Shown here in pieces: positions 1 to 64,000 of a stretch of 64,000 nt of DNA. This DNA comes from Sulfitobacter sp. 20_GPM-1509m (GTDB taxonomy: Bacteria; Pseudomonadota; Alphaproteobacteria; Rhodobacterales; Rhodobacteraceae): assembly GCF_000620505.1 (NCBI RefSeq), contig NZ_JIBC01000015.1, positions 1 through 64,000 on the forward strand. Reading direction: 5' to 3'. Each line of letters starts with the position of its first letter. The stretch's first letter is position 1. The notes beneath the pieces are model-generated. The model was not told where the DNA came from, made no database searches, and was given only the letters and a program-made list of their open reading frames with translations. The translations under genes were made by a program, and so were the position numbers.

Positions 1-361
1 CCAGGACAAGTTCGACCTGGCTGCGATCGCCCGCGCGAGAGCAGCGGGATTTCCCGCCATCAATCCGATTTTGCCTGAGTTGCTGGAATGGCTGCAGGAC
101 ATAAACTGGCCGGTGGCGGATCAGACGGTTGAACTTCTCTCCGGCTCTGGCCCTGAGATTGTACCACATATCCGAAGAGTGCTCGTGTCCGACGATTCTG
201 TATGGAAATACTGGGTCTTGAGCAGGCTTTGCGGCAGGCTTTCGCCAGCGGACCTGGCTCAATTGATACCCGATATCGCTCGGTTAGCAGACCAGCCCTC
301 TGATGAAGACGTGGCTGAGGAAGTTGATGTGGAAGCGAGAGTGCTCTTGGCCACATTGTGA
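1..361 (+). CDS. DUF5071-family protein, 5' end outside window
   Basis: The frame is already open at base 2 and closes with TGA at 359-361, so only the last 119 residues are visible. The stretch PELLEWLQDINWPVA followed by a conserved helical tail (VWKYWVLSRL) looks like DUF5071, a small alpha-helical family of unknown function often found as single accessory genes. No catalytic motif is visible. Base composition is less GC-rich than the metabolic genes downstream, and the gene ends about 90 bp before a structured repeat. Both points suggest it is accessory cargo. The family call rests on remembered motif similarity only. Confidence 0.6.
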   Translation, partial: QDKFDLAAIARARAAGFPAINPILPELLEWLQDINWPVADQTVELLSGSGPEIVPHIRRVLVSDDSVWKYWVLSRLCGRLSPADLAQLIPDIARLADQPSDEDVAEEVDVEARVLLATL

Positions 362-451
362 GATCGGATGCCAATGGCAACTCCGTCCGCTTGTCTGACC
401 TTCACGCGGGTTGCAGTGACGGTCTGGAAAGAGGCCTTTCCGCAGTAAGTT

Positions 452-614
452 CGCGCGGAATCAAGGCCGCAGGCCGCCGCGCATCGCCGGGCCGCCCCAC
501 GGCACGGCGATTTGGTTGCTGTTGCGCGGGACGGATAGCTGGGATGTGCTTGGCTGCCATAAAGTGGCATGCACGACGGTCGGATCGCCGCACCTCGGCC
601 CGTCGATGCGCGGC
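452..614 (+). repeat. Structured intergenic repeat R1, copy A
   Basis: A 163-bp element that begins with CGCGCGGAATCAAGG. It then has a GGCC-GCA-GGCC mini-hairpin, a 19-nt arm at 476-494 (GCCGCGCATCGCCGGGCCG), an interior containing ATAAAGTGGCA, and the complementary arm at 596-614 (18 of 19 pairs). The same element recurs at 19331, 26391, 28274, 49134 and, inverted, at 51725-51886. No open frame is conserved among copies. The stretch 362-715 holds only this element and its flanks. Confidence 0.85.
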
Positions 615-715
615 TTTGAGAGCGGCAGCTTCGTCCGCATAGCGGACCCTCGCGCCTCCCGCAGCGAAGGTCTGGGTCGGCATGGCTTGCCGCCGCGCTT
701 CAGGAAAACCGGACC

Positions 716-1582
716 CTAGTGTCGCATTGGCATGGCATCCGACGCCTTGAGGTGGCGCAGTTTGTCGGGGTTGCGGGTGACATAGATTGCCCGGATCAGC
801 CCGTTCTCGATCTCCAGCGCCGTGGTCTGAAGCTGGCCGTCGCTTTCGCGGCTGATGCAGCCGGGCAGCCCGTTGATGTGCGTGAGTGCAATCAGCGTCG
901 AGCCGTTGTCGCGGAAGTGGTCGGCAAAGCCGGCGTGGGCCTGTACCACCGCGTCGCGGCCAAGGACCGGCTGGATGACCGTGGGCCGTTGTCCGCCGCC
1001 GTCCGCGTGCAGGCTGATGTCTTCGGCAAGCAGCCTGCGCAGTGCGCCCATGTCGCCCGCCCGCGACGCGGCAAAGAAGGCGGCGGCGATCTGTTGGCCG
1101 CGTGTCGCGTCGACGCTGAACCGGGCGTTGTCCTGTTGCACGTTCTGCCGCGCACGGGCGGCCAGCTGGCGGGCGGCGGCGGGGGTGCGGTCGATGATGC
1201 CCGAAACCTCGTCAAAGGGAACCCCGAACACGTCGTGCAACAAGAAGGCCGCGCGTTCGAGCGGGGACAGGCGCTCCAGCGCCAGCATCAGCATCAGGGT
1301 GATGTCCTCGGACGGGTCCGTGACCACCGGATCGGGCAGCCATTCGCCCAAGTAGACCTCGCGGCGGCGGGCGGTCGTGCGGTGCAGGTCCAGACACAGG
1401 CGGGTGACGATGCGGCGCAGATAGGCGGGCGGGGACTGGACCGACGCGGGGTCAACCGCCTGCCAGCGCAAGAACGCGGTTTGCACCACGTCCTCGGCAT
1501 CGGCGACGGATCCCAGCATCCGGTAGGCCAGTTTGACCAGCCCCGGCCGCGCGCTGTCAAAGATATGGGCGGGGTCGGTCAT
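716..1582 (-). CDS. ECF41-type RNA polymerase sigma factor with SnoaL-like C-terminal domain
   Basis: Extracytoplasmic-function sigma factor of 288 residues. Sigma region 2 lies at about 8-75 (LAYRMLGSVADAEDVVQ) and region 4 at about 100-150 (LSPLERAAFLLHDVFG). A SnoaL-like extension of about 120 residues follows. Three marks of the ECF41 group are visible: WLPDP at 81-85 between the sigma regions, DGGG at 194-197 and NPDKL at 271-275. In this group the extension replaces an anti-sigma factor and modulates activity. I chose the ATG at 1582, giving MTDPAHIF, because the upstream in-frame ATG at 1615 would overlap the neighbouring gene. ECF41 factors usually control an adjacent small oxidoreductase or decarboxylase gene, which fits the monooxygenase-like gene 11 bp upstream. 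Confidence 0.9.
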   Translation of the reverse strand: MTDPAHIFDSARPGLVKLAYRMLGSVADAEDVVQTAFLRWQAVDPASVQSPPAYLRRIVTRLCLDLHRTTARRREVYLGEWLPDPVVTDPSEDITLMLMLALERLSPLERAAFLLHDVFGVPFDEVSGIIDRTPAAARQLAARARQNVQQDNARFSVDATRGQQIAAAFFAASRAGDMGALRRLLAEDISLHADGGGQRPTVIQPVLGRDAVVQAHAGFADHFRDNGSTLIALTHINGLPGCISRESDGQLQTTALEIENGLIRAIYVTRNPDKLRHLKASDAMPMRH

Positions 1583-1593
1583 GGGGTCAGAGC

Positions 1594-1896
1594 CTATGCG
1601 GCGGGTTTCAGCCATTGCACATCCAGCTGCGTGATCTTCGGGTCACCCGCCAGGTAAGGGCGGGATCGGGCGAGGTATTCCAGATAGGACGGATGGTTCA
1701 GGAACGCCTGCGCCGCAGTTTGCGAACTGTAGGCTTGAAAGGCAATGACCACATCCGCGTCCTGCCCGAAGGAATAGGCATAGCTGATGTGGTCGGGATT
1801 GGCGGCGATGGCAGGTTGCATCAGCGCGTCCCAGGTTTCGCGCAGGGCGTCGCGTTTGCCGGGCAGGGTGCGGTGTTCGATAATCAGGCCGTACAT
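1594..1896 (-). CDS. Antibiotic-biosynthesis-monooxygenase (ABM) fold protein
   Basis: A protein of 100 residues that looks like a single dimeric alpha+beta barrel: an N-terminal strand (MYGLIIEHRTLPGKRDAL), a helix, SYAYSFGQDADVVIAFQ in the middle and a terminal strand. This is the size and pattern of ABM/quinol-monooxygenase-like proteins, which act on quinones or reactive small molecules without metal or flavin. It precedes the ECF41 sigma factor by 11 bp on the same strand, so the two are probably co-transcribed. ECF41 genes commonly sit beside such small redox genes, which makes this the likely regulatory target. The substrate cannot be told from sequence. Confidence 0.75.
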   Translation of the reverse strand: MYGLIIEHRTLPGKRDALRETWDALMQPAIAANPDHISYAYSFGQDADVVIAFQAYSSQTAAQAFLNHPSYLEYLARSRPYLAGDPKITQLDVQWLKPAA

Positions 1897-1990
1897 GGTG
1901 TCTCCTCATGCGGTTGCGCCGGGTGTGTCCCGGCATATGAGTAAGACGTTCGAAACGGGCGGGATGTGACATGGCGGACGGAAAATGACC

Positions 1991-2923
1991 CTAGGCCAGC
2001 GGTTTTGACAGCCCGTCCACCACCAGATTGCGCAGGCGTTGGGCCAGCGGGCTGAGCATGACGGATTTGCGCTGGATCAGGTGATAGGGCGAGATCACCA
2101 TCGGTTCCCGGACCGCAATCGCCTGTATCCCGCCCACGCCCGAGCTGCGGACCAGGTCGCCGACCTCGCTTGAGACGGGCGAGATCAGGTCGGAGGTTTG
2201 CAGATAGGCGATCATCACCAGCAGCGATGTGGTGGTCACAACGTCATCGGGCAGGGGGATGTCATGGGCGATAAACGCCTCTTCGACCGCGCGGCGCATC
2301 GGCGTGCCGGTGGCCTGCGCGACCCAGCCGTATCCGGCCAGATCGGTGATCGAGGGGCGGGCGATGCGGGTCAGGGGGTGGCCTGCGCGGATCAGGAATT
2401 CGGCGGTTTCATTGCGCCATTCCATGATGTCGAACGCGCGCGGGTCCAGGTCGGTGGGCACGCGGGCCAGCACAAAGTCGTATTCGCCGTGCAGCATGTC
2501 CTGCATCAGCGTGTCGCTGGGGCCGACGCCGACATAGACTTCGGCGCCTTCGATGTCCTGTTTCAGCCGCTGGATTGCGGGCACCACATAGGCAATCGCG
2601 GCCCCCGTCACCGACCCCACGCGCACGGTGCCGGTGCGGCCCGCGCCAAAGGCGGTGACCTCGTCCACAGTGTCGGCCAGCCCGCGCAACAGCCCGCCCG
2701 CGTGGCGGATCAGGACGCGGGCGATGTCGGTGGGCACCATCCCCTTGGGCGTGCGGGCGAACAGCGGCTGGCCCACCATCGCCTCGACCTCGGCCAGCAT
2801 CCGCGAGGCGGCGGGCTGGGTGATCGACAGACGCTGGGCGGCCACGGACAGCTGTCCGTGTTCGTCAATCGCGTGAATCAGCCGCAGGTGGCGCCATTGC
2901 AGGCGTGAGGTCAGGTCTTGCAT
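1991..2923 (-). CDS. gbpR: LysR-type regulator, GbpR-like
   Basis: LysR-type regulator of 310 residues. The winged HTH is at about 8-65 (LRLIHAIDEHGQLSVAAQRL, TQPAASRMLAEVE), followed by a periplasmic-binding-like effector domain that starts near 95. It is transcribed away from the chvE-gguAB genes with 168 bp between the two starts. This is the same arrangement as GbpR and chvE in Agrobacterium and Azospirillum, where GbpR activates the sugar-binding protein gene in response to L-arabinose, D-galactose or D-fucose. The symbol is given on that synteny plus the family, so the effector is inferred. Confidence 0.8.
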   Translation of the reverse strand: MQDLTSRLQWRHLRLIHAIDEHGQLSVAAQRLSITQPAASRMLAEVEAMVGQPLFARTPKGMVPTDIARVLIRHAGGLLRGLADTVDEVTAFGAGRTGTVRVGSVTGAAIAYVVPAIQRLKQDIEGAEVYVGVGPSDTLMQDMLHGEYDFVLARVPTDLDPRAFDIMEWRNETAEFLIRAGHPLTRIARPSITDLAGYGWVAQATGTPMRRAVEEAFIAHDIPLPDDVVTTTSLLVMIAYLQTSDLISPVSSEVGDLVRSSGVGGIQAIAVREPMVISPYHLIQRKSVMLSPLAQRLRNLVVDGLSKPLA

Positions 2924-3091
2924 CTGTCAGACATTCCATTTTTGCTATGCACCTGTCAACTTATGTAATTTGATCGCTATGTCCTGAAGATGTTAGCGTG
3001 GCGCCGGACGCAGAAAAATGTCCATCATTTTGTCCCGTACGCGGGACCTGGCCAACCCAAATGCGGCGCGGTCAGCTTTTGGGAGGAAGAC
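2924..3091. promoter_or_regulatory. Divergent gbpR/chvE promoter region
   Basis: This 168-bp region separates two divergent starts. It has an AT-rich core (about 2936-2985) against a GC-rich background, as expected for LysR-type sites and the two promoters. A strong ribosome binding site, GGGAGGAAGA, lies at 3081-3090 just before the chvE ATG at 3092. I could not define a unique T-N11-A operator by eye. Confidence 0.55.
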
Positions 3092-4156
3092 ATGAACAAA
3101 CTTATTTCGGGGCTTAGCGCCCTTGCGTTTGGCGTGGGTCTGATGACCGCGCCGGTCCTGGCTCAGGACAAGGGCACGATTGGCATTGCGATGCCGACCA
3201 AATCCTCGGCCCGCTGGATTTCCGACGGCAACTCGATGGTCGAACAGTTCGAGGCGGCAGGCTATACCGTTGACCTGCAATATGCCGAAGACGACATTCC
3301 CAACCAGTTGGCCCAGATCGAAAACATGATCACCAAGGGTGTCGATGTGCTGGTGATTGCCGCGATTGACGGCACCACCCTGTCGAACGCGCTGGAGAAC
3401 GCGCATTTCGCGGACATCAAGACGATTGCCTATGACCGGCTGATCCGCGACAGCGAATATGTCGACTATTACGCCACCTTCGACAACTTCAAGGTCGGCG
3501 TGCAACAGGCCAGTTCCATCGTCGACGGGCTGAAGGAACGGTTCCCCGATGTCAGCCCCTGGAACGTCGAGCTGTTCGGCGGGTCGCCCGACGACAACAA
3601 CGCCTATTTCTTCTACAACGGTGCCATGTCGGTGCTGCAACCGCTGATCGACGACGGCACCATCAACATCGTGTCCGGCCAGATGGGCATGGACACGGTC
3701 GGCACCCTGCGGTGGGACGGTGCGGTGGCACAGGCGCGCATGGATAACCTGTTGTCGGCGCATTACACCGACAAGGTCGTGCATGGCGTCCTGAGCCCCT
3801 ATGACGGGTTGTCGATTGGTATCCTGAGCTCGCTCAAGGGTGTGGGATACGGCTCGGGCGATCTGAAAATGCCCATCGTGTCCGGTCAGGATGCGGAATT
3901 GCAGTCGATCAAGTCGATCATCGCGGGCGAACAGTACTCGACCGTGTTCAAGGACACCCGCGAACTGGCCCGTGTGACCGTGGGTATGGTCGATGCGCTG
4001 CTGCAAGGCGGCGAGCCTGAGATCAACGACACCACCACCTATGACAACGGCGTCAAGGTTGTGCCGTCCTACCTGCTGGAGCCGGTGTCGGTGGATGCCA
4101 GCAACTACGAGGCGATCGTCATCGACTCGGGCTACCACTCCAAAGACGATCTGTAA
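3092..4156 (+). CDS. chvE: Multiple-sugar ABC transporter substrate-binding protein, ChvE-like
   Basis: Periplasmic sugar-binding protein of 354 residues. The signal peptide ends after VLA at residue 24. The mature protein opens with [19 protein letters not shown], followed by a two-lobed Peripla_BP_4 fold ([37 protein letters not shown] at the C-terminus). These segments resemble ChvE and MmsE, which bind arabinose, galactose, xylose and related sugars and deliver them to the GguAB transporter. The start at 3092 is set by GGGAGGAAGA immediately upstream. It is first in a likely operon with the ATPase, permease and catabolic genes. Confidence 0.92.
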
Positions 4157-4165
4157 GACCGGATC

Positions 4166-4181
4166 GCGATTGCAAAATCGC
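4166..4181 (+). other. Intercistronic stem-loop after chvE
   Basis: A perfect 6-bp stem, GCGATT and AATCGC, closes a GCAA tetraloop nine bases after the chvE stop. There is no U-tract, so it is not a terminator. Hairpins placed after binding-protein genes commonly protect the upstream mRNA, so that the binding protein is made in excess of the ATPase and permease. That role is inferred from position only. Confidence 0.5.
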
Positions 4182-4237
4182 CTGTCCCGCGCGCTGTGAA
4201 CGGTGCCGGGGCAGGTCGCAGGAATGGGGGCAGGGGT

Positions 4238-5758
4238 ATGACAACTCTTCTGGAAATGCGCGACATCACCAAGACCTTTCCGGGGGTCAAGGCGCTGGAC
4301 AACGTCAACCTGAAGGTGACCGAAGGCGAGATTCACGCGCTGGTCGGTGAAAACGGCGCGGGCAAGTCCACGCTGATGAAGGTGCTGTCGGGGGTTTATC
4401 CGCAGGGCACCTATGACGGTGACATTCATTACGACGGGCAGGTCGCGCGCTTTGGCGGGATCGCGGACAGCGAGGCGCTGGGGATCATCATCATCCACCA
4501 GGAGCTGGCGCTGGTGCCGTTGCTGTCGATTGCGGAGAACCTGTTTGTCGGCAACGAATGTGCCAGCAAGGGTGTGATGAACTGGCCCGAAACCTTTCGG
4601 CGCACCGAGGCGCTGTTGAAAAAGGTGGGGCTGAAAGAGGCCCCCGCCACGCCGGTGGACCGGCTGGGCGTGGGCAAGCAGCAACTGGTCGAGATCGCCA
4701 AGGCGCTGTCCAAGGACGTGCGGTTGCTGATCCTGGACGAACCCACCGCCGCGCTGTCGGAATCGGACAGTCAGGCGTTGCTGGATCTGTTGCTGGAGCT
4801 GAAGGCCGAGGGGGTGACCTCGATCATCATCAGCCACAAGCTGAACGAAGTGCGCCGCGTGGCTGACACCATCACGGTGATCCGCGACGGCGCGACGGTG
4901 TCGACGCTGGATGCGCGCACCGAAAGCATCACCGAGGACCGCATCGTGCGCGACATGGTGGGGCGCGACATGTCGCAACGCTATCCCGAACGGGAACGGC
5001 GTGCGGGTGACATGCTGATGGAGGTTCAGGGCTGGAACGTCTGGCACCCCGAACACGCCACGCGCCAGATGATCAAGGACATCAACTTTCACGTGCGCGC
5101 GGGCGAGGTCGTGGGCATTGCCGGGCTGATGGGTGCGGGGCGCACCGAGCTGGCGATGAGCCTGTTCGGCCGCAGCTACGGGCAGAACATCAGCGGCACC
5201 GTGAAGCTGAAAGGGCAGGCGGTGGACACCTCGACCGTGGCGGCGGCGATCCGCAGCGGGCTGGCCTATGTCACTGAGGACCGCAAGGAGCTGGGTCTTG
5301 TGCTGGAGGACACGATCCAGCGCAACATCACGCTGGCCAACCTGCGCGACGTGTCCAGTTCCGGCGTCATCAACGAGGCCGAGGAAACCAAGGTGGCCGA
5401 GCGGTATCGCAAGGCGATGAACATCCGCACGCCCAGCGTGTTCCAGAAGGTCATGAACCTGTCGGGGGGCAACCAGCAAAAGGTGGTTTTGTCCAAGTGG
5501 CTGTTTGCCGGCCCCGAGGTTCTGATCCTTGACGAGCCGACGCGCGGCATCGACGTGGGCGCGAAGTTCGAGATTTACGGGATTATCAACGCGCTGTCGG
5601 CGCAGGGCAAAGGGGTGGTCATGATCAGCTCCGAAATGCCCGAGCTGCTGGGCATGAGCGACCGGATTTACGTCATGAACGAGGGCCGGTTTGTCGGAGA
5701 GCTGGACGCATCCGAGGCCAGTCAGGAACGCATCATGTCGTTCATCGTCACAGATTAA
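4238..5758 (+). CDS. gguA: Sugar ABC transporter ATP-binding protein, GguA/MmsA-like
   Basis: Cytoplasmic ATPase of 506 residues with two ABC domains in tandem, the sugar-importer (CUT2) type. Domain 1 has Walker [10 protein letters not shown] at about 38-46 and Walker [12 protein letters not shown]. Domain 2 has the degenerate Walker [11 protein letters not shown] and an intact signature, LSGGNQQK, followed by [12 protein letters not shown] poor second Walker A is normal in this subfamily. The ATG at 4238 ([16 protein letters not shown]) is preceded by a purine-rich GGGGGCAGGGG. It powers the permease encoded 12 bp downstream and uses the ChvE-like binding protein. Confidence 0.92.
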
Positions 5759-5770
5759 GGGAGCGGCAGA

Positions 5771-6967
5771 ATGACCGATACCACACAGGGCGAACGCGCC
5801 ACACAACCGAACATGGGGGCCTATCTGCTGGGCCATTTGCGCGAATACGGGCTGTTGTTCGCCCTGATCGCGATCATGCTGTTCTTTGAAGTGGTGACCG
5901 ACGGCACGCTGTTGCGGCCCGTGAACATCACCAACCTGTTCTTGCAGAACAGCTATATCATCATCATGGCGCTGGGGATGCTGATCGTCATTGTCGGCGG
6001 GCACATCGACCTGTCGGTCGGCTCTGTCATGGGCTTTGTCGGGGCGCTGGCCGCCGTCATGATCGTCAATCTGGACGTGCCGGTGGCGATCACCATCCCT
6101 GTCTGTCTGGTGGTGGGTGGTCTGATCGGCGCGGCACAGGGGTACTGGGTGGCCTATTGGAATATCCCCAGTTTCATCGTGACGCTGGCGGGGATGCTGG
6201 TGTTTCGCGGGCTGTCGCTGTGGCTGCTTGAGGGGCAATCGGTGGGGCCGTTCCCGCGGTCGTTCCAGCTGCTGTCGACGGGGTTCATTCCCGATGTGTT
6301 CGGGGTGGGCCGTCCCAATGCCACGGCGCTGGCCGTGGGGGTGATTGCCGCCTGTGCCATCGTCTACCTTGGGATGCGCAAACGCGCCCGCAACATGGCC
6401 TACGGGATCGAGGACGAGCCGCTGAGCTTTTTCGTTGTGCGCAATGCCATCGTCGCGGGGGCGCTGTTGTTCGTGATCTACAAGCTGTCGACGTTCCGGG
6501 GCTTGCCCAACGTGCTGGTGACCATGGGGCTTTTGACCATCGTCTATGCGTTCATCACCGAACAGACGACCATCGGGCGGCGTGTCTATGCGCTGGGGGG
6601 GAATGTGAAGGCGGCCAAGCTGTCGGGCATCCCGACCGAGCGGCTGACCTTCCTGACCTTTGTCAACATGGGGGTGCTGGCGGCGCTGGCCGGTCTGATC
6701 TTTGCAGCAAGGCTGAACACGGCGACGCCCAAGGCGGGCTTTGCCGTCGAGCTGGACGTGATCGCGGCGGTGTTCATCGGGGGTGCGTCGATGTCGGGCG
6801 GTGTTGGCAAGATTGTCGGCGCGGTGATCGGGGCGTTCATCATGGGCGTGATGAACAACGGCATGTCGATCATGGGCATCGGCATTGATTACCAGCAGGT
6901 GATCAAGGGTATGGTGCTGCTCGCTGCCGTGATTTTCGACGTCTACAACAAACAGAAACAACGCTGA
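5771..6967 (+). CDS. gguB: Sugar ABC transporter permease, GguB/XylH-like
   Basis: Inner-membrane permease of 398 residues with about ten hydrophobic segments. It carries the BPD_transp_2 signature region GGHIDLSVGSVMGFVGAL near 77-94 and the later GGASMSGGVGKIVGAVIGA segment. It has the length and pattern of XylH, GguB and MmsB, which form the channel of CUT2 monosaccharide importers. It lies between the ATPase and the dehydratase gene with short spacers (12 bp each side), consistent with one transcript. Confidence 0.92.
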   Translation: MTDTTQGERATQPNMGAYLLGHLREYGLLFALIAIMLFFEVVTDGTLLRPVNITNLFLQNSYIIIMALGMLIVIVGGHIDLSVGSVMGFVGALAAVMIVNLDVPVAITIPVCLVVGGLIGAAQGYWVAYWNIPSFIVTLAGMLVFRGLSLWLLEGQSVGPFPRSFQLLSTGFIPDVFGVGRPNATALAVGVIAACAIVYLGMRKRARNMAYGIEDEPLSFFVVRNAIVAGALLFVIYKLSTFRGLPNVLVTMGLLTIVYAFITEQTTIGRRVYALGGNVKAAKLSGIPTERLTFLTFVNMGVLAALAGLIFAARLNTATPKAGFAVELDVIAAVFIGGASMSGGVGKIVGAVIGAFIMGVMNNGMSIMGIGIDYQQVIKGMVLLAAVIFDVYNKQKQR

Positions 6968-6979
6968 GGGGCATTCAAG

Positions 6980-8722
6980 ATGACGTTTCAACCCGCCGCA
7001 TGGCCCCGCAAACTGCGCTCGCAGGAATGGTTCGGGGGCGACAGCCGTGACCATATCTACCACCGCAGCTGGATGAAGAACCAGGGGCTGCCGGCCGATC
7101 TGTTTGACGGGCGGCCCGTGATCGGCATCTGCAACACCTGGTCGCAACTGACGCCCTGCAACGCGCATCTGCGTGATCTGGCCGAACGGGTGAAGCACGG
7201 GATTTACGAGGCGGGGGGTCTGCCGTTGGAGTTCCCGGTGTTCTCGACCGGTGAAAGCGCGCTGCGCCCCACGGCGATGATGTACCGCAACCTTGCGGCG
7301 ATGGACGTGGAAGAGGCCATTCGCGCCAATCCGCTGGACGGTGTGGTGCTGCTTTGCGGCTGTGACAAGACGACGCCCGCGCTGCTGATGGGGGCGGCGT
7401 CGGTCGATCTTCCGGCGATCATGGTGTCGGGCGGGCCGATGATGAACGGCTGGTTCCGCGGCGAGCGGGTCGGGTCGGGCACGGCGCTGTGGCAGATGTC
7501 CGAGGACATCAAGGCGGGCAAGATGTCGCGCGAGGATTTTCTGGAAGCCGAGCAGGCGATGAGCCGCAGCCCCGGATCGTGCAACACCATGGGCACTGCG
7601 TCGTCGATGGCCAGCATGGTCGAGGCACTGGGCATGGCGCTGTCGGGCAATGCGGCGATCCCTGCCGTGGACAGCCGCCGCCGGGTGATGAGCCACGTCA
7701 CCGGCCGGCGCATCGTGCAGATGGTCAAGGACGACCTGAAGCCGTCTGACGTTCTGACGCGCGACGCGTTTCAGAACGCGATCCGCACCAATGGCGCGAT
7801 TGGCGGGTCGACCAATGCGGTCATTCACCTGATGGCGATTGCGGGGCGTGTGGGGATTGATCTGACGCTGGACGATTGGGACACCTTCGGGCGCGACGTG
7901 CCGACGATCGTGAACCTGATGCCGTCGGGCAAATACCTGATGGAAGAGTTCTTTTATGCCGGCGGCCTGCCCGTGGTGATCAAGCGGCTGGGCGAGGCGG
8001 GATTGCTGAACCGCGACGCGCTGACCGTGTCGGGTGACACCGCGTGGGATCAGGTCAAGGATGCGGTGAACCACAACGAGGACGTGATCCGCCCCGCAGG
8101 GGAGCCGCTGGCGAAACAGGGCGGCATTGCCGTGCTGCGCGGCAATCTGGCACCCAAGGGCGCGGTGTTGAAGCCGTCCGCCGCCAGCCCGCATTTGCTG
8201 ACCCATCGGGGGCGCGCCGTCGTGTTCGAGGACATCGACGACTACAAGGCGCGGATCAATGATGACGATCTGGACATTGATGAAACCTGTGTGATGGTGC
8301 TGAAAATGTGCGGCCCGCGCGGCTATCCCGGCATGTCCGAGGTGGGCAATATGGGCCTGCCGCCGAAGGTGCTGAAAAAGGGCATCACCGATATGGTGCG
8401 CATTTCCGATGCGCGGATGTCGGGCACCGCTTATGGCACCGTGATCCTGCACACCAGCCCCGAGGCGGCGGCGGGCGGGCCGCTGGCCATCGTGCAGAAT
8501 GGCGACATGATCGAGCTGGACATGCCCAACCGGCGTTTGCATCTGGACGTGCCGGATGACGAGATTGCGCGGCGGCTGGCGGCGTGGGAAAACCCCGTCG
8601 TGCCACCCGCCAGCGGCTATGCGCGGCTGTTTCATGACCATGTGCAGGGGGCTGACACGGGGGCGGACTTTGATTTCCTTGTCGGCTGTCGGGGCAATGC
8701 CGTGCCACGGGATTCGCACTGA
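6980..8722 (+). CDS. araC: IlvD/Edd-family aldonate dehydratase, probably L-arabinonate dehydratase
   Basis: An IlvD/Edd family dehydratase of 580 residues. It removes water from L-arabinonate (or D-fuconate/D-galactonate-like acids) to give a 2-keto-3-deoxy acid. Three cysteines that should hold the [2Fe-2S] cluster are visible: C60 (LTPCNAH), C128 (CGCDKTT) and C201 (GSCNTMG). Length and spacing fit the sugar-acid clade rather than dihydroxyacid dehydratase. Context with ChvE-GguAB, a sugar 1-dehydrogenase and a keto-deoxy-acid dehydratase supports the non-phosphorylative arabinose pathway. The symbol follows Azospirillum usage and should not be confused with the E. coli AraC regulator. Confidence 0.82.
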   Translation: MTFQPAAWPRKLRSQEWFGGDSRDHIYHRSWMKNQGLPADLFDGRPVIGICNTWSQLTPCNAHLRDLAERVKHGIYEAGGLPLEFPVFSTGESALRPTAMMYRNLAAMDVEEAIRANPLDGVVLLCGCDKTTPALLMGAASVDLPAIMVSGGPMMNGWFRGERVGSGTALWQMSEDIKAGKMSREDFLEAEQAMSRSPGSCNTMGTASSMASMVEALGMALSGNAAIPAVDSRRRVMSHVTGRRIVQMVKDDLKPSDVLTRDAFQNAIRTNGAIGGSTNAVIHLMAIAGRVGIDLTLDDWDTFGRDVPTIVNLMPSGKYLMEEFFYAGGLPVVIKRLGEAGLLNRDALTVSGDTAWDQVKDAVNHNEDVIRPAGEPLAKQGGIAVLRGNLAPKGAVLKPSAASPHLLTHRGRAVVFEDIDDYKARINDDDLDIDETCVMVLKMCGPRGYPGMSEVGNMGLPPKVLKKGITDMVRISDARMSGTAYGTVILHTSPEAAAGGPLAIVQNGDMIELDMPNRRLHLDVPDDEIARRLAAWENPVVPPASGYARLFHDHVQGADTGADFDFLVGCRGNAVPRDSH

Positions 8723-9648
8723 TGGCGGGGCAGGGTTTGGCGATTGTTGGCGTCGGCAAGATCGCCCGCGACCAGCACATTCCGTCGATTGCGGCGACGC
8801 CCGCGTTCACCTTGCAGGCCACCGCCAGCCGCAATGCGGGGGTGGACGGGGTCGCGCGCTATGACCGGCTGGAGGATCTGCTGGCGGCGCATCCCGAGAT
8901 TTCCTGTGTGTCGTTGTGCACACCGCCACAGGTGCGTTACGCCGATGCGCGCCGTGCCTTGCTGGCAGGGCGGCACGTGATGCTGGAGAAACCGCCCGGT
9001 GCGACGTTAAGCGAGGTGCATGACCTGATCGCATTGGCGCGCGCGCAGGGCGTGGCGCTGTTTGCCACATGGCATTCGCGCCATGCCGCCAGCGTTCAGG
9101 CGGCGCGGGCGTGGGTGCAGGGCAAGGACATAACCCGCGTCGAAGTCGTCTGGAAAGAGGACGTGCGCCGCTGGCATCCCGGACAGGACTGGATCTGGCA
9201 GGCGGGGGGCCTTGGCGTGTTCGATCCGGGCATCAACGCGCTGTCGGTGCTGTCCGAGATTTACCCGCGTGCGGTGCATCTGACGCAGGCCGAACTGTAT
9301 TTCCCCGCCAACCGCGACACGCCGATTGCCGCCGACCTGACGTTTCACGACCCCGGCGGCGCGGATATGACCGCCGCGTTCGACTGGCGCCAGACCGGGC
9401 CGCAGACCTGGGACATCCGCATCGAGACGGCCCAAGGCACCGCGACGCTGAGCGATGGCGGTGCGCGGCTGGTGGTGGAGGGCGCAGAGGTCAGCGCGGG
9501 GCCGGATCACGAATACCGCGCGCTCTACGCCCGCTTTGCCGAAGTTGTGGCGGCGCGTGAGGTCGACGTGGACCTGCGCCCGATGATCCATGTTGCCGAC
9601 GCCTTCACATTGGGCCGCAGGCAGGCGGTCGACGCCTTTGACTGGTAA
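8722..9648 (+). CDS. araA: Gfo/Idh/MocA-family sugar 1-dehydrogenase (L-arabinose/D-galactose)
   Basis: NAD(P)-dependent sugar dehydrogenase of 308 residues that should oxidise the C1 of L-arabinose or D-galactose to the lactone. The N-terminal Rossmann motif is GVGKIA, and the Gfo/Idh catalytic segment is EKPPGATLSEVHDLI. The run WHPGQDWIWQAGGLGVFDPG is typical of the Azospirillum AraA and D-galactose dehydrogenase group. The ATG shares a base with the TGA of the dehydratase gene (TGATG), so translation is coupled. No separate lactonase gene is seen in the cluster, so lactone opening must be spontaneous or encoded elsewhere. Confidence 0.82.
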   Translation: MAGQGLAIVGVGKIARDQHIPSIAATPAFTLQATASRNAGVDGVARYDRLEDLLAAHPEISCVSLCTPPQVRYADARRALLAGRHVMLEKPPGATLSEVHDLIALARAQGVALFATWHSRHAASVQAARAWVQGKDITRVEVVWKEDVRRWHPGQDWIWQAGGLGVFDPGINALSVLSEIYPRAVHLTQAELYFPANRDTPIAADLTFHDPGGADMTAAFDWRQTGPQTWDIRIETAQGTATLSDGGARLVVEGAEVSAGPDHEYRALYARFAEVVAAREVDVDLRPMIHVADAFTLGRRQAVDAFDW

Positions 9649-9684
9649 GCCCCGAGACATTTGAACACCCGAAAGGATCTCGCT

Positions 9685-10602
9685 TTGACACAGACTCTGA
9701 CAGGCATTTTGCCAGTGGCCCCGACCCCGTTTCTGGACGACGGACAGGTGGACGAAGACGGCATGCGCCGTGTTCTGGACTGTTTGATCGACATGGGCGT
9801 GGATGCGATTTGCATCCTTGCCAACTATTCCGAACAGTTCCTGTTGTCCGACGCCGAACGCGCCACGCTGATGCGCATCAGCCTTGAGCATGTGGCAGGC
9901 CGTGTGCCGGTGATCGTGACGATCAGCCATTTCTCGACCGACATCGTGGTGGCCCGCGCCAAGGCGGCGCAGGTGATGGGGGCGTCGATGGTGATGATGA
10001 TGCCGCCCTATCACGGGTCGGGCCTGTTCCCTGCCGAGGCGGGGGTGTTCGAGCATTTCGACGCGGTCAGCCGCGCGATTTCGATCCCGATCATGGTGCA
10101 GGACGCACCGCTAAGCGGTGTGACCCTGCCTGTGCCGCTGCTGGCGCGGATGGCGCGCGAGCTGGAGAATGTGAGTTACTTCAAGATCGAATGCCCCTTT
10201 GCCGCCGACAAGCTGGCCGCATTGATCGAAGCGGCGGGCGACCACATCGCGGGGCCGTTCGATGGTGAAGAGGCGGTGACCTTGCTGGCCGATCTGGATG
10301 CGGGGGCGACGGGGACGATGACATCGGGGCTGTTTCCCGAACACATCCGGCCCATTGTCACCAGCTATCTGGCAGGCGACCACGATGCGGCGCTGAAACA
10401 GTGGCAGGTCTGTCTGCCGCTGATCAACCACGAGAACCGCCAGTGCGGGCTGCGCGCCTGCAAGACGGTTTACGCGGCGGGCGGGGTCATTCGCAGCGAC
10501 CACGTGCGCCATCCGCTGAAACCGCTGTCGGACCGGACCCGCACCCGGCTGTTGCAACTGGCCGGTGACATGGACCTGATCGCGCTGAAATGGGGGAAAT
10601 AG
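9685..10602 (+). CDS. araD: DHDPS-family 2-keto-3-deoxy-L-arabonate dehydratase
   Basis: DHDPS/NAL-family enzyme of 305 residues. It should convert 2-keto-3-deoxy-L-arabonate to 2-oxoglutarate semialdehyde. The Schiff-base lysine is in SYFKIECPF, and the TIM barrel opens with GILPVAPTPFLDDG. I chose the TTG at 9685 because AAAGGAT lies at the right distance upstream, whereas the earlier TTG at 9661 has no clear ribosome binding site. It ends the arabinose operon. Its product is the substrate of the semialdehyde dehydrogenase encoded at 22414-23949. Aldolase activity is an alternative within the same family. Confidence 0.78.
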   Translation: MTQTLTGILPVAPTPFLDDGQVDEDGMRRVLDCLIDMGVDAICILANYSEQFLLSDAERATLMRISLEHVAGRVPVIVTISHFSTDIVVARAKAAQVMGASMVMMMPPYHGSGLFPAEAGVFEHFDAVSRAISIPIMVQDAPLSGVTLPVPLLARMARELENVSYFKIECPFAADKLAALIEAAGDHIAGPFDGEEAVTLLADLDAGATGTMTSGLFPEHIRPIVTSYLAGDHDAALKQWQVCLPLINHENRQCGLRACKTVYAAGGVIRSDHVRHPLKPLSDRTRTRLLQLAGDMDLIALKWGK

Positions 10603-10689
10603 CGGGCTGATCCGGCCAGACGAGTTGCATTCGGGCGCGAAATCAGGCTCTTGAAGGGTCAGGTTTCCCGGCCAAAGGTGCACCAGACG

Positions 10690-11250
10690 ATGAATTTCCA
10701 GCCGACCCGCCTGCCCGAGGTGATCTTGCTGACGCCGCGCCGTTTCGGGGACGCGCGTGGCTGGTTCACCGAGACGTGGAACAAGCGCACGCTGGCGCAG
10801 GGCGGGATCAGGGCGGATTTCGTGCAGGACAATCATTCGATGTCGGCGGACGTGGGCACGCTGCGCGGCCTGCATTATCAGGCACCGCCCCACGCGCAGG
10901 ACAAGCTGGTGCGCTGCACCCGTGGTGCGATCTGGGACGTGGCGGTGGACGTGCGGCGCGGGTCGCCGCGCTATGGCCAGTGGGTCGGGGTCGCGTTGAC
11001 CGCCGAGGGCGGCGCGCAGCTGTTCGTGCCCAAGGGGTTCCTGCACGGCTTTGTCACCCGCACGCCTGATTGCGAGGTGCAGTACAAGTGCACCGATTAC
11101 TATGCGCCGGACGCCGACGGGTCGGTCGCCTGGGACAGTCTGGGCATTGACTGGGGGCTGGCTGGCGCACCAGTGCTGTCCGACAAGGACCGTGCGGCAC
11201 CTGCCTTTGGCGACTGGACATCGCCCTTTGTCATGGAGGGCGTGGCGTGA
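10690..11250 (+). CDS. rmlC: dTDP-4-dehydrorhamnose 3,5-epimerase
   Basis: RmlC of 186 residues, a cupin-fold enzyme that epimerises dTDP-4-keto-6-deoxyglucose at C3 and C5. The catalytic histidine segment TLRGLHYQ, the HAQDKLVRC strand and the [10 protein letters not shown] turn are all present. The ATG at 10690 follows AAAGGTG at suitable spacing. The stop overlaps the GTG of rmlB (GTGA). First of three overlapping rml genes. Confidence 0.92.
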
Positions 11251-12302
11251 AGATATTGGTCACAGGCGGTGCGGGGTTCATCGGCTCGGCCGTGGTGCGC
11301 CGTGCCGTGGGGCAGGGGCACGCGGTGGTGAATGTCGATGCGCTGACCTATGCCGCCTGTCTGGAGAATGTAGCATCGGTGGCGGACAGCCCGCTGTACC
11401 GTTTCGAGCAGGCCGACATCCGCGACCGCGCGGCGCTGGACCGGATATTTGCCACCCACCAGCCGGATGCGGTGATGCATCTGGCTGCGGAAAGCCACGT
11501 GGACCGGTCGATTGACGGGCCTGCGGATTTTATCGAAACGAACATCACCGGCACCTTCAACATGCTTGAGGCGGCGCGGCAGTATTGGGTTGCCCATGGG
11601 CAACCTGCCGGCTTTCGCTTTCACCACATCTCGACCGATGAGGTGTTTGGGTCGCTGGGCGCGGCGGGACTGTTCACCGAAGATACGCCTTATGACCCAC
11701 GATCGCCCTATTCCGCGTCCAAGGCGTCGTCGGATCATCTGGTGCGGGCCTGGGGGGAAACCTATGGCTTGCCGGTGCTGGTGACGAACTGTTCCAACAA
11801 CTACGGCCCCTATCATTTCCCCGAAAAGCTGATCCCGGTGGTGATCCTGCGGGCGCTGGCGGGCGAGGCGATCCCGGTTTACGGCGACGGGCTGAACGTG
11901 CGCGACTGGCTTTATGTCGAGGATCACGCCGACGCGCTGCTGTGTGTGCTGGGGCAGGGGGCGGTGGGCCGGACCTATAACATCGGCGGCGAGAACGAGG
12001 CGACGAATATTGATCTGGTGCGCATGATCTGTGCCGAACTGGACCGGCTGCGCCCTGACGCGGCCCCGCATGCCGACCTGATCACATTTGTCACCGACCG
12101 CCCCGGTCACGACCGGCGCTATGCCATCGACCCCACGCGCATCCGCACCGAGCTGGGCTGGCGGCCTTCGGTCACGCTGCAAGAGGGCATCGCGCGGACG
12201 GTGCGGTGGTATCTCGAAAATGCGGACTGGTGGCAACCGCTGCTGGCGCGCGAGGGTGTGGGCGTGCGGCTGGGCACATCCACAGGAAAGGCAGCGACAT
12301 GA
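11247..12302 (+). CDS. rmlB: dTDP-glucose 4,6-dehydratase
   Basis: RmlB of 351 residues, an extended SDR. It has TGGAGFIGS for NAD binding near the N-terminus, [10 protein letters not shown] with the catalytic Asp-Glu, and the YSASK catalytic Tyr/Lys. It starts with GTG at 11247 inside the rmlC stop, and its TGA overlaps the ATG of rmlA. The coding sequence contains an 18-bp perfect palindrome at 11588-11605 with the same 14-bp core as the two palindromes behind parB. Confidence 0.93.
11588..11605. other. parS-like palindrome inside rmlB
   Basis: The sequence GGTTGCCCATGGGCAACC is a perfect 18-bp palindrome. Its core TTGCCCATGGGCAA is identical to the two palindromes immediately downstream of parB (59647-59670 and 59695-59714). 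It is read through as V-A-H-G-Q in RmlB. A 14-bp match of this kind is not expected by chance in 64 kb. A ParB binding site is the simplest reading, but binding is not shown. Confidence 0.55.
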
Positions 12303-13177
12303 AACGCAAGGGCATCATTCTGGCAGGCGGGTCGGGCACGCGGCTCTATCCGATCACCATGGGCCTGTCGAAACAGCTGATCCCTGTCTATGACAAGCCG
12401 ATGATCTATTACCCGCTGAGCGTGCTGATCCTGGCCGGCGTGACCGAGATCGCGATCATCACCACGCCCGAGGATCAGGACCAGTTCAAGCGGCTGCTGG
12501 GGGATGGCAGCCAATGGGGGCTGCGGTTCGACTATATCGTGCAGCCGTCGCCGGACGGGCTGGCGCAGGCCTATCTGCTGGCCGAGGATTTTCTGGCCGG
12601 TGCGCCGTCGGTGCTGGTGCTGGGCGACAACATCTTTTTCGGCCACGGATTGCCCGAGCAGTTGCAGGCGGCGGATGCGCAGGTCAGCGGCGGCACGGTG
12701 TTCGGCTATCGGGTGTCCGATCCCGAGCGCTACGGCGTGGTGGGCTTCGACGCGCAGGGGCGCGTGCAGCAGATCGTGGAAAAGCCGCAGGTGCCGCCGT
12801 CGAACTATGCGGTGACGGGGCTGTATTTCCTGGACGGGCGCGCGCCGGAGCTGGCGAAACAGGTCACGCCGTCGGCGCGTGGCGAGCTGGAGATTGCGGA
12901 CCTGTTGTCGCTGTATCTGGCCGAGGGCAGCCTGACGGTCGAGACCATGGGGCGCGGCTATGCCTGGCTGGACACCGGCACCCACGCCAGCCTGCTGGAC
13001 GCCAGCAATTTCGTGCGCACGCTGACCATGCGGCAGGGGCAACAGGTGGGATCGCCGGACGAGGTGGCGTACCGCATGGGCCTGATCACCCGCGAGGCGC
13101 TGCGCGCGCGGGCGGCGGCCTTTGCCAAGAATGCTTATGGGCAATACCTGATGGATATTTGCGACGAAGGGGCGTGA
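12299..13177 (+). CDS. rmlA: Glucose-1-phosphate thymidylyltransferase
   Basis: RmlA of 292 residues. It makes dTDP-glucose from glucose-1-phosphate and dTTP. The nucleotidyltransferase signature [11 protein letters not shown] is at the N-terminus, with the metal and sugar-binding segments [11 protein letters not shown] and [11 protein letters not shown] later. It starts at 12299 in an ATGA overlap with rmlB. The usual fourth gene, rmlD (dTDP-4-dehydrorhamnose reductase), does not follow. The next 290 bp contain no gene. Confidence 0.93.
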
Positions 13178-13468
13178 GGGCCGCGCCGGTTCCACGCCCG
13201 CACCTGCCAATCTGCCATTGATTGCGTGACAAAACCGGCCCGCACAGCGGACGGGGTGCCAGGGCATCCTCTTGGCGGTTCCGGGTAAACCTATGTTTAT
13301 CCGTTGTTTTTTTCCTCCGTAATGCACGGTTTCGGCAAGAATCCGTCAATTTACACCCATAGGTGGCAAGAGATCGCCCATTTTCCCGAGCGCTCCAAAG
13401 GGGCGGGGAACAACCGCGTCTGTCCGAGTGTTGCCCTCGCATAACCCACCTTGAAGGAGGAACTGGAA

Positions 13469-14152
13469 ATGAAACTCAAGGCAATCATGATGACCACCGC
13501 GGTCTCCGCAGTCATGGCAACAGGCGCATTCGCTCAAACGAGCACCACGCCCGAAGCAGACCCGAACGCGGCAACCACAACCGAGCAAGCTATCGCACCG
13601 ACATTCATGTCGATTGACGAGATGACCGTTGGCGATCTGCTGGGCAAAAGCGTTTATGACCCGAACGGCGATTCCATCGGTGACGTCGACTATGTTCTGG
13701 GCAGCGAAGGCAGCGCGAACGTGGTGATTGGCATCGGCGGCTTCCTGGGCCTGGGCGAATACACCGTCGCTGTCCCGCTGGATGAGCTGAGCCTGGACGC
13801 AGAGTCGCAAAATGTTCAGATGGACACGACAAAGGAAGCGTTGAAAGCGCTGCCTGAGTTCGACGAAAGCGATGTCGAAAGCCTGCCGGACGAAACCCAG
13901 CTGAGCACGCTGATGGCGGCCAACGATACGGCTGCGCCTGCTGACACGACTGCCCCTGCGGCAATCGCGCCCGCGGATTCGACCGAAAGCACAGGCGCTG
14001 CAACGGATTCGTCCAGCAGCACGATGTCTGACGACAGCGCGGCCGGCACTGCCACGGATACCGCACCTGCAGCAGATGCAGATGCGACAGCCGACACGGC
14101 AACCGGTGATGCGGCCAAGCCGGAAGACACCACAACTAAATCGTCCAACTGA
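13469..14152 (+). CDS. Exported PRC-barrel domain protein with acidic low-complexity tail
   Basis: Protein of 227 residues with a signal peptide (MKLKAIMMTTAVSAVMATGAFA). A PRC-barrel domain follows at about 50-125 (TVGDLLGKSVYDPNGDSIGDVD, FLGLGEYTVAVPLDEL). The last 80 or so residues are rich in Ala, Thr, Asp and Ser with almost no hydrophobic core, so they are probably disordered and acidic. AAGGAGG before the ATG at 13469 fixes the start. It is monocistronic, with a strong terminator 30 bp after the stop. The PRC barrel suggests a periplasmic or envelope binding role. No function is known to me. The gap 13178-13468 upstream shows no gene or repeat. Confidence 0.85.
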   Translation: MKLKAIMMTTAVSAVMATGAFAQTSTTPEADPNAATTTEQAIAPTFMSIDEMTVGDLLGKSVYDPNGDSIGDVDYVLGSEGSANVVIGIGGFLGLGEYTVAVPLDELSLDAESQNVQMDTTKEALKALPEFDESDVESLPDETQLSTLMAANDTAAPADTTAPAAIAPADSTESTGAATDSSSSTMSDDSAAGTATDTAPAADADATADTATGDAAKPEDTTTKSSN

Positions 14153-14181
14153 TCGCGTTGCATATCAGATTTGGCAAAATG

Positions 14182-14212
14182 CGCCCCCGATCACGCTGAT
14201 CGGGGGCGTTTT
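14182..14212 (+). terminator. Rho-independent terminator after the PRC-barrel gene
   Basis: A perfect 12-bp stem (CGCCCCCGATCA and its complement TGATCGGGGGCG) closes a 3-base CGC loop and is followed by TTTT. It lies 30 bp after the stop at 14152. It should end the PRC-barrel transcript and may also act on larC transcription arriving from the other side. Confidence 0.9.
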
Positions 14213-14311
14213 GCTTTGCGTGTGTGTGAACCCGGGGGCTTTGGGGTGTGCGGCTGATGATTACATAATCCGTATTATAGGATTTAAATCATTATTTAAA
14301 TCACGGGCGCT

Positions 14312-15490
14312 TTATCCCTCGGTTTCGCCCTTCCGCGCCGCTGTCCGGCGGTCGGCCAGTGTCGGGCTGGCGTCCAGATCATCGCTTTCCACTTTCAGCG
14401 TGTCATGCCCTGCGGGGCGGCGGGTGCGTTTGCGGCGGGTGCCGTCGGGGGTTGTCTCGATGCTGCGGGGCAGGATCAGCCGGTCAACCACGCTGCGGCG
14501 CAGGCCCAGGGTCGAGGTCACATCGAACATGCGCGCGGCCACAGCCTCGACGGCGTCCGGTTGCACCAGCAGGTCGATGCGCACCACGGGGCGGGATTTC
14601 TTGCCCATGGCGGTCAGCAGCAGCACATCGACCACGCCCGCCGTTGCGCGCAGGGTGTCGGTGGCGGCACCCAGTTCCTCGCCGGTCATGTCGTCGATGT
14701 CGCAGGACAGTTGCACAAGCTGGTCGTGCATCATGCCGCTTTCTGCGGTGTCGAACAGCGTGACGCGCAGGATATTCGGCAGACCTTTCATCACACGCGT
14801 GCCTGCGCCCGAACCCACGCCCGACAGCCGACCGGGCGGGCGGGTGCCGTGGCTGCCGCCGGTGACATGGGCCAGGATCGCGGCCCCCGTCGGCGTCACC
14901 CGTTCGCCCGCGATGCCGTCGTCGTGCCAGTCATAGCCTTGCAGGATCAGCGCCGTCGCAGGCGCGGGCACCGGCAGTTTGCCATGTGCCGTATCGACCA
15001 GACCGCCACCCAGCGGCAGCGGTGCCAGGCTGTAGGTCGCCCCGCCCAGTGCGGCGCAAATGCTGCCCGCCGCCGTCACGTCCATCAGCGCGTCCCAATC
15101 CGCGATTTCGTGGAAATGCACGCGGTCGATGGGAATGTTATGCACCTGCGCCTCGGCCTCGGCGATGCGGTGCAGGATGGCACAGGCGGCGTCCGCCGTG
15201 CCGTCGGACAGCGGCGCGGTTTCCAGCAGGGCGCGCATCGCCTTGTAGGTGGTTTCCGCCCCGTGCCGCGCATTTATGCCACCCTTCGCCAGAACCAGCT
15301 TGAACTGGCGCGACATGATGCCGGATGCCACATGTTCGGTCAGCGCGGGATGCCCCACCTCGGCGGGCAATACGGCGGCGACATCGGCCAGAACGCGGTC
15401 GGTCAGGTCGGGACGTGCGTGCAGCATCGCCGCGATGAACATATCGCCCGCTGCCCCGCCGACGGGGTCCAGATGCAGATGCAGCCCCAT
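14312..15490 (-). CDS. larC: Nickel-pincer cofactor biosynthesis protein LarC
   Basis: Single uninterrupted LarC of 392 residues. LarC uses CTP to insert nickel into the pyridinium-3,5-bisthiocarboxylate mononucleotide made by LarB and LarE. Family marks are DPVGGAAGDMFIAA at the N-terminus, HFHEI near residue 125, GERVTPTGAAIL and the late CDIDDMTGEELG. In some lactobacilli larC is split by a frameshift, but here it is one frame. Its ATG at 15490 overlaps the larA stop (ATGA), so cofactor insertion is coupled to apo-enzyme synthesis. LarB and LarE are not here but at 36178-37663. Confidence 0.92.
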   Translation of the reverse strand: MGLHLHLDPVGGAAGDMFIAAMLHARPDLTDRVLADVAAVLPAEVGHPALTEHVASGIMSRQFKLVLAKGGINARHGAETTYKAMRALLETAPLSDGTADAACAILHRIAEAEAQVHNIPIDRVHFHEIADWDALMDVTAAGSICAALGGATYSLAPLPLGGGLVDTAHGKLPVPAPATALILQGYDWHDDGIAGERVTPTGAAILAHVTGGSHGTRPPGRLSGVGSGAGTRVMKGLPNILRVTLFDTAESGMMHDQLVQLSCDIDDMTGEELGAATDTLRATAGVVDVLLLTAMGKKSRPVVRIDLLVQPDAVEAVAARMFDVTSTLGLRRSVVDRLILPRSIETTPDGTRRKRTRRPAGHDTLKVESDDLDASPTLADRRTAARKGETEG

Positions 15491-16806
15491 CAGTGTGCGT
15501 CCGGCCAGGGGTTGACCAGCCGGCCATCCTCGAACTGCATCTCTTCCAGATCGCCAATAATCTCGAACCCCGGACGGTCGCGCAGCTCGGGCAGCATCGC
15601 CTCGGAGGCATAGAGGTATTCCAGCTTCAGCGTGTTCGGAATGCGCAGCAGGCGCGGCTTGGTGATGTCCTCGGCGCCGCAGGTTTTCACCACCGTTTGA
15701 ATGGCCGACCGCGCGCAGGGCATGACCATCGGCAGCTTGGCCTGCATCAGCACCTGCGAGGTCAGGCAGTTGGCATAGACGGCCTCGCGGTCAAAGTTTT
15801 CCTCGATCTGCGCGGTGATGACATCGGCCCGCGCCGCCCCGTTGCCGTTGCCATTGCTGCGCGGCGACAGCCCCAGTGCCACCAGCCGTTCGATGTGCAG
15901 GTGGACCTGCATCTTGGGGCTGGAAAAGCGGTGGGTGATGTTGGGGTCCATGCCGGTGCCGGAAAACTCCTTGCCGATCTCGTCCACCACCAGCACGTCC
16001 AGCGTGCCGGATGCCGTGGGCTGGTCCAGCGGCCCGACCGGCAGGCGCGGCATGTTGGCCATCGCCTCTTGCAACAGCGGTGCCTCGGCCTCGAGCAAGC
16101 CGTCGCTGTCCAGAACCTCGACCCGCGCCAGTTCGTCATAGGCGTTCTCGATGGTGCCGATGCCGAACAGCACCTTGCAGCGCTCCAGCTTCATCCGCGC
16201 CATCTTGGCGACAAAGATGCCGACGTTGTCGATGCCGCGCGCGTGGCAGTTCTCGGCCCCCGATTGCTTGCCCAGCCCGATCGACAGCATCTTGGCCAGA
16301 CCGCTTTCGTTGGGCGCGCGGAAAGAGGTGTGCGGTTTGATCCGGTTGAACAGGATGATGCCGTCGGCGGCATTGGCATAGCGGTCCATGCGCACCGACA
16401 TGCCGTTGTCCAGAACGCCGATTTCATCGGTGTCCATCGACGAACGGATGGGGCAGCCGATCACCTCCTCGGTCACGCCCAGCTTGGCCAGCAGGGCGGT
16501 CTGCCCTTCGGCGGTGGCGCCGCCGTGGCTGCCCATGGACGGCACGACAAAGGGGTCGGCGCCGCGTGCGCGGACCTCGGCCACGATGGCGGTCAGCAGT
16601 TCGGGGAAATCCGCGATGCCCCGGCTGCCTGCGGTGATGGCGATGGACATGCCCGGCTTGACCTTGTCCGTGCAGGCGGCGCGCGCCATCGCATCGCGCA
16701 CGGCGGCGGCGGGGTCACCGGCGCGGGTGGCGGCGAAGGTCTGGCGGCACAGCGCGATGCGCGGCAGCACCGTATCCTGCACCAGCTTTACATAATTGGG
16801 TGTCAT
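15490..16806 (-). CDS. larA: LarA-superfamily nickel-pincer hydroxyacid racemase/epimerase
   Basis: LarA-like enzyme of 438 residues (lactate-racemase/DUF2088 fold). Visible marks are SMGSHGGATAEGQ, the histidine in NRIKPHTSF, a lysine 13 residues later (GLAKM) and a histidine 16 residues after that (ENCHARG). The last two match the Lys-to-His spacing I recall for the pincer-bearing lysine and catalytic histidine of LarA. The start at 16806 follows AAGGAAGACC. Neighbours (UxaA dehydratase, IlvD dehydratase, semialdehyde dehydrogenase) point to a sugar acid rather than lactate as substrate, for example C2 epimerisation of an aldonate. The substrate is inferred. Confidence 0.82.
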   Translation of the reverse strand: MTPNYVKLVQDTVLPRIALCRQTFAATRAGDPAAAVRDAMARAACTDKVKPGMSIAITAGSRGIADFPELLTAIVAEVRARGADPFVVPSMGSHGGATAEGQTALLAKLGVTEEVIGCPIRSSMDTDEIGVLDNGMSVRMDRYANAADGIILFNRIKPHTSFRAPNESGLAKMLSIGLGKQSGAENCHARGIDNVGIFVAKMARMKLERCKVLFGIGTIENAYDELARVEVLDSDGLLEAEAPLLQEAMANMPRLPVGPLDQPTASGTLDVLVVDEIGKEFSGTGMDPNITHRFSSPKMQVHLHIERLVALGLSPRSNGNGNGAARADVITAQIEENFDREAVYANCLTSQVLMQAKLPMVMPCARSAIQTVVKTCGAEDITKPRLLRIPNTLKLEYLYASEAMLPELRDRPGFEIIGDLEEMQFEDGRLVNPWPDAH

Positions 16807-16822
16807 ATCGTGGTCTTCCTTG

Positions 16823-18370
16823 TCAGCCCGTCACGCCAATCGGCCAGGGTGCGAATTCTTCTTCTCCGACGCCCAGTGCCTCGGATTTGCTGGCCTGCCC
16901 AGAGGCGACGGCCAGGATATGGTCGAAAATCTCCTGCCCCAGTTCGGCAATTGTCTTGTCCCCATCAATCACCGTGCCACAGTTGATGTCCATATCGTCC
17001 TGCATCTGGGTGAACATCGGCGTGTTCGACGCCAGCTTGATCGTGGGCGACGGATACGACCCAAAGCAAGAGCCGCGCCCGGTGGTGAAACAGATCAGGT
17101 TGGCCCCGCCCGCGATCTGCCCCGTCGCAGACACCGGATCAAAGCCGGGGGTGTCCATGAACACCAGCCCCTTTTGCGTCACCGGCTCGGCATAGCGGTA
17201 GACTTCCATCAATCCGGTGCTGCCGCTTTTCTTGGCCCCGCCCAGCGATTTTTCCAACACGTTGGCCAGCCCGCCGGCCTGATTGCCGGGGCTGACGACG
17301 CCGTTGATCTGGGTGTCGCGGCCCTTGGTATAGTCCAGCCACCAGTCCATGCGCTCGACCAGCTTGCGGCCCACGGCCTCGGACTGCGCACGGCGGGTCA
17401 GCAGGTGTTCCACCCCGAAAATCTCGGGCGTTTCGGACAGGATCGCGGTGCCACCGTTGCGCACCAGAATATCCGCCGCCGCCCCAAGGCCCGGGTTGGC
17501 CGACAGCCCCGACAGCCCGTCCGAGCCGCCGCATTGCATCCCGATGGTGATGTGTTCGGCGCTGCACGGGGTGCGCTGTACCTGATTGGCGGCGTCCAGC
17601 ATGTCACGCACGGCGGCCTTGCCCTCGGTGATGGCACGCGCGGTGCCGCCCACATGCTGCATGGTGATGGTTTTCAGCATCTTGCCTTCGGCCAGGCTTT
17701 GTTCCTCGAAGAACTGCGCCAGATTGTTCCGCTCGCAGCCCAGCGACAGCACCACGGCGCCGGCCATGTTGGGGTGCCGGATATAGCCCGCCAGCGTACG
17801 CCGCAGCAGGTCCATCGGTTCGCCCGTCATTTCCATGCCGCAGCCGGATTCGTGGATAAACGGGATCACCCCGTCGACATTGGCCCAGTCTTCCATGCGC
17901 TCTTCGTCGAAATAATTGCCGATCTTGCGCGCCACGGTGGCGGAACAGTTCACGGTGACGAACAGGCCGATATAGTTGCGCGTGCCGACCTGCCCGTTGT
18001 CGCGGCGGATGCCCATGAAGCTGGCGCGCTGGTCCTCGGGCAGGATGTCCGTGGGCACGTAATCGCGGGCAAAGGCGTAATCCTTGTCCACCGCGTCGAA
18101 CTTGATGTTGTGGCTGTGCAGCCAGTCGCCGGGTGCAATGTCATGGGCGGCATAGCCGATGACCGTCTCGAATTTCAGGATCGGCGCGCCGCTCTGGATC
18201 GGGCGGATGGCGATCTTGTGGCCCTGCGGTGTGTCGTGGTTGGCGGTCACGCCGTGGTCGGGCAGCGGTGTCCCTTGGGCAATCGGTCCGGTGGCAACCA
18301 CCACGTTGTCGCCATCCGACAGCAAGAGTACCCTTGCGGTGGCGTTTCGGTCTAAGGTGGGGCTGTCCAT
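16823..18370 (-). CDS. UxaA/GarD-family sugar-acid dehydratase
   Basis: Dehydratase of 515 residues from the altronate/galactarate hydrolase family. An N-terminal SAF-like domain (NVVVATGPIAQG) is followed by the catalytic half with GTRNYIG, HESGCGME, LGCERNN and MQCGGSDGLSG. The cysteines and histidine in these motifs fit the metal site of the family. Length fits a full-length UxaA or GarD. I preferred the ATG at 18370 over an upstream TTG at 18421. It lies first in an operon with larA (16 bp gap) and larC. The substrate could be an epimer made by LarA. I do not assign uxaA because no uronate pathway genes accompany it. Confidence 0.85.
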   Translation of the reverse strand: MDSPTLDRNATARVLLLSDGDNVVVATGPIAQGTPLPDHGVTANHDTPQGHKIAIRPIQSGAPILKFETVIGYAAHDIAPGDWLHSHNIKFDAVDKDYAFARDYVPTDILPEDQRASFMGIRRDNGQVGTRNYIGLFVTVNCSATVARKIGNYFDEERMEDWANVDGVIPFIHESGCGMEMTGEPMDLLRRTLAGYIRHPNMAGAVVLSLGCERNNLAQFFEEQSLAEGKMLKTITMQHVGGTARAITEGKAAVRDMLDAANQVQRTPCSAEHITIGMQCGGSDGLSGLSANPGLGAAADILVRNGGTAILSETPEIFGVEHLLTRRAQSEAVGRKLVERMDWWLDYTKGRDTQINGVVSPGNQAGGLANVLEKSLGGAKKSGSTGLMEVYRYAEPVTQKGLVFMDTPGFDPVSATGQIAGGANLICFTTGRGSCFGSYPSPTIKLASNTPMFTQMQDDMDINCGTVIDGDKTIAELGQEIFDHILAVASGQASKSEALGVGEEEFAPWPIGVTG

Positions 18371-18420
18371 CGGCTGTGTGCTTTCGGTTGGCTGAAAAAA
18401 GACTTCGGGTTTGGGAAGCA

Positions 18421-18433
18421 AACTGATATATTA
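18421..18433. promoter_or_regulatory. Candidate GntR operator between uxaA-type gene and gntR
   Basis: AACTGATATATTA at 18421-18433 matches AACTAATATATTA at 22216-22228 in 12 of 13 positions. Both are in promoter gaps of the same sugar-acid locus. The centre is nearly palindromic (CTGATATATTAG), as expected for a dimeric GntR protein. The site lies between the divergent uxaA-type gene and the gntR gene. Confidence 0.5.
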
Positions 18434-18461
18434 GGATTAACAGGAACAAAGTGCCCTCGCA

Positions 18462-19232
18462 ATGAATGAATCCAGCAAATCACAAGGCCCGGCGATGAGC
18501 CTGCTGCCCAAGGCCATGCGCAGCGCAGGCATGGCGCTGTTCGAGGGTGGGCCGACCGGGCGCGGCGTCTATGACAGCCTGCGCGACCAGATCGTCAAGC
18601 TGGACCTGCCACCGGGCACGCCCTTGTTGCGGGCCGAGCTGGCCGAAACCTATGGCGTCAGCCTGACACCGCTGCGCGATGCCTTGCAGCAACTGGCCAA
18701 AGAGGGGCTGGTGCATATTTTCCCGCAGTCGCGCACGCTGGTCACGCCCATCGACGTGACCGCCATCCGCGAGGCCCAGTTCATGCGCATCGCGCTGGAA
18801 ACCGAGGTGGTGCGCGAGCTGGCAGCCGGGATTGCCCCCGAGGATCTGGCGCGGCTGCGCAGCATCGTGGCGCTTCAGGCCGGGATCGCGCAGAACCCAG
18901 GCGATGTGCCGACCTTTCAGGAACTGGACGAGGCGTTTCACCAGACGCTGTTCGTCGCCGCGCGCCACGTACAGACCCAGCGGATTTTGCGCAGCCACGC
19001 GGGCCACCTGGAACGCCTGCGCCGCCTGCACCTGTCCGACACCGACGACGCGGGCCGGATGCGCAACAACCAGCAGGTGGTCGAAGGGCACACGCAGGTG
19101 GTCGATGGCATCGAGGCCGGAGACGCCGCCCGCGCCATGGACGCCCTGCGCCGCCACCTGCAACGCACGGTGGACCGCATTGCGGAAAAGCGCGCCGCCT
19201 TCCCCGAGTTTTTCGCGCCCGAGAAGGGGTAG
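18462..19232 (+). CDS. GntR-family regulator (FCD domain)
   Basis: FadR-subfamily GntR regulator of 256 residues. The winged HTH is at about 35-100 (GVYDSLRDQIVKLDLPPG, VSLTPLRDALQQLAKEGLV). The all-helical FCD effector domain follows, with AFHQTLF and HTQVVDGI providing the usual metal/ligand histidines. It is transcribed divergently from the uxaA-larA-larC operon with 91 bp between starts. The downstream DapA/IlvD genes carry the same candidate operator. It is likely the local repressor, responding to a sugar acid or a catabolic intermediate. Confidence 0.85.
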   Translation: MNESSKSQGPAMSLLPKAMRSAGMALFEGGPTGRGVYDSLRDQIVKLDLPPGTPLLRAELAETYGVSLTPLRDALQQLAKEGLVHIFPQSRTLVTPIDVTAIREAQFMRIALETEVVRELAAGIAPEDLARLRSIVALQAGIAQNPGDVPTFQELDEAFHQTLFVAARHVQTQRILRSHAGHLERLRRLHLSDTDDAGRMRNNQQVVEGHTQVVDGIEAGDAARAMDALRRHLQRTVDRIAEKRAAFPEFFAPEKG

Positions 19233-19330
19233 CTCTGGAGCTGTTCATGGGTCCGGTTGCAGGGTCGCCCGAAGCGGGTATTCGTGCATCGCGTGGTTAA
19301 GGGCTGGTTAGAGCCCTTTCCGTATTCCCC

Positions 19331-19402
19331 CGCGCGGAATCAAGGCCGCAGGCCGCCGCGCATCGCCGGGCCGTCCGCCGGCACGGCCCGACGATGCGCG
19401 GC
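19331..19402 (+). repeat. Structured repeat R1, copy B (short form)
   Basis: A 72-bp form of R1. The leader and both 19-nt arms are intact (18 of 19 pairs), but the interior is reduced to a 10-nt loop, TCCGCCGGCA, so the ATAAAGTGGCA segment is missing. It shows that the arms form a unit that can persist without the interior. The rest of 19233-19497 shows no gene. Confidence 0.85.
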
Positions 19403-19497
19403 TTAGCACTCTATTTCATGCGTCCGCTCTGTCCCGCACACCGCACCAAGACAGCTCAGCGGATGCACGTCGGCGCGCCAGGTCCATCCGCATCTGC

Positions 19498-20403
19498 TTA
19501 CAGCCCCGCCAACCCGTTCGCCTTCACAAACCCATCCAGCGCCGCCTGTTGGCGGTCGGTCAGGGGCCAGGCGGAGGGCGGGCGCGTCGGGCCGCAGTCC
19601 TGGCCGATGGCCATCAGCGCGGCCTTGACACCGGTGACATTGGTGCCGTTCTGCTCTTCCGCGCGGATGTCTTCGAACACGCGCATCTCGTCGATCAGGC
19701 GGTTGGCCGTCGGATAATCGCCTGCGTCCAGTGCCGCGTGAATTTCCATCGACCGTTCGGGCCAGACGTTGATCAACCCCGAGGTGAACCCCCGCGCGCC
19801 CACGGCATAGAGCGGCGGTGCCCAGACCTCGGCCAGACCGCCGACCCAGACGATATGATCGGGACAGGCCGCGATGGCACGGGCCAGGTTCAGCGGGTGC
19901 GGCGTGGCCCATTTCACGCCCTTGACCCCCTCGACCTCGCACAGGCGGGCGATGCCCTCGGGGCCCATGGCGTCGTTGCGCAGGTACAGCATGACGGGCA
20001 GCCCGCCTGACGCCTCGCGCACCGCCTTGATGTAATCCACCGTCCCGCGCGGCGACACGAAGGGATCGGGCGGCTGGTGGATCATCAGCGCATCGGCACC
20101 GGCGTCGGCGCTGGCGCGGGCCAGCACACAGGCGTCGCGGATGCCGCGCCCGACACCGGCCAGAACCGGCGCGCGCCCAGCGACCATCTGCGTGACTTCG
20201 CGCACCATGGTACAGGCCTCGTCGGTGGTCAGCGCGTAGAACTCGCCGGTGTTGCCGTTGACGACAGGTATATGCACCCCCGCCCCGATGGCGCGGTCGA
20301 TGATCGGCGCGAGCTTGTCGGGCGCGATCTCTCCTGCGGCGTCATAGGGGGTCACCAGAATGCCCGATATGCCGGTCAGTGCTTTTGTCAGATCGTGGGT
20401 CAT
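19498..20403 (-). CDS. DHDPS/NAL-family aldolase or dehydratase
   Basis: TIM-barrel enzyme of 301 residues from the DapA/KDG family. It opens with GISGILVTPYDAAGEI, and the Schiff-base lysine is in GVKGVKWATPHP. The segment NGNTGEFYAL matches the substrate-loop position of keto-deoxy sugar acid enzymes. It starts at 20403 (MTHDLTKALTG), ten bases after the IlvD-type dehydratase stop, so it probably acts on that product. Depending on the substrate it would release 2-oxoglutarate semialdehyde (dehydratase) or pyruvate plus an aldehyde (aldolase). The semialdehyde dehydrogenase next door favours the first. Confidence 0.75.
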   Translation of the reverse strand: MTHDLTKALTGISGILVTPYDAAGEIAPDKLAPIIDRAIGAGVHIPVVNGNTGEFYALTTDEACTMVREVTQMVAGRAPVLAGVGRGIRDACVLARASADAGADALMIHQPPDPFVSPRGTVDYIKAVREASGGLPVMLYLRNDAMGPEGIARLCEVEGVKGVKWATPHPLNLARAIAACPDHIVWVGGLAEVWAPPLYAVGARGFTSGLINVWPERSMEIHAALDAGDYPTANRLIDEMRVFEDIRAEEQNGTNVTGVKAALMAIGQDCGPTRPPSAWPLTDRQQAALDGFVKANGLAGL

Positions 20404-20413
20404 GGGCCTGCCT

Positions 20414-22153
20414 TTAGAAAATGTCCGGTTCAGCCGCAGCCGCACCGAATTGCGTTGTCAGATAGTCGAAATCACAGCCCTGATCGGCCTGCCCGACGTG
20501 GCGCTGGAACATATAGCCCCAGCCGCGTTCATAGCGGGGCGCCGGCGCGACCCAAGCGGCACGGCGCGCGGCGATCTCTTCTTCGGGGACCAGCATGTCC
20601 AGCGTCCGCGCCTCCAGATCCATGCGCACCATGTCCCCGGTTTTCAGCAGCGCCAGCGGCCCGCCGATGAACGCCTCGGGGGCGACGTGCAGGATGCACG
20701 CACCGTAGGATGTGCCCGACATCCGCGCATCGGAAATCCGCAGCATGTCGCGGTGGCCTTGCTTCAGCAGCGCCTTGGGCATCGGCAGCATGCCCCATTC
20801 GGGGAAGCCGGGGCCGCCTTGCGGGCCTGCGTTGCGCAGCACCAGCACGTGATCAGGGGTGACATCCAGATCTTCATCGTCGATGGCCGCCTTCATCTCG
20901 GGGTAGCTGTCGAACACCAGAGCGGGGCCCTCGTGGCGGTAGAACCTGGGATCGCAGGCGGCGGGCTTGATCACCGCACCGTTGGGGCACAGGTTGCCGC
21001 GCAGCACGGCCAACGAGCCTTCTTTATACACCGGATTGGACAGCGGGCGGATCACGTCGTCATTGTAGACCGGCGCGCCCGCGATGCCGTCGGACAGCGG
21101 TTTGCCGGTGCAGGTGATCGCGTCACGGTCCAGCTTGTCGCCCAGCTGATCCATCAGCGCGCGCAGCCCGCCCGCGAAATAGAAGTCTTCCATCAGATAG
21201 TCCGCGCCCGAGGGCCGGATGTTGGCGATCAGCGGCGTCGTGCGCCCCAGCGCATCCAGATCGTCCAGCTCAAGCGACACACCGGCGCGGCGTGCCATTG
21301 CCAGCAGGTGCACAACAGCGTTGGTGGAACAGCCCGTCGCCATCGCCACGATCGCCGCATTGCGTACGGCGGCGGGGGTGATGACCTTGTCGGGCGTCAG
21401 ATCCTCCCAGACCATATCGACAATGCGCCGCCCGCAGGACGCGCTCATCCGTTTGTGGCCCGCGTCGGCGGCAGGGATCGACGACGCTCCGGGCAAGGTC
21501 AGCCCCATGGCTTCGGCAATCGCCGTCATGGTGGATGCGGTGCCCATGGTCATGCAGTGCCCGTAGGACCGCGCAATGCCACCCTCGACGCCGACCCATT
21601 CCTCGGATGTGATGGTGCCCGCGCGCCGTTCATCCCAGTATTTCCACGCATCCGACCCGGACCCCAGCGATTTGCCCGCATAGTTGCCGCGCAGCATCGG
21701 GCCCGCGGGCAGGAAAATGAACGGCACACCGGCGCTGATCGCGCCCATGGTCAGGCCGGGGGTGGATTTGTCACAGCCCCCCATCAGCACCACACCGTCC
21801 AGCGGGTGCGACCGGATCGTCTCTTCGGTCTCCATCGCGATCATGTTGCGGTAGAGCATCGAGGTCGGCTTGGTAAAGCTTTCGTCAATCGAGATGGTGG
21901 GAATTTCCAGCCCCAGACCGCCGGCCTGCGCGATCCCCTTTTTCACGTCCTCGGCGCGGTCGCGGAAATGCAGGTGGCAGGGGTTCATTTCCGACCAGGT
22001 GTTCAGGATGCCGATGACGGGCCGGCCTTCCCAGTCCTCGGGGCCAAGGCCCATCTGCATCATCCGTGACCGGTGGCCAAAGCTGCGCAGGTCATCGGGG
22101 GCAAACCAGCGCGCGCTGCGCAGTTGATCGGCGGTTTTCTTGTGCTGGGTCAT
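20414..22153 (-). CDS. IlvD/Edd-family sugar-acid dehydratase
   Basis: Second IlvD/Edd dehydratase of the window, 579 residues. The three cluster cysteines are C59 (MNPCHLH), C127 (GGCDKST) and C200 (YGHCMTMG). That is the spacing I recall for characterised pentonate dehydratases. It is clearly different in sequence from the copy at 6980, so the two should have different sugar-acid substrates. It is transcribed with the DapA-family gene and away from the semialdehyde dehydrogenase gene. The candidate GntR operator lies 63 bp upstream of its start. Confidence 0.85.
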   Translation of the reverse strand: MTQHKKTADQLRSARWFAPDDLRSFGHRSRMMQMGLGPEDWEGRPVIGILNTWSEMNPCHLHFRDRAEDVKKGIAQAGGLGLEIPTISIDESFTKPTSMLYRNMIAMETEETIRSHPLDGVVLMGGCDKSTPGLTMGAISAGVPFIFLPAGPMLRGNYAGKSLGSGSDAWKYWDERRAGTITSEEWVGVEGGIARSYGHCMTMGTASTMTAIAEAMGLTLPGASSIPAADAGHKRMSASCGRRIVDMVWEDLTPDKVITPAAVRNAAIVAMATGCSTNAVVHLLAMARRAGVSLELDDLDALGRTTPLIANIRPSGADYLMEDFYFAGGLRALMDQLGDKLDRDAITCTGKPLSDGIAGAPVYNDDVIRPLSNPVYKEGSLAVLRGNLCPNGAVIKPAACDPRFYRHEGPALVFDSYPEMKAAIDDEDLDVTPDHVLVLRNAGPQGGPGFPEWGMLPMPKALLKQGHRDMLRISDARMSGTSYGACILHVAPEAFIGGPLALLKTGDMVRMDLEARTLDMLVPEEEIAARRAAWVAPAPRYERGWGYMFQRHVGQADQGCDFDYLTTQFGAAAAEPDIF

Positions 22154-22215
22154 CCTGGCCCTCCCAAAGCGGTGGATTTTGCAGAAGTTCTGGCGTTTGG
22201 GCCTTAACTTTTCCC

Positions 22216-22228
22216 AACTAATATATTA
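22216..22228. promoter_or_regulatory. Candidate GntR operator upstream of ilvD-type gene
   Basis: AACTAATATATTA at 22216-22228 contains the perfect palindrome TAATATATTA and matches the site at 18421-18433. It is in the 260-bp divergent gap between the dehydratase and the semialdehyde dehydrogenase genes, so it could control both directions. The rest of the gap shows no gene. Confidence 0.5.
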
Positions 22229-22413
22229 CCATATCAGACAAGATGTCGAGCTTGTTTTGGAAAAAGCCCCGCTGCCGGTGCACACAACAGTCCCCGGTGG
22301 CACGCCGCCACCGCAAGGGGCGTTTGGTTGATACCGCCGGGCCGCAAACCTACAAGTGACACAAACCGGCGCAACACCACCGCGCCGAAACACATATGAA
22401 TCAGGAGCACTTC

Positions 22414-23949
22414 ATGACCGCAGACATCAAAGGTTTCACCCCGCACGGCAAACACCTGATCGCGGGCGAATGGGTCGCAGGCGAGACCACGTTTGAAAAC
22501 GAACCGGCTTCGGGCCGCCGCGACACATTTTCGGTCGGAACACCCGCCCATGTGGACACCGCTGCCGCCGCCGCCGAGGATGCCTTCTGGACCTACGGCT
22601 ATTCCACCCGCGCCGAACGCGCCGCCTTTCTGAACGCCATCGCGGACGAGATCGAGGCCCGCGCCGACGCGATCACCGACATCGGCAGCCGCGAATCCGG
22701 CCTGCCCACTGCGCGCCTGCAAGGTGAACGTGGCCGCACCACGGGCCAGCTGCGCCTGTTCGCCGACCACATCACCAGCGGTGCCTACCTGGACCGGCGC
22801 ATTGACGCCGCCCTGCCTGACCGCCAGCCCGCCCCGCGTCCCGAAATCCGGCTGATGCAGCGGCCCATCGGCCCCGTCGCCGTGTTCGGCGCGTCGAACT
22901 TTCCGCTGGCCTTTTCCACCGCCGGGGGCGACACCGCCGCCGCACTGGCTGCCGGCTGCCCCGTTGTGGTCAAGGGCCACTCGGCCCATCCCGGCACCGG
23001 CGAAATCATCGCCGAAGCCATCCACGCCGCGATCAAGTCCTGTGGCGTGCATCCCGGCGTGTTCTCGTTGATCCAGGGCGGCAAGCGCGACATGGGCCAG
23101 GCGCTGGTGCAGCATCCGCTGATCAAGGCCGTGGGCTTTACCGGATCGCTGGCCGGTGGCCGCGCGCTGTTCGACCTGTGCGCCCAACGCCCCGAGCCGA
23201 TCCCGTTTTTTGGCGAACTTGGCTCGGTCAACCCGATGTTCATCCTGCCCAACGCCGCCGCCGCACGCGGGGCCGACATCGGCACCGGCTGGGCCGGATC
23301 GCTGACCATGGGCGCGGGCCAGTTCTGCACCAACCCCGGCATCGCCGTGGTGGAAAAGGGTGCCGATGGCGATGCTTTCGTGGCCGCCGCCAAATCCGCG
23401 CTTGAGAAGGTGGACGGGCAGGTCATGCTGACCGACGGCATCGCGCAGGCCTACCGCGACGGGCAGGCCCGCTTTACCGGACGCAACGCGGTGCAGCCGC
23501 TGCTGGAGACCAAGAGCGAAGGGCGCATTGCCAATCCGAACCTCTACGAGACCGACGCCGACACCTACCTGCAAGATCACGCGCTGGGGGAAGAGGTCTT
23601 TGGCCCGCTGGGTCTGGTGGTGCGCGTCAATTCCGCCGACGACATGCGCGATCTGGCCAAAGGGTTCGAAGGCCAGCTGACCGCGACGATCCACATGGAC
23701 GACGCCGACGCCGATGCCGCCCGCGCCCTGCTGCCCATTCTGGAGCGCAAGGCCGGCCGCGTGCTGGTCAACGGCTTTCCCACCGGCGTCGAGGTCAGCG
23801 AGGCGATGGTGCATGGCGGGCCCTACCCCGCCTCGACCAACTTTGGCGCGACCTCCGTGGGCACCATGTCGATCCGCCGCTTCCTGCGGCCGGTGTCCTA
23901 TCAGAACGTGCCGACCTCGATCATGTCCGACGATCTGGCCGAAAGCTGA
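22414..23949 (+). CDS. Alpha-ketoglutaric semialdehyde (2,5-dioxovalerate) dehydrogenase
   Basis: NADP-type aldehyde dehydrogenase of 511 residues. It has FFGELGSVNP (general-base Glu) and GQFCTNPG (nucleophile Cys). This sequence style, together with the opening GKHLIAGEWVAGE, fits the KGSA dehydrogenase branch that oxidises 2-oxoglutarate semialdehyde to 2-oxoglutarate. I chose the ATG at 22414 because AGGAG lies eight bases upstream, rather than the ATG at 22396. It is the last step for pentose and hexarate pathways alike and is the only such gene in the window. Confidence 0.85.
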   Translation: MTADIKGFTPHGKHLIAGEWVAGETTFENEPASGRRDTFSVGTPAHVDTAAAAAEDAFWTYGYSTRAERAAFLNAIADEIEARADAITDIGSRESGLPTARLQGERGRTTGQLRLFADHITSGAYLDRRIDAALPDRQPAPRPEIRLMQRPIGPVAVFGASNFPLAFSTAGGDTAAALAAGCPVVVKGHSAHPGTGEIIAEAIHAAIKSCGVHPGVFSLIQGGKRDMGQALVQHPLIKAVGFTGSLAGGRALFDLCAQRPEPIPFFGELGSVNPMFILPNAAAARGADIGTGWAGSLTMGAGQFCTNPGIAVVEKGADGDAFVAAAKSALEKVDGQVMLTDGIAQAYRDGQARFTGRNAVQPLLETKSEGRIANPNLYETDADTYLQDHALGEEVFGPLGLVVRVNSADDMRDLAKGFEGQLTATIHMDDADADAARALLPILERKAGRVLVNGFPTGVEVSEAMVHGGPYPASTNFGATSVGTMSIRRFLRPVSYQNVPTSIMSDDLAES

Positions 23950-23954
23950 AGGCC

Positions 23955-24929
23955 ATGGCCAGCAAATCGCCAAGCGGTCTGATCGGCCCCGTCGCCGTGC
24001 TGGACGTGCTGACAGCCGAGGTGCAGGAACAGGTGCGCGGCTATGCGGCGGGTCTGGACCTGCGGTTCAGCCCCTCCGCTTCGGCGCAGGACTTTGCCGC
24101 CACGGTCCGGGGTGCGCCCTATATCGTGGCGCGCAGCCTCGGCTTGCCCGCCGAGGTGCTGCAACAGGCCGACGCGGTGCAGCTGGTGCATCAGTGGGGC
24201 ACGGGCACGGACGGCATCGCGCTGGACGTGGCCCGCGCGCGCGGTATTCCGGTGGCGCGCAGCCCGGGCGTGAACGCGCCCACGGTGGCCGACCTGACCA
24301 TCGGGCTGATGCTGGCCACCCTGCGCCGCATCCCGCAGATCGACGCCACCACGCGGGCGGGCAACTGGGGTCCGGCGGCGCTGATTTCCGGCGCGCGGGA
24401 CCTGAACGGGATGACCGTGGGGCTGGTCGGCTTTGGTGCCATCGGGCAAGAGGTGGCGCGGCGTCTGTCGGGGTTCAACTGCACGGTACTGTATCACCGC
24501 CGCTCGGGTCCCATGGCGGACACAGCGGCACGCCATGCGACGCTGGACGAGATTTTCACCACCTGCGACGTGGTCAGCCTGCACGCGCCGCTGACCGACA
24601 GCACGCGGCATCTGGTGGGGGCGGCGCAGTTGGCGCAGATGAAGCCCGGCGCCTTCCTGATCAACACCTCGCGCGGCGGGCTGGTGGACGAGGCGGCGCT
24701 GACCGCGGCGCTGCAAACCCGTGCCATCGCGGGGGCCGGTCTGGATGTGTTCGCGCAAGAGCCGGTGAACCCGGACAACCCGCTGCTGGCGCTGGACAAC
24801 GTGGTGGCCCTGCCCCACATCGGCGGCCGCACCGACGACAATCTGGAGCGGATGGTGTCCCATTGGGCCGCCAACATCCGCGCCTTTGATGCGGGTCAGG
24901 GGATCGATCCGGCGTGTATCGTGCCGTAG
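23955..24929 (+). CDS. D-isomer-specific 2-hydroxyacid dehydrogenase
   Basis: NAD-binding 2-hydroxyacid dehydrogenase of 324 residues. The Rossmann motif is GFGAIG. NTSRGGLVDE carries the substrate-binding Arg, FAQEPV the catalytic-dyad Glu, and LPHIGG the catalytic His. It follows the semialdehyde dehydrogenase by five bases with GAAGG as ribosome binding site, so the two are co-transcribed. In this context it could interconvert a 2-keto acid with a D-2-hydroxy acid, possibly one handled by LarA. The C-terminal codons run into a short tandem repeat. Confidence 0.85.
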   Translation: MASKSPSGLIGPVAVLDVLTAEVQEQVRGYAAGLDLRFSPSASAQDFAATVRGAPYIVARSLGLPAEVLQQADAVQLVHQWGTGTDGIALDVARARGIPVARSPGVNAPTVADLTIGLMLATLRRIPQIDATTRAGNWGPAALISGARDLNGMTVGLVGFGAIGQEVARRLSGFNCTVLYHRRSGPMADTAARHATLDEIFTTCDVVSLHAPLTDSTRHLVGAAQLAQMKPGAFLINTSRGGLVDEAALTAALQTRAIAGAGLDVFAQEPVNPDNPLLALDNVVALPHIGGRTDDNLERMVSHWAANIRAFDAGQGIDPACIVP

Positions 24930-25016
24930 GCGCGTGGTGAGATCATCGTGCCCTAGGCGCGTTGGTCTTAGTCGTGCCGTAGGCGCGTGGGCCATTATCG
25001 TTCCGTACGCGCGGAC
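24918..25016. repeat. Four-copy 26-27-bp tandem repeat across two converging gene ends
   Basis: Units starting at 24918, 24945, 24971 and 24997 share ATCGTGCCGTAGGCGCGTGG with few changes, at a 26-27-bp period. Unit 1 encodes the last residues and stop of the 2-hydroxyacid dehydrogenase. Unit 4, read on the other strand, encodes the last residues and stop of the MFS exporter. The array fills the 65-bp intergenic gap. Confidence 0.8.
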
Positions 25017-26209
25017 AGGAACCGGCCAATCGACCCCTTCGGGACAGCGATCAGGATCAACAGCGCGGACAGCAAGGCTGCGCACAGGAAAGCGAAGGCG
25101 ATGGCATAGACCGGCCCCTCTGCCGCGCGTTCGATTGCCGTGGCAAAGACAAAGGCCACGACACTGGACAGCGACGCGATGATTGAAGAGCTGAGGCCCG
25201 CCAGGTCCCCCAAGGGCCGCATCGCGAATGCATTGAGATTGCCAAACAAAAGCCCAAGCGCAAAAAAGCCGAACCACGCCAGCCCAAGCAACAGCGCAAA
25301 CGGGGGATGGCCGCCCGTCAACGCCGCAGCCCCGAGGATCGCCGCCCCCGACAGGCCGAGAAAGCCAAGGCCTGCGACTATCGGAGCCTCCATGCCGGTG
25401 CGGCGCACAAAGCGCACGTTCAAAAGCAATGCAGTCCCGGTGCCTGTTGCCAGCAGTGCGAAAAACAGGGGCATCGACGCAGGCAGGCCATACACCGTGC
25501 CGAACAAATCCGCCGCGACCGCGAAATAGGTCAGCTGCGCGCCAAAGACAAAACCCGTGGCGATGACAATCGGCGTGACATCCTTGCGCCGGAGCACGGC
25601 AAGGGTGTTCGCCCTCAGCCGCTTGTACTGAAACGGAATCCGTTTCTCCGCAGGCAGCGTTTCAGGGTGTCTGAGCCAAAGCCAGGCGCCCAGCCCGAAG
25701 GTCAGCCCGAAATAGCCCCAGAACACGCCCCGCCACCCGCTTGCCGCTGCGATCTGCGCGCCGATGGCGGGCGCGATCATGGGCACAAGGATCAGCAAGG
25801 TGAAAATGACGGACATCACCTGCGCCATGTCCGCGCCCGCATAGCGATCCCGGATCATCGCCCGCGTCCCGATTTTTGGCCCTGCCACGCCGACACCCTG
25901 AAGAAACCGCCCCGCGACAACGGCTCCGAGACTGTCGCCAGTGGCCGCCAGCGCCGTTCCGGCGACAAAGACGACCAGCCCCGCGATCACCGCCGGACGC
26001 CGCCCCACCGCGTCGCTCATCGGGCCGATGAGCAGTTCCCCGAATGCCATGCCAAACACGAAAACAGTGATGATCTGCGGGATGGTAAACGGAGGCGATG
26101 CGCCAAGCTCTGTCTCGATCAAGAGCATCGCGGGAAGCACGCCGTCAATTGCCAGGGCCGTCAGCGCCGTGAGCGCAACATACAGCGAGAACCGTTCAAT
26201 ATTGCCCAC
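24995..26209 (-). CDS. MFS drug exporter, Bcr/CflA family
   Basis: Integral membrane exporter of 404 residues with about 12 hydrophobic helices. Motif A of the drug:H+ antiporters is present as GPMSDAVGRRP after helix 2, and motif C-like GVGVAGPKIGTRAMIRDRY follows in helix 4-5. Length and motifs fit the Bcr/CflA group. It converges on the 2-hydroxyacid dehydrogenase, and its final codons lie in the fourth unit of the tandem repeat. The substrate is unknown. Confidence 0.88.
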   Translation of the reverse strand: MGNIERFSLYVALTALTALAIDGVLPAMLLIETELGASPPFTIPQIITVFVFGMAFGELLIGPMSDAVGRRPAVIAGLVVFVAGTALAATGDSLGAVVAGRFLQGVGVAGPKIGTRAMIRDRYAGADMAQVMSVIFTLLILVPMIAPAIGAQIAAASGWRGVFWGYFGLTFGLGAWLWLRHPETLPAEKRIPFQYKRLRANTLAVLRRKDVTPIVIATGFVFGAQLTYFAVAADLFGTVYGLPASMPLFFALLATGTGTALLLNVRFVRRTGMEAPIVAGLGFLGLSGAAILGAAALTGGHPPFALLLGLAWFGFFALGLLFGNLNAFAMRPLGDLAGLSSSIIASLSSVVAFVFATAIERAAEGPVYAIAFAFLCAALLSALLILIAVPKGSIGRFLSARTER

Positions 26210-26390
26210 GTGCTTACCCCGTCGATCGCCCTTGGCCCAGACCGGACCCCTGCGAGGTTTACCAGTCGTTCAAATGAAATGCAGCATCAAGACGCAAGGG
26301 CCGGGGAATGTCTCTCGCCGCGTGTGGAAGGTCAGGCGATTTTGACCTGCACGTCAGGAACTGAGCCAAAATCCGAAAGCAGACTGTCCC

Positions 26391-26553
26391 CGCGCGGAAT
26401 CAAGGCCGCAGGCCGCCGCGCATCGCCGGGCCGTCCGCCGGCACGGCGATTTGGCTGCTGTTGCGCGGGACGGATAGCCGGGATGTGCTTGGCTGCCATA
26501 AAGTGCCAGTCACGCAGGTCGGATCGCCGCACCACGGCCCGACGATGCGCGGC
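26391..26553 (+). repeat. Structured repeat R1, copy C
   Basis: Full-length 163-bp R1 copy. It has leader CGCGCGGAATCAAGG, a GGCC-GCA-GGCC mini-hairpin, 19-nt arms (left about 26415-26433, right 26535-26553, 18 of 19 pairs) and ATAAAGTGCCA inside. It lies between the MFS gene and the alpha/beta hydrolase and marks the left edge of the 26.4-28.5 kb islet. Confidence 0.85.
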
Positions 26554-26581
26554 TTCGCACTCCATTTCAAAGGGCAGCTAT

Positions 26582-26633
26582 GTCCGCGCTGCGGATCTTG
26601 GTACGGGGCGCGGCGAAGATCCGAATCGAGCCC
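26582..26633 (+). repeat. 52-bp repeat R3, copy 1
   Basis: A 52-bp unit with a 7-bp inverted repeat GGATCTT and AAGATCC around a GGTACGGGG core. Copies follow at 27527 and 28207. In this copy the variable stem pair is T-A. Confidence 0.85.
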
Positions 26634-26707
26634 AAACTACCTGGTGTTGCGGCAGGCATGAAAGTCCGCTATGCGGAAATGCAACACGCTCATCGTGGAG
26701 TAACCGG

Positions 26708-27469
26708 ATGCATCCATCGATCATACGGCGCACCCTACCGGGGTGGGGAACCACTTACGGCCCTTCCGATGAGGGAAAATCTTCAGCCATTCTGATCCTC
26801 CACGGCTCTGAAGGAGGCACGTCCGGTTGGTCTCATCGAACTGCTGCCCTTCTCGCGGCAGACGGTTTCTTGTGCTACCCCCACAGTTATTCGAAGGGGG
26901 GGAATGCTTGGAATGCTGGGCACATCGAAGACGTTGAAATCGAGCACACCGTCCAAGCCCTTTCTGCCCTAAGAAGTTTCGCGCCATGCAACGGGAAGGT
27001 TGCTGTTTATGGTGTGTCGCGCGGTGCGGAACATGCTCTGCTTCTTGCAGCCTTGATGAGCGAGGCGAATATGCAGGGCCAACCCGATTCAGTGGCCTGC
27101 TTGGCTGCCCCGGATGTCGTCTGTGGAGCGTTCGACGCGCGTTGCTTTCGTGATAGTGGCGACCCGGGCTGGCAACCATGGGATCCTTCACGGCGGGCTT
27201 GGATGTGGCAGGGATCGACGGACAAGCTGTTGCCGTCAGAGCCGATCAACGTGGAGGCCTATTCAGGTCCGCTCTTTTTATCTGTTGGGCTAAAAGACCA
27301 AACCTGGTCCCCGGAAATGACCAAAAGGCTACACAAGCGCAGAAAAGCCAATGGGAAGCCGGTTGAAGCCCACTACTACGCAGACGAAGGCCATCTCCCC
27401 GGCAGTGAGGGCGAGAACCGTCACTATGAGCTGTTGCTGTCCTTTCTCAAGCGAACAATTGGGCCATAG
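26708..27469 (+). CDS. Alpha/beta hydrolase, dienelactone-hydrolase or BAAT-like
   Basis: Serine hydrolase of 253 residues. The oxyanion-loop region is LILHGSEGG, the nucleophile S104 is in GVSRGAE, the acid is probably D197 (GLKDQTW) and the base H229 (DEGHLPG). The fold resembles dienelactone hydrolase or the C-terminal domain of acyl-CoA thioesterase/BAAT proteins. The ATG at 26708 follows GGAGTAACCGG. Base composition is clearly less GC-rich than the catabolic operons, and R1/R3 repeats lie on both sides, so it is probably acquired cargo. The substrate is unknown. Confidence 0.75.
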   Translation: MHPSIIRRTLPGWGTTYGPSDEGKSSAILILHGSEGGTSGWSHRTAALLAADGFLCYPHSYSKGGNAWNAGHIEDVEIEHTVQALSALRSFAPCNGKVAVYGVSRGAEHALLLAALMSEANMQGQPDSVACLAAPDVVCGAFDARCFRDSGDPGWQPWDPSRRAWMWQGSTDKLLPSEPINVEAYSGPLFLSVGLKDQTWSPEMTKRLHKRRKANGKPVEAHYYADEGHLPGSEGENRHYELLLSFLKRTIGP

Positions 27470-27490
27470 AACGCCCAGCGTTACTGGAAA

Positions 27491-27578
27491 GCAGCCATCG
27501 GCACAGCTGCAGCGAAAGGGCGTTTTGTCAGCGCTGCGGATCTTGGTACGGGGCGCGGCGAAGGTCCGAATCGAGCCC
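27491..27578 (+). repeat. Repeat R3, copy 2 with upstream extension
   Basis: The 52-bp unit at 27527-27578 has stem halves GGATCTT and AAGGTCC. The variable pair is therefore T opposite G, a wobble in RNA. Similarity to copy 3 extends about 36 bp further upstream. Confidence 0.8.
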
Positions 27579-27653
27579 TTATTGACCGATGCTGCGGGAT
27601 GCACGAATGGCCGCTTCATTGCGAGTCATGCACACAATCAATGCAAGTTGTTG

Positions 27654-28115
27654 TCACAAATGACCGCAGTGGCCTTCCTCGAAATCCCACGCGCCTTTTT
27701 GCTCTCCGCGTTCCAAAAACGCATACGCGATTTCGATGCCTACTTTCTCGGGAACGTCTACCGCGTACAGTTGGTATCCAAAGTCTCCGTGTTCGTATGA
27801 GCATCCAAGGCGCTCGAGTGGTTCCCAAAGTTCGGCAAACAGCGTTGGATTATGTTTGCCGTGCGAAACAAGAATTCGGTATGTGGAATGCCCAGATTTT
27901 GGACCGAGGCCGACAACTTTTATTTGGCCTTCAACCTGGCTCGTCATGACAGCGTCCCTTAAGCTGATGCCTTTTGCAAAGAACGGCGAATTCTCAAGCC
28001 GATGGACACCGGAACCAAGATTGGTTGCCCAAACACTTTCAGTTGAAAAACCATGCCAAGTGTCTGAGCCGAGATCAAATATGACCTTCTGCATTTGATT
28101 GTTTGTTGCGTTCAT
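27654..28115 (-). CDS. DUF4265 protein
   Basis: Protein of 153 residues whose segment SVWATNLGSGVHRLENSPFFAKGISLRDAV is, in pieces, the usual core of DUF4265 (VWAT, RLENSPFFAKG). No enzyme motif is visible. DUF4265 proteins are small solitary accessory genes of unknown role. Start may be the ATG at 28115 or the one at 28094 (MQKVIFDLG). It converges with the alpha/beta hydrolase and lies between R3 copies 2 and 3. Its base composition is AT-richer than the window average. Confidence 0.75.
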   Translation of the reverse strand: MNATNNQMQKVIFDLGSDTWHGFSTESVWATNLGSGVHRLENSPFFAKGISLRDAVMTSQVEGQIKVVGLGPKSGHSTYRILVSHGKHNPTLFAELWEPLERLGCSYEHGDFGYQLYAVDVPEKVGIEIAYAFLERGEQKGAWDFEEGHCGHL

Positions 28116-28170
28116 ATGTGTACGTTAGGTTGCGTCTGACGTTGTGTCACTACCTTAGACAAACCCTGAA

Positions 28171-28258
28171 GCCGCCATTGGCACCATCGCGGCGAAAGCC
28201 CGCTTCGTCCGCGCTGCGGACCTTGGTACGGGGCGCGGCGAAGGTCCGAATCGAGCCC
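28171..28258 (+). repeat. Repeat R3, copy 3 with upstream extension
   Basis: The 52-bp unit at 28207-28258 has stem halves GGACCTT and AAGGTCC, so the variable pair is C-G. With copies 1 (T-A) and 2 (T-G) this gives a full compensatory series. It abuts R1 copy D. Confidence 0.85.
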
Positions 28259-28273
28259 TTTCCGCATTCTACC

Positions 28274-28460
28274 CGCGCGGAATCGAGGCCGCAGGCCGCC
28301 GCGCATCATGCCTCAGGCATGTCTGCGACATGACGGGCCGTCCCCCGGCACGGCGATTTGGCTGCTGTTGCGCAAGACGGATATGTCGGATGTGCTTGGC
28401 TACCATAAAGTGCCAGTCACAGAGGTCGTATCGCCGCACCACGGCCCGACGATGCGCGGC
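28274..28460 (+). repeat. Structured repeat R1, copy D with extra hairpins in the left arm
   Basis: 187-bp R1 copy. The left arm is interrupted after GCCGCGCATC, where 27 bases replace three. The insert is made of two small palindromes, ATGCC-TC-AGGCAT and ATGTC-TGC-GACAT. The right arm (28442-28460) is intact. The same insert, with one base changed, is in copy E. Confidence 0.85.
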
Positions 28461-28641
28461 TTCGCGAATGGCAGCTAAGTCCCGCATAACTGCCGTTGGC
28501 CGTCAGGTTCGGCAACGATCACGCTTGTGGCCTGCGTCGGAGGTCCGGTCCGCAGTCTGTCAAAGGTCCGCGACGTTTCTCCCCACGAAACTTTGCGCCA
28601 ATCTGACCTGCCGCCGAAAATCGGGCTTGAACTCCGGGCAC

Positions 28642-28678
28642 GTTACAAGATAACAAACGAGTTACGTTATAACATACC
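28642..28678. promoter_or_regulatory. Zur-like operator upstream of the zinc-response operon
   Basis: GTTACGTTATAACATACC at 28661-28678 has the palindromic core GTTATAAC. It matches 16 of 18 positions of the GTTATGTTATAACATAAC pattern I recall for alphaproteobacterial Zur. A weaker GTTA-N5-TAAC site lies at 28642-28654. The box includes a TATAAC hexamer that could be the -10 element, so bound Zur would block initiation. The COG0523 start is 225 bp downstream. No convincing gene lies in 28461-28903. Confidence 0.7.
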
Positions 28679-28903
28679 ATTGTTTGGGATGTGCACGCCT
28701 CGGGTCCGCCCGGCTGCGTGGCACGGCCTGACCTTGGACACGCAATCACCCGGCGCGCGCGTGACCGGGACAGGAGGACTCTTGCCATGCGCCGCGCGAT
28801 CACAGTCGGCAAAAACCGCGTCGGCACGACACCCAAGTCGGCACGGGCCGCGCCTGCCACGTCGCTTCCCTGATTTCACTCCAGCCATCGACAAGGAGGC
28901 CGC

Positions 28904-30118
28904 ATGACGACCACCGCTGACCCCCGCCTTCCCGTTACAGTCCTCTCCGGCTTTCTTGGTGCCGGCAAGACGACCCTGCTGAACCGCGTTCTGAACAACC
29001 GCGACGGACGCCGCGTCGCCGTCATCGTCAACGACATGTCAGAGGTGAACATCGACGCCGACCTTGTCCGCGCGGATACGGAGCTGTCCCGCACCGACGA
29101 GACCCTGGTCGAGATGTCCAACGGCTGCATCTGCTGCACCCTGCGCGACGACCTGTTGCAAGAGGTGCGCAAGCTGGCCGGAGAGGGGCGCTTTGACTAC
29201 CTGCTGATCGAATCCACCGGGATTTCCGAACCCCTGCCCGTCGCGGCGACCTTCGACTTTCGCGACGCGGCGGGGCACAGCCTGTCGGACGTCGCGCGCC
29301 TTGATACGATGGTGACGGTGGTCGATGCGGCGAACCTGTTGAACGACTACGCCAGCCACGATTTCCTGCGCGACCGGGGCGAGACATTGGGAGAGGAGGA
29401 CGCGCGCACGCTGGTTCACCTGCTGACCGACCAGATCGAATTCGCCGACGTGGTGATCCTGAACAAGGTCACGGACGCCGGACCGGAAAAGGTCGATGCC
29501 GCGCGCAAGATCATCCGCAGCCTGAACGCCGATGCCCGGATCATCGAGACAGACCGTTCGGATGTCGCGCCGGATGCGATCCTGAACACAAGGCTTTTCG
29601 ATTTCGAAAAGGCGCATGAACATCCGATGTGGGCCAAGGAGCTGTACGGCTTTGCCGATCATGTGCCGGAGACCGAAGAATATGGCGTGGCCTCCTTTGT
29701 CTACCGCGCGCGCCAGCCGTTCGATCCGTCCAGGGTCATGGCGGTGCTCAACGGGGATCTGCCCGGTGTCATCCGTGCCAAGGGGCATTTCTGGATCGCG
29801 ACGCGCCCCGACTGGGTGGCCGAGTTCTCGCTTGCCGGTGCGCTGTCGTCGGTCACGCCGCTTGGACAGTGGTGGGCCACGATCCCGCAGGACCGTCACC
29901 CGGATCACGACAGCGCCCGCGCCTATCTTGCGCAGCACTGGCAGGAGCCCTGGGGCGACCGGCGGCAGGAAATCGTCTTTATCGGGGCGGGCATCGACTG
30001 GCCCGCACTGAAGGCGCGGCTTGATGGCGCTTTGGTGCCGGAAGAGATCGCGCCGGGTCCCGATGCGCTTCCCGATCTGCCCGATCCTTTCCCGGTCTGG
30101 CGGAGGGCGGCGGCATGA
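28904..30118 (+). CDS. COG0523 zinc metallochaperone GTPase
   Basis: G3E-family GTPase of 404 residues. It has Walker [12 protein letters not shown], the metal-binding CXCC motif in [17 protein letters not shown] (Walker B region), NKVT as the guanine motif and a C-terminal CobW_C domain ([13 protein letters not shown]). Zur-regulated members (ZigA/ZagA type) hand zinc to essential enzymes when zinc is short. The Zur-like box upstream and the transporter downstream fit that role. The stop overlaps the next start (ATGA), as do all junctions to 35081. Confidence 0.88.
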
Positions 30119-30402
30119 GCCGCAACGTGTCCACCACCCTGCGCCGCAGGCGGCGGCCCGACCCGATGCAGGCCTATGACGCCCTGCCGCGCCCGCTCAG
30201 GGCGTGGATGGCGCAGGCCGCGCTGCCCTGGTCGCCTGCCTCGTGCCGCCGGATCTGGGTCAAGGCCCGGGCCGAGGGCGCAAGCCAGGACGACATACTC
30301 GACCGGCTCGCAAGGGCCGAACGGATGACCCTTTCCCGCGACCGGTTCTCGCTGCACGCGCGCCGCGCCCCCATTCACGATCAACAGGACTACACCACAT
30401 GA
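30115..30402 (+). CDS. DUF6525-like small basic protein
   Basis: Protein of 95 residues with a basic N-terminus ([12 protein letters not shown]), then [21 protein letters not shown] and [13 protein letters not shown]. This pattern matches the Rhodobacterales DUF6525 family as I recall it, whose function is unknown. It overlaps the GTPase gene by ATGA and the binding-protein gene by ATGA, so it is translated as part of the zinc operon. No metal-binding motif beyond a single cysteine and histidine is seen. A regulatory or RNA-binding role is only a guess. Confidence 0.7.
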
Positions 30403-31898
30403 AACACACCCTGGCATTCCTTGCCGCAGCCCTGATCACGGCGGCCCTGCCCGCCATGGCCGACGACACGCTCGACGTGGTCGCGCAATTCGAGATCCAG
30501 TCGCCCGAGCCATCGACCTCGGGCTATATCTTTACGCGCATGGGCATCACCGAGACGCTGACCAATGCCGACCCCCAAGGTGTCCTGACGCCCGGCCTTG
30601 CCACGGAATGGGCGGCCTCGGAGGATGGGCTGAGCTGGACCTTCACCTTGCGCGACGGCGTCCGGTTCCATGACGGCACCGCAATGACCGCAGAGGCCGT
30701 GGCCGCCGCGCTGGACATTGCCCGCGCAAAGCCCGGCCCGCTGGCCAAGACGCCGATCACGGCGATCGAGGCCACGGACGGGGCGGTCGTGGTCACCCTG
30801 TCAGAGCCCTTTGCCGCGCTCCCGGCTTACCTCGCCCACTTCAGCGCGCAGATCCTCGCGCCTGACGCCTATGGGGCGGAGGACGCGGGCGTCGCGGCCA
30901 TCGGCACCGGTCCCTACAAGATCACGGAACTGACCCCGCCGCTGAGCCTGAAGGCCGAGGCCTTTGGCGACTACTGGGGCCCCGCGCCGCATGTGCCGCA
31001 CGTCAGCTATTCCGCCGTCAGCAGGGTGGAAACCCGTGCGCTGATGGCGGAATCCGGTGATGCGGACTTTGTCTTTGGCCTCGATCCGGCCTCGGTCGCG
31101 CGGCTGGGCCTGTCGGACACGGCCACCGTGCATTCCGTGGCCATCCCGCGCGTTCTGCTGATCAAGGTCAATGCCGGTCATCCGGCCCTGTCCGAACCAG
31201 AGGCCCGTCAGGCCCTGTCGCTGGCCATTGACCGCGATGGCATCGCCAAGGCCGTGCTGCGCTATCCCGAAGGGGCGACACAGCTTTTCCCGCCGTCCGT
31301 CGGGGACTGGCATAACGACAGCCTTGTGCCGCTGTCCTACAACCCCGAAAAAGCGAAAGAGCTGCTGCTGGGTCTGGGCTGGACCATGGGCCGCGACGGC
31401 ATCCTGACCCGCGATGGCGAACGCTTTGCCCTGACGCTGACAACCTACCCCGACCGGCCCGAACTGCCGCTTGTTGCCGCCGTGCTGGAACAGCAGTTCC
31501 GCGCCATCGGGGTCGAGCTGACCATCAACACCACCAACTCCTCCGAGATCAGCGCGGGCCATGCCGACGGGTCGCTGGACCTTGGTCTGATCGCGCGCAA
31601 CTTTGGCCTGATCCCGAACCCCGTGGGCACGATCCTGTCGGACTATGCGCCGGCGGGCGACTGGGGTGCGATGGGCTGGCAGAATGACGAGATCACGAGC
31701 CTTGCGCACAGCGTCGCGCGCGGTGACGCCAGTGCCTCCGAGCGCGCCCGCATCACCGAGATCCTGCAGACCGAGCTGCCGATCATCCCGATTGCCTGGT
31801 ATCGCCAGACTCTGGCCGTGGCCAAAGGCGTCGAGGGCGTGGTGATCGACCCGTGGGAGCGGACCTTTGGCCTGTCTGAGTTGAAGCTGTCGCAATGA
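30399..31898 (+). CDS. NikA/DppA-family ABC transporter substrate-binding protein
   Basis: Periplasmic binding protein of 499 residues (SBP_bac_5). The signal peptide is [21 protein letters not shown]. The family signatures GLATEWAASEDGLSWTF and LRDGVRFHDGTAMTAEAV lie near residues 65-95. The family carries peptides, nickel or metallophore complexes. The Zur-like box and COG0523 gene of this operon point to zinc, probably as a chelate. The ATG at 30399 lies in the stop of the small gene before it. Confidence 0.88.
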   Translation: MKHTLAFLAAALITAALPAMADDTLDVVAQFEIQSPEPSTSGYIFTRMGITETLTNADPQGVLTPGLATEWAASEDGLSWTFTLRDGVRFHDGTAMTAEAVAAALDIARAKPGPLAKTPITAIEATDGAVVVTLSEPFAALPAYLAHFSAQILAPDAYGAEDAGVAAIGTGPYKITELTPPLSLKAEAFGDYWGPAPHVPHVSYSAVSRVETRALMAESGDADFVFGLDPASVARLGLSDTATVHSVAIPRVLLIKVNAGHPALSEPEARQALSLAIDRDGIAKAVLRYPEGATQLFPPSVGDWHNDSLVPLSYNPEKAKELLLGLGWTMGRDGILTRDGERFALTLTTYPDRPELPLVAAVLEQQFRAIGVELTINTTNSSEISAGHADGSLDLGLIARNFGLIPNPVGTILSDYAPAGDWGAMGWQNDEITSLAHSVARGDASASERARITEILQTELPIIPIAWYRQTLAVAKGVEGVVIDPWERTFGLSELKLSQ

Positions 31899-32824
31899 AT
31901 ACGCTGATGACGCGGGGCATTCAGGCCCTGATGGTCGCGGTCCTGATCGGGGCTGCAACCTTTGCAATGATGCGCGCCCTGCCCGGCGATGCGGCCTATC
32001 GCATCGCGGCCGGGCGGTATGGCTATGACAATGTCGACACCGCCGCCGCCGATGCGGTGCGCGCGGAACTGGGGCTGGATGGTCCGGCACTGCCCGCTTT
32101 CCTGAACTGGCTGGGTGACCTGCTGCGGCTGGATTTCGGCCACTCGCTGGTTTCGGGCCAGCCGGTGATCGCAGAGATCGGCCACCAGTTGGGCGCATCG
32201 CTGTCACTGGCGGCGGTTGCGGTTCTGCTGTCGCTGATCATGGGGCCACCTCTGGGCATCCTTGCGGGGCTCCGGCCCGGCGGGATGCTCGACCGGGTGC
32301 TGCTGGTCGTGTCGACCGGGCTGAAAGCGGTGCCGCAGTTCCTGATGGCGCTGATCCTCATCCTGATCCTGTCGGTTCAGCTCCGCCTGCTGCCCGCCGC
32401 CGGATACGGCGCGGCGCGGCACTTTATCCTGCCGGCACTGGCGCTCGCCCTGGGGCTGGCGGCGGTGAACGCGCGGATTGCGCGCGATGCCATGGCGCGG
32501 ATCGGGGCGATGCCCTTCTACAGCTTTGCGCAGTGGAAGGGGCTGAGCCCGCGACAGACGCTGCTGCGCCACGGTCTGCGCAATGTCTCGGTGCCGCTGC
32601 TGACCTATCTGGGGCTTCAGTTCGTCACCCTCGTCGAAGGGGTCGTCGTGGTCGAGGCGATCTTTGGCTGGCCCGGCATCGGCCATGCGCTGGTGCATGC
32701 GATCTTTTCCCGCGATGTGCCGATGGTGCAGGGCACGGCGCTGTGTCTGGGCCTTGGCTTTGTGCTGATCAACGCAGTGATCGACCTTGTCACAGGGCGC
32801 ATTGACCCAAGGAGAGCCGCATGA
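31895..32824 (+). CDS. ABC transporter permease, DppB/NikB-like
   Basis: Inner-membrane permease of 309 residues with about six helices. It has the PGDAAYRIAAGRYG periplasmic loop and LGLDGPALPAFLNWLGDLLRLDFGHS, typical in pieces of DppB/NikB proteins. The coupling EAA-like loop is near GLSPRQTLLRHGLRN. It overlaps both neighbours by ATGA. It is the first half of the transporter channel. Confidence 0.88.
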   Translation: MNTLMTRGIQALMVAVLIGAATFAMMRALPGDAAYRIAAGRYGYDNVDTAAADAVRAELGLDGPALPAFLNWLGDLLRLDFGHSLVSGQPVIAEIGHQLGASLSLAAVAVLLSLIMGPPLGILAGLRPGGMLDRVLLVVSTGLKAVPQFLMALILILILSVQLRLLPAAGYGAARHFILPALALALGLAAVNARIARDAMARIGAMPFYSFAQWKGLSPRQTLLRHGLRNVSVPLLTYLGLQFVTLVEGVVVVEAIFGWPGIGHALVHAIFSRDVPMVQGTALCLGLGFVLINAVIDLVTGRIDPRRAA

Positions 32825-33633
32825 CCGATGCCGTGATGATCCCGCGCCCTGCGGGCCTTGCCCTGCGCTGGACGGGGGCCGCATTGGTCGCCGCCGCTCT
32901 GGTCCTTGCCCTGATCGGGCCGCTGGCCGTGCCCGGCGATCCCTTTGCCCAGTCGCTGATCAAGGCGCTGTCAGGGCCGGAACCGGCAGCACCGCTTGGC
33001 TATGACCACCTTGGACGGTCGATCTTTCACCGTCTGGCCGCAGCCTTGCGCCTGTCGCCCGCCATCGCCATGGCCGCCGTCCTCACCGCCGGTCTGGCGG
33101 GGCTGGGGCTGGGCACATGGGCGGCGGCGCGCGGTGGCTGGACCGACCGGATCCTGACGATACTGGCGGATGCGCTGCTGGCCTTGCCGGGGCTGCTGCT
33201 GGTGCTGATCGTGCTCGCCATCGTGCCGGGCACAGCACTTGGTTTCTGGGCCGGTCTGTCGCTGGTGCTGTGGGTCGAGTTCTTTCGCCTGACCCGCGCC
33301 GCCACGCGCGCGGTGCTGGCATCCCCGGCGGTGCAGGCCACGCGCCTGCTGGGGTTCGGGCCGGTCTATGTCTTTCGCACCCACATCTGGCCCGAAATCG
33401 CGCCGATGATGCTGACCGCCGCCGCCTTTGGCACCGCCACGGCGATCATGGCCATTGCCGCGCTGGGGTTCGTGCATGTGGGCATGCGCGCGCCGACGCC
33501 CGAGTTGGGCCTGATGATGGTCGAGCTGCTGCCCTACTGGCGCGAGGCCCCGCTGGCGCTGCTGTCGCCGGTGATTGCCACCTTTGCCCTGCTTCTGGGC
33601 CTTACCCTTCTGGCCGGGAGCCGTGACACATGA
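32821..33633 (+). CDS. ABC transporter permease, DppC/NikC-like
   Basis: Inner-membrane permease of 270 residues. The segment APLGYDHLGRSIFHRL is the hallmark of DppC/NikC proteins, and the cytoplasmic loop ATRLLGFGPVYVFRTHIWPE contacts the ATPase. About five or six helices are visible. ATGA overlaps join it to both neighbours. It pairs with the preceding permease. Confidence 0.88.
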   Translation: MTDAVMIPRPAGLALRWTGAALVAAALVLALIGPLAVPGDPFAQSLIKALSGPEPAAPLGYDHLGRSIFHRLAAALRLSPAIAMAAVLTAGLAGLGLGTWAAARGGWTDRILTILADALLALPGLLLVLIVLAIVPGTALGFWAGLSLVLWVEFFRLTRAATRAVLASPAVQATRLLGFGPVYVFRTHIWPEIAPMMLTAAAFGTATAIMAIAALGFVHVGMRAPTPELGLMMVELLPYWREAPLALLSPVIATFALLLGLTLLAGSRDT

Positions 33634-35081
33634 CCCTTTTGAAAGCCGATGACATCACCGTCGCCCAAGGCGGCACGCCGATCCTGCACCCGGTTTCCCT
33701 GCATCTGGAGCCGGGGGAGCCCTTGGTCATCCTGGGTGAAACCGGATCGGGCAAAAGCCTGCTGGCGCAGGCCATCATGGGCACCCTGCCGCGCGACCTT
33801 GCGGCGCGGGGGCGAGTTGTTCTGGGCGACCATCTGCTGGACGCCGCGCGGCCCGGCGGGTTCCGCCCGCTCTGGGGACGCCAGATCGCGGTGCTGCCGC
33901 AAGAGCCGTGGCTGTCACTTGATCCGTTGATGCGGGCCAAGGGGCAGGTGACCGAGGCGCACCACCTCGTGCGCGGCATGACCGTGCCCGACGCAGGCGC
34001 GCAGGCGACAGCCGACCTCGACCGCCTTGGCCTTGCCGAAGCAGGAATGCGTTATCCGCATGAGCTGTCCGGCGGCATGGCACAGCGCGTGGCCATCGCG
34101 GCGGCGCGGGCCGGGGGTGCGCGGATCGTCATCGCGGACGAGCCGACCAAGGGGCTGGACGCCGCGCGCCGGGACGAGGTCGCGGACCTGTTGCTGGCCG
34201 AACTGGCGCGGGGCGGTGGCCTGTTGGTCATTACCCATGACCTGGCGCTGGCGCGGCGCATCGGCGGGCGGATGATCGTCCTGCGAGAGGGCCGCGTGGT
34301 GGAAACCGGTCCGACCGCCACCGTGATGGGCGCGCCGACACAGGCCTATACCCGCGACCTGATCGCCGCCGATCCGGAAAACTGGGAGCTGCGAAACCGG
34401 CGGCCTGCCGGTGCGCCGGTGCTGACAGCGACGGGGCTTGCAGCCGGTCGCGGCGGAGTGCGGCTTTTCTCCGACCTCTCCTTTGATCTGACCGCGGGGC
34501 GCATCCTTGGCGTGACCGGCCCCTCCGGTTGCGGCAAGTCCACGCTTGGGGATGTGGTTCTTGGCCTTGCCCCTCCGTCTGCGGGCCGCATGTCCAGGTC
34601 TGCGGGGCTGGCCCCGACCGCATTCCAGAAGCTCTATCAGGACCCCGTCGCGGCCTTTCCGCGCCACCGCACGCTTGGCCGCACGCTTGCGGATGTGGCC
34701 CCCCGCCACGGCGAACCGCAGGACCGGATCGACAGGCTCATGCCGCGCCTTGGCCTTGCGCCCGTGCTGTTGACGCGCAAACCCGATGCCGTGTCCGGCG
34801 GCGAGCTTCAGCGGCTGGCCTTGCTGCGGCTCCTCCTTGTCCGGCCAAAGTTCATCTTTGCCGACGAGCCGACCTCGCGGCTTGACCCGATCACCCAGAA
34901 ACAGGTGATCGACCTGCTGTGCGAAACCGCCACGACCGAGGGCTGCGCGATCATGCTGGTCAGCCACGACCCCGAACTGGTCGCTCGGACGGCGGACCAT
35001 GTGCTGTCGCTTGCTCCGGCAAAGGCCAGTGAACCCGACCTGTCAGGGCCGCGGGTGAAGCTGGCCGGTCATCTCGGATAG
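33630..35081 (+). CDS. Fused two-domain ABC transporter ATPase (NikDE/DppDF-like)
   Basis: ATPase of 483 residues in which the two NikD/NikE- or DppD/DppF-type subunits are joined in one chain. Domain 1 has Walker A GETGSGKS, signature LSGGMAQR and Walker B IVIADEPTKGLD. Domain 2 has GPSGCGKS, a VSGGELQR signature and FIFADEPTSRLD. Domain 2 is somewhat shortened between Walker A and the signature. It ends the Zur-type operon. Confidence 0.9.
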   Translation: MTLLKADDITVAQGGTPILHPVSLHLEPGEPLVILGETGSGKSLLAQAIMGTLPRDLAARGRVVLGDHLLDAARPGGFRPLWGRQIAVLPQEPWLSLDPLMRAKGQVTEAHHLVRGMTVPDAGAQATADLDRLGLAEAGMRYPHELSGGMAQRVAIAAARAGGARIVIADEPTKGLDAARRDEVADLLLAELARGGGLLVITHDLALARRIGGRMIVLREGRVVETGPTATVMGAPTQAYTRDLIAADPENWELRNRRPAGAPVLTATGLAAGRGGVRLFSDLSFDLTAGRILGVTGPSGCGKSTLGDVVLGLAPPSAGRMSRSAGLAPTAFQKLYQDPVAAFPRHRTLGRTLADVAPRHGEPQDRIDRLMPRLGLAPVLLTRKPDAVSGGELQRLALLRLLLVRPKFIFADEPTSRLDPITQKQVIDLLCETATTEGCAIMLVSHDPELVARTADHVLSLAPAKASEPDLSGPRVKLAGHLG

Positions 35082-35117
35082 GCGTTGCGTGCAGCTTGGG
35101 CGGGGCGACAAAGCCCC

Positions 35118-35435
35118 CTACCCTTCGAAAAACGGCGCCGGGGTCAGGATCTTGTTGATCTGGCTGACCAGATACCCCGCCTCGGCGCTGCGGCGCAGGT
35201 AGTCCTGCCAGTCGGGGTCCGCCATCAACTGTGCCCGTTTCGCGGCGCGGTCGGCGGCGTCGTCATAGGTCCAGACGTGGACGAATGAATTCACGTCCCC
35301 CGTTTCCACCTGCGCAAACATCACCGGCGCACCCAGAATCCGGCGCTGTGCCGGATAGCCATAGGTGCCGTACAGCGCCAGGTGTTTCCTGATCGTGCCG
35401 GGGCGGCAGACATAGGTGCGGTGGTCGTAAATCAT
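35118..35435 (-). CDS. NIPSNAP-family protein
   Basis: Protein of 105 residues with the NIPSNAP ferredoxin-like fold pattern: MIYDHRTYVCRPGTIRKHL at the start and VHVWTYDDAADRAAKRAQL in the middle. The family has no agreed function, and many members are small stand-alone dimers near catabolic genes. It is last in the gntR-larE-larB-gntR group, nine bases after the second regulator. A role in handling a reactive intermediate of the hydroxyacid pathway is possible but unproven. Confidence 0.8.
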   Translation of the reverse strand: MIYDHRTYVCRPGTIRKHLALYGTYGYPAQRRILGAPVMFAQVETGDVNSFVHVWTYDDAADRAAKRAQLMADPDWQDYLRRSAEAGYLVSQINKILTPAPFFEG

Positions 35436-35444
35436 GCAGTTTTC

Positions 35445-36161
35445 TCAGGTATTTCGGCTGTGGTCGGTGACACGTTGGCGCGCTTGCAGCAGGTGATAGG
35501 ACATCGACACCGCCGCCGCCTCGCTGTCACCGGATTTGATCGCCTCAAGGATCTGCCGGTGCTCGCGCAGCACCGTGTCGATGCGTTCCTGCGACCCTTC
35601 GCGCGTCAGCTTTTGCGCCACGTCGATCGACTGTTCGACCTCTGACCGGGTGCTGTCCAGCATCCCCGCAAAGACCGGATTGCCCGAGGCCTCGGCAATG
35701 GCGCGGTGGAACAGGTAATCCGCCTCGACCGAGGGCGTGCGCGCCTGCATCGACGCCTCCAGCTCGGCAAGCGTGGATTCGATCCGGGCGATGTCCTTGG
35801 GGCCTGCGCGCAGGGCGGCCATGCGGGCGGTGGCGTGTTCCACGACCATCCGCGCCTCCATCGCGCGCATCAGCCCGGCGACCGATCCGGCGGTGGCAAA
35901 TTCGATCAGCTTTTCCGGCGGACGGCGGCGCACGAACGACCCAACCCCGCGCCGCGCCTCGACCAGCCCGTCCTCTTGCAGCTTGCGCAGCGCCTCGCGG
36001 ACCACGGGCCGCGACACGCCAAAGCCGGTGGCGATCTGGTGTTCAGACGGCAACCGTTCCCCCTGTTTCAGCAGGTTCGACACGATCTGTTCAAGGATCT
36101 GCCCATACAATTGGTCGGCCAGCGTCTGCCGTTTCTTGATCATCAGTTTCGGCTGGTCCAT
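35445..36161 (-). CDS. GntR-family regulator (FCD), second of the lar operon
   Basis: FadR-type regulator of 238 residues. The winged HTH is at about 12-75 (LADQLYGQILEQIVSN, GVSRPVVREALRKLQEDGLV). The FCD domain follows, with histidine-containing DYLFHRAIAEASGNP and REHRQILEAI. It lies 16 bp after larB. Two FCD regulators in one operon is unusual. This one may sense a different ligand from the first, or regulate the TRAP operon. The target is not evident from the sequence. Confidence 0.85.
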   Translation of the reverse strand: MDQPKLMIKKRQTLADQLYGQILEQIVSNLLKQGERLPSEHQIATGFGVSRPVVREALRKLQEDGLVEARRGVGSFVRRRPPEKLIEFATAGSVAGLMRAMEARMVVEHATARMAALRAGPKDIARIESTLAELEASMQARTPSVEADYLFHRAIAEASGNPVFAGMLDSTRSEVEQSIDVAQKLTREGSQERIDTVLREHRQILEAIKSGDSEAAAVSMSYHLLQARQRVTDHSRNT

Positions 36162-36177
36162 CGGCGCCCCCCTGGCG

Positions 36178-36885
36178 TCATTGCGCCGGTGCAGCGCGGC
36201 GCATCATGTTGGCCAGACGCACCGCCGCCGTGGCGGCGCCATAGCCGTTGTCGATGTTCACCACTGTAACGCCCGCGGCACAACTTGCCAGCATCGCATC
36301 CAGCGCCACGCGCCCGCCGGTGGCGACACCATAGCCAACCGAGGTCGGCACGCCGATCACCACGCCGGGCACCAGCCCCGCCAGCACCGAGGGCAACGCC
36401 GCGTCCATGCCCGCAAAGACGATCACGATATCCATCTCGCGCAACTGCTCCTCGCGCGCCAGCAACCGCCACAGGCCCGCGACCCCCACATCGGAAATCG
36501 CGGTGGCGTCCAGCCCGGCAAAGGCCAGCACCCGCTGCGCCTCGGCCATCGGTCCCGCGTCTGACGTGCCGGCGCTGACCAGCGCGATGCGCGGTGTCGT
36601 CACAAGATCGGGCAGGTCGCCCAGGATCGCGCTGCGCGACAGCGCGCAATAGTCGAGCGCCCCGCGCAACTCGTCCGGCAACCGGCCGTGTTGCGCCGCA
36701 TCCAGACGGGTCAGCAGCAACCGCCGCCCCTCGCGCACAGCATCCCCGATGATCGCCGCCACCTGCGCGTCGGTCTTGTGGCCGCACAGCACCGCCTCGT
36801 CGATCCCGATGCGGGCGGCGCGGTTGCGGTCGAATGTCACGTGGGGGTCACCGTCTTTGGGCGTGCCTTTTTCGGTCTCAGACAT
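36178..36885 (-). CDS. larB: Nickel-pincer cofactor biosynthesis protein LarB
   Basis: LarB of 235 residues. It carboxylates and hydrolyses nicotinic acid adenine dinucleotide to the dicarboxylated pyridinium mononucleotide that begins pincer-cofactor synthesis. The AIR-carboxylase-like C-terminal half has VSAGTSDAGPMAEAQ, FAGMDAALPSVLAGL and IGVPTSVGYG, which are the family hallmarks. It overlaps the end of larE by eight bases. The cofactor would serve LarA at 15490-16806, the only LarA seen here. Confidence 0.92.
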   Translation of the reverse strand: MSETEKGTPKDGDPHVTFDRNRAARIGIDEAVLCGHKTDAQVAAIIGDAVREGRRLLLTRLDAAQHGRLPDELRGALDYCALSRSAILGDLPDLVTTPRIALVSAGTSDAGPMAEAQRVLAFAGLDATAISDVGVAGLWRLLAREEQLREMDIVIVFAGMDAALPSVLAGLVPGVVIGVPTSVGYGVATGGRVALDAMLASCAAGVTVVNIDNGYGAATAAVRLANMMRRAAPAQ

Positions 36886-37663
36886 GAACGAAGGTGCTTC
36901 CTTGTTTGTAGGCCCGCACCGTCACGGGCAGATCGCCGCCAACGGCCCCGCGCGCCAGATCATGCAGGGCAACACGCCGCTCAGGGCTCAGGGCGTCGAA
37001 CACCGCCCCCTCCAGCGCGATTTCCCAGCCGCCGTGCAACCGCCGACAGCGCAGGGTGATGTTCCCCAATTCGTCCCGCAACAGGGTTTCCACGCGGTCG
37101 ATGGTTTGCAACTCCTCCGGTTCCACCCGCAGGCCGGTCTGGATCCGGCTGGCCAGACAGGGGGCGGCCGGCAGCTCGGCCAGATCGCCCAGCCCCAGCG
37201 CCCGCGCCAGCGCGCGCACGTCCGATTTCGCCATATCGGCGGCAACAAAGGGGTGGATCACATTATGCTCATCCGCCGCGATCAGGCCGGGGCGGTAGTC
37301 GGACAGATCATCCGTGTTCGTCCCCGCCGCCACCACATCGCCCATGCGCGACAGGGTGCCGTAGAGGTTCACCTTGCAGAAATAACAGCGGTTCACCGGA
37401 TTGGCGCGATAGGACGGATCGTCAAACTCACCCGATTGCACCAGCTTCAGGGTCAGCCCCCGCGCGGCGGCAAAATCATGCACGCGCGTGGTGGCCGCCG
37501 CAGGCACCGCAGGCGACACCGCATGGCACAGGGTCACGCCATCCGCCCCCCGCGCAATTGCCGCCGCCGCCGACAGGGTCAGGCTGTCGATGCCCCCGCT
37601 CAGCGCCACGGTCAGCGATGCGGGTGCAGTCAGCGCGTCGTGCAAGGCTGCGGGCAACATCAT
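36878..37663 (-). CDS. larE: Nickel-pincer cofactor sulfur insertase LarE
   Basis: LarE of 261 residues. It adenylates and thiolates the LarB product. The PP-loop is SGGIDS at 22-27. Three cysteines stand out: C93 and C96 in NRCYFCK, and C169 in PCLASR. LarE proteins with only the last cysteine sacrifice its sulfur, whereas those with three are reported to hold a [4Fe-4S] cluster, so this one is predicted to be cluster-dependent. The ATG at 37663 overlaps the stop of gntR (ATGA). The next ATG, at 37660, is an alternative start. Confidence 0.92.
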   Translation of the reverse strand: MMLPAALHDALTAPASLTVALSGGIDSLTLSAAAAIARGADGVTLCHAVSPAVPAAATTRVHDFAAARGLTLKLVQSGEFDDPSYRANPVNRCYFCKVNLYGTLSRMGDVVAAGTNTDDLSDYRPGLIAADEHNVIHPFVAADMAKSDVRALARALGLGDLAELPAAPCLASRIQTGLRVEPEELQTIDRVETLLRDELGNITLRCRRLHGGWEIALEGAVFDALSPERRVALHDLARGAVGGDLPVTVRAYKQGSTFVHV

Positions 37664-38412
37664 GCATCCCCTGCCTTGATCTGCCGCAGGTTCCCCAACA
37701 GCCGCTGCCCCGACAGTTGCAGGTGCAGCCGCATCCGGTCGCGCGCCAGATCGCTGTCGCCTGCCGCAATCGCCGCCGCGATGTCGTGATGCTCGGCCAC
37801 CGCGTCGCGGCTGTTGCCGCCGCGTTCGACCGCCTTCAGCCGTCCGGCCAGCATGGTCTCGCGCAGGCTGGCGCCCAGATAGTTGAACAGCCCCAGATAG
37901 TAATCGTTGCCCGTCGCATCGCTGACCGCGCGGTGAAAGCGCAGGTCGGCCTCGACCCCTTCGGAGACACCCGAGGCGCCGGTTTCGGCGTTGTCGAACA
38001 TATCGGCAGCGGCCTGAATCTCGGCACGGTGCGCGTCGGTGGCGCGTTCGGCGGCAAAGGCGGCGGCCTCGATCTCCATACCCATGCGCAGTTCCAGGAT
38101 ATGCGACAGCTTGCGCAGGCTTTCGACGTCCTGCTTGTCGATGGCAAAACCCATCTGGGGCCGGTCGCTGGACACGAAGGCCCCGCGCCCTTGCTGGCTG
38201 GACAGCATCCCCTCGGCCTTCAGCCGCGACACGGCCTCGCGCACCACGGTGCGGCTGACCTCGAGATCCTGCGCCAGCGTGGTTTCTGACGGCAGCATCG
38301 ACCCCACGGGCCAGGCCCCGCTGACCACGTTGTGCCGCAGCACTTCCGTCACCTGATCGCCCAGCGTGGCCCCCCGTGCCAGTGGCGCCGAGGCTTGAAA
38401 TAAATCGGTCAT
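37660..38412 (-). CDS. GntR-family regulator (FCD), first of the lar operon
   Basis: FadR-type regulator of 250 residues. The HTH is at about 15-80 (LGDQVTEVLRHNVVSG, VSRTVVREAVSRLKAEGML). The FCD domain carries FHRAVSDATGND and EHHDIAAAI. I chose the ATG at 38412 (MTDLFQASAPL), preceded by AAGGGG. It leads the larE-larB operon and faces the TRAP-TAXI operon, with palindromic candidate sites in the 266-bp gap. It likely controls both directions. Confidence 0.87.
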   Translation of the reverse strand: MTDLFQASAPLARGATLGDQVTEVLRHNVVSGAWPVGSMLPSETTLAQDLEVSRTVVREAVSRLKAEGMLSSQQGRGAFVSSDRPQMGFAIDKQDVESLRKLSHILELRMGMEIEAAAFAAERATDAHRAEIQAAADMFDNAETGASGVSEGVEADLRFHRAVSDATGNDYYLGLFNYLGASLRETMLAGRLKAVERGGNSRDAVAEHHDIAAAIAAGDSDLARDRMRLHLQLSGQRLLGNLRQIKAGDA

Positions 38413-38447
38413 CTGTGCGCCCCTTTTGCAAGAGTGATACATCTGTA

Positions 38448-38473
38448 TGACAAGTTGTCAATATTGATGACAA
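38448..38473. promoter_or_regulatory. Overlapping palindromes, candidate GntR operator for larEB and TRAP operons
   Basis: TGACAAGTTGTCA at 38448-38460 is a perfect palindrome. Its right half also pairs with TGACAA at 38468-38473 across ATATTGA, giving three half-sites in 26 bp. They lie 36-61 bp upstream of the gntR start. A fourth half-site, TGACAAGT, is at 38560-38567 and overlaps a TTGACA hexamer on the TRAP side. Confidence 0.6.
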
Positions 38474-38558
38474 CCAAAGGAAATATGCGTTTTCCAGTTT
38501 AATATTCGGAATTCAACATGACAGCAGAGAGGAAATACTGCCTTTTTTGTATTTTTAT

Positions 38559-38567
38559 TTGACAAGT
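38559..38567 (+). promoter_or_regulatory. Possible -35 element with GntR half-site for the TRAP operon
   Basis: TTGACA at 38559-38564 is the best -35-like hexamer in the divergent gap. It overlaps TGACAAGT, which repeats the half-site of the palindromes at 38448-38473. The -10 region 17 bp on is poor, so the promoter call is tentative. Confidence 0.35.
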
Positions 38568-38678
38568 CCCCCGAAGCGTCACAGTCTGCCCCCAGCGTCG
38601 GCACGCCCGTGTCGTCACAGGAGGAGCAAGCCCGCGAAACTGCGGGTTTCGTCTATAATCGAACTCGGGAGGGGTTTC

Positions 38679-39641
38679 ATGTCCATGTTTTCCAAAGCGG
38701 TCCGTCGCACCACGGCGGCCACACTTATGGTTGCCGCCGCAGGCGTTGCAGCACAGGCCGAAGAATTTGTGATGGCCACGGGCCAGCAGGGCGGATCGTG
38801 GTATCCGGTCGGCGGCGCGATCAAGGCGATTGTCGAGCGGGAACACCCCGACATCACCATCACCGTGACCCCCGGCGCGGGTGTGTCCAACGTGGTCGGC
38901 GTGGACGCGGGCCGGTTTGCCATCGCCTTTGCCAACTCGATCTCGACCGTGGACAGCCTGACCGGCAAAGAGCCGTTCCGCAAACCCACCACCAACGTCT
39001 GCAACCTGGGCATCCTGTATCCGCAGTATTTCCAGATCGTCGCGCTGGCCGATTCCAACATCAAGACCGTGGCCGACATGAAGGGCAAGGGCCTGACCAC
39101 GCAACAGCTGGGCAACACCGGCGAATTCCTGACCCGCGAACTGCTGTCGACCGCCGGTCTGACCTATGACGACCTCAGCAGCGTTGCGCACACGTCCTAT
39201 TCGGACTCTGCCTCGCAGATGAAAGACGGCCATGCCGATTTCTTCACCCTCGGCTCTTCGCTGCCCACGGGTTCGGTGATGGATCTGGCGTCCTCGCGCA
39301 AGATCACGCTGGTCGACGTGGACCCCGAGACCTTCAAGCACTTCAAGGACCAGAACGCGGCCTTCCAACTGCGTGAAGTCAAGGCAGGCGCCTACCCCGG
39401 TTTCGACGAGACCGTGCACGCCATCAGCTATGACACGCATATGGTCGCGCCCTGTGACTACAACGGCGAAACCATCAAGGCCGTGCTCAGCGCGATTGCC
39501 GACAACCCGGACAGCTTTGCCGCGATCAGCAAGACCATGGCGAACCTGACCGTCGAGCAGATGGCGACCGACATCGGTATCCCCTTCCACCCCGCAGCCA
39601 AGGAATTCTACGCCGAACGTGGCGTGGCGGGCATGGAATAA
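38679..39641 (+). CDS. TRAP transporter TAXI-family solute-binding protein
   Basis: Periplasmic binding protein of 320 residues with a signal peptide (to about AAQA, residue 27). TAXI features are MATGQQGGSWYPVGGAIKAIV at the mature N-terminus (in pieces), PGAGVSNVVGVDAGRFAIAF and KTVADMKGKGLTTQQLGNTG. The ATG at 38679 follows GGGAGGGG. TAXI proteins bind small organic acids for secondary uptake. Neighbours suggest a hydroxyacid or keto acid here. A terminator-like hairpin follows the gene. Confidence 0.9.
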   Translation: MSMFSKAVRRTTAATLMVAAAGVAAQAEEFVMATGQQGGSWYPVGGAIKAIVEREHPDITITVTPGAGVSNVVGVDAGRFAIAFANSISTVDSLTGKEPFRKPTTNVCNLGILYPQYFQIVALADSNIKTVADMKGKGLTTQQLGNTGEFLTRELLSTAGLTYDDLSSVAHTSYSDSASQMKDGHADFFTLGSSLPTGSVMDLASSRKITLVDVDPETFKHFKDQNAAFQLREVKAGAYPGFDETVHAISYDTHMVAPCDYNGETIKAVLSAIADNPDSFAAISKTMANLTVEQMATDIGIPFHPAAKEFYAERGVAGME

Positions 39642-39661
39642 TCCAGCCCTGGCATTCTGAT

Positions 39662-39691
39662 CGGGCGGGGCCGCTGGCCTCGCCCGTTTTT
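39662..39691 (+). terminator. Terminator-like hairpin between TAXI and permease genes
   Basis: An 11-bp stem with one mismatch (CGGGCGGGGCC against GGCCTCGCCCG) closes a GCT loop and is followed by TTTTT. It lies 20 bases after the binding-protein stop and 36 before the permease start. It would end most transcripts there, leaving binding protein in excess with some read-through. Confidence 0.75.
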
Positions 39692-39726
39692 GACTTTCAT
39701 CCTTACCAACTGCGCGGGGCCTGCAC

Positions 39727-41601
39727 ATGAACCTGGCAATTCTCACCGACAAGATGCCCATCTTTGCCCGAATTTCGCGGCTCATGCTGATCGGCATGGC
39801 GCTTTGGCATCTCTACGTTGCCTTTGCCGGCCCCCCGAACCCCTATATCATGCGCGGCGTACACGTGGCGCTGGCGCTGGTGCTGATCTACTGGACCACG
39901 GACCGGCGCGGCGTGCGCACGGACACCCCCGGCTGGATCGACGTGATCCTGGGCGCGGTGGCCATGAGTGCGGCGCTGTATCCGTCGTTCAACCTGAATT
40001 ACATCACCCAGCGGTTCCTGTACGTTGACCCGCTGCTGCCCATCGACATCGTGGTGGGCATCACGCTGGTGGTCCTGCTGCTGGAAGCGACACGGCGGAT
40101 GCTGGGGCCGATGCTGCCGATCACCGCGATTGCATTCATGGCCTATGGGCTGATGTTCACCTCGACCCTGCCGTCGGTGATCCTGGAACAGCTGTTCATG
40201 ACGCCCGAGGGCATCTTCGGCATCCCGATCGCGGTGTCGGCCACCTATATGGTGCTGTTCATCCTGTTCGGATCGCTGGTTGAAAAGATGGGCGTGGGGC
40301 AGTTGTTCATGGACTTTGCCGTGGCGCTGACGGGCCGTCAGGCCGGTGGCCCGGCCAAGGTGGCCTGTGTGACCTCGGGCCTGTTCGGCTCGGTGTCCGG
40401 CTCGGCCGTGGCCAACGTGATGACCACGGGCACCTTCTCGATCCCGCTGATGAAACGCATGGGCTTCAAACCCGCCTTTGCCGGCGCGGTTGAAGCTGTC
40501 GCCTCGACCGGCGGGCAGATCATGCCGCCGGTTATGGGGGCCGCGGCCTTTGTCATGGCGGAATACCTGGGCGTGGGCTACCTGACCGTCGCCAAATACG
40601 CGCTGGCCCCTGCGATCCTGTTCTACGTGGCGCTGTTCGCCGCCGTGCATTTCGAGGCCAAGCGCAAGGGCATCGGCTCGGTCCCCAAAGAGGACCAGAT
40701 CCCGATCAAGGAAGTGCTGAGCCAGCGCGGCCACCTGTTCATTCCGCTGATCGTCATCGTCGGCGTTCTGGTGATGGGCTATTCCGCCCCCTACGCGGCG
40801 CTGTGCGGCATCATCTCGGTTGTGCCCGTGGCCGCCCTGCGCAAGACCACACGCCATTACGTGACCGTCGAAAACATCCTGGACGCGCTGGAAAACGGCG
40901 CGCGCAACGTGCTGTCCATCGCGGCGGCCTGTGCCTGTGCGGGCATCGTTGTGGGTGTCATCGACATCACCGGCCTTGGCCTGACCTTCTCGAACTTCGT
41001 GATCGAGGCAGCGCAGGACCGTCTGGTGATCGCGCTGATCCTGTCGATGGTGGCGGGGATCATCCTGGGCATGGGGATGCCCACGACGCCTGCCTATATC
41101 GTGCAGGTGGCCCTGCTGGTGCCCGCACTGGTGAAACTGGGCGTACAGGTCGAAGCGGCGCACCTCTTCGTGTTCTACTTTGCCATCCTGTCGGCCATCA
41201 CGCCGCCCGTGGCCATGGCGGTCTATGCCGCCAACACCCTGTCCCACGCCAAGATCGTCGAGGCCAGCTGGGCCGCGGTGAAACTGGGGGCCACCGGATT
41301 CATCGTGCCGTTCATGTTCGTCTATGAACCCGCGATCCTGATGCAGGGCGACTGGGTGCACATTGCCATCGTCATCACGCAGGCCACCATCGGTGTGATC
41401 CTGCTGGCGGCGGCGCTGCAACGATATTTCTTCGGGCGCATGGATCTGCTCACATCGGCGGTGCTGTTTGCCGCATCCTTGTGCCTGATCTATCCCGATT
41501 ACCGGATCACGGTGGTGGGCCTTGCCATTGCCGGTGGCGTTCTTGCACTGCAAAAGGTGCGGCACCGCGATACGGTGCCGCCGACACCCGCCAACAACTG
41601 A
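39727..41601 (+). CDS. TRAP transporter fused DctQM permease (TAXI type)
   Basis: Membrane protein of 624 residues joining the small DctQ-like and large DctM-like subunits. The first 170 residues hold about five helices, then the DctM region runs with SGLFGSVSGSAVANVMTTG and the substrate-gate segments GGQIMPPVMGAAAFVMAEYLG (in pieces) and GMGMPTTPAYI. This is the usual form for TAXI systems. It imports the ligand of the preceding binding protein using a Na+ or proton gradient. Confidence 0.92.
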   Translation: MNLAILTDKMPIFARISRLMLIGMALWHLYVAFAGPPNPYIMRGVHVALALVLIYWTTDRRGVRTDTPGWIDVILGAVAMSAALYPSFNLNYITQRFLYVDPLLPIDIVVGITLVVLLLEATRRMLGPMLPITAIAFMAYGLMFTSTLPSVILEQLFMTPEGIFGIPIAVSATYMVLFILFGSLVEKMGVGQLFMDFAVALTGRQAGGPAKVACVTSGLFGSVSGSAVANVMTTGTFSIPLMKRMGFKPAFAGAVEAVASTGGQIMPPVMGAAAFVMAEYLGVGYLTVAKYALAPAILFYVALFAAVHFEAKRKGIGSVPKEDQIPIKEVLSQRGHLFIPLIVIVGVLVMGYSAPYAALCGIISVVPVAALRKTTRHYVTVENILDALENGARNVLSIAAACACAGIVVGVIDITGLGLTFSNFVIEAAQDRLVIALILSMVAGIILGMGMPTTPAYIVQVALLVPALVKLGVQVEAAHLFVFYFAILSAITPPVAMAVYAANTLSHAKIVEASWAAVKLGATGFIVPFMFVYEPAILMQGDWVHIAIVITQATIGVILLAAALQRYFFGRMDLLTSAVLFAASLCLIYPDYRITVVGLAIAGGVLALQKVRHRDTVPPTPANN

Positions 41602-41622
41602 ACCGAACGGAGCGTTTTCCAC

Positions 41623-43323
41623 ATGACCCAGACCACCCAGACCAAAAGCCGGACCGGCGGACAGGTTCTTGTTGACCAGCTTTTGATTCACGGGGCCGAC
41701 CGCGCCTATTGCGTGCCCGGCGAAAGCTATCTGGAAGTGCTGGACGCGCTGCATGACGTGCAGGACCGGTTCACCCTGGTCAACGCCCGTCACGAGGCGG
41801 GGGCGGCCAACATGGCCGAAACCCACGGCAAGCTGACGGGCCAGCCCGGCATATGCATGGTCACCCGTGGCCCCGGTGCCTGTCACGCCGCCATCGGCGT
41901 GCACATCGCCCAGCAGGACAGCACCCCGATGATCCTGCTGGTGGGCCAGATCGCCCGCGACACCACCGACCGCGAAGCGTTCCAGGAGGTCGACTATCGC
42001 GCCATGTTCGGCCCCATCGCCAAATGGGCCACCCAGATCGACGACGCCCGCCGCATCCCCGAATACATGGCCCGCGCCTTTCGCGTCGCCACCTCGGGCC
42101 GCCCCGGCCCTGTCGTCATCTCGCTGCCCGAGGATATGCTGACGGATGTGGTGCAGGTCGCCGATGCGCGCCCCTACACCGCAACCCACGCCGAGATGTC
42201 GGACAGCAGCCTTGAGGCGCTCAAGGCCGAACTGTCCACCGCCGAACGCCCGCTTCTGTTGCTGGGCGGCTCGGGCTGGTCGGACGAAACCGCGGCCAAC
42301 ATCACCCGCTTTGCCGAAGCCAACAACATCCCCGTCACCACGTCCTTCCGCCGTCAGGACATCGTGAACAACCTGTCGCCGGTCTTTGCAGGCGACTTTG
42401 GCACCTCGACCGCACCCAGCCTGTACGCGCACCAGCGCGAGGCCGATCTGCTGGTGGTCATCGGCGCCCGTCTGGGGGAAATGACGACCAAAACCTATAC
42501 CACCATCACGTCGCCCACCCCCGCGACCCGTCTGGTGCATGTCTATCCTGACGCGGACGAGATCGGCCGCGTCTATTCGCCCGACCTGGGTCTGGCCGCC
42601 GCCCCTGCATCCGTCGCCGCAGCACTGGCGGATGTCGATCTGGGCCGCGCCGACGCTTGGGGCGGCTGGTGTGAAACCCTGCACAACGACTACCTGACCG
42701 ATTCCGAAGCCCCCAACGGCGGCGACTGGGAACTGGACATGGGCGTCGCCCTGACCCAGATCCGCGACAGCCTGCCCGACGACATGGTGGTCACGTTGGA
42801 CGCGGGCAACCACACCGGCTGGGCGCAGCGGTTCCTGCGCTTTGGCCGTCCGGGGCGCATCATCGGGTCGACCTGTGGCGCCATGGGCTATTCCGTGCCC
42901 GCCGCCGTGGCCGCATCGCTGGAAAACCCCGACCGGCTGGCGCTGTCCTTTGTCGGGGACGGTGGCTTCATGATGAGCGGCAACGAACTGGCCACTGCCG
43001 CGCAATATGGCGGCTGTCCCATCGTTCTGGTGTTCAACAACGGCGTCTACGGCACCATCCGCATGCATCAGGAGCGTGACCACCCCGAACGCGTGTCGGG
43101 CACGACGCTGAAAAATCAGGACTTTGTCAAAATGGCCGAAGGTCTGGGCGCATATGCCGAGCGTGTGACCAAAACCGCCGACTTCGCCGATGCCTTCGCC
43201 CGCGCCCGCGCGGCGGGTCGTCCGGCGGTGATCGAACTGGTGACCAACCCCGAACAGATCTCGACCCGCACCACGATCACCAAACTGCGCGACGCCGCGA
43301 AACAAAAAGCAACCGCCGGATAA
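41623..43323 (+). CDS. Thiamine-pyrophosphate enzyme, acetolactate-synthase-like
   Basis: ThDP enzyme of 566 residues with the N-terminal pyrimidine-binding domain (catalytic Glu in VNARHEAGAANMAE), a central domain and a C-terminal pyrophosphate domain (GDGGFMMSGNEL to VLVFNN). It resembles catabolic acetolactate synthase or oxalyl/2-keto-acid decarboxylases rather than the biosynthetic IlvB, since no regulatory subunit gene follows. In this operon (TRAP uptake, FAD hydroxyacid oxidation) it would decarboxylate or condense the resulting 2-keto acid. The exact reaction is unknown. Confidence 0.82.
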   Translation: MTQTTQTKSRTGGQVLVDQLLIHGADRAYCVPGESYLEVLDALHDVQDRFTLVNARHEAGAANMAETHGKLTGQPGICMVTRGPGACHAAIGVHIAQQDSTPMILLVGQIARDTTDREAFQEVDYRAMFGPIAKWATQIDDARRIPEYMARAFRVATSGRPGPVVISLPEDMLTDVVQVADARPYTATHAEMSDSSLEALKAELSTAERPLLLLGGSGWSDETAANITRFAEANNIPVTTSFRRQDIVNNLSPVFAGDFGTSTAPSLYAHQREADLLVVIGARLGEMTTKTYTTITSPTPATRLVHVYPDADEIGRVYSPDLGLAAAPASVAAALADVDLGRADAWGGWCETLHNDYLTDSEAPNGGDWELDMGVALTQIRDSLPDDMVVTLDAGNHTGWAQRFLRFGRPGRIIGSTCGAMGYSVPAAVAASLENPDRLALSFVGDGGFMMSGNELATAAQYGGCPIVLVFNNGVYGTIRMHQERDHPERVSGTTLKNQDFVKMAEGLGAYAERVTKTADFADAFARARAAGRPAVIELVTNPEQISTRTTITKLRDAAKQKATAG

Positions 43324-43333
43324 GGGTCTGCCA

Positions 43334-44776
43334 ATGTCCCCCACTGCACACCCCTCTGCCGCCATCGTGACAGAGGATCACAGCGCCCTGATCGCCAAAC
43401 TGACCGACGCCATCGGGGCCGCTTATGTGCAGACCGACCCCGCCGACATGGCGGGCCGTCTGGTCGAGGATCGGGGCCTGTACACCGGCACCGCCATCGC
43501 CCTGCTGCGTCCCGGATCCACCGATGAGGTCGCCACCTGCGTGCGCCTGTGCGCGGCGGCGGGCGTGGCGATTGTCCCGCAGGGCGGCAACACCGGACTG
43601 GTCGGCGGCGGCGTGGCGGATGGTGGCGTGATCCTGACCACCGACCGGCTGAACCGCATCCGCAGCGTCGATGCCACCAACGCCACAATGACGGTCGATG
43701 CGGGCTGTATCCTGGCCAACATCCAGCAGGCCGCCGACGACGCCGATGCGCTGTTCCCGCTATCGCTGGCCTCGGAAGGGTCCTGCCAGATCGGCGGCAA
43801 CCTTGCGACCAATGCGGGCGGCACTGCCGTGCTGCGCTATGGCAACATGCGCGATCTGGTACTGGGGCTTGAGGTTGTGCTGCCCGATGGCCGTGTGCTG
43901 AACGACCTGAACGGCCTGCGCAAGAACAACACCGGCTACGACCTGCGCAACCTGTTCATCGGGGCCGAGGGCACGCTGGGCATCATCACCGCCGCCGTGC
44001 TGAAACTGTTCCCCAAACCGGTCACCCGCGCCACGGCACTTGTTGCCTGCGACGGACCGGACGCGGCGCTGGCGCTCTATGCACGGATGCGCGCGCAGAA
44101 CGCCGACACGCTGTCGACCTTTGAATATGTCGAACGCATGGCGCTGCAAATGGTGCTGGACCATGCGCCGGGCTGCACCGACCCGATGGCCGAGGCACAC
44201 CCCGCCTATTGCCTGATCGAACTGACCAGCGCCAATGCCGCCGACACGCTGGACGCCCGCATGGAAACCGCGCTGGAAGCGGCGTTCGAGGCGGGCGAAA
44301 TCCACGACGCCGTCATCGGCGCATCCGAGGCGCAAAAAGACGCGCTGTGGGCGCTGCGCGAACACCTGTCGGAATCGCAAAAGCCCGAGGGCGCGTCGAT
44401 CAAGCATGACGTGTCGGTGCCCGTGTCGCGCGTCGCCGATTTCATCACCACGGCCAAGGCCGCCTGTCTGGCCCACATGCCCGACCTGCGCCCCTGCCCC
44501 TTTGGCCACTTTGGCGACGGCAACCTGCATTTCAACCTGTCGCGCCCCGTGACCATGGACGACGCGACCTTTCTGGCCGAATACCCCACCTTCAACCGCA
44601 TCGTGCATGACATCGTGCACCAGATGGACGGCTCTATTTCCGCCGAACACGGCATCGGTCAGGTCAAGCGCGCCGAGCTGCGCCGCTACAAGGACCCCGT
44701 GGCGCTTGAGCTGATGCAGCAGTTGAAATCGGCGCTTGATCCGGCCAACATCATGAATCCGGGCAAGGTGCTGTAA
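43334..44776 (+). CDS. FAD-linked 2-hydroxyacid dehydrogenase, GlcD/D2HGDH-like
   Basis: Flavoprotein of 480 residues. The FAD_binding_4 domain has VPQGGNTGLVGG, and the FAD-oxidase C domain has GHFGDGNLHFN and SAEHGIGQVK. These are the metal and substrate histidine motifs of glycolate oxidase GlcD, D-lactate dehydrogenase and D-2-hydroxyglutarate dehydrogenase. It lies 10 bp after the TPP enzyme. It probably oxidises a D-2-hydroxy acid to the keto acid used by that enzyme, with electrons passed to the respiratory chain. Confidence 0.88.
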   Translation: MSPTAHPSAAIVTEDHSALIAKLTDAIGAAYVQTDPADMAGRLVEDRGLYTGTAIALLRPGSTDEVATCVRLCAAAGVAIVPQGGNTGLVGGGVADGGVILTTDRLNRIRSVDATNATMTVDAGCILANIQQAADDADALFPLSLASEGSCQIGGNLATNAGGTAVLRYGNMRDLVLGLEVVLPDGRVLNDLNGLRKNNTGYDLRNLFIGAEGTLGIITAAVLKLFPKPVTRATALVACDGPDAALALYARMRAQNADTLSTFEYVERMALQMVLDHAPGCTDPMAEAHPAYCLIELTSANAADTLDARMETALEAAFEAGEIHDAVIGASEAQKDALWALREHLSESQKPEGASIKHDVSVPVSRVADFITTAKAACLAHMPDLRPCPFGHFGDGNLHFNLSRPVTMDDATFLAEYPTFNRIVHDIVHQMDGSISAEHGIGQVKRAELRRYKDPVALELMQQLKSALDPANIMNPGKVL

Positions 44777-44799
44777 CCGCCCCAGACAAGGAACCGCCG

Positions 44800-45429
44800 A
44801 TGATCGACCTGTACACATGGACCACCCCGAATGGCCGCAAGGTCTCGATCCTGCTTGAGGAACTGGGCGTGCCCTACACTGCCCATGCCATCAACATCGG
44901 CAAGGACGAACAGTTCGCCCCCGATTTCCTGAAGATCAGCCCCAACAACAAGATCCCCGCCATCGTCGATCAGGACACCGGCCTGTCGGTGATGGAATCG
45001 GGCGCGATCATGTATTACCTGGCCGACAAGCATGGCCAATTCCTGCCATCGGACGCTGCAGGGCGCGCCAAGGTGATGGAATGGCTGATGTGGCAGATGG
45101 GCGGCCTTGGCCCCATGGCCGGGCAGGCGCACCATTTCCTGCACTTCAACCCCGGCAAGGCCGCCTATGCCGAAGAGCGTTACGCCGCCGAGGTCAAGCG
45201 CCTGTACGGCGTGCTGAACACCCAGCTTGAGGGGCGCGATTACATCTGTGACGCCTATTCCATCGCCGACATGGCCTGCTGGCCGTGGGTGTCGCGGTAC
45301 GAATGGCAGGGGGTTGACCTGGCCGATTTCCCCAACGTCCGCGCATGGTACCAACGCCTGCTGGCGCGCCCCGCGGTGCAAAAGGGGTATCACGTGCCAA
45401 AGGTCATGGGCGAGATTCCGGCGGGTTAG
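44800..45429 (+). CDS. Glutathione S-transferase, YfcG/Nu-like
   Basis: GST of 209 residues. The thioredoxin-fold N-domain begins MIDLYTWTTPNGRKVSILLEE, in which TTPNGRK is the glutathione-contact motif of YfcG/YghU-like disulfide-bond reductases. ESGAIMYYLADKHG closes the domain. A helical C-domain follows. It ends the TRAP-TPP-FAD operon 23 bp after the flavoprotein gene. It may detoxify an aldehyde or keto intermediate, or recycle thiols. This role is inferred from position. Confidence 0.87.
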   Translation: MIDLYTWTTPNGRKVSILLEELGVPYTAHAINIGKDEQFAPDFLKISPNNKIPAIVDQDTGLSVMESGAIMYYLADKHGQFLPSDAAGRAKVMEWLMWQMGGLGPMAGQAHHFLHFNPGKAAYAEERYAAEVKRLYGVLNTQLEGRDYICDAYSIADMACWPWVSRYEWQGVDLADFPNVRAWYQRLLARPAVQKGYHVPKVMGEIPAG

Positions 45430-45493
45430 GGTGGTGATGTGGGTCTTCTTCGGGACCTTTGCCAAGTCCGCTGTGCGGGACATTGCTGCCCCC

Positions 45494-45682
45494 CACCAAA
45501 GCCCGGAATCAAGGTGCGTAGCACCGCCGGGCAGCGCCCGACCGCCCCATGGGCGGGCGCTTCCTCACCGTCTTGCGCCTCTTCTGCCGCACGCCAAGGC
45601 GGTGAGATAAAGTGGCATGAACCAAGGTCTCAGCGCCCACCCGCGGTCGGGCGCTGCCCTCTGTGGCAAGGTCACTCTGGCC
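45494..45682 (+). repeat. Structured repeat R2, copy 1
   Basis: A 189-bp element built like R1 but with other sequence. The leader is GCCCGGAATCAAGG, the mini-hairpin GGTGC-GTA-GCACC. The left arm GGGCAGCGCCCGACCGC is at 45529-45545 and pairs perfectly over 17 bp with 45643-45659. ATAAAGTGGCA lies inside at about 45607-45617. A sub-hairpin CCGCCC-CAT-GGGCGG follows the left arm. The gap 45430-45792 contains only this element. Confidence 0.85.
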
Positions 45683-45792
45683 TTAAACCGGACCTTCACC
45701 GCCACCCGACACCCCCCTGGACGCAAGCCTGTTGCGCGATCAAGGGAATCGCCTGTAGGCTGCAGCACACCCGCAACCGCCAGAGGTCAGCC

Positions 45793-46749
45793 GTGCCCCG
45801 CGCCCCGTCCCATGCCGACAAGGTCCTGCAAGCGACACAGTCGCCTTCTGCGGCTGCCCGGTCGCAGATCGCGGCCAGCTGGCACCGGTCGGTGCAAAAA
45901 CACGGGCTGACCCCCGACGAACACCGCGCCCCCGAACGGCTGGAGCAAAGCGCGCTGAACCAGCGCCGCGCCGCGGTGGAACAGTTTCTCAGCGTAGCCG
46001 CCCCGCGTCTGGATGCGCTTTTTGCGCTGGTGGGCCTGTCCGGCTTTGCCGTTCTGCTGACCGACAGCGACGGTGTGGTGCTGGACCAGCGCATCTCGGA
46101 CGCCGACACCGCCGCCTTCGAAGGCTGGGGCCTGTGCGCCGGGGCGAACTGGAGCGAGGAGCGCGAGGGCACCAACGGCATCGGCACCTGCCTGACCGAA
46201 CGCCGCCGCGTCATCATCCACCAGGGCGATCATTTTCTGTCCCGCAACACCGACATGAGCTGTATCGACGCGCCGATCTACGGTGCCGATGGCGCGATCA
46301 TCGGCGCGCTGGACGTGTCGTCGGCCCGCGCCGACCAGACCGAGGCGTTCAACCGGCTGATCAGCGCGCAGGTCGCCCAGACCGCCCGCGCCATCGAAGA
46401 GGCCAACTTTCGCTCCACCTATACCCCCGCGCGGATCATCGCCGCAGGCAACGACAGCGACGCCGCCACGCTGCTGGCGGTGGACGGCAACGATCTGGTG
46501 GTCGGGGCCACCCGCGCCGCGCGGGCGCTGTTCGGCATGGCGGGCACCGGCCCGCTGACCGCCCGCCCCGCCGCCGACCTGCTGGGGCGCGACGACGAGG
46601 TAACCGGCTTTGAACGGGCCGAACGCGCCGCCGTGCTGCGCGCGCTGGCCCGTGCGGGTGGCAACGTCTCGCAGGCCGCGCGACAGCTGGGCGTGGGCCG
46701 CGCCACCCTGTACCGGCGCATGAAACGGCTGGGACTCGACGAAACCTAG
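45793..46749 (+). CDS. GAF-domain Fis-type transcription activator (AcoR-like, no AAA+ domain)
   Basis: Regulator of 318 residues. The N-terminal SQIAASWHRSVQKHGLTPDEHR and GAF region (SGFAVLLTDSDGVVLDQR, EEREGTNGIGTCLTERR) are those of AcoR-type regulators. The C-terminal Fis HTH is GGNVSQAARQLGVGRATLYRRMKRL. The sigma-54-contacting AAA+ domain (GAFTGA, Walker A) is absent, so it cannot be a standard sigma-54 activator. I chose the GTG at 45793 because AGAGGT precedes it. The aldehyde dehydrogenase gene follows and is its likely target. Confidence 0.82.
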   Translation: MPRAPSHADKVLQATQSPSAAARSQIAASWHRSVQKHGLTPDEHRAPERLEQSALNQRRAAVEQFLSVAAPRLDALFALVGLSGFAVLLTDSDGVVLDQRISDADTAAFEGWGLCAGANWSEEREGTNGIGTCLTERRRVIIHQGDHFLSRNTDMSCIDAPIYGADGAIIGALDVSSARADQTEAFNRLISAQVAQTARAIEEANFRSTYTPARIIAAGNDSDAATLLAVDGNDLVVGATRAARALFGMAGTGPLTARPAADLLGRDDEVTGFERAERAAVLRALARAGGNVSQAARQLGVGRATLYRRMKRLGLDET

Positions 46750-46755
46750 ACCCGC

Positions 46756-46779
46756 CTGTCTCACTTCCGAGACAGTTTT
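46756..46779 (+). terminator. Stem-loop between regulator and aldehyde dehydrogenase
   Basis: CTGTCTC and GAGACAG form a perfect 7-bp stem around ACTTCC, followed by TTTT. It lies 7 bp after the regulator stop, so it may be its terminator. The same inverted repeat could instead be the binding site of the GAF-Fis protein in front of the aldehyde dehydrogenase. Confidence 0.5.
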
Positions 46780-46878
46780 CCCGAACTTTCAGTTTCCCCC
46801 TGATGACGGCAGCCCCGCGCCCCGTCACCTTGAGCGCAATCCGGGAGGGAGACCCGGTATTCTCAGGAGGAACCACAC

Positions 46879-48402
46879 ATGAAAGATCTCGCACATACCG
46901 AATCCGGCACCTACACATCGCCGTTCAAAACCCGCTATGACAACTTCATCGGCGGCACATTCGTCGCCCCGGTGAACGGGCGCTATTTCGAAAACGTCAC
47001 GCCGATCACCGGCGAAAAGATCAACGACTGCGCCCGCTCGGACGCCGCTGATGTCGAACTGGCGCTGGACGCCGCCCATGCTGCCAAGGGTGCCTGGGCC
47101 AAGACCTCGGTCACCGAACGCGCCAACCTGCTGCTGAAAATCGCCGATGCGATTGATGCGAACCTTGAGCTGCTGGCGCAGGCCGAAACATGGGACAACG
47201 GCAAGCCGATCCGCGAAACCATGGCCGCCGACATTCCGCTGTCCGCTGACCACTTCCGTTACTTTTCCAGCGTGCTGCGCGGGCAGGAAGGGTCAATGAG
47301 CGAGATCGACGCCGACACCGTCGCCTATCACTACCACGAACCGCTGGGCGTGGTCGGCCAGATCATCCCGTGGAACTTCTCGATCCTGATGGCCGCGTGG
47401 AAACTGGCCCCCGCATTGGCCGCCGGCAACTGCGTGGTGATGAAACCCGCCGAACAGACCCCCGCCGCGATCATGGTGCTGGCCGAGATCATCGCCGACA
47501 TCCTGCCCGCCGGTGTGCTGAACATCGTCAACGGCTACGGGGCCGAGGTCGGCGCGGCGCTGGCCACGTCCAAACGCATCGCCAAGATCGCCTTTACCGG
47601 CTCGACCGCAACGGGCCGCACGATCATGAAAGCCGCCACCGAAAACCTGATCCCCGTGACGCTGGAACTGGGCGGCAAAAGCCCGAACCTGTTCTTTGCC
47701 GACATCATGCGCGAGGATGACGCGTTTCTGGACAAGGCGGTCGAAGGGTTCGTTCTGTTCGCCTTTAACCAGGGCGAGGTCTGCACCTGCCCGTCGCGTG
47801 CGCTGGTGCACGAGGACATCTACGACGCCTTCATGGAGCGCGTCATTGCACGGGTCAAAGCGATCAAACACGGCGACCCGCGCAACCCCGAAACCATGGT
47901 GGGCGCGCAGGCCAGCAAGGCGCAGCAGGACAAGATCCTGTCCTATTTCACCATCGGCCGCGAAGAGGGCGCCGAGGTGCTGATCGGCGGCGCGGCGGCA
48001 GAGTTCACCGGCGAGTTGTCGGGCGGCAACTATATCCAGCCGACGATCCTGAAGGGTCACAACAAGATGCGCGTGTTCCAGGAGGAAATCTTTGGCCCCG
48101 TGGTGTCCGTGACCACCTTCAAGGACGAGGCCGAAGCCCTCGCGATTGCCAATGACACCATGTACGGGCTGGGCGCCGGCGTGTGGTCGCGCGACATGAA
48201 CACCTGCTACCGCGTCGGCCGCGCGATAGAGGCGGGCCGGGTCTGGGTGAACAACTACCACGCCTACCCCGCCCACGCGGCCTTTGGTGGCTACAAACAG
48301 TCGGGCATCGGGCGTGAGAACCACAAGATGATGCTGGACCACTACCAACAGACCAAGAACCTGCTGGTCAGCTACAACCCCAACAAGCTGGGCTTTTTCT
48401 AA
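46879..48402 (+). CDS. NAD-dependent aldehyde dehydrogenase, ExaC/AcoD-like
   Basis: Aldehyde dehydrogenase of 507 residues. [11 protein letters not shown] holds the general-base Glu and GEVCTCPSR the nucleophile Cys. [21 protein letters not shown] is the NAD-binding stretch. The opening ([16 protein letters not shown]) and the end (LGFF) match the ExaC/AcoD group that oxidises acetaldehyde and related short aldehydes. AGGAGG precedes the ATG. It stands behind the GAF-Fis regulator and is closed by a strong terminator. Confidence 0.9.
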
Positions 48403-48414
48403 GATCCGGCGCAG

Positions 48415-48442
48415 CGGCCCCCCGATCCGGGGGGCCGTTTTT
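48415..48442 (+). terminator. Rho-independent terminator after aldehyde dehydrogenase
   Basis: A perfect 10-bp stem (CGGCCCCCCG and CGGGGGGCCG) closes an ATC loop and is followed by TTTTT. It begins 13 bp after the stop at 48402. Confidence 0.92.
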
Positions 48443-48459
48443 CATCCAACGGTGACGGC

Positions 48460-48735
48460 CTAGGGCCACATCTGCGCCGCATGCAGCACACGCAACACCG
48501 TGACGGCCACTTTGGTTTCGGCATAAACCACGATGTAATTGGGCCGCACCACCAGCTCGCGCGTGCCCGCCACCCGACCGGATCGCCCGCGTTTCGGCTG
48601 GTCTGGCAAGGCGGCGACCTTGGTTTCAATCTCTGACATCAGCGCCAGTGCCGCATCGGGATTGTCATCCGAAATGTAATCGACAATCGCCATCAGGTCG
48701 GCAACCGCCGGAGCCGTCCAGTTCAGATCAGCCAC
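48460..48735 (-). CDS. ParE/RelE-superfamily toxin
   Basis: Toxin of 91 residues with the ParE/RelE pattern: NWTAPAVADLMAIVDYI at the N-terminus, then ALPDQPKRGRSGRVAGTRELVV and the YIVVYAETKVAVTVLRVLHA strands. The GTG at 48735 overlaps the antitoxin stop by eight bases, a normal arrangement. A TTG start at 48750 is possible. ParE members poison gyrase and RelE members cut mRNA. The segment RELVVRPNYIVVY is more ParE-like. On a plasmid this pair would aid maintenance. Confidence 0.85.
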   Translation of the reverse strand: MADLNWTAPAVADLMAIVDYISDDNPDAALALMSEIETKVAALPDQPKRGRSGRVAGTRELVVRPNYIVVYAETKVAVTVLRVLHAAQMWP

Positions 48736-49021
48736 GGCGCTTGGCTTCAATCCGCGCGCGGGCGTCCTGCATGACCTGATCGTGCGGCGTGGTCGGGCGC
48801 GGATCGGTCAGCGCCTGCTGCACCTTGGCGCGAAACCATGCGTCATAAGCGTCCGGGTCGGCGGTCAGCCCCGCAGGCAACCCGCCCTCGGCAGCCACCC
48901 GCGTCAACAGGATGCGCACCGCATCCGACAAGGTCAGCCCGACACCCGCCAGGGCATCAGCGGCTTGCGACTTCAGGGCATCGTCCACGCGGACGTGCAG
49001 CATCGAGGTTTGGGCGGGCAT
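48728..49021 (-). CDS. RelB/DinJ-family antitoxin
   Basis: Antitoxin of 97 residues. The ribbon-helix-helix segment MLHVRVDDALKSQAADALAGVGLTLSDAVRIL (in pieces) is typical of RelB/DinJ. The C-terminal half should bind the toxin. The ATG at 49021 has AGGAGA eight bases upstream. It precedes and overlaps the toxin gene. Its promoter carries a 20-bp palindrome suited to autorepression. Confidence 0.85.
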   Translation of the reverse strand: MPAQTSMLHVRVDDALKSQAADALAGVGLTLSDAVRILLTRVAAEGGLPAGLTADPDAYDAWFRAKVQQALTDPRPTTPHDQVMQDARARIEAKRRG

Positions 49022-49051
49022 GGCAGGCTCTCCTGTGGTCACGGGACCATA

Positions 49052-49071
49052 TGTAACTCAATTGAGATACA
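49052..49071. promoter_or_regulatory. Candidate autoregulatory operator of the toxin-antitoxin pair
   Basis: TGTA-N-CTCAATTGAG-N-TACA is a 20-bp palindrome with one unpaired position on each side, 31 bp upstream of the antitoxin ATG. Ribbon-helix-helix antitoxins bind such short palindromes. The call is by position and symmetry only. Confidence 0.55.
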
Positions 49072-49133
49072 AATCAAGGGTGGGCGAGCCCGTTGAAGGC
49101 CGGTCCCGCCGTCCTTGATCGCTAACTGAATTT

Positions 49134-49319
49134 GCGCGGAATCAAGGCCGCAGGCCGCCGCGCATCATGCCGCAGGCATGTCTGCGACATGACGGGCCGT
49201 CCGCTGGCACGGCGATTTGGCTGCTGTTGTGTGTTGTCGTTAGCTAGGATGTGTTTGGCTGCCATAAAGTGGCAGGCACTCAGGTCGGATCGCCGCACCA
49301 CGGCCCGACGATGCGCGGC
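49134..49319 (+). repeat. Structured repeat R1, copy E with extra hairpins in the left arm
   Basis: 186-bp R1 copy with the same inserted hairpin pair as copy D (ATGCC-GC-AGGCAT and ATGTC-TGC-GACAT) at the same place in the left arm. The interior loop has diverged (TGTGTTGTCGTTAGCTAGG), but ATAAAGTGGCA and the right arm at 49301-49319 are intact. It fills most of the gap between the antitoxin and pcaJ. Confidence 0.85.
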
Positions 49320-49357
49320 TTGGCGATCAAATGCTAAGTCCGCATAGCGACCACCCG

Positions 49358-50047
49358 TCACCCCAGCTCCGGCACCACCAGATCACCCACTTCACCGTCG
49401 CGGTGCAGTTCCGCACCCGTCACCGACTGCAGATCCTCCAGCGACACCGCCGCCAGCTTCTCGCGCAGCACAAAGCGTCCGCCGGTCACGTCCACCACGC
49501 ACAGCGAGGTATAGACCCGCGTCACACAGCCCACGCCGGTCAGCGGCATGGTGCAACTCTCGACCAGCTTGGGCGCGCCCTTCTTTGTCACGTGATCAGT
49601 GATCACCGCCACCCGTTTCGCCCCATGCACCAGATCCATCGCACCGCCCACCGCAGGCACGCCACCGCGCCCGGTGGACCAGTTCGCCAGATCGCCGTTC
49701 TGCGCAATCTCGTAGGCGCCCAGGATCGCCACGTCCAGATGCCCGCCGCGCACCATCGCAAAGCTGTCGGCGTGGTGGAAAAATGCGGCACCGGGGTTCA
49801 GCGTGATCGCCTTTTTGCCCGCGTTGATCAGGTCCCAGTCCTCGTCCCCCGCCGCAGGGGCACGGCCAAAGCCCAGCACGCCGTTCTCGGTGTGAAACAC
49901 CGCCTCGCGCCCCTCGGGCTGGAACTTGGCCACCATCTCGGGAAAGCCGATGCCAAGGTTGACATAGGCACCGTCCTCGATGTCCTGCGCCGCCCGCCAT
50001 GCGATTTGCGCGTTGCTCAGTTGAATATCGTTCAGATCAAGGCTCAT
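49358..50047 (-). CDS. pcaJ: 3-oxoadipate CoA-transferase subunit B
   Basis: Beta subunit of 229 residues of a family I CoA-transferase. AYVNLGIGFPEMVAKF is the N-terminal family signature, and the catalytic Glu lies in HTENGVLGFG. The ATG overlaps the stop of subunit A by four bases. Subunit A is of the PcaI type, so the pair should move CoA from succinyl-CoA to 3-oxoadipate at the end of the protocatechuate branch. Acetoacetate (ScoAB) is an alternative substrate. No other pca genes lie in the window. Confidence 0.8.
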   Translation of the reverse strand: MSLDLNDIQLSNAQIAWRAAQDIEDGAYVNLGIGFPEMVAKFQPEGREAVFHTENGVLGFGRAPAAGDEDWDLINAGKKAITLNPGAAFFHHADSFAMVRGGHLDVAILGAYEIAQNGDLANWSTGRGGVPAVGGAMDLVHGAKRVAVITDHVTKKGAPKLVESCTMPLTGVGCVTRVYTSLCVVDVTGGRFVLREKLAAVSLEDLQSVTGAELHRDGEVGDLVVPELG

Positions 50048-50757
50048 GGGTACACCGCCTCTTGCCGGTTCAGGACTTCTTCCTGTTGGGGGTTGGGAAC
50101 ATGGACCACGCGGTTGACGAAAATCCCCGGCGTGATCACGTTTTCAGGGTCCAGATCGCCCGCCGCCACCACATGCGACACCTGCGCGATGGTCACCGCC
50201 GCCGCCGTCGCCATCACGGGGTTAAAGTTGCGCGCGGCCATGCGGTAGGTCAGGTTGCCCATCGGGTCCCCCTGCTCGGCCTTGATCAGCGCAAAATCCG
50301 CCTTCAATCCGCGTTCCTGCACATACATGCGCCCGTCGAACTCTGCCACCGGCTTGCCCGTCGCCAGATCGGTGCCATAGCTGGTGGGCGTGTAGAACGC
50401 CGGTATCCCGGCACCGCCCGCGCGGATGCGTTCGGCCAATGTGCCTTGGGGCACAATCTCCAGTTCGATGCCGCCCGCCAGATAGAGATCGGTAAACACC
50501 TTGGGATCGGCAGAGCGCGGGAACGAACAGATCAGTTTCGCCACCTGCCCCTGTTCGATCAGCGCCGCCAGCCCCACGTGCCCGTTGCCCGCGTTGTTGT
50601 TCACAACGGTCAGGTTTTTTGGCCCTGCGTCAATCAGCGCATGGATCAGCTCGATCGGCGCGCCCGACCCGCCAAAGCCGCCGATCATCACGGTGGCCCC
50701 GTCGGGTATGTCGGCCACGGCCTGCGCTGCGGTGGTCACTGTCTTGTCCATATGCAT
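50044..50757 (-). CDS. pcaI: 3-oxoadipate CoA-transferase subunit A
   Basis: Alpha subunit of 237 residues. GATVMIGGFGGSGAP is the CoA-transferase signature. VVNNNAGNGHVGLAALI, ICSFPRS and NPQQEEVLNRQ fit PcaI better than ScoA. I used the ATG at 50757. A second ATG follows at 50751. It faces an IclR regulator with 105 bp between starts, an arrangement common for pca genes. Confidence 0.82.
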   Translation of the reverse strand: MHMDKTVTTAAQAVADIPDGATVMIGGFGGSGAPIELIHALIDAGPKNLTVVNNNAGNGHVGLAALIEQGQVAKLICSFPRSADPKVFTDLYLAGGIELEIVPQGTLAERIRAGGAGIPAFYTPTSYGTDLATGKPVAEFDGRMYVQERGLKADFALIKAEQGDPMGNLTYRMAARNFNPVMATAAAVTIAQVSHVVAAGDLDPENVITPGIFVNRVVHVPNPQQEEVLNRQEAVYP

Positions 50758-50817
50758 CCCCGGTTTGATCCTCTCCGTCTGATGTCCGGGATCGCGGGGC
50801 ATCGGGCAAGGGTTTTC

Positions 50818-50843
50818 GTTCGCATATTGAAACTTGTTCGCAT
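50818..50843. promoter_or_regulatory. Candidate IclR operator between pcaI and the regulator
   Basis: GTTCGCAT occurs twice, at 50818-50825 and 50836-50843, 18 bp apart. The first forms an imperfect inverted repeat with ATTGAAAC. PcaR/PcaU-type IclR proteins bind short repeats of this kind in divergent pca promoters. Confidence 0.5.
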
Positions 50844-50862
50844 CGCGATAAGATCGGTGCGC

Positions 50863-51618
50863 ATGGCGAACAAAACAGACATCATCGGATCATTGGCCAA
50901 GGGGCTTCAGGTCCTCGAATGCTTTGGCAGCGACCGGCCCCGCCTGTCGGTTGCCGAAGTGGCCAGCCTGACAGGACAGGACCGCGCGTCGGCGCGGCGC
51001 TGCCTGCTGACGCTGCACCACATCGGCTATGCGGCCTATGACGGCAAATATTTCAGCCTGACCCCCCGCGTCCTGCGGCTGGGCATGGGGGCGCTGGCCG
51101 CCCTGCCGCTGCCGCAGATCGTGCAGCCGTGGCTGGACCAGTTGTCCGAGCAGATCGGACAGTCGTGTTCCGTGTCGATGCTGGACGACACCGAAATCGT
51201 CTACCTCGCCCGCGCGGCACAGCGGCGGGTGATGTCCATCGGCCTGATGCCCGGATCGCGGCTGCCCGCCCATTGCACGTCGATGGGCCGCGTGTTGCTG
51301 GCCGCCCTGACCGAGGAACAGGCGCAGGCGGTGATCGACGCCTCGGACCTGACCCCGCGCACGGTCCATGCCCGCCACGACCCCGCCGAAATCATGGCCG
51401 AGATCGCCCGCGTGCGCGGACAGGGCTTTGCCGTGATAGATCAGGAGGTCGAGCTGGGCCTGCGGTCGCTGGCGGTGCCGATCATGGACGCCAAAGGCCG
51501 CGTGGTTGCCGCGCTGAACATCGGCATGGCCAGCCTGCACGCCACCCCCACAGAACTGCGCGACACATACCTGCCCGCCCTGCTGAAGGTCCAGGAGGGG
51601 CTGCGCCGGGTGCTGTAA
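50863..51618 (+). CDS. IclR-family regulator, PcaR/PobR-like
   Basis: IclR regulator of 251 residues. The N-terminal winged HTH has LAKGLQVLECFGSDRPRLSVAEVA and RASARRCLLTLHHIGY. The effector domain has RLPAHCTSMGRVLLAAL and VIDQEVELGLRSLAVPI, the usual ligand-pocket segments of PcaR/PobR. Divergence from pcaIJ suggests it activates those genes in response to an aromatic-pathway intermediate such as 3-oxoadipate. Confidence 0.87.
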   Translation: MANKTDIIGSLAKGLQVLECFGSDRPRLSVAEVASLTGQDRASARRCLLTLHHIGYAAYDGKYFSLTPRVLRLGMGALAALPLPQIVQPWLDQLSEQIGQSCSVSMLDDTEIVYLARAAQRRVMSIGLMPGSRLPAHCTSMGRVLLAALTEEQAQAVIDASDLTPRTVHARHDPAEIMAEIARVRGQGFAVIDQEVELGLRSLAVPIMDAKGRVVAALNIGMASLHATPTELRDTYLPALLKVQEGLRRVL

Positions 51619-51724
51619 ACGCTGTTGCAAGGTCGGGCCGTGCCGGGCACTCCGAACTGGTCCTTCGACAAGTACGCGAAGGCCTGCTGAGCGGACGGAA
51701 CTGACGTTTGAAATGGAACGCGAA

Positions 51725-51886
51725 GCCGCGCATCGTCGGGCCGTGGTGCGGCGATCCGACCTGCGTGGCTGGCACTTTATGGCAGCCAAGCACATCCCAG
51801 CTATCCGTCCCGCGCAACAGCGGCCAAATCGCCGTGCCGGCGGGCGGCCCGTCGATGCGCGGCGGCCTGCGGCCTTGATTCCGCGC
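51725..51886 (-). repeat. Structured repeat R1, copy F (inverted)
   Basis: 162-bp R1 copy on the minus strand, with leader at 51886 and arms at 51845-51863 and 51725-51743. TGCCACTTTAT of the plus strand corresponds to the conserved ATAAAGTGCCA. It stands head to head with R2 copy 2, 106 bp away. The gap 51619-52294 holds only these two elements. Confidence 0.85.
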
Positions 51887-51992
51887 CTAGAACCTGCGGA
51901 AAGGGCTCTTTCCTGCCCTTCGCTGCGTTGGCAGGCATGATCGGTGTCGAAACGGACGGCCAACGGCAGCTATGCGGGACGTTGCGGACGTC

Positions 51993-52226
51993 CACCAAAG
52001 CCCGGAATCAAGGTGCGTAGCACCGCCGGGCAGCGCCCGACCGCCCGTCACGCCGGAGGCGTGCCGAATATGAATGGCGCACCTTTGGTGCGACGGGCGG
52101 GCGCTTTCTCACCGTCTTGCGTCAATTCACCCACACGCCAAAGATCAGAAATAAAGTGGCACGAACCGACGTGCCGATGCCCACCCGCGGTCGGGCGCTG
52201 CCCTCAGTGGCAAGGTCACTCTGGCC
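51993..52226 (+). repeat. Structured repeat R2, copy 2 with extended apex
   Basis: 234-bp R2 copy. Its leader, arms and AATAAAGTGGCA match copy 1. The small CCGCCC-CAT-GGGCGG hairpin of copy 1 is here opened at its tip and extended by about 45 bases. The extension forms two further hairpins, CACGCC-GGA-GGCGTG and GCGCACC-TTT-GGTGCG, closed by GTC and GAC. Confidence 0.85.
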
Positions 52227-52294
52227 TCTTTCCCGTCTCGCAAAACAGCATTTGTCACTTGACCCTTCAACCCGCCGTCGCGGACAGTCACCCC

Positions 52295-53884
52295 ATGCTG
52301 CGCCTGATCCTTGCCTGTGCCCTGATGCTGCCCCTGCCGCTGCGCGCGCAGGAGGATCCCTCGCCTTTGCAGCGCACCGACCTGGTGTTCCAGATGGCGC
52401 AGACCGTGCAGAACTCGGAAGCGGCGCAGGCGGTGCAACAGATCGCCTTGCGCCTCGCGGCCAAGGCGCAGGGGCTGGAACCGCTGGCCATCGCACGCCG
52501 TGATCTGGTCGAACGCATCGCCCGCACCCGCGCCGACCCCGCGCTGGACGATGCCGTCCGCCGCCAGCGGCTGGAAGAACTGGACGTCGCCCTGCGCGTC
52601 AACGATCAGGCGCTGGCCAAGGGGTTTCCGGCCTACCTCGACATCGTCGCCCCCGACCCGCTGACCATTGCCGAAGCGCAGGCGCTGCTCGACCCCGACG
52701 AGGCGCTGATCCAGATGCATCAGGGCAAGGACTGGCTAACGCTCTGGCTGATCTCGGGGCGGCACGTGCTGTGGCACCGCCTGCCGGTGACGCAATCCGA
52801 CGCGGTGGAACTGGTGGCGATGTACCGCGAAACCATGGGGCTGACTGGCACCCTGCGCGCCGCCGCCGCGCTGGACGATGAACCGGTGGCCACCCAGCCC
52901 TTCAACACACGGCTGGCCGCAATCCTGTACCAATGGCTGTTCGCACCCTTTCAGGCCGAGCTTTCGCAGTATCCCCACCTGATGATCGTCGCGGACAAAT
53001 CGTGGATCGGGATGCCTTTCGCGACCCTGCTGACCGATCCGGCGCAGGCGGGCAGCGACCCAACCCCCGACATGCTGCGCCGCGCCAGCTGGATGCTGCG
53101 CGACCATGCGATCACCATGCTGCCCTCCGCGGTCAGCCTGCGGGCGGCGCGGGCGAACCGCCCTGCCCCGCTGCCTGACAGCGGCCTGCCCACAACCACC
53201 CTGCTGGCCATCGGCGATCCGCTGTTCACCGGCACCAAAGGCACCGACGCCGTGGTGCGTGCCGCCACCGGCACCGTCGATGTCAGCCAGCTGGCCCCCC
53301 TGCCCGGCACCCGCCGCGAGGTCCGCGCCATCGCCGCCGCCTTTGACCAAAGCAGCGCGCAGGTGCTGTTGGGCGCCGATGCCTCCGAGGCGATGATCGA
53401 AACCATGGACCTGAGCGACCGCGACGTGATCGTCTTTGCCACCCACGGGCTGATCGCGGGCGAATTGCAGGGGCTGGCCGAACCCGCGCTGGCGCTGACT
53501 CCACCCGCCACGATAACCGGCAGCGATGACGGGCTGTTGACCGCGGGCGAGGTTGCGGGGCTGACCCTGACCGCCGATTGGGTGGTGCTGTCGGCCTGCA
53601 ACACCGCCGCCGGTGATGGCGCGGGGGCCGAGGGGCTTTCCGGGCTGGCCCGCGCCTTCTTTGCCGCAGGTGCGCAGGCGCTGCTGGTCAGCCACTGGCC
53701 CGTGCGCGACGACGCGGCCGCGCGACTGACGGCATCAGCCTTTGCCGAAATGCGCGCCCACCCCGACCTGCGCAAGGCCGAGGCCATGCGCCGCGCGATG
53801 CTGGCGCTGATGGACGACGACAGCGACCCCAGCCTGTCGCACCCCGTCGCATGGGCGCCGTTCTTTGTGGTGGGCAACCGATGA
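52295..53884 (+). CDS. Exported CHAT-domain protease
   Basis: Protein of 529 residues with a signal peptide (MLRLILACALMLPLPLRA). A helical stretch follows to about 125, then a CHAT domain (caspase-HetF-associated with TPRs). The catalytic dyad is H384 in FATHG and C435 in LSACNTA. GLSGLARAFFAAGAQALLVSHWPV and the C-terminal WAPFFVVG are typical of the domain. It is predicted to act outside the cytoplasm. The start of the next gene overlaps its stop (ATGA), so the two products probably work as a pair. Confidence 0.87.
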   Translation: MLRLILACALMLPLPLRAQEDPSPLQRTDLVFQMAQTVQNSEAAQAVQQIALRLAAKAQGLEPLAIARRDLVERIARTRADPALDDAVRRQRLEELDVALRVNDQALAKGFPAYLDIVAPDPLTIAEAQALLDPDEALIQMHQGKDWLTLWLISGRHVLWHRLPVTQSDAVELVAMYRETMGLTGTLRAAAALDDEPVATQPFNTRLAAILYQWLFAPFQAELSQYPHLMIVADKSWIGMPFATLLTDPAQAGSDPTPDMLRRASWMLRDHAITMLPSAVSLRAARANRPAPLPDSGLPTTTLLAIGDPLFTGTKGTDAVVRAATGTVDVSQLAPLPGTRREVRAIAAAFDQSSAQVLLGADASEAMIETMDLSDRDVIVFATHGLIAGELQGLAEPALALTPPATITGSDDGLLTAGEVAGLTLTADWVVLSACNTAAGDGAGAEGLSGLARAFFAAGAQALLVSHWPVRDDAAARLTASAFAEMRAHPDLRKAEAMRRAMLALMDDDSDPSLSHPVAWAPFFVVGNR

Positions 53885-55317
53885 TCCGGCGGCTGATCCC
53901 CGCGCTGCTGGCGCTGATGCTGGCCCAGCCGGTGCAGGCGCAAAGCCCGGCGGATTTGCTGAACGATGTTGACCGGATACTGGCCGACGGCGGCGGCCTT
54001 GGCCTTGACGTGGAACTGACCCGCGCCCTGCGTGCCGCCCGTGCACAGGGCCCACTGGACCCCGACTGGGCGCAGGTGATGGTGGTGACCGCCAGCCTGA
54101 TCGCCACCGGATTGTGCAAGGCCGAACGCGCGCTGGACCTCTATGACGACGCCCTGACCGTGGCACAGGACGCCCCCGAGATGCAGCAATTCGTGCGCAT
54201 CTGGCGCGCCTACACCTACGCCTATTTCGGCCGCCCCGATCTGGCCCGCGCCGATCTGGACCGCGTCACCGTGGACCCCGCGACATATCTTGAAGACGAC
54301 TATGCCGCGCAATTGCAGGGCTGGCTGGCGGCTCCCGTTTCGGTCAGCGACAGCCCCGGTTTCCTGAACTGCACCGAAGTCGCCCGCGACGCCGCCGATC
54401 TGTTCAACGCGGGCGATCTGGATCAGGCGCGCAGCCTGCTGATCGGCCTGAACCTGCCCGACGTGCTGGCGCAGGAACCGCTGGTGCGTATTTCCAACCT
54501 GTCGACCCTGTCCCTGCTGGCCGTGATCAGCGGGCGCATGGGGCAGGACGACAGCGCCGTGTTCGACCGGATCATCGCCGACCTGTCCGTGCCCGACGTC
54601 ACGCCCCCCACCCTGCGCCCTGAAATGGTCGCCGATGCGGGCCACGCGCAGATGGTGGCGGATGTGCTGGACATGGTGGTGAACTCGGACCGCACCGGCA
54701 CGGGCGCTGCCGCGCGGCGCACCACCGCGCAACGCTGGCTCGAGGGGCTGGCCCCCCAGGACGCGCAGGCCGAGATACGGGCGTTAAGCTTTGCCGTGAA
54801 CGATTACCGCATCGCGGGCAACTGGCCCCGCGCGGCGCAGGCGGTGCAAGAGCTGTTGGCCCTGCCCGATCTGGACGCCGACCTGCGCGCCATGGCCGAG
54901 GTTGAGCTGGTCGAGCTGCAATCCTACATCGCCGTGGCCGAGGGGCGACCCGTTGACCACATCGCGCTGGCCAACGCCTTTCGCGCGGTGTTCGACACCG
55001 ACGGCATCGCCGCCGCCGTGCGGGTGGATGTGGCCGGCCGGCTGGTGGGCGCGTTTGACCACGCGGGCCACGCCTATCTGGCGCATGTGGCGGGGATCGA
55101 GGTCTGGCAATACATGCGCGACGTTCAGCGCGCCACGGCACAGGCGGGGGATTCGGTCGCCGGACAGGGCAAGGTCCTGCGCGCCACTGCCGACATCACC
55201 ATCGCAGACGGCTTCGACGTGGCCGCCCAGCCCCCCGACGGCACCCCGCCCCCGCCGGGTCTGTGCCAGGAGGTCGTGGGGATCGAGCTGTGCACGATTG
55301 TCCTGCAACAGCCCTGA
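53881..55317 (+). CDS. Exported helical-repeat protein paired with the CHAT protease
   Basis: Protein of 478 residues with a signal peptide (MIRRLIPALLALMLAQPVQA). Most of the chain is alpha-helical with TPR-like hairpins (ERALDLYDDALTVAQ, RIWRAYTYAYFGRPDLARADL). The C-terminus is cysteine-containing (GLCQEVVGIELCTIVL). I do not recognise a named family. Its ATG at 53881 overlaps the CHAT gene stop. CHAT proteases are often joined or linked to TPR proteins that present the substrate, so this may be its partner. Confidence 0.75.
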   Translation: MIRRLIPALLALMLAQPVQAQSPADLLNDVDRILADGGGLGLDVELTRALRAARAQGPLDPDWAQVMVVTASLIATGLCKAERALDLYDDALTVAQDAPEMQQFVRIWRAYTYAYFGRPDLARADLDRVTVDPATYLEDDYAAQLQGWLAAPVSVSDSPGFLNCTEVARDAADLFNAGDLDQARSLLIGLNLPDVLAQEPLVRISNLSTLSLLAVISGRMGQDDSAVFDRIIADLSVPDVTPPTLRPEMVADAGHAQMVADVLDMVVNSDRTGTGAAARRTTAQRWLEGLAPQDAQAEIRALSFAVNDYRIAGNWPRAAQAVQELLALPDLDADLRAMAEVELVELQSYIAVAEGRPVDHIALANAFRAVFDTDGIAAAVRVDVAGRLVGAFDHAGHAYLAHVAGIEVWQYMRDVQRATAQAGDSVAGQGKVLRATADITIADGFDVAAQPPDGTPPPPGLCQEVVGIELCTIVLQQP

Positions 55318-55376
55318 GGCACCCTGACCCGCGCAACGCGAGACGGCACTGTGCATCCCTGTCGAAAGGAACTTGA

Positions 55377-55787
55377 ATGAACGACGATCTGACCACCGGA
55401 CAGTGCCTGTGCGAGGCGGTGAAATTCCGCAAATCCGGCACATTCGAAGCCTTCTTCCTGTGCCACTGCAGCCGCTGCCGCAAGGACACAGGCACGGCCC
55501 ATGCGGCAAACCTGTTTTCGTCCAAGGCAACGATCACCTGGCTGTCAGGCACGGACCGGATCAGGACATTCACGCTGCCCGGCTCACGCCATGCGAAAAG
55601 CTTTTGCAGCACCTGCGGCTCGGCGCTGCCGATTGCACTGCCGGGCGCGGATGTCCTTGTCGTGCCCGCCGGATGCCTGGACAGCCCCATCGACCTGCGG
55701 CCCACCGCGCATATCTGCGTTGCCGATCGCGCGACCTGGGACAATGATCTGGATGCCATCGCAAAGATGGACGGCCTGCCGGGCTAG
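55377..55787 (+). CDS. GFA/CENP-V-like zinc-binding protein
   Basis: Protein of 136 residues in the glutathione-dependent formaldehyde-activating (GFA) family. The zinc ligands are visible in GQCLCEAV, CHCSRCRK and FCSTCGSA. GFA-like proteins form adducts with glutathione or act on small aldehydes, but many have unknown roles. It stands alone between the CHAT pair and the replication gene, and converges with the latter. Confidence 0.88.
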   Translation: MNDDLTTGQCLCEAVKFRKSGTFEAFFLCHCSRCRKDTGTAHAANLFSSKATITWLSGTDRIRTFTLPGSRHAKSFCSTCGSALPIALPGADVLVVPAGCLDSPIDLRPTAHICVADRATWDNDLDAIAKMDGLPG

Positions 55788-55823
55788 GCCGCTTTCCCCG
55801 CGCCGCTTCGCGTCACCCAACCC

Positions 55824-56834
55824 TCAAAGCGGATTCCGCTCTGCAAACGTCCTGAAAAACGCCAGAAACGCCTTGTCAGGGTCTGTTGCCGGCGCGCGAT
55901 CCTTGGCCCATTCCCGCCATTCCCCCTCGACGTGGTAAATATCAAACCCCGGATGGCGCAGCCGCGCCGTCTCGTAGGTCTCGGACCGCAACGCCTGCCC
56001 CCGCGCCTCCAGCCAGCCGGGGCGCGCGGGCACCGTGTCGCCTTGGGTCCGCTGCTTGCGCCCGACCTTGGAAAACTGCAACTCGCGCTCCGCCGTCGCC
56101 GTGCCGCTGGCGTCCTTGGCCCACCAGCGCAGTTCCACATGGGTCACCCGCCGCCCGGTCTTGATCGGCTCGACCGACACCACGTAATCGCTCAGCGCAT
56201 TGACCTCGACCAGGGCCGGCTCGATCGCCCGCAGCTTCAGGTTCGACCACGAGGTCAGCTTGCCCTTGGGCACGCCCAGAATCCCGCGCAGGTCCTCCAG
56301 GCTGAACCGTTCCGACGACCGCCACCGCAGCTTGCCGCGTTTCTGGATCATCTCGTACAGCGTCAGCGCATATTTCGACGACAGCGCGAACATCACTTCG
56401 CGTTGCAGGCGGGCGAAGACGGTGCTGTCCTTGATGATCTTGCGCAGGCGCGTGGGGATTTCATATTCGAACAGCCCGTCGCGGCGGCTGGATTCGATGT
56501 TCCCGCCCAGCAACTGCACCCGCTCGATGGCCGGCGCCCCGTCACGGGTGATGCGCACCTTGACGATACAGGCCATCAGCCGCTCGATGGATTCGCCCAC
56601 CCGGTCGTTGGAATTGTGCGACCCGCGCAGGTCGCCCTTGGAAATCACATGGGTCACCGGCTTGTCGATGGCATCCCACGCGTTCTCCAAAAGCTGGTTG
56701 TAAATGCGCCGGTCGGCCAGCGTCAGCGGTGTGACCTCGACAAGGTCCACCAGCTCACCGGGTTTCACCAGCGTGTCGGCATTGGGCCGCGCTTCGACCG
56801 TGCGAACGGGTTTGGGTTTCACGTCCTTCGCCAT
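55824..56834 (-). CDS. Plasmid replication initiator (Rep_3 family)
   Basis: Replication initiator of 336 residues with two winged-helix domains. WH1 includes VEVTPLTLADRRIYNQLLENAW and WH2 includes ALSSKYALTLYEMIQKRGKLRW and FSLEDLRGILGV, the Rep_3/RepA pattern. Rep proteins of this type bind iterons and open the origin. The iteron array lies directly upstream, and parAB is transcribed away on the far side. An inverted iteron-like site overlaps its leader, which suggests self-repression. In Rhodobacterales this is one of the standard extrachromosomal replicon types. Confidence 0.87.
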   Translation of the reverse strand: MAKDVKPKPVRTVEARPNADTLVKPGELVDLVEVTPLTLADRRIYNQLLENAWDAIDKPVTHVISKGDLRGSHNSNDRVGESIERLMACIVKVRITRDGAPAIERVQLLGGNIESSRRDGLFEYEIPTRLRKIIKDSTVFARLQREVMFALSSKYALTLYEMIQKRGKLRWRSSERFSLEDLRGILGVPKGKLTSWSNLKLRAIEPALVEVNALSDYVVSVEPIKTGRRVTHVELRWWAKDASGTATAERELQFSKVGRKQRTQGDTVPARPGWLEARGQALRSETYETARLRHPGFDIYHVEGEWREWAKDRAPATDPDKAFLAFFRTFAERNPL

Positions 56835-57459
56835 TGGACTTACCTGCTCAAACTTACTTTTGTAGTTGTTGTCGTGTAAGCTATCACGAAAGGGCGCTTT
56901 GGTAAATCACCCGAAACGTAAGCTTTGATTCGGGGCAAAACACCCACCCGATTCGCATCACGCTGATATTGTTGCAGAAAAAACGGCATTTTTCACCCCC
57001 TTGGGACGCCCCCGAAAAGTAAGTTTTGGGCCCGCCCCGATCCGTAAGCGGACAGGCCCCCAGACGTAAGGCCCGCCGCCCCGAACCGTAAGCCAAGCGG
57101 CCCCGATATGTAAGCGTAGTGACTGTTTTCCGTGTATTTCCAGTGCATTACAGACCATGAACAAGAACTATTAGAATCCAGAACCAGACAGGGTTTTTCA
57201 TATTTGATTTTTGGGGTGTGTTGCGCGTTCCGACAGATCACCGCACGCACCGCTAACGCAAAGCTTACAAATCGGGTGCACCGTGCCGAAACCCCTGTAG
57301 AATGACGGTGTTGGGCTGGTGATACACGCAAACTTCCACTCTTTGACGGCAGAACCCCCAGCTTGCGGTTTTTTGGGCATGTTCCGTCAAACTTCGCACT
57401 TTACCATCCAGCCCCAAGGGTTCATGATTCGGCGCATCCTCATTGTACTGCGAGCCATC
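56835..57459. other. Replication origin with iterons
   Basis: The gap between rep and parA contains direct iterons of consensus CCCCGANNNGTAAGC. They begin near 56910, 57010, 57035, 57057, 57079 and 57101. The GTAAG cores of the last four are exactly 22 bp apart, two helical turns. A further GTAAG is at 56876. Inverted copies CTTAC are at 56839 and 56853 in front of rep, and AAACTTACTTTT at 56850-56861 is the complement of the iteron 2 core. An AT-rich stretch at about 57115-57225 is a possible unwinding element. Confidence 0.85.
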
Positions 57460-58662
57460 ATGGACAACCCTGCCCTTCCCCGCGTCCGTCTGGAAGACCT
57501 TGAAAACCTCGCCCGCCGCGCCGACACCGTGATCGGCCGGCTGCGCGACCGCATCTATGCCCCCGGCACCGAGAAACAGCTGGACCTGCGGTTCCCCGTG
57601 CGCCGCGCCGCCGAGATGGTCGGCCGCAGCGAAAAGGCCATCCGCGACGCCGAGGACGATGGCCGCCTGCCGATGCCGGACAAGGACCCTGAAACAGGCC
57701 GGCGCACGGGATACGAGCTGGCCGACATCAACCGGATGCGCGCGCTGTTCGGCACCCTGCCCCACCGCGCCGACACCGACGAGGCGCTGGTGCTGGCGGT
57801 GCAGAACTTCAAGGGCGGCGTCGGCAAATCCACCGTCGTCTGCCATCTGGCGCAGTATCTGGCGCTGAAAGGCTACCGTGTCTGCGTGATCGACTGCGAC
57901 AGCCAGGCCAGCACCACGTCGGTGTTCGGCCTGAACCCCGATGTGGACGTGGACGAGGATGAGGATACGCTTTACCCGTTTTTCCGCCACGGCGGCCCGA
58001 CCTCGCTGCACTATGCGCTGCGGGCGACCTATTGGCCGGGCATTGCGCTGATCCCCGCGAACCTGGGGCTGTACGATGCCGAATACGAATTCGCGGCACG
58101 GATGGTGCGCGAACAGTCTTTTGTGCTGGACCGTCTACGCGACGGCATCGCCACGATCCGCGACCAGTTCGACGTGATCCTGATGGACCCGCCCCCCGCC
58201 TTGGGGATGCTGTCGCTGTCGGTTCTGCGCGCGGCGGATGCGCTGGTGATCCCCGCCCCGCCCAACAACATCGACTTTGGCAGCACCGCGCATTTCCTGA
58301 AGATGATGGGCGCCACGCTCAAGGAACTGGCCGCCGCCGGTGGCCCGCGCGACTATGCGTTCCTGCGCATCTTGGCCACCAAGATGAACGACAACAAATC
58401 GGCCCACACCGCGATCAAGCGGATGATGGACGCGGTGTTCCCGATGGACATGATGAGCGCGGTCCTGAAAGACAGCGCCGAGTTCGACAACGCCGCCGCC
58501 GACCTGGGCACGGTCTATGAAATAACAGGCCCTGCGACCCGCACAGAGACACATAAACGCTGCCGGGCCTATCTGGATTCTGTCAACCGCGAGATCGAAT
58601 TGCTGATCCGCAAGACATGGCCCAGCCACCACGCCGATCTGCGCAAGGAAGGACTGTTATGA
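57460..58662 (+). CDS. parA: ParA-family partition ATPase
   Basis: ParA of 400 residues. An N-terminal DNA-binding region (FPVRRAAEMVGRSEKAIRDAEDDGRL, MerR-like) precedes the ATPase with the deviant Walker A KGGVGKST at 118-125 and CDSQASTTS. This is the long, self-regulating type Ia ParA of plasmids. I chose the ATG at 57460 (MDNPALPRV), although 57424 is possible. It overlaps parB by ATGA. With ParB and the palindromes behind it, it segregates the replicon. Confidence 0.92.
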   Translation: MDNPALPRVRLEDLENLARRADTVIGRLRDRIYAPGTEKQLDLRFPVRRAAEMVGRSEKAIRDAEDDGRLPMPDKDPETGRRTGYELADINRMRALFGTLPHRADTDEALVLAVQNFKGGVGKSTVVCHLAQYLALKGYRVCVIDCDSQASTTSVFGLNPDVDVDEDEDTLYPFFRHGGPTSLHYALRATYWPGIALIPANLGLYDAEYEFAARMVREQSFVLDRLRDGIATIRDQFDVILMDPPPALGMLSLSVLRAADALVIPAPPNNIDFGSTAHFLKMMGATLKELAAAGGPRDYAFLRILATKMNDNKSAHTAIKRMMDAVFPMDMMSAVLKDSAEFDNAAADLGTVYEITGPATRTETHKRCRAYLDSVNREIELLIRKTWPSHHADLRKEGLL

Positions 58663-59639
58663 GCAAGAAACACGACGCCCTGTATGATGATGTTCTGGGA
58701 AACCTCGACGCACCGGAACCCGCCCCCGCCGCCGAAGTGGCACGCGGCAGCCGGTTCCTGAAACGGTCAACCACCATCGCCGATCACGTCACCGGCGAGA
58801 TCGAGGAGAAAACCCTGCGCTGGGTCGACCCCGCCGATTGCGTCATGTGGGACCGCCACAACCGCGCCTATGACCTGCTGACCGAAGAAAACTGTCGCGA
58901 CCTGATCGACGGCATTCGCGCGCAGGGCCGGCAGGAATTTCCCGCCATCGTGCGCCGCAAGGGCGAGCGTTATGAGGTGATCTGCGGCGCGCGGCGGCAC
59001 TTTGCGGTCAGCTGGCTGCGGGCCAACAACTACACCCAGTTCAAATACCTGATCGACGTGCGCGACCTGACCGACGAAGAGGCGTTTCGCCTGGCCGACA
59101 TCGAAAACCGCGACCGCGAGGACATCTCGGATTACGAGCGCGCGATTGATTATGCCGACGCGATCAAACGCTATTACGGCGGCAAGCAAAAGGCGATGGC
59201 GGCCCGGCTTGAGGTCAGCCCGCCGTGGCTCTCGCGCTATCTGGCGCTGGCGGATTTGCCCAGCGACGTGGTCAAGGCGTTCACCTCGATCCGCGACATC
59301 AAGGAACGCCATGCCCGCGATCTGAAACCGCTGTTGGCGCGGCCCGAAACCGGTCAGCTGGTGCTGGAAGAAGCCCGCGCGATCATCCGCGAACAGGCAC
59401 GCGGCACCACGCTGGACGGGTTCGAGGTGATCAAACGGCTCAAGGGCGCGGCCCGCCCTGCGCCCGCGCCGAAACCGCGTCCCGTGGGTGGTAAAGAGTT
59501 CCGGCGCCACATGGCGGACAAGCCGGTGACCATGCGAAAAAAGGGGCGCATCGTGACGCTGGAATTTGACGCGGACATATCCGACGGCGCCTTGCAGATG
59601 GCGCTGGATAAATTCATGGAAGATCGCAAGAAAAGCTGA
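58659..59639 (+). CDS. parB: ParB partition protein
   Basis: ParB of 326 residues. The N-terminal ParB/Sulfiredoxin (CTPase) domain spans about 45-155 with GARRHFAVSWLRANN and DIENRDREDISDYER. The HTH is QKAMAARLEVSPPWLSRYLALADLP. A basic linker and a C-terminal dimerisation segment follow. It starts in the parA stop. Two perfect palindromes lie 8-75 bp after its stop and are its probable binding sites. Confidence 0.92.
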   Translation: MSKKHDALYDDVLGNLDAPEPAPAAEVARGSRFLKRSTTIADHVTGEIEEKTLRWVDPADCVMWDRHNRAYDLLTEENCRDLIDGIRAQGRQEFPAIVRRKGERYEVICGARRHFAVSWLRANNYTQFKYLIDVRDLTDEEAFRLADIENRDREDISDYERAIDYADAIKRYYGGKQKAMAARLEVSPPWLSRYLALADLPSDVVKAFTSIRDIKERHARDLKPLLARPETGQLVLEEARAIIREQARGTTLDGFEVIKRLKGAARPAPAPKPRPVGGKEFRRHMADKPVTMRKKGRIVTLEFDADISDGALQMALDKFMEDRKKS

Positions 59640-59646
59640 CCCACTG

Positions 59647-59714
59647 AAAAGTTGCCCATGGGCAACTTTTTGGTTTCAGGGGGGCGGCGGGCAAAAATTG
59701 CCCATGGGCAATTT
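59647..59714. other. Tandem parS-like palindromes downstream of parB
   Basis: Two perfect palindromes share the core TTGCCCATGGGCAA. The first extends to 24 bp (59647-59670) and the second to 20 bp (59695-59714), with centres 46 bp apart. Placement directly behind parAB and recurrence of the core inside rmlB suit a centromere. The first is also followed by a T-run and might help end the parAB transcript. Confidence 0.72.
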
Positions 59715-59737
59715 CCCGAAATCCGCCCCCTGCCCGC

Positions 59738-61822
59738 CTAGTTTCCCGCCACCGTATCAATTTCGAATTGCAGGATCGCAGGCGCCGGACCACTGTCATC
59801 ATCCAGCGCCACGGCCCCGCGGGTGACCTGACCGAAACCGGCATTGCGCAGCGATGCGGCAAAGCTGCTGGCCTGATCGCCGCCGCGCATCACCTCGACC
59901 GCGGATTGCCCCAGGAACCGCAGATCCTCGACCGCCGATTGCGGCTCGGCCGGTGTCAGGATCACCACCACGCGGTCGCGGCCAAAGGCCTCGTCAGTGA
60001 TGCGGAACAGCCCCTTTTTCAGCGTGTCACCGGGTTGCAGCCGCCCGCTGTAAAAATGGGTGATCGCGTAATCCGACCCGATGTGCAGCACGTTGGCATC
60101 CACCGGGAACGCCTCGTTGTTCTGCGCCAGCACATGCACCTGATCGTCAGGCACCAGCACCGGCACCGCGACCGTATCCAGATCGCGCAGGTCGCGCTGT
60201 TGGCGGGTCTTGGTTTGCAGGCGCAGGTCCACGTTCAGGTCGGTGTCGCGGTACTGTCCGCCCATCCGCAGCAGGTTGATCGCGCGGCCCATCCGGTCCA
60301 GCGAATCCTGCATCAGCGCGGCCACCTCGGCGGGCTGCCGGTCGGTGGTGCCGACCGAGGGCGTCTGCGCGGCCTTGGACGGCTCAAAATACCCTGTGCC
60401 GGGCAACAGCCAGATCGCATCGGGGCGCGTGCTGTCGGGCATCACCGCCAGCCGCACGTCGGCATCGGCCCCCGCAGGCACCAGCACCAGCCGCCCGCCC
60501 GCGTCCTGTTCCAACAGGTCCAGCGTGGCCGTCACCACCGCCGGTACATCGCCATCGGGGCGCGCCACGCGCAGGGTGAAATCGACCACATCGGCCAGCT
60601 TACGGGCATAGCTGCCTTTCGGCACCTCCGCGACATCCAGCGCCGGCAGGCCGTCATGCGCGACTGGCTCCAGCTCGGATGTGAACGTGTCGGTGAACGT
60701 CACCCGTGCATAGCCCACGGCATCGCTGACGGCACTGGCTGCGGTGGGCAGCAGCGCGACAATCTCGCCTTCTGCGATGTGCTGCAACTGCCCCGCGCGC
60801 AGGGTCAGGCCAAAGGCCCCCTCGCGCACCGGCCACTGGTGGATCTGCTCCCCGGCCTCGCCCGAAAACACATAGCCGTCCAGATCGCCCTCGAACATCG
60901 GGGTGGACAGCGCCAGGTTCTGCACCGCGTATTTGCGCAGCACTTCCTGACCCAACTGGCGATAGGTCACGCCGGGGTTTTCGGCCAGGGTTTCAAAAAT
61001 CGTATAGGTGAACACGCCCTGCGACACCCGCCCGGGCGCGCCACGGGGCAGACGTTTTTCCGGCGTCGTCTCGGTGGTCTGGGCTGCGAAAAACGCAATG
61101 AACGCGCCGTCGCCCTCGGCACCCTCGACCGGGCTGGCAGGGCGCGCGCGCGGGTCGGGCAGGGCGCGCGATGTCGCCTCGGCGTCGGCCATCGCGCTGT
61201 CCGGCACACCCAGCGCCGCAGGGTCCAGCTTGCGCATCCGCACCTCCTCGCCATCTGCGGGGGCGGCGCGGGTGACGGTGCCGGAATGGCAGGCGTCGAA
61301 CACCGCCCAGACGGTCGCGCCCTTGGCCCGCAGGCTGCCGATCAGCACGCCGATCTCGTCATCGACCAGCGCGTTTTCCACGCTCCCGACGCTGTCATCC
61401 CACGCTCCGATGTCGACTGGCAGGAACATCTCGTCCAGCCCGTCCTCTTCGGTTTCAGGGTGCAGCGCGGGGGCCTGCGTGCCGTGGCCCGAGAAATGCA
61501 AATAGACGAAATCGCCCGGACCCACACGCGCCGCCATGGCGGCAAACCCGTCGCGGATGCCTTGCAGGGTCGGACGCCCCGCGCCCTCGACGCCATCGGC
61601 CAGAACGGTCACGTGGTCGGCGGCAAAGGGCACCGGCGCGCTGTCGGTCAGATAGGTCCGCACCAGCGCCACGTCGTTGGCAGGCCCTTGCAGCCAATAG
61701 CGTTCCTCAAGGTTGTCATAGGTCGACGCGCCGATCAGCAGCGCAAAGTTTTCGGCCAGCGCGGGCAGGGGCACCAGCAAGCTCAGGGCGGTCAGCGCGG
61801 GGCGCAACATGGCGCGTCCCAT
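59738..61822 (-). CDS. Exported caspase-like (peptidase C14) protein
   Basis: Protein of 694 residues with a signal peptide (ending near PALA, residue 23). A caspase-fold domain follows at about 25-290, with catalytic H113 in HFSGHG and C178 in DACHSG. ALLIGASTYDNL and GPANDVALVRTYL are the usual p20 segments. The remaining 400 residues include predicted beta-rich regions (DUF4384-like, DYAITHFYSGRLQPGD). The ATG at 61822 overlaps the stop of the gene before (TGATG), so the pair is coupled. It is probably periplasmic or cell-surface. Confidence 0.87.
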   Translation of the reverse strand: MGRAMLRPALTALSLLVPLPALAENFALLIGASTYDNLEERYWLQGPANDVALVRTYLTDSAPVPFAADHVTVLADGVEGAGRPTLQGIRDGFAAMAARVGPGDFVYLHFSGHGTQAPALHPETEEDGLDEMFLPVDIGAWDDSVGSVENALVDDEIGVLIGSLRAKGATVWAVFDACHSGTVTRAAPADGEEVRMRKLDPAALGVPDSAMADAEATSRALPDPRARPASPVEGAEGDGAFIAFFAAQTTETTPEKRLPRGAPGRVSQGVFTYTIFETLAENPGVTYRQLGQEVLRKYAVQNLALSTPMFEGDLDGYVFSGEAGEQIHQWPVREGAFGLTLRAGQLQHIAEGEIVALLPTAASAVSDAVGYARVTFTDTFTSELEPVAHDGLPALDVAEVPKGSYARKLADVVDFTLRVARPDGDVPAVVTATLDLLEQDAGGRLVLVPAGADADVRLAVMPDSTRPDAIWLLPGTGYFEPSKAAQTPSVGTTDRQPAEVAALMQDSLDRMGRAINLLRMGGQYRDTDLNVDLRLQTKTRQQRDLRDLDTVAVPVLVPDDQVHVLAQNNEAFPVDANVLHIGSDYAITHFYSGRLQPGDTLKKGLFRITDEAFGRDRVVVILTPAEPQSAVEDLRFLGQSAVEVMRGGDQASSFAASLRNAGFGQVTRGAVALDDDSGPAPAILQFEIDTVAGN

Positions 61823-62442
61823 CAGTTCGTGATCAGCGCATAATCGGCGCTGCTGCCGCTGGCGTTCTGCACGGCGATGGTGAAATCGCCGGTGCTGCGC
61901 GGGCTCCACCCGCAATAGGCGATGGCGCTGGAATCAGTGTCGGAACACACCAGCCGCCCCTGATCGTCGGTGACCTTCAGGTTCAGGTCGTTGCTGCCCT
62001 TGGCCTCGACATAAATCTCGGCATAGGTGCCACCCTCGAACGGCACGGCGCGATAGGTGTCGGTCTTGCCGCCGCCGATCCGCGCGTTGTTGTAGACCGG
62101 GCCGCTGACCACACCCTTGGTGTTTTCGGATGCCACATCGTCGATCAGCCCCAGCATCATGTCGTCGCCTGTGGCCAGATCCCGCGCGGTGGCCAGCATC
62201 GCGTCAGCATCCAGCGCGCCGTCGCCAGCGGTGCCATCCTCGGCCATGCGGTCGGTGGGGGACAGGCCCAGACCCCGGCGCATCTTGGCGGCGGCCAGCA
62301 CCAGCAGCGGATCGCGGGTGGCGACGCCCGCGTCATAGATCACGCGGCTGGCCTCGGCCTGTTTCAGCGGCGCGGGGTCGGCGGCCAGCGCGGGCAGGGC
62401 CGACAGGATCAGGGCAGCGGTCAGGGCGGTGAAACGGGTCAT
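61822..62442 (-). CDS. Exported protein with pre-peptidase-like C-terminal domain
   Basis: Protein of 206 residues with a clear signal peptide (MTRFTALTAALILSALPALA). The N-terminal half is helical (LVLAAAKMRRGLGL). The C-terminal half (YAEIYVEAKGSNDLNLKVTDDQGRLVCSD, then GDFTIAVQNASGSSADYALITN) looks like a pre-peptidase C-terminal beta-sandwich with two cysteines. It is translated just before the caspase-like protein and may bind or regulate it. I do not recognise a named family. Confidence 0.75.
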   Translation of the reverse strand: MTRFTALTAALILSALPALAADPAPLKQAEASRVIYDAGVATRDPLLVLAAAKMRRGLGLSPTDRMAEDGTAGDGALDADAMLATARDLATGDDMMLGLIDDVASENTKGVVSGPVYNNARIGGGKTDTYRAVPFEGGTYAEIYVEAKGSNDLNLKVTDDQGRLVCSDTDSSAIAYCGWSPRSTGDFTIAVQNASGSSADYALITN

Positions 62443-62599
62443 GGGAACATCCTTGAAAATAGGTTTTGGTCTGGAATTAAGCCAAAGTTAGCGATGCAGG
62501 CGCGACCTGCCAAGCGGGCGAATTTTCATGACGGCATTTTTCACATGAACGGGCGGGAATTCCGGTCTAGGCTTTGTGCAGATTGATGAAAGATTGTAT

Positions 62600-63883
62600 A
62601 TGCGTCTGATATTGCTAGTTATTTTAATATGTATGGCGGCAGTGCCCCGCCTTGCCACGGCCCAGATGGCCCCACAGGCCGCGGCCCATGTGCTGAACGC
62701 CACCCTGATGCTGCGCAGCGCCGACGGGCGGGACCGTTTCCTTGGCTCGGGCTTTGTCTTTGGCCGCAATGACCGCGCGGTGACCAACGCCCATGTGGTC
62801 GGCAAGGCCGCGCAGGTGGTGGTCGTGACCCAAGGCGGCGCGCGCATCGACGCGACGGTAATCGCCGTGGACCAACAGCGCGATCTGGCCGTCCTGCAAC
62901 TGGCCACGCCGCACGATGCGGTGTTGCAGCCTGCGTCCGGCGTTGCGGTCGGGCAGGGGGTCTTCGCCACCGGCGCCCCGCTTGAGGCGGCGTTTACCCT
63001 GACGCAGGGGATCGTGTCGGCGCTGTCCCGCCAGATCGACCCGACGCAGCCCATCGGCTATCTGCAACATTCCGCAGCCGTCAACCCGGGCAGCAGCGGC
63101 GGGCCATTGGTGGATGCGGCGGGCGACGTTCTGGGCATAAACACCCGTATCAGTGACGGTTCGCGGTTCTTTGTCGGCATCGCTTACGCCGTGCCGGTCG
63201 CAGACGTAAGCGACTTTGTGGCACACGGTGCGCTGCCCGAACATCCGCCGCTGGGCGTGCAACTGCGCCCGCTGGTCCCCCGGATCAAGGCGGCCTTGGG
63301 CTATGACGGCACCGGCGCGCTGGTGGAACAGGTGCAGCCCGACACGCCCGCCGATCTGGCAGGGGTGCAGGCGGGCGATATTCTGACCATGGTGGACGAT
63401 CATGCGATCACCACGCCGGGCGATCTGGCCTTTGCGCTGGCGCAGGGGGGCGCGGAAGTGCGGCTGCGCGTGCAGCGGGGAAATCAGGCTCTAACGTTGG
63501 AGGTTTCGCGTGTCGCGGTCCAATCCGACATCACCCCCGCCACCCCGCAACAGGTCCAGCGCCGCGATCAGTACAAGCTGACCGACATGGGGCTGATCCT
63601 GGACGCGGACGGGACCATTCGCGCCGTGGTCAATCAGGGCGCGGGGTTCTTTGCGGGTCTCACGGGGGGCGACCGGATTGTCGCGATCAACGGCACCGCC
63701 ATTGCCGATCTGCCCGACGGTTGGACCCGCAATTATACCTTTGACAGCGCGGTCTTGCTGCGCATCTCATTGCCGGACGGGGCGACGCGGCATTACCTGC
63801 TGGACCCCTGGGAGGACGGCCCGGCGCTGCGTCTGGCCAGCGGTGCCAACGTGCTGGACAAGGAGGTGGTCAGCTTTGACTGA
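62600..63883 (+). CDS. Exported trypsin-like serine protease with PDZ domains
   Basis: HtrA-like protein of 427 residues. The signal peptide is MRLILLVILICMAAVPRLATA. The protease domain has catalytic H65 (TNAHVVG), D95 (QRDLAVLQ) and S166 (NPGSSGG). One PDZ domain is clear at about 225-300 (VEQVQPDTPADLAGVQAGDILTMVDD), and a second, degenerate one follows (VVNQGAGFFAGLTGGDRIVAING). The ATG at 62600 gives the signal peptide. A GTG at 62576 is possible. It faces the caspase operon across 157 bp and overlaps the response regulator gene. Confidence 0.87.
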   Translation: MRLILLVILICMAAVPRLATAQMAPQAAAHVLNATLMLRSADGRDRFLGSGFVFGRNDRAVTNAHVVGKAAQVVVVTQGGARIDATVIAVDQQRDLAVLQLATPHDAVLQPASGVAVGQGVFATGAPLEAAFTLTQGIVSALSRQIDPTQPIGYLQHSAAVNPGSSGGPLVDAAGDVLGINTRISDGSRFFVGIAYAVPVADVSDFVAHGALPEHPPLGVQLRPLVPRIKAALGYDGTGALVEQVQPDTPADLAGVQAGDILTMVDDHAITTPGDLAFALAQGGAEVRLRVQRGNQALTLEVSRVAVQSDITPATPQQVQRRDQYKLTDMGLILDADGTIRAVVNQGAGFFAGLTGGDRIVAINGTAIADLPDGWTRNYTFDSAVLLRISLPDGATRHYLLDPWEDGPALRLASGANVLDKEVVSFD

Positions 63884-64000
63884 GGCAGGCAGAATATTGA
63901 TCGTCGAGGACGACGCCGACATGGCCCGCGCATTGGCCGAGGCATGCAGCGAACTGGGCTATTGCCCTGTGTTAGAGACAACATGCGCCGCAGGATTGGC
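63876..64000 (+). CDS. Response regulator receiver domain, 3' end outside window
   Basis: A TTG start at 63876 follows AAGGAGG nine bases upstream, inside the end of the protease gene, and overlaps that gene by eight bases. The visible 41 residues begin RILIVEDDADMARALAEACSELGY, a receiver-domain N-terminus with its acidic pocket (EDD). The output domain is beyond the window. Coupling to an exported protease suggests that the regulator responds to envelope state or controls these protease genes. Confidence 0.8.
   Translation, partial: MTEAGRILIVEDDADMARALAEACSELGYCPVLETTCAAGL

Follow-up and report, generated by a model that had tools for sequence, protein, structure and literature searches.

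R1 and R2, probable arm types of a single palindromic repeat family of Rhodobacterales with a fixed IS110 insertion point

Results and discussion

R1 and R2 are probably two arm-sequence types of a single family of extragenic palindromic repeats of about 160 nt in Rhodobacterales, which serves as a landing pad for an IS110 element. Both types had a fixed architecture and covarying arms, were intergenic and were found in excess in tail-to-tail gaps. At orthologous sites we observed presence or absence of the repeat as well as exchange between R1 and R2, and IS110 insertion occurred at one point of the module. We read R1/R2 as a REP/ERIC-like repeat family with RNA-like architecture, of which no description was found in the open-licence literature searched.

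Copies in the window and their architecture

The window, i.e., the whole 64,000-nt stretch of DNA analysed, contained all eight repeats listed in a preliminary description of the sequence, six of R1 and two of R2. Short-form R1 copies were located on the plus strand at 453..616 (5′ module 453-482 with its hairpin at 465-475, followed by the arms, with ATAAAGTGGCA at 559-569 and the 3′ arm ending at 614) and at 26392..26555, and an inverted one on the minus strand at 51722..51886 (also given from 51725). Two plus-strand R1 copies, 28275..28462 and 49134..49321, were long forms with a 24-bp hairpin insert, and in the plus-strand copy at 19332..19404 module and arms are left and the interior is deleted. 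R2 was present, likewise on the plus strand, as a short form at 45494..45663 (stem GCCCGG/CCGGGC, arms GGGCAGCGCCCGACCG/CGGTCGGGCGCTGCCC) and as a long form at 51993..52204, the 45-bp insert of which consists of two hairpins. The 5′ module of the latter copy (52000..52031) comprises the GCCCGG stem, an AATCAA loop, the GGTGC-GTA-GCACC hairpin and the CCGGGC stem.

The sequence motifs said to be shared by all copies were confirmed in part. The 5′ motif GGAATCAAGG was exact in seven of eight copies and read GGAATCGAGG at 28279; the interior motif ATAAAGTGGCA was exact in four of eight, with ATAAAGTGCCA in three others and the interior gone at 19332. The 10-mer alone is weak evidence, as its eight matches at ≤1 mismatch were equalled in 2 of 100 shuffles. 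Arm pairing, read by eye, agreed with the earlier values of 18/19 (copy at 453) and 17/17 (R2). The reported lack of a conserved protein frame was also borne out when tested in R1, where 28 to 42 of 100 rows were open per frame, compared with 30 to 42 after shuffling.

R1 and R2 have a common, ruler-like plan, consisting of a 5′ stem-loop module, covarying arms, ATAAA about 106 nt in and an arm end near position 159. The head is G[CG][CG]CGG-ANTCAA in both types, ANTCAA being the loop of the 5′ module. Two features had previously been missed: a 6-bp stem enclosing the 5′ hairpin (GCGCGG/CCGCGC in R1, GCCCGG/CCGGGC in R2), which competes with the long arms for the same strand, and the optional hairpin inserts in the 5′ arm, of 24 bp in R1 and 45 bp in R2. 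Of the 45 modules of the source genome, 38 had ATAAA at 106 or, where an insert was present, shifted by its length (14 + 5 of 22 for R1 and 15 + 4 of 23 for R2, respectively); in relatives, 114 of 155 R1 modules had it at 104-110. The arm table was restricted to rows whose arms match well.

Copy number and distribution

The source genome holds approximately 36 R1 and 28 R2 places, based on pieces merged by eye. Within this genome the best non-self match had an E value of 1.5e-74 for R1 (92% over 192 nt) and 1.5e-70 for R2 (85% over 230 nt), and hence the long repeats are not due to chance. Of 295 family genomes, each representing one genus, 100 gave R1 matches, and in 79 of these the E value was below 1e-5. 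Chance may account for part of the other 21 (E 1e-5 or weaker), given that short matches at 3.5e-5 to 8e-4 also turned up in 13 of 240 genomes of the class; the only full-length R1 matches among these 240 were those of the source genome. The exact 33-letter module occurred in at least 111 stretches in named genomes, and all 80 titles among the matches listed were Rhodobacterales by name, which a look-up covered for two of them. With regard to a phage origin, viral contigs gave no exact match to a 25-letter pattern and phage records gave no match.

Covariation of the arms

Conserved pairing together with a conserved unpaired motif, as proposed earlier from the window, held in many genera, and compensatory change exceeded that in controls. 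In the R1 alignment 14 pairs had changed on both sides, compared with 5.2 in shuffles; none of 500 shuffles reached 14, and paired cells amounted to 93.3%. The condition named earlier as refuting, arms with no excess of compensatory changes, was thus not borne out. Unaided, RNAalifold returned 24 pairs, 11 of them with double changes. Alignment A1 has 100 rows, of which 83 fit the scan pattern exactly; in these 83 rows the first 34 positions are fixed except for one, and the double changes of the arms occur downstream of that stretch. The alignment left out copies longer than 168 nt or shorter than 160 nt, copies holding N, copies with arms matching at fewer than 9 of 18 letters, and L111, which has no 3′ arm. 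Of the earlier suggestion of a functional RNA or a hairpin-recognised DNA element, the covarying structure stands; covariation as such fits RNA and single-stranded DNA alike.

Insertion of IS110 at one point of the module

Three copies of R1 and one of R2, with different flanks, were interrupted within GGAATCAAGG by an IS110 element, each time at the same point. All four insertions had the junction (slash) GGAATCAAG/TATCCG on one side and GAGAC/AAGG on the other, and in relatives IS110 enters the module motif at CAAG. In a fifth case, from another genus, a broken IS110 relative (61% identity over 129 residues) had one of the two junctions. Neither the insertion point nor the strand bias reported below had been seen in the preliminary description.

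GCGGCCA and GTAATCA lie on the two sides of a predicted internal loop in the noncoding end of the element, and each fits a target half in R1 at 6 of 7 letters. Exact-match lengths of 8 and 7 between guides and target were both reached in 7 of 2000 shuffles. R2 is poorly matched in its left half by the predicted guide, and the IS110 copy in locus L293 has one more left-guide mismatch than the others, though it lies in an R1. Exact GGAATCAAG was present in 0 of 20 more distant IS110 loci, with scattered one-mismatch forms in 8. General IS110 targeting of R1/R2 is thus not supported, and the link is shown for one IS subgroup only.

In this modelled arrangement, an IS110 bridge RNA may read the conserved end of R1/R2, and the repeats would then serve IS110 as landing pads and be points at which plasmids and chromosomes break and rearrange. 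The element targeting R1/R2 resembles the IS110/IS621 bridge RNA system described in PMC11208160 in a possible CT core and in the left and right guides on the two sides of a predicted loop. Unlike the bridge RNA itself, R1/R2 is the target, and the guide match is a predicted one. PMC1525189 likewise names REP elements as targets of the IS110 family, with IS621, ISPpu9/10 and ISPa11 as examples.

Strand bias and a possible role in transcripts

Wobble bias suggests that the fold of the complementary strand is the constrained one. A·C mismatches, which are wobble pairs on that strand, numbered 71 compared with 14 for G·U, without the two badly paired positions 31-154 and 34-151, and 13 compared with 1 in 21 BLAST-found rows. 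These counts favour an alternative that we regard as possible but tentative, namely that transcription of the upstream gene on the complementary strand includes the repeat, which becomes a structured 3′ part of the mRNA and terminates, stabilises or regulates the transcript. The modelled fold would contain a long stem-loop with CUUUAU in its large loop and a 3′ stem-loop with UUGAUU; possibly, the middle strand forms a two-state switch, its partner being the 3′ arm in one state and the 5′ stem in the other. Both alternative stems had double changes above shuffles, and lengths are fixed while the interior sequence is free, as such an RNA would have it.

The other evidence on this alternative is divided. 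The consensus fold energy was -47.3 for the complementary strand compared with -34.8, but single-sequence energies were alike on both strands (51/100). The substitution trend ran in the opposite direction in the unpaired interior (G>A 6.9%, C>T 14.1%), but a second small set of five unpaired positions showed a G>A excess like that of the arms (17 against 10 per 100). Between same-direction neighbours the complementary strand was the sense strand in 52 of 80 elements (31 elements with far neighbours dropped; p 0.01, p values being optimistic because rows are related), but R2 copies of the source genome were opposite in direction (2/7). Moreover, presence or absence and the exchange between R1 and R2 at orthologous sites argue against an indispensable gene-specific role.

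As members of a repeat family, our preferred explanation, R1 and R2 would act as a folded single strand, the one complementary to that first described, whether as part of transcripts close to the 3′ ends of genes or in the form of single-stranded DNA. A wider and more speculative reading is an order-wide new class of dispersed structured element, RNA or single-stranded DNA, in which a 106/159-nt ruler is fixed, the two arm types are interchangeable and the two stems exclude each other; it would act from the complementary strand near gene 3′ ends and be parasitised by an RNA-guided IS110 reading its invariant module. If true, one mobile structured element would be the programmed landing pad for another.

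Genomic neighbourhood and orthologous sites

Roughly half of the copies are in a tail-to-tail position, between convergent genes. Convergent gaps made up 38 of 83 with an element, compared with 18 of 107 without (Fisher p 2e-5); among R2 copies of relatives, codirectional locations (15) outnumbered convergent ones (7). Location was extragenic, with crude overlaps with predicted ORFs numbering 9 among R1 contexts and 1 among R2. At the site orthologous to R1 19332, plasmid CP069022.1 has R2 and NZ_CP054608.1 has a full R1. Both R1 26392..26555 and the inverted R1 51722..51886 are missing from the orthologous sites in CP069022.1. The copy in NZ_CP054608.1 orthologous to R1 49134 is GCGCGGAGACAAGG, and its GAGAC resembles the IS110 element end. 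Due to the location of copies in this genus inside another degenerate repeat, target-site duplications were unreadable.

Several of these plasmid differences are explicable by recombination in the degenerate repeat or by IS110. Presence/absence junctions were mostly in this neighbouring repeat, R1/R2 fusions exist, and an IS110 end was left at an R1/R2 fusion in NZ_CP054608.1. These observations are consistent with an ancient static repeat that does not transpose, its copies being reshuffled through homologous recombination with one another and through deletions mediated by IS110. We consider such a repeat unlikely, as the near-exact 33-letter module over many genera needs spread or strong constraint. 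Neighbour pairs common to more than one locus, counted with no control, can be cited on both sides: they exist, but there were just 19 among 219 elements. Some of them had R1 in one locus and R2 in the other. We do not claim that the same gene 3′ ends host R1 in one genus and R2 in another, which applied to several of the 19 pairs, with approximately 7 guessed by chance.

Candidate routes of movement

Passage with an enzyme or recombination are the routes usually proposed for the spread of repeats such as REP/BIME and ERIC. By analogy, the R1/R2 family may have spread as the passenger of some enzyme or by recombination; the searches made here found no enzyme moving it. For a parent transposon, 31 of 214 left modules were without a right half within 230 nt, several of them running into locus ends, and 3 of the 31 had a right-like match within 5 kb. 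No ORF of an autonomous parent was recognised between the halves, and lone right halves could not be used, the search pattern having matched the left arm as well. A retroelement-type truncation bias was dropped, as partial copies in the source genome lack either side.

It is improbable that the module is a CcrM-controlled DNA site whose hemimethylated state after replication controls protein binding or movement, a role that Dam sites have in some IS ends. GGAATC of the module contains what we take to be the GANTC methylation site, intact in 44/48 modules of the source genome and in 51/68 modules of relatives (loci not fetched by exact pattern), but GANTC was no rarer elsewhere, with 62 in the 64-kb window. 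Its N was the most variable of six loop positions, with 17 of 48 substitutions (p 0.0015, rows related; 114 of 116 loops, the two with more changes dropped), but the other positions vary too (6, 9, 8, 8, 0). A CcrM homologue is encoded in the source genome, but its model score was 644.7 compared with a curated cut-off of 830 bits. Very improbable is RAYT-type REP or IS200-like single-strand transposition, in which a Y1 transposase reads hairpin and head motif and moves the element: head motif and hairpin, tandem arrays and extragenic location resemble REP/BIME, but the RAYT-like gene envisaged earlier did not emerge, Y1_Tnp being absent from the source genome (the control was found in 5/14 genomes) and showing no association over 295 genomes (9/100 R1-positive vs 21/195 R1-negative; p 0.69).

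Comparison with known families

The family had not been recognised in the preliminary description, and no named family was found in Rfam or in the literature searched. Rfam gave 0 matches at the gathering threshold in the window, and for 51600-52300 the best E value was 1.1. R1/R2 resembles REP/BIME in being multi-copy, extragenic, dispersed, palindromic and common between convergent genes, and in being the target of an IS110-type element. REP units are 20-60 nt with a GTAG/GGAG head, whereas R1/R2 is about 160 nt without this head, has a fixed internal ruler and an unpaired ATAAA, and occurs in a genome without RAYT. ERIC/IRU of enterobacteria, which is not known to have a mobiliser, is a long and imperfect palindrome that looks alike at unrelated loci in different genera of a single order. 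Compared by description, R1/R2 shares these traits but differs in taxon, in its two arm types and in its asymmetric 5′ module. MITEs are short, non-coding and dispersed, as is R1/R2, which, unlike them, lacks terminal inverted repeats, has a 5′ module without counterpart at the 3′ end, and showed no parent transposon or duplication. According to PMC8632094, the HRC-8-4 RNA motif is structured, confined to Rhodobacterales and located primarily between cco operons; R1/R2 is also structured, intergenic and from Rhodobacterales, but is dispersed and multi-copy.

Because R1/R2 is widespread and keeps its architecture under sequence drift, structure selection in dispersed repeats becomes measurable. 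The family joins the questions of how palindromic repeats spread without RAYT, whether such repeats work as RNA close to gene ends, and by what means an RNA-guided recombinase selects a target of which there are dozens of copies. For IS110 studies in marine bacteria it provides a multi-copy target that occurs naturally, and it may help to account for plasmid rearrangement in roseobacters. The host group of R1/R2 is a large one of mostly marine bacteria.

Structure and variants of the repeat

The eight repeat places listed in the preliminary description were all confirmed in the sequence: R1 at 453, 19332, 26392, 28275 and 49134 on the forward strand and at 51725–51886 on the reverse strand, and R2 at 45494 and 51993 on the forward strand. 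On the strand used there (here the reader's strand), the 5′ stem-loop module of R1 comprises a 6-bp stem (GCGCGG/CCGCGC), a one-sided ANTCAA loop and a short-looped GC hairpin; the R2 module has the stem GCCCGG/CCGGGC with the same loop and GC hairpin. In both types the strand closing the module stem is also the first part of the long arm, and hence pairs with either the 5′ end or the 3′ arm, never with both. Optional hairpin inserts of 24 bp (R1) and 45 bp (R2) occupy a single location in the long arm. Counted from the module start, ATAAA lies at 106 in both types (14 of 22 R1 and 15 of 23 R2 copies of this genome), with five further R1 copies at 130 and four further R2 copies at 151, all insert-bearing. 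In relatives it was found at 104–110 in 114/155 R1 copies and at 102–109 in 19/26 R2 copies; by chance ATAAA is present in 2.4% of 100-bp stretches of random DNA at 62% GC. The 3′ arm ended at 158–166 in 59 of the 65 R1 and R2 copies tabulated after leaving out poor-arm rows, despite differing interior sequence, and at 204 in four more that carry the 45-bp insert. Four loci (L270, L275, L282, L283) join R1 ends to R2 arms, and five (L276–L279, L281) are compact R2-like forms of ~80 nt that keep two hairpins, with ATAAA and the TTGATT loop lost. Thus, the two types intergrade.

Inserts at the same arm location were also seen in several genera (L119, L133, L181, L190, L213, L221). They are of at least four sequence kinds, those of L119, L181 and L221 being similar.

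Copy number and distribution

BLAST against the genome itself (4.74 Mb) returned 42 pieces each for R1 and R2, which, merged by eye, gave about 36 R1 and 28 R2 places, fragments among them. In a survey of one genome per genus, with the two best candidates per genome scored, R1 was detected in 100 of 295 family genomes (79 below E 1e-5); R2 matches occurred in 166 of the 295, many of them arm-only. R1 was present in 119 of 292 genomes drawn from the order, and all 119 belong to the same family. A draw of 240 genomes from the class gave full-length R1 matches in the own genome only, and at least two other family genomes in that draw had none; short matches in 13 other genomes (at most 61 letters, E 3.5e-5 or weaker) we take as chance. 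Scanning for the exact module returned at least 111 stretches; among the matches listed, all 80 genome records with the exact module were Rhodobacterales by name, a check of two less familiar names included. Viral contigs held no match in the exact-pattern search, and phage records no match. R1 and R2 form a genuine family of structured extragenic repeats specific to the order, and no description of it was found among open-licence papers. The family works like REP/BIME and ERIC repeats. It was not filed as REP because the tests for a RAYT (the Y1 transposase linked to REP) and for size failed.

The replicon whose bases 1–64,000 make up the window (contig C13, 77,257 bases) holds at least nine of the ~64 copies in the genome, well beyond its share. 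Elsewhere in this genome, three R1 copies stand in tandem (C2:284525–284987; L018, L029, L030) at a spacing of ~149 bp, with the 5′ module found once. Two sets of three tandem R2-like matches were seen, on contig C24 of genome G263 and contig C86 of genome G182, spaced by 226 bp in one set and by 207 bp in the other.

Covariation and strand

We aligned 100 R1 rows, comprising three from the window, 21 BLAST-found loci from different genera and 76 loci from the exact-pattern scan; 83 rows match the scan pattern exactly. The long structure was paired in 93.3% of cells and showed changes on both sides in 14 pairs vs 5.2 in shuffles, a value equalled by 0 of 500 shuffles, and none of its slid versions came near its score. 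According to the preliminary description, a lack of excess compensatory change in the arms would refute its proposal; the covariation exceeds that of the controls, so the proposal is not refuted in this way. In five arm pairs (columns 39–158, 40–157, 43–154, 54–151 and 59–146) both sides vary and pairing is never broken; 40–157, for example, is GC in 83 rows, CG in 11, AU in 5 and UA in 1. The outer pairs are looser, with 33–164 unpaired in 33 and 36–161 in 55 of the 100 rows. RNAalifold, unaided, predicted 24 pairs, 11 with double changes. The local alternative structure (7 pairs vs 2.7) was above controls and weaker than the long structure.

Two badly paired positions excluded, departures from pairing on the reader's strand were A·C in 71 cases vs G·U in 14 (13 vs 1 in the BLAST-found rows); A·C there is G·U on the complement, and most departures are of this kind. 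A mutation bias is only partly excluded as the cause: the trend is reversed across the long unpaired interior (G>A 6.9%, C>T 14.1%), but a second group of just five unpaired positions follows that of the arms (17 vs 10 per 100). The consensus fold energy was −47.3 for the complement vs −34.8 for the reader's strand; single-sequence energies showed no strand difference (51/100). Among elements between same-direction neighbours, 52 of 80 had the complement as their sense strand (31 with neighbours >700 bp distant dropped; p 0.01, p values of the strand tests being optimistic as the rows are related). The R2 copies of this genome ran in the opposite direction (complement sense in 2/7). The strand bias fits RNA and single-stranded DNA alike and does not discriminate between them.

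Genomic location and differences between plasmids

Based on crude gene calls from a custom script, 38 of 83 element-bearing gaps were convergent, compared with 18 of 107 comparison gaps of 200–800 bp (Fisher p 2e-5). Over all contexts about half were convergent (R1 70/145; R1 and R2 89/188 in a separate count). R2 copies of relatives differ, with 7 convergent and 15 codirectional. R1 and R2 may plausibly act as RNA close to the ends of genes. No annotated feature lay under the match in 60 listed of 96 plasmid records, mostly near-identical Pseudosulfitobacter plasmids, three annotated neighbourhoods being inspected.

Pseudosulfitobacter plasmids are homologous to most of the window length, with long pieces at ~91–97% identity, and we compared the window with NZ_CP054608.1, CP069022.1 and NZ_CP085162.1. 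CP069022.1 has no counterpart of the R1 at 51725, carries an additional R2 adjoining the R1 of window position 453, and has an R2 where the window has its R1 at 19332. Across the four plasmids, the site near 55330–55800 holds R1, R1, R2 or a gene. Most junctions between plasmids fall within a third, degenerate flanking repeat, so recombination and insertion are indistinguishable.

In this genus, copies of this third intergenic repeat (~80 bp; GGCAGCTWTGTCCGCATAGCGGAC ... GCAGCGAAGGTCCGGTTTGAGCCC) and of R1 and R2 follow one another in alternation. The third repeat lies at 380–450 and 617–700 in the window and flanks many R1 and R2 copies of the genome; relative to it, R1 and R2 point opposite ways. 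Its start motif has one window match (624–647), and its 12-letter end motif was not above chance in the window. The small gene that the window carries at 55330–55800, where two related plasmids have R1 and a third has R2, looks by eye like one for a GFA-domain protein and has R1-end-like sequence on either side (GACCCGCGC, CGCTTCGCG). A 1.7-kb segment (26556–28274) lies between two same-orientation R1 copies; CP069022.1 lacks it and both bracketing copies and has a different short gene instead.

Insertion of IS110 elements into the repeat

Of the roles that can be stated for R1 and R2, that of target of an IS110 element has the best support. On pDSM107133_h (NZ_CP085162.1) an R1 copy is split by such an element, with the junctions GCGCGGAATCAAG|TATCCGTCTTGG on one side and GTCTGAGAC|AAGGCCGCAGG on the other. 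Two more R1 copies have the identical junction pair, L293 (NZ_CP054603.1) and L239 (in genome G298 of the same genus, contig C9 of which is identical to pDSM107133_h for 3454 bases), and an R2 copy, L294 (NZ_CP085155.1), has the same two junctions; flanks differ in each of L293, L239 and L294. In another genus, L094 has the first junction with a broken IS110 relative (61% identity over 129 residues), and in NZ_CP054608.1, 14 letters of the IS110 end are attached to a fusion of R1 and R2. Matches to this transposase at E 1e-60 occurred in 16 of 394 family genomes; the own genome had none, and exact GGAATCAAG was found in 0 of 20 loci fetched from the 16 positive genomes.

In IS orientation the target reads GCGGC-CT-TGATTCC, where CT, part of the shared CTTG, would be the core. 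Upstream of the transposase gene, the noncoding region has a predicted internal loop with sides GCGGCCA and GTAATCA. In IS621 the left guide comes first. The predicted guides fit the target halves in 6 of 7 letters each, the left in the same sense and the right as complement. The sections of PMC11208160 on IS621 give the same guide sense and a CT core. Exact guide matches of 8 and 7 letters arose jointly in 7 of 2000 dinucleotide shuffles, and separately in 79 and 205. Against guiding, the R2 left half fits the predicted guide poorly, and the L293 copy has one further left-guide mismatch. The element is probably RNA-guided. IS110s of REP elements are already known (PMC1525189); the R1/R2 insertions hence parallel these, with a new repeat as target.

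A link of the module to CcrM methylation is a hint rather than a result. GANTC is the CcrM site, and the GGAATC of the module contains it. The site was intact in 44/48 own modules and 51/68 modules of relatives (loci not fetched by exact pattern), with more substitutions at N than at any other of the six positions in the loop (17/48). This genome has a gene for a CcrM homologue; it scores 644.7 bits against the NCBIfam CcrM model, short of the curated cut-off of 830, and matches PDB 6pbd at E 1e-166.
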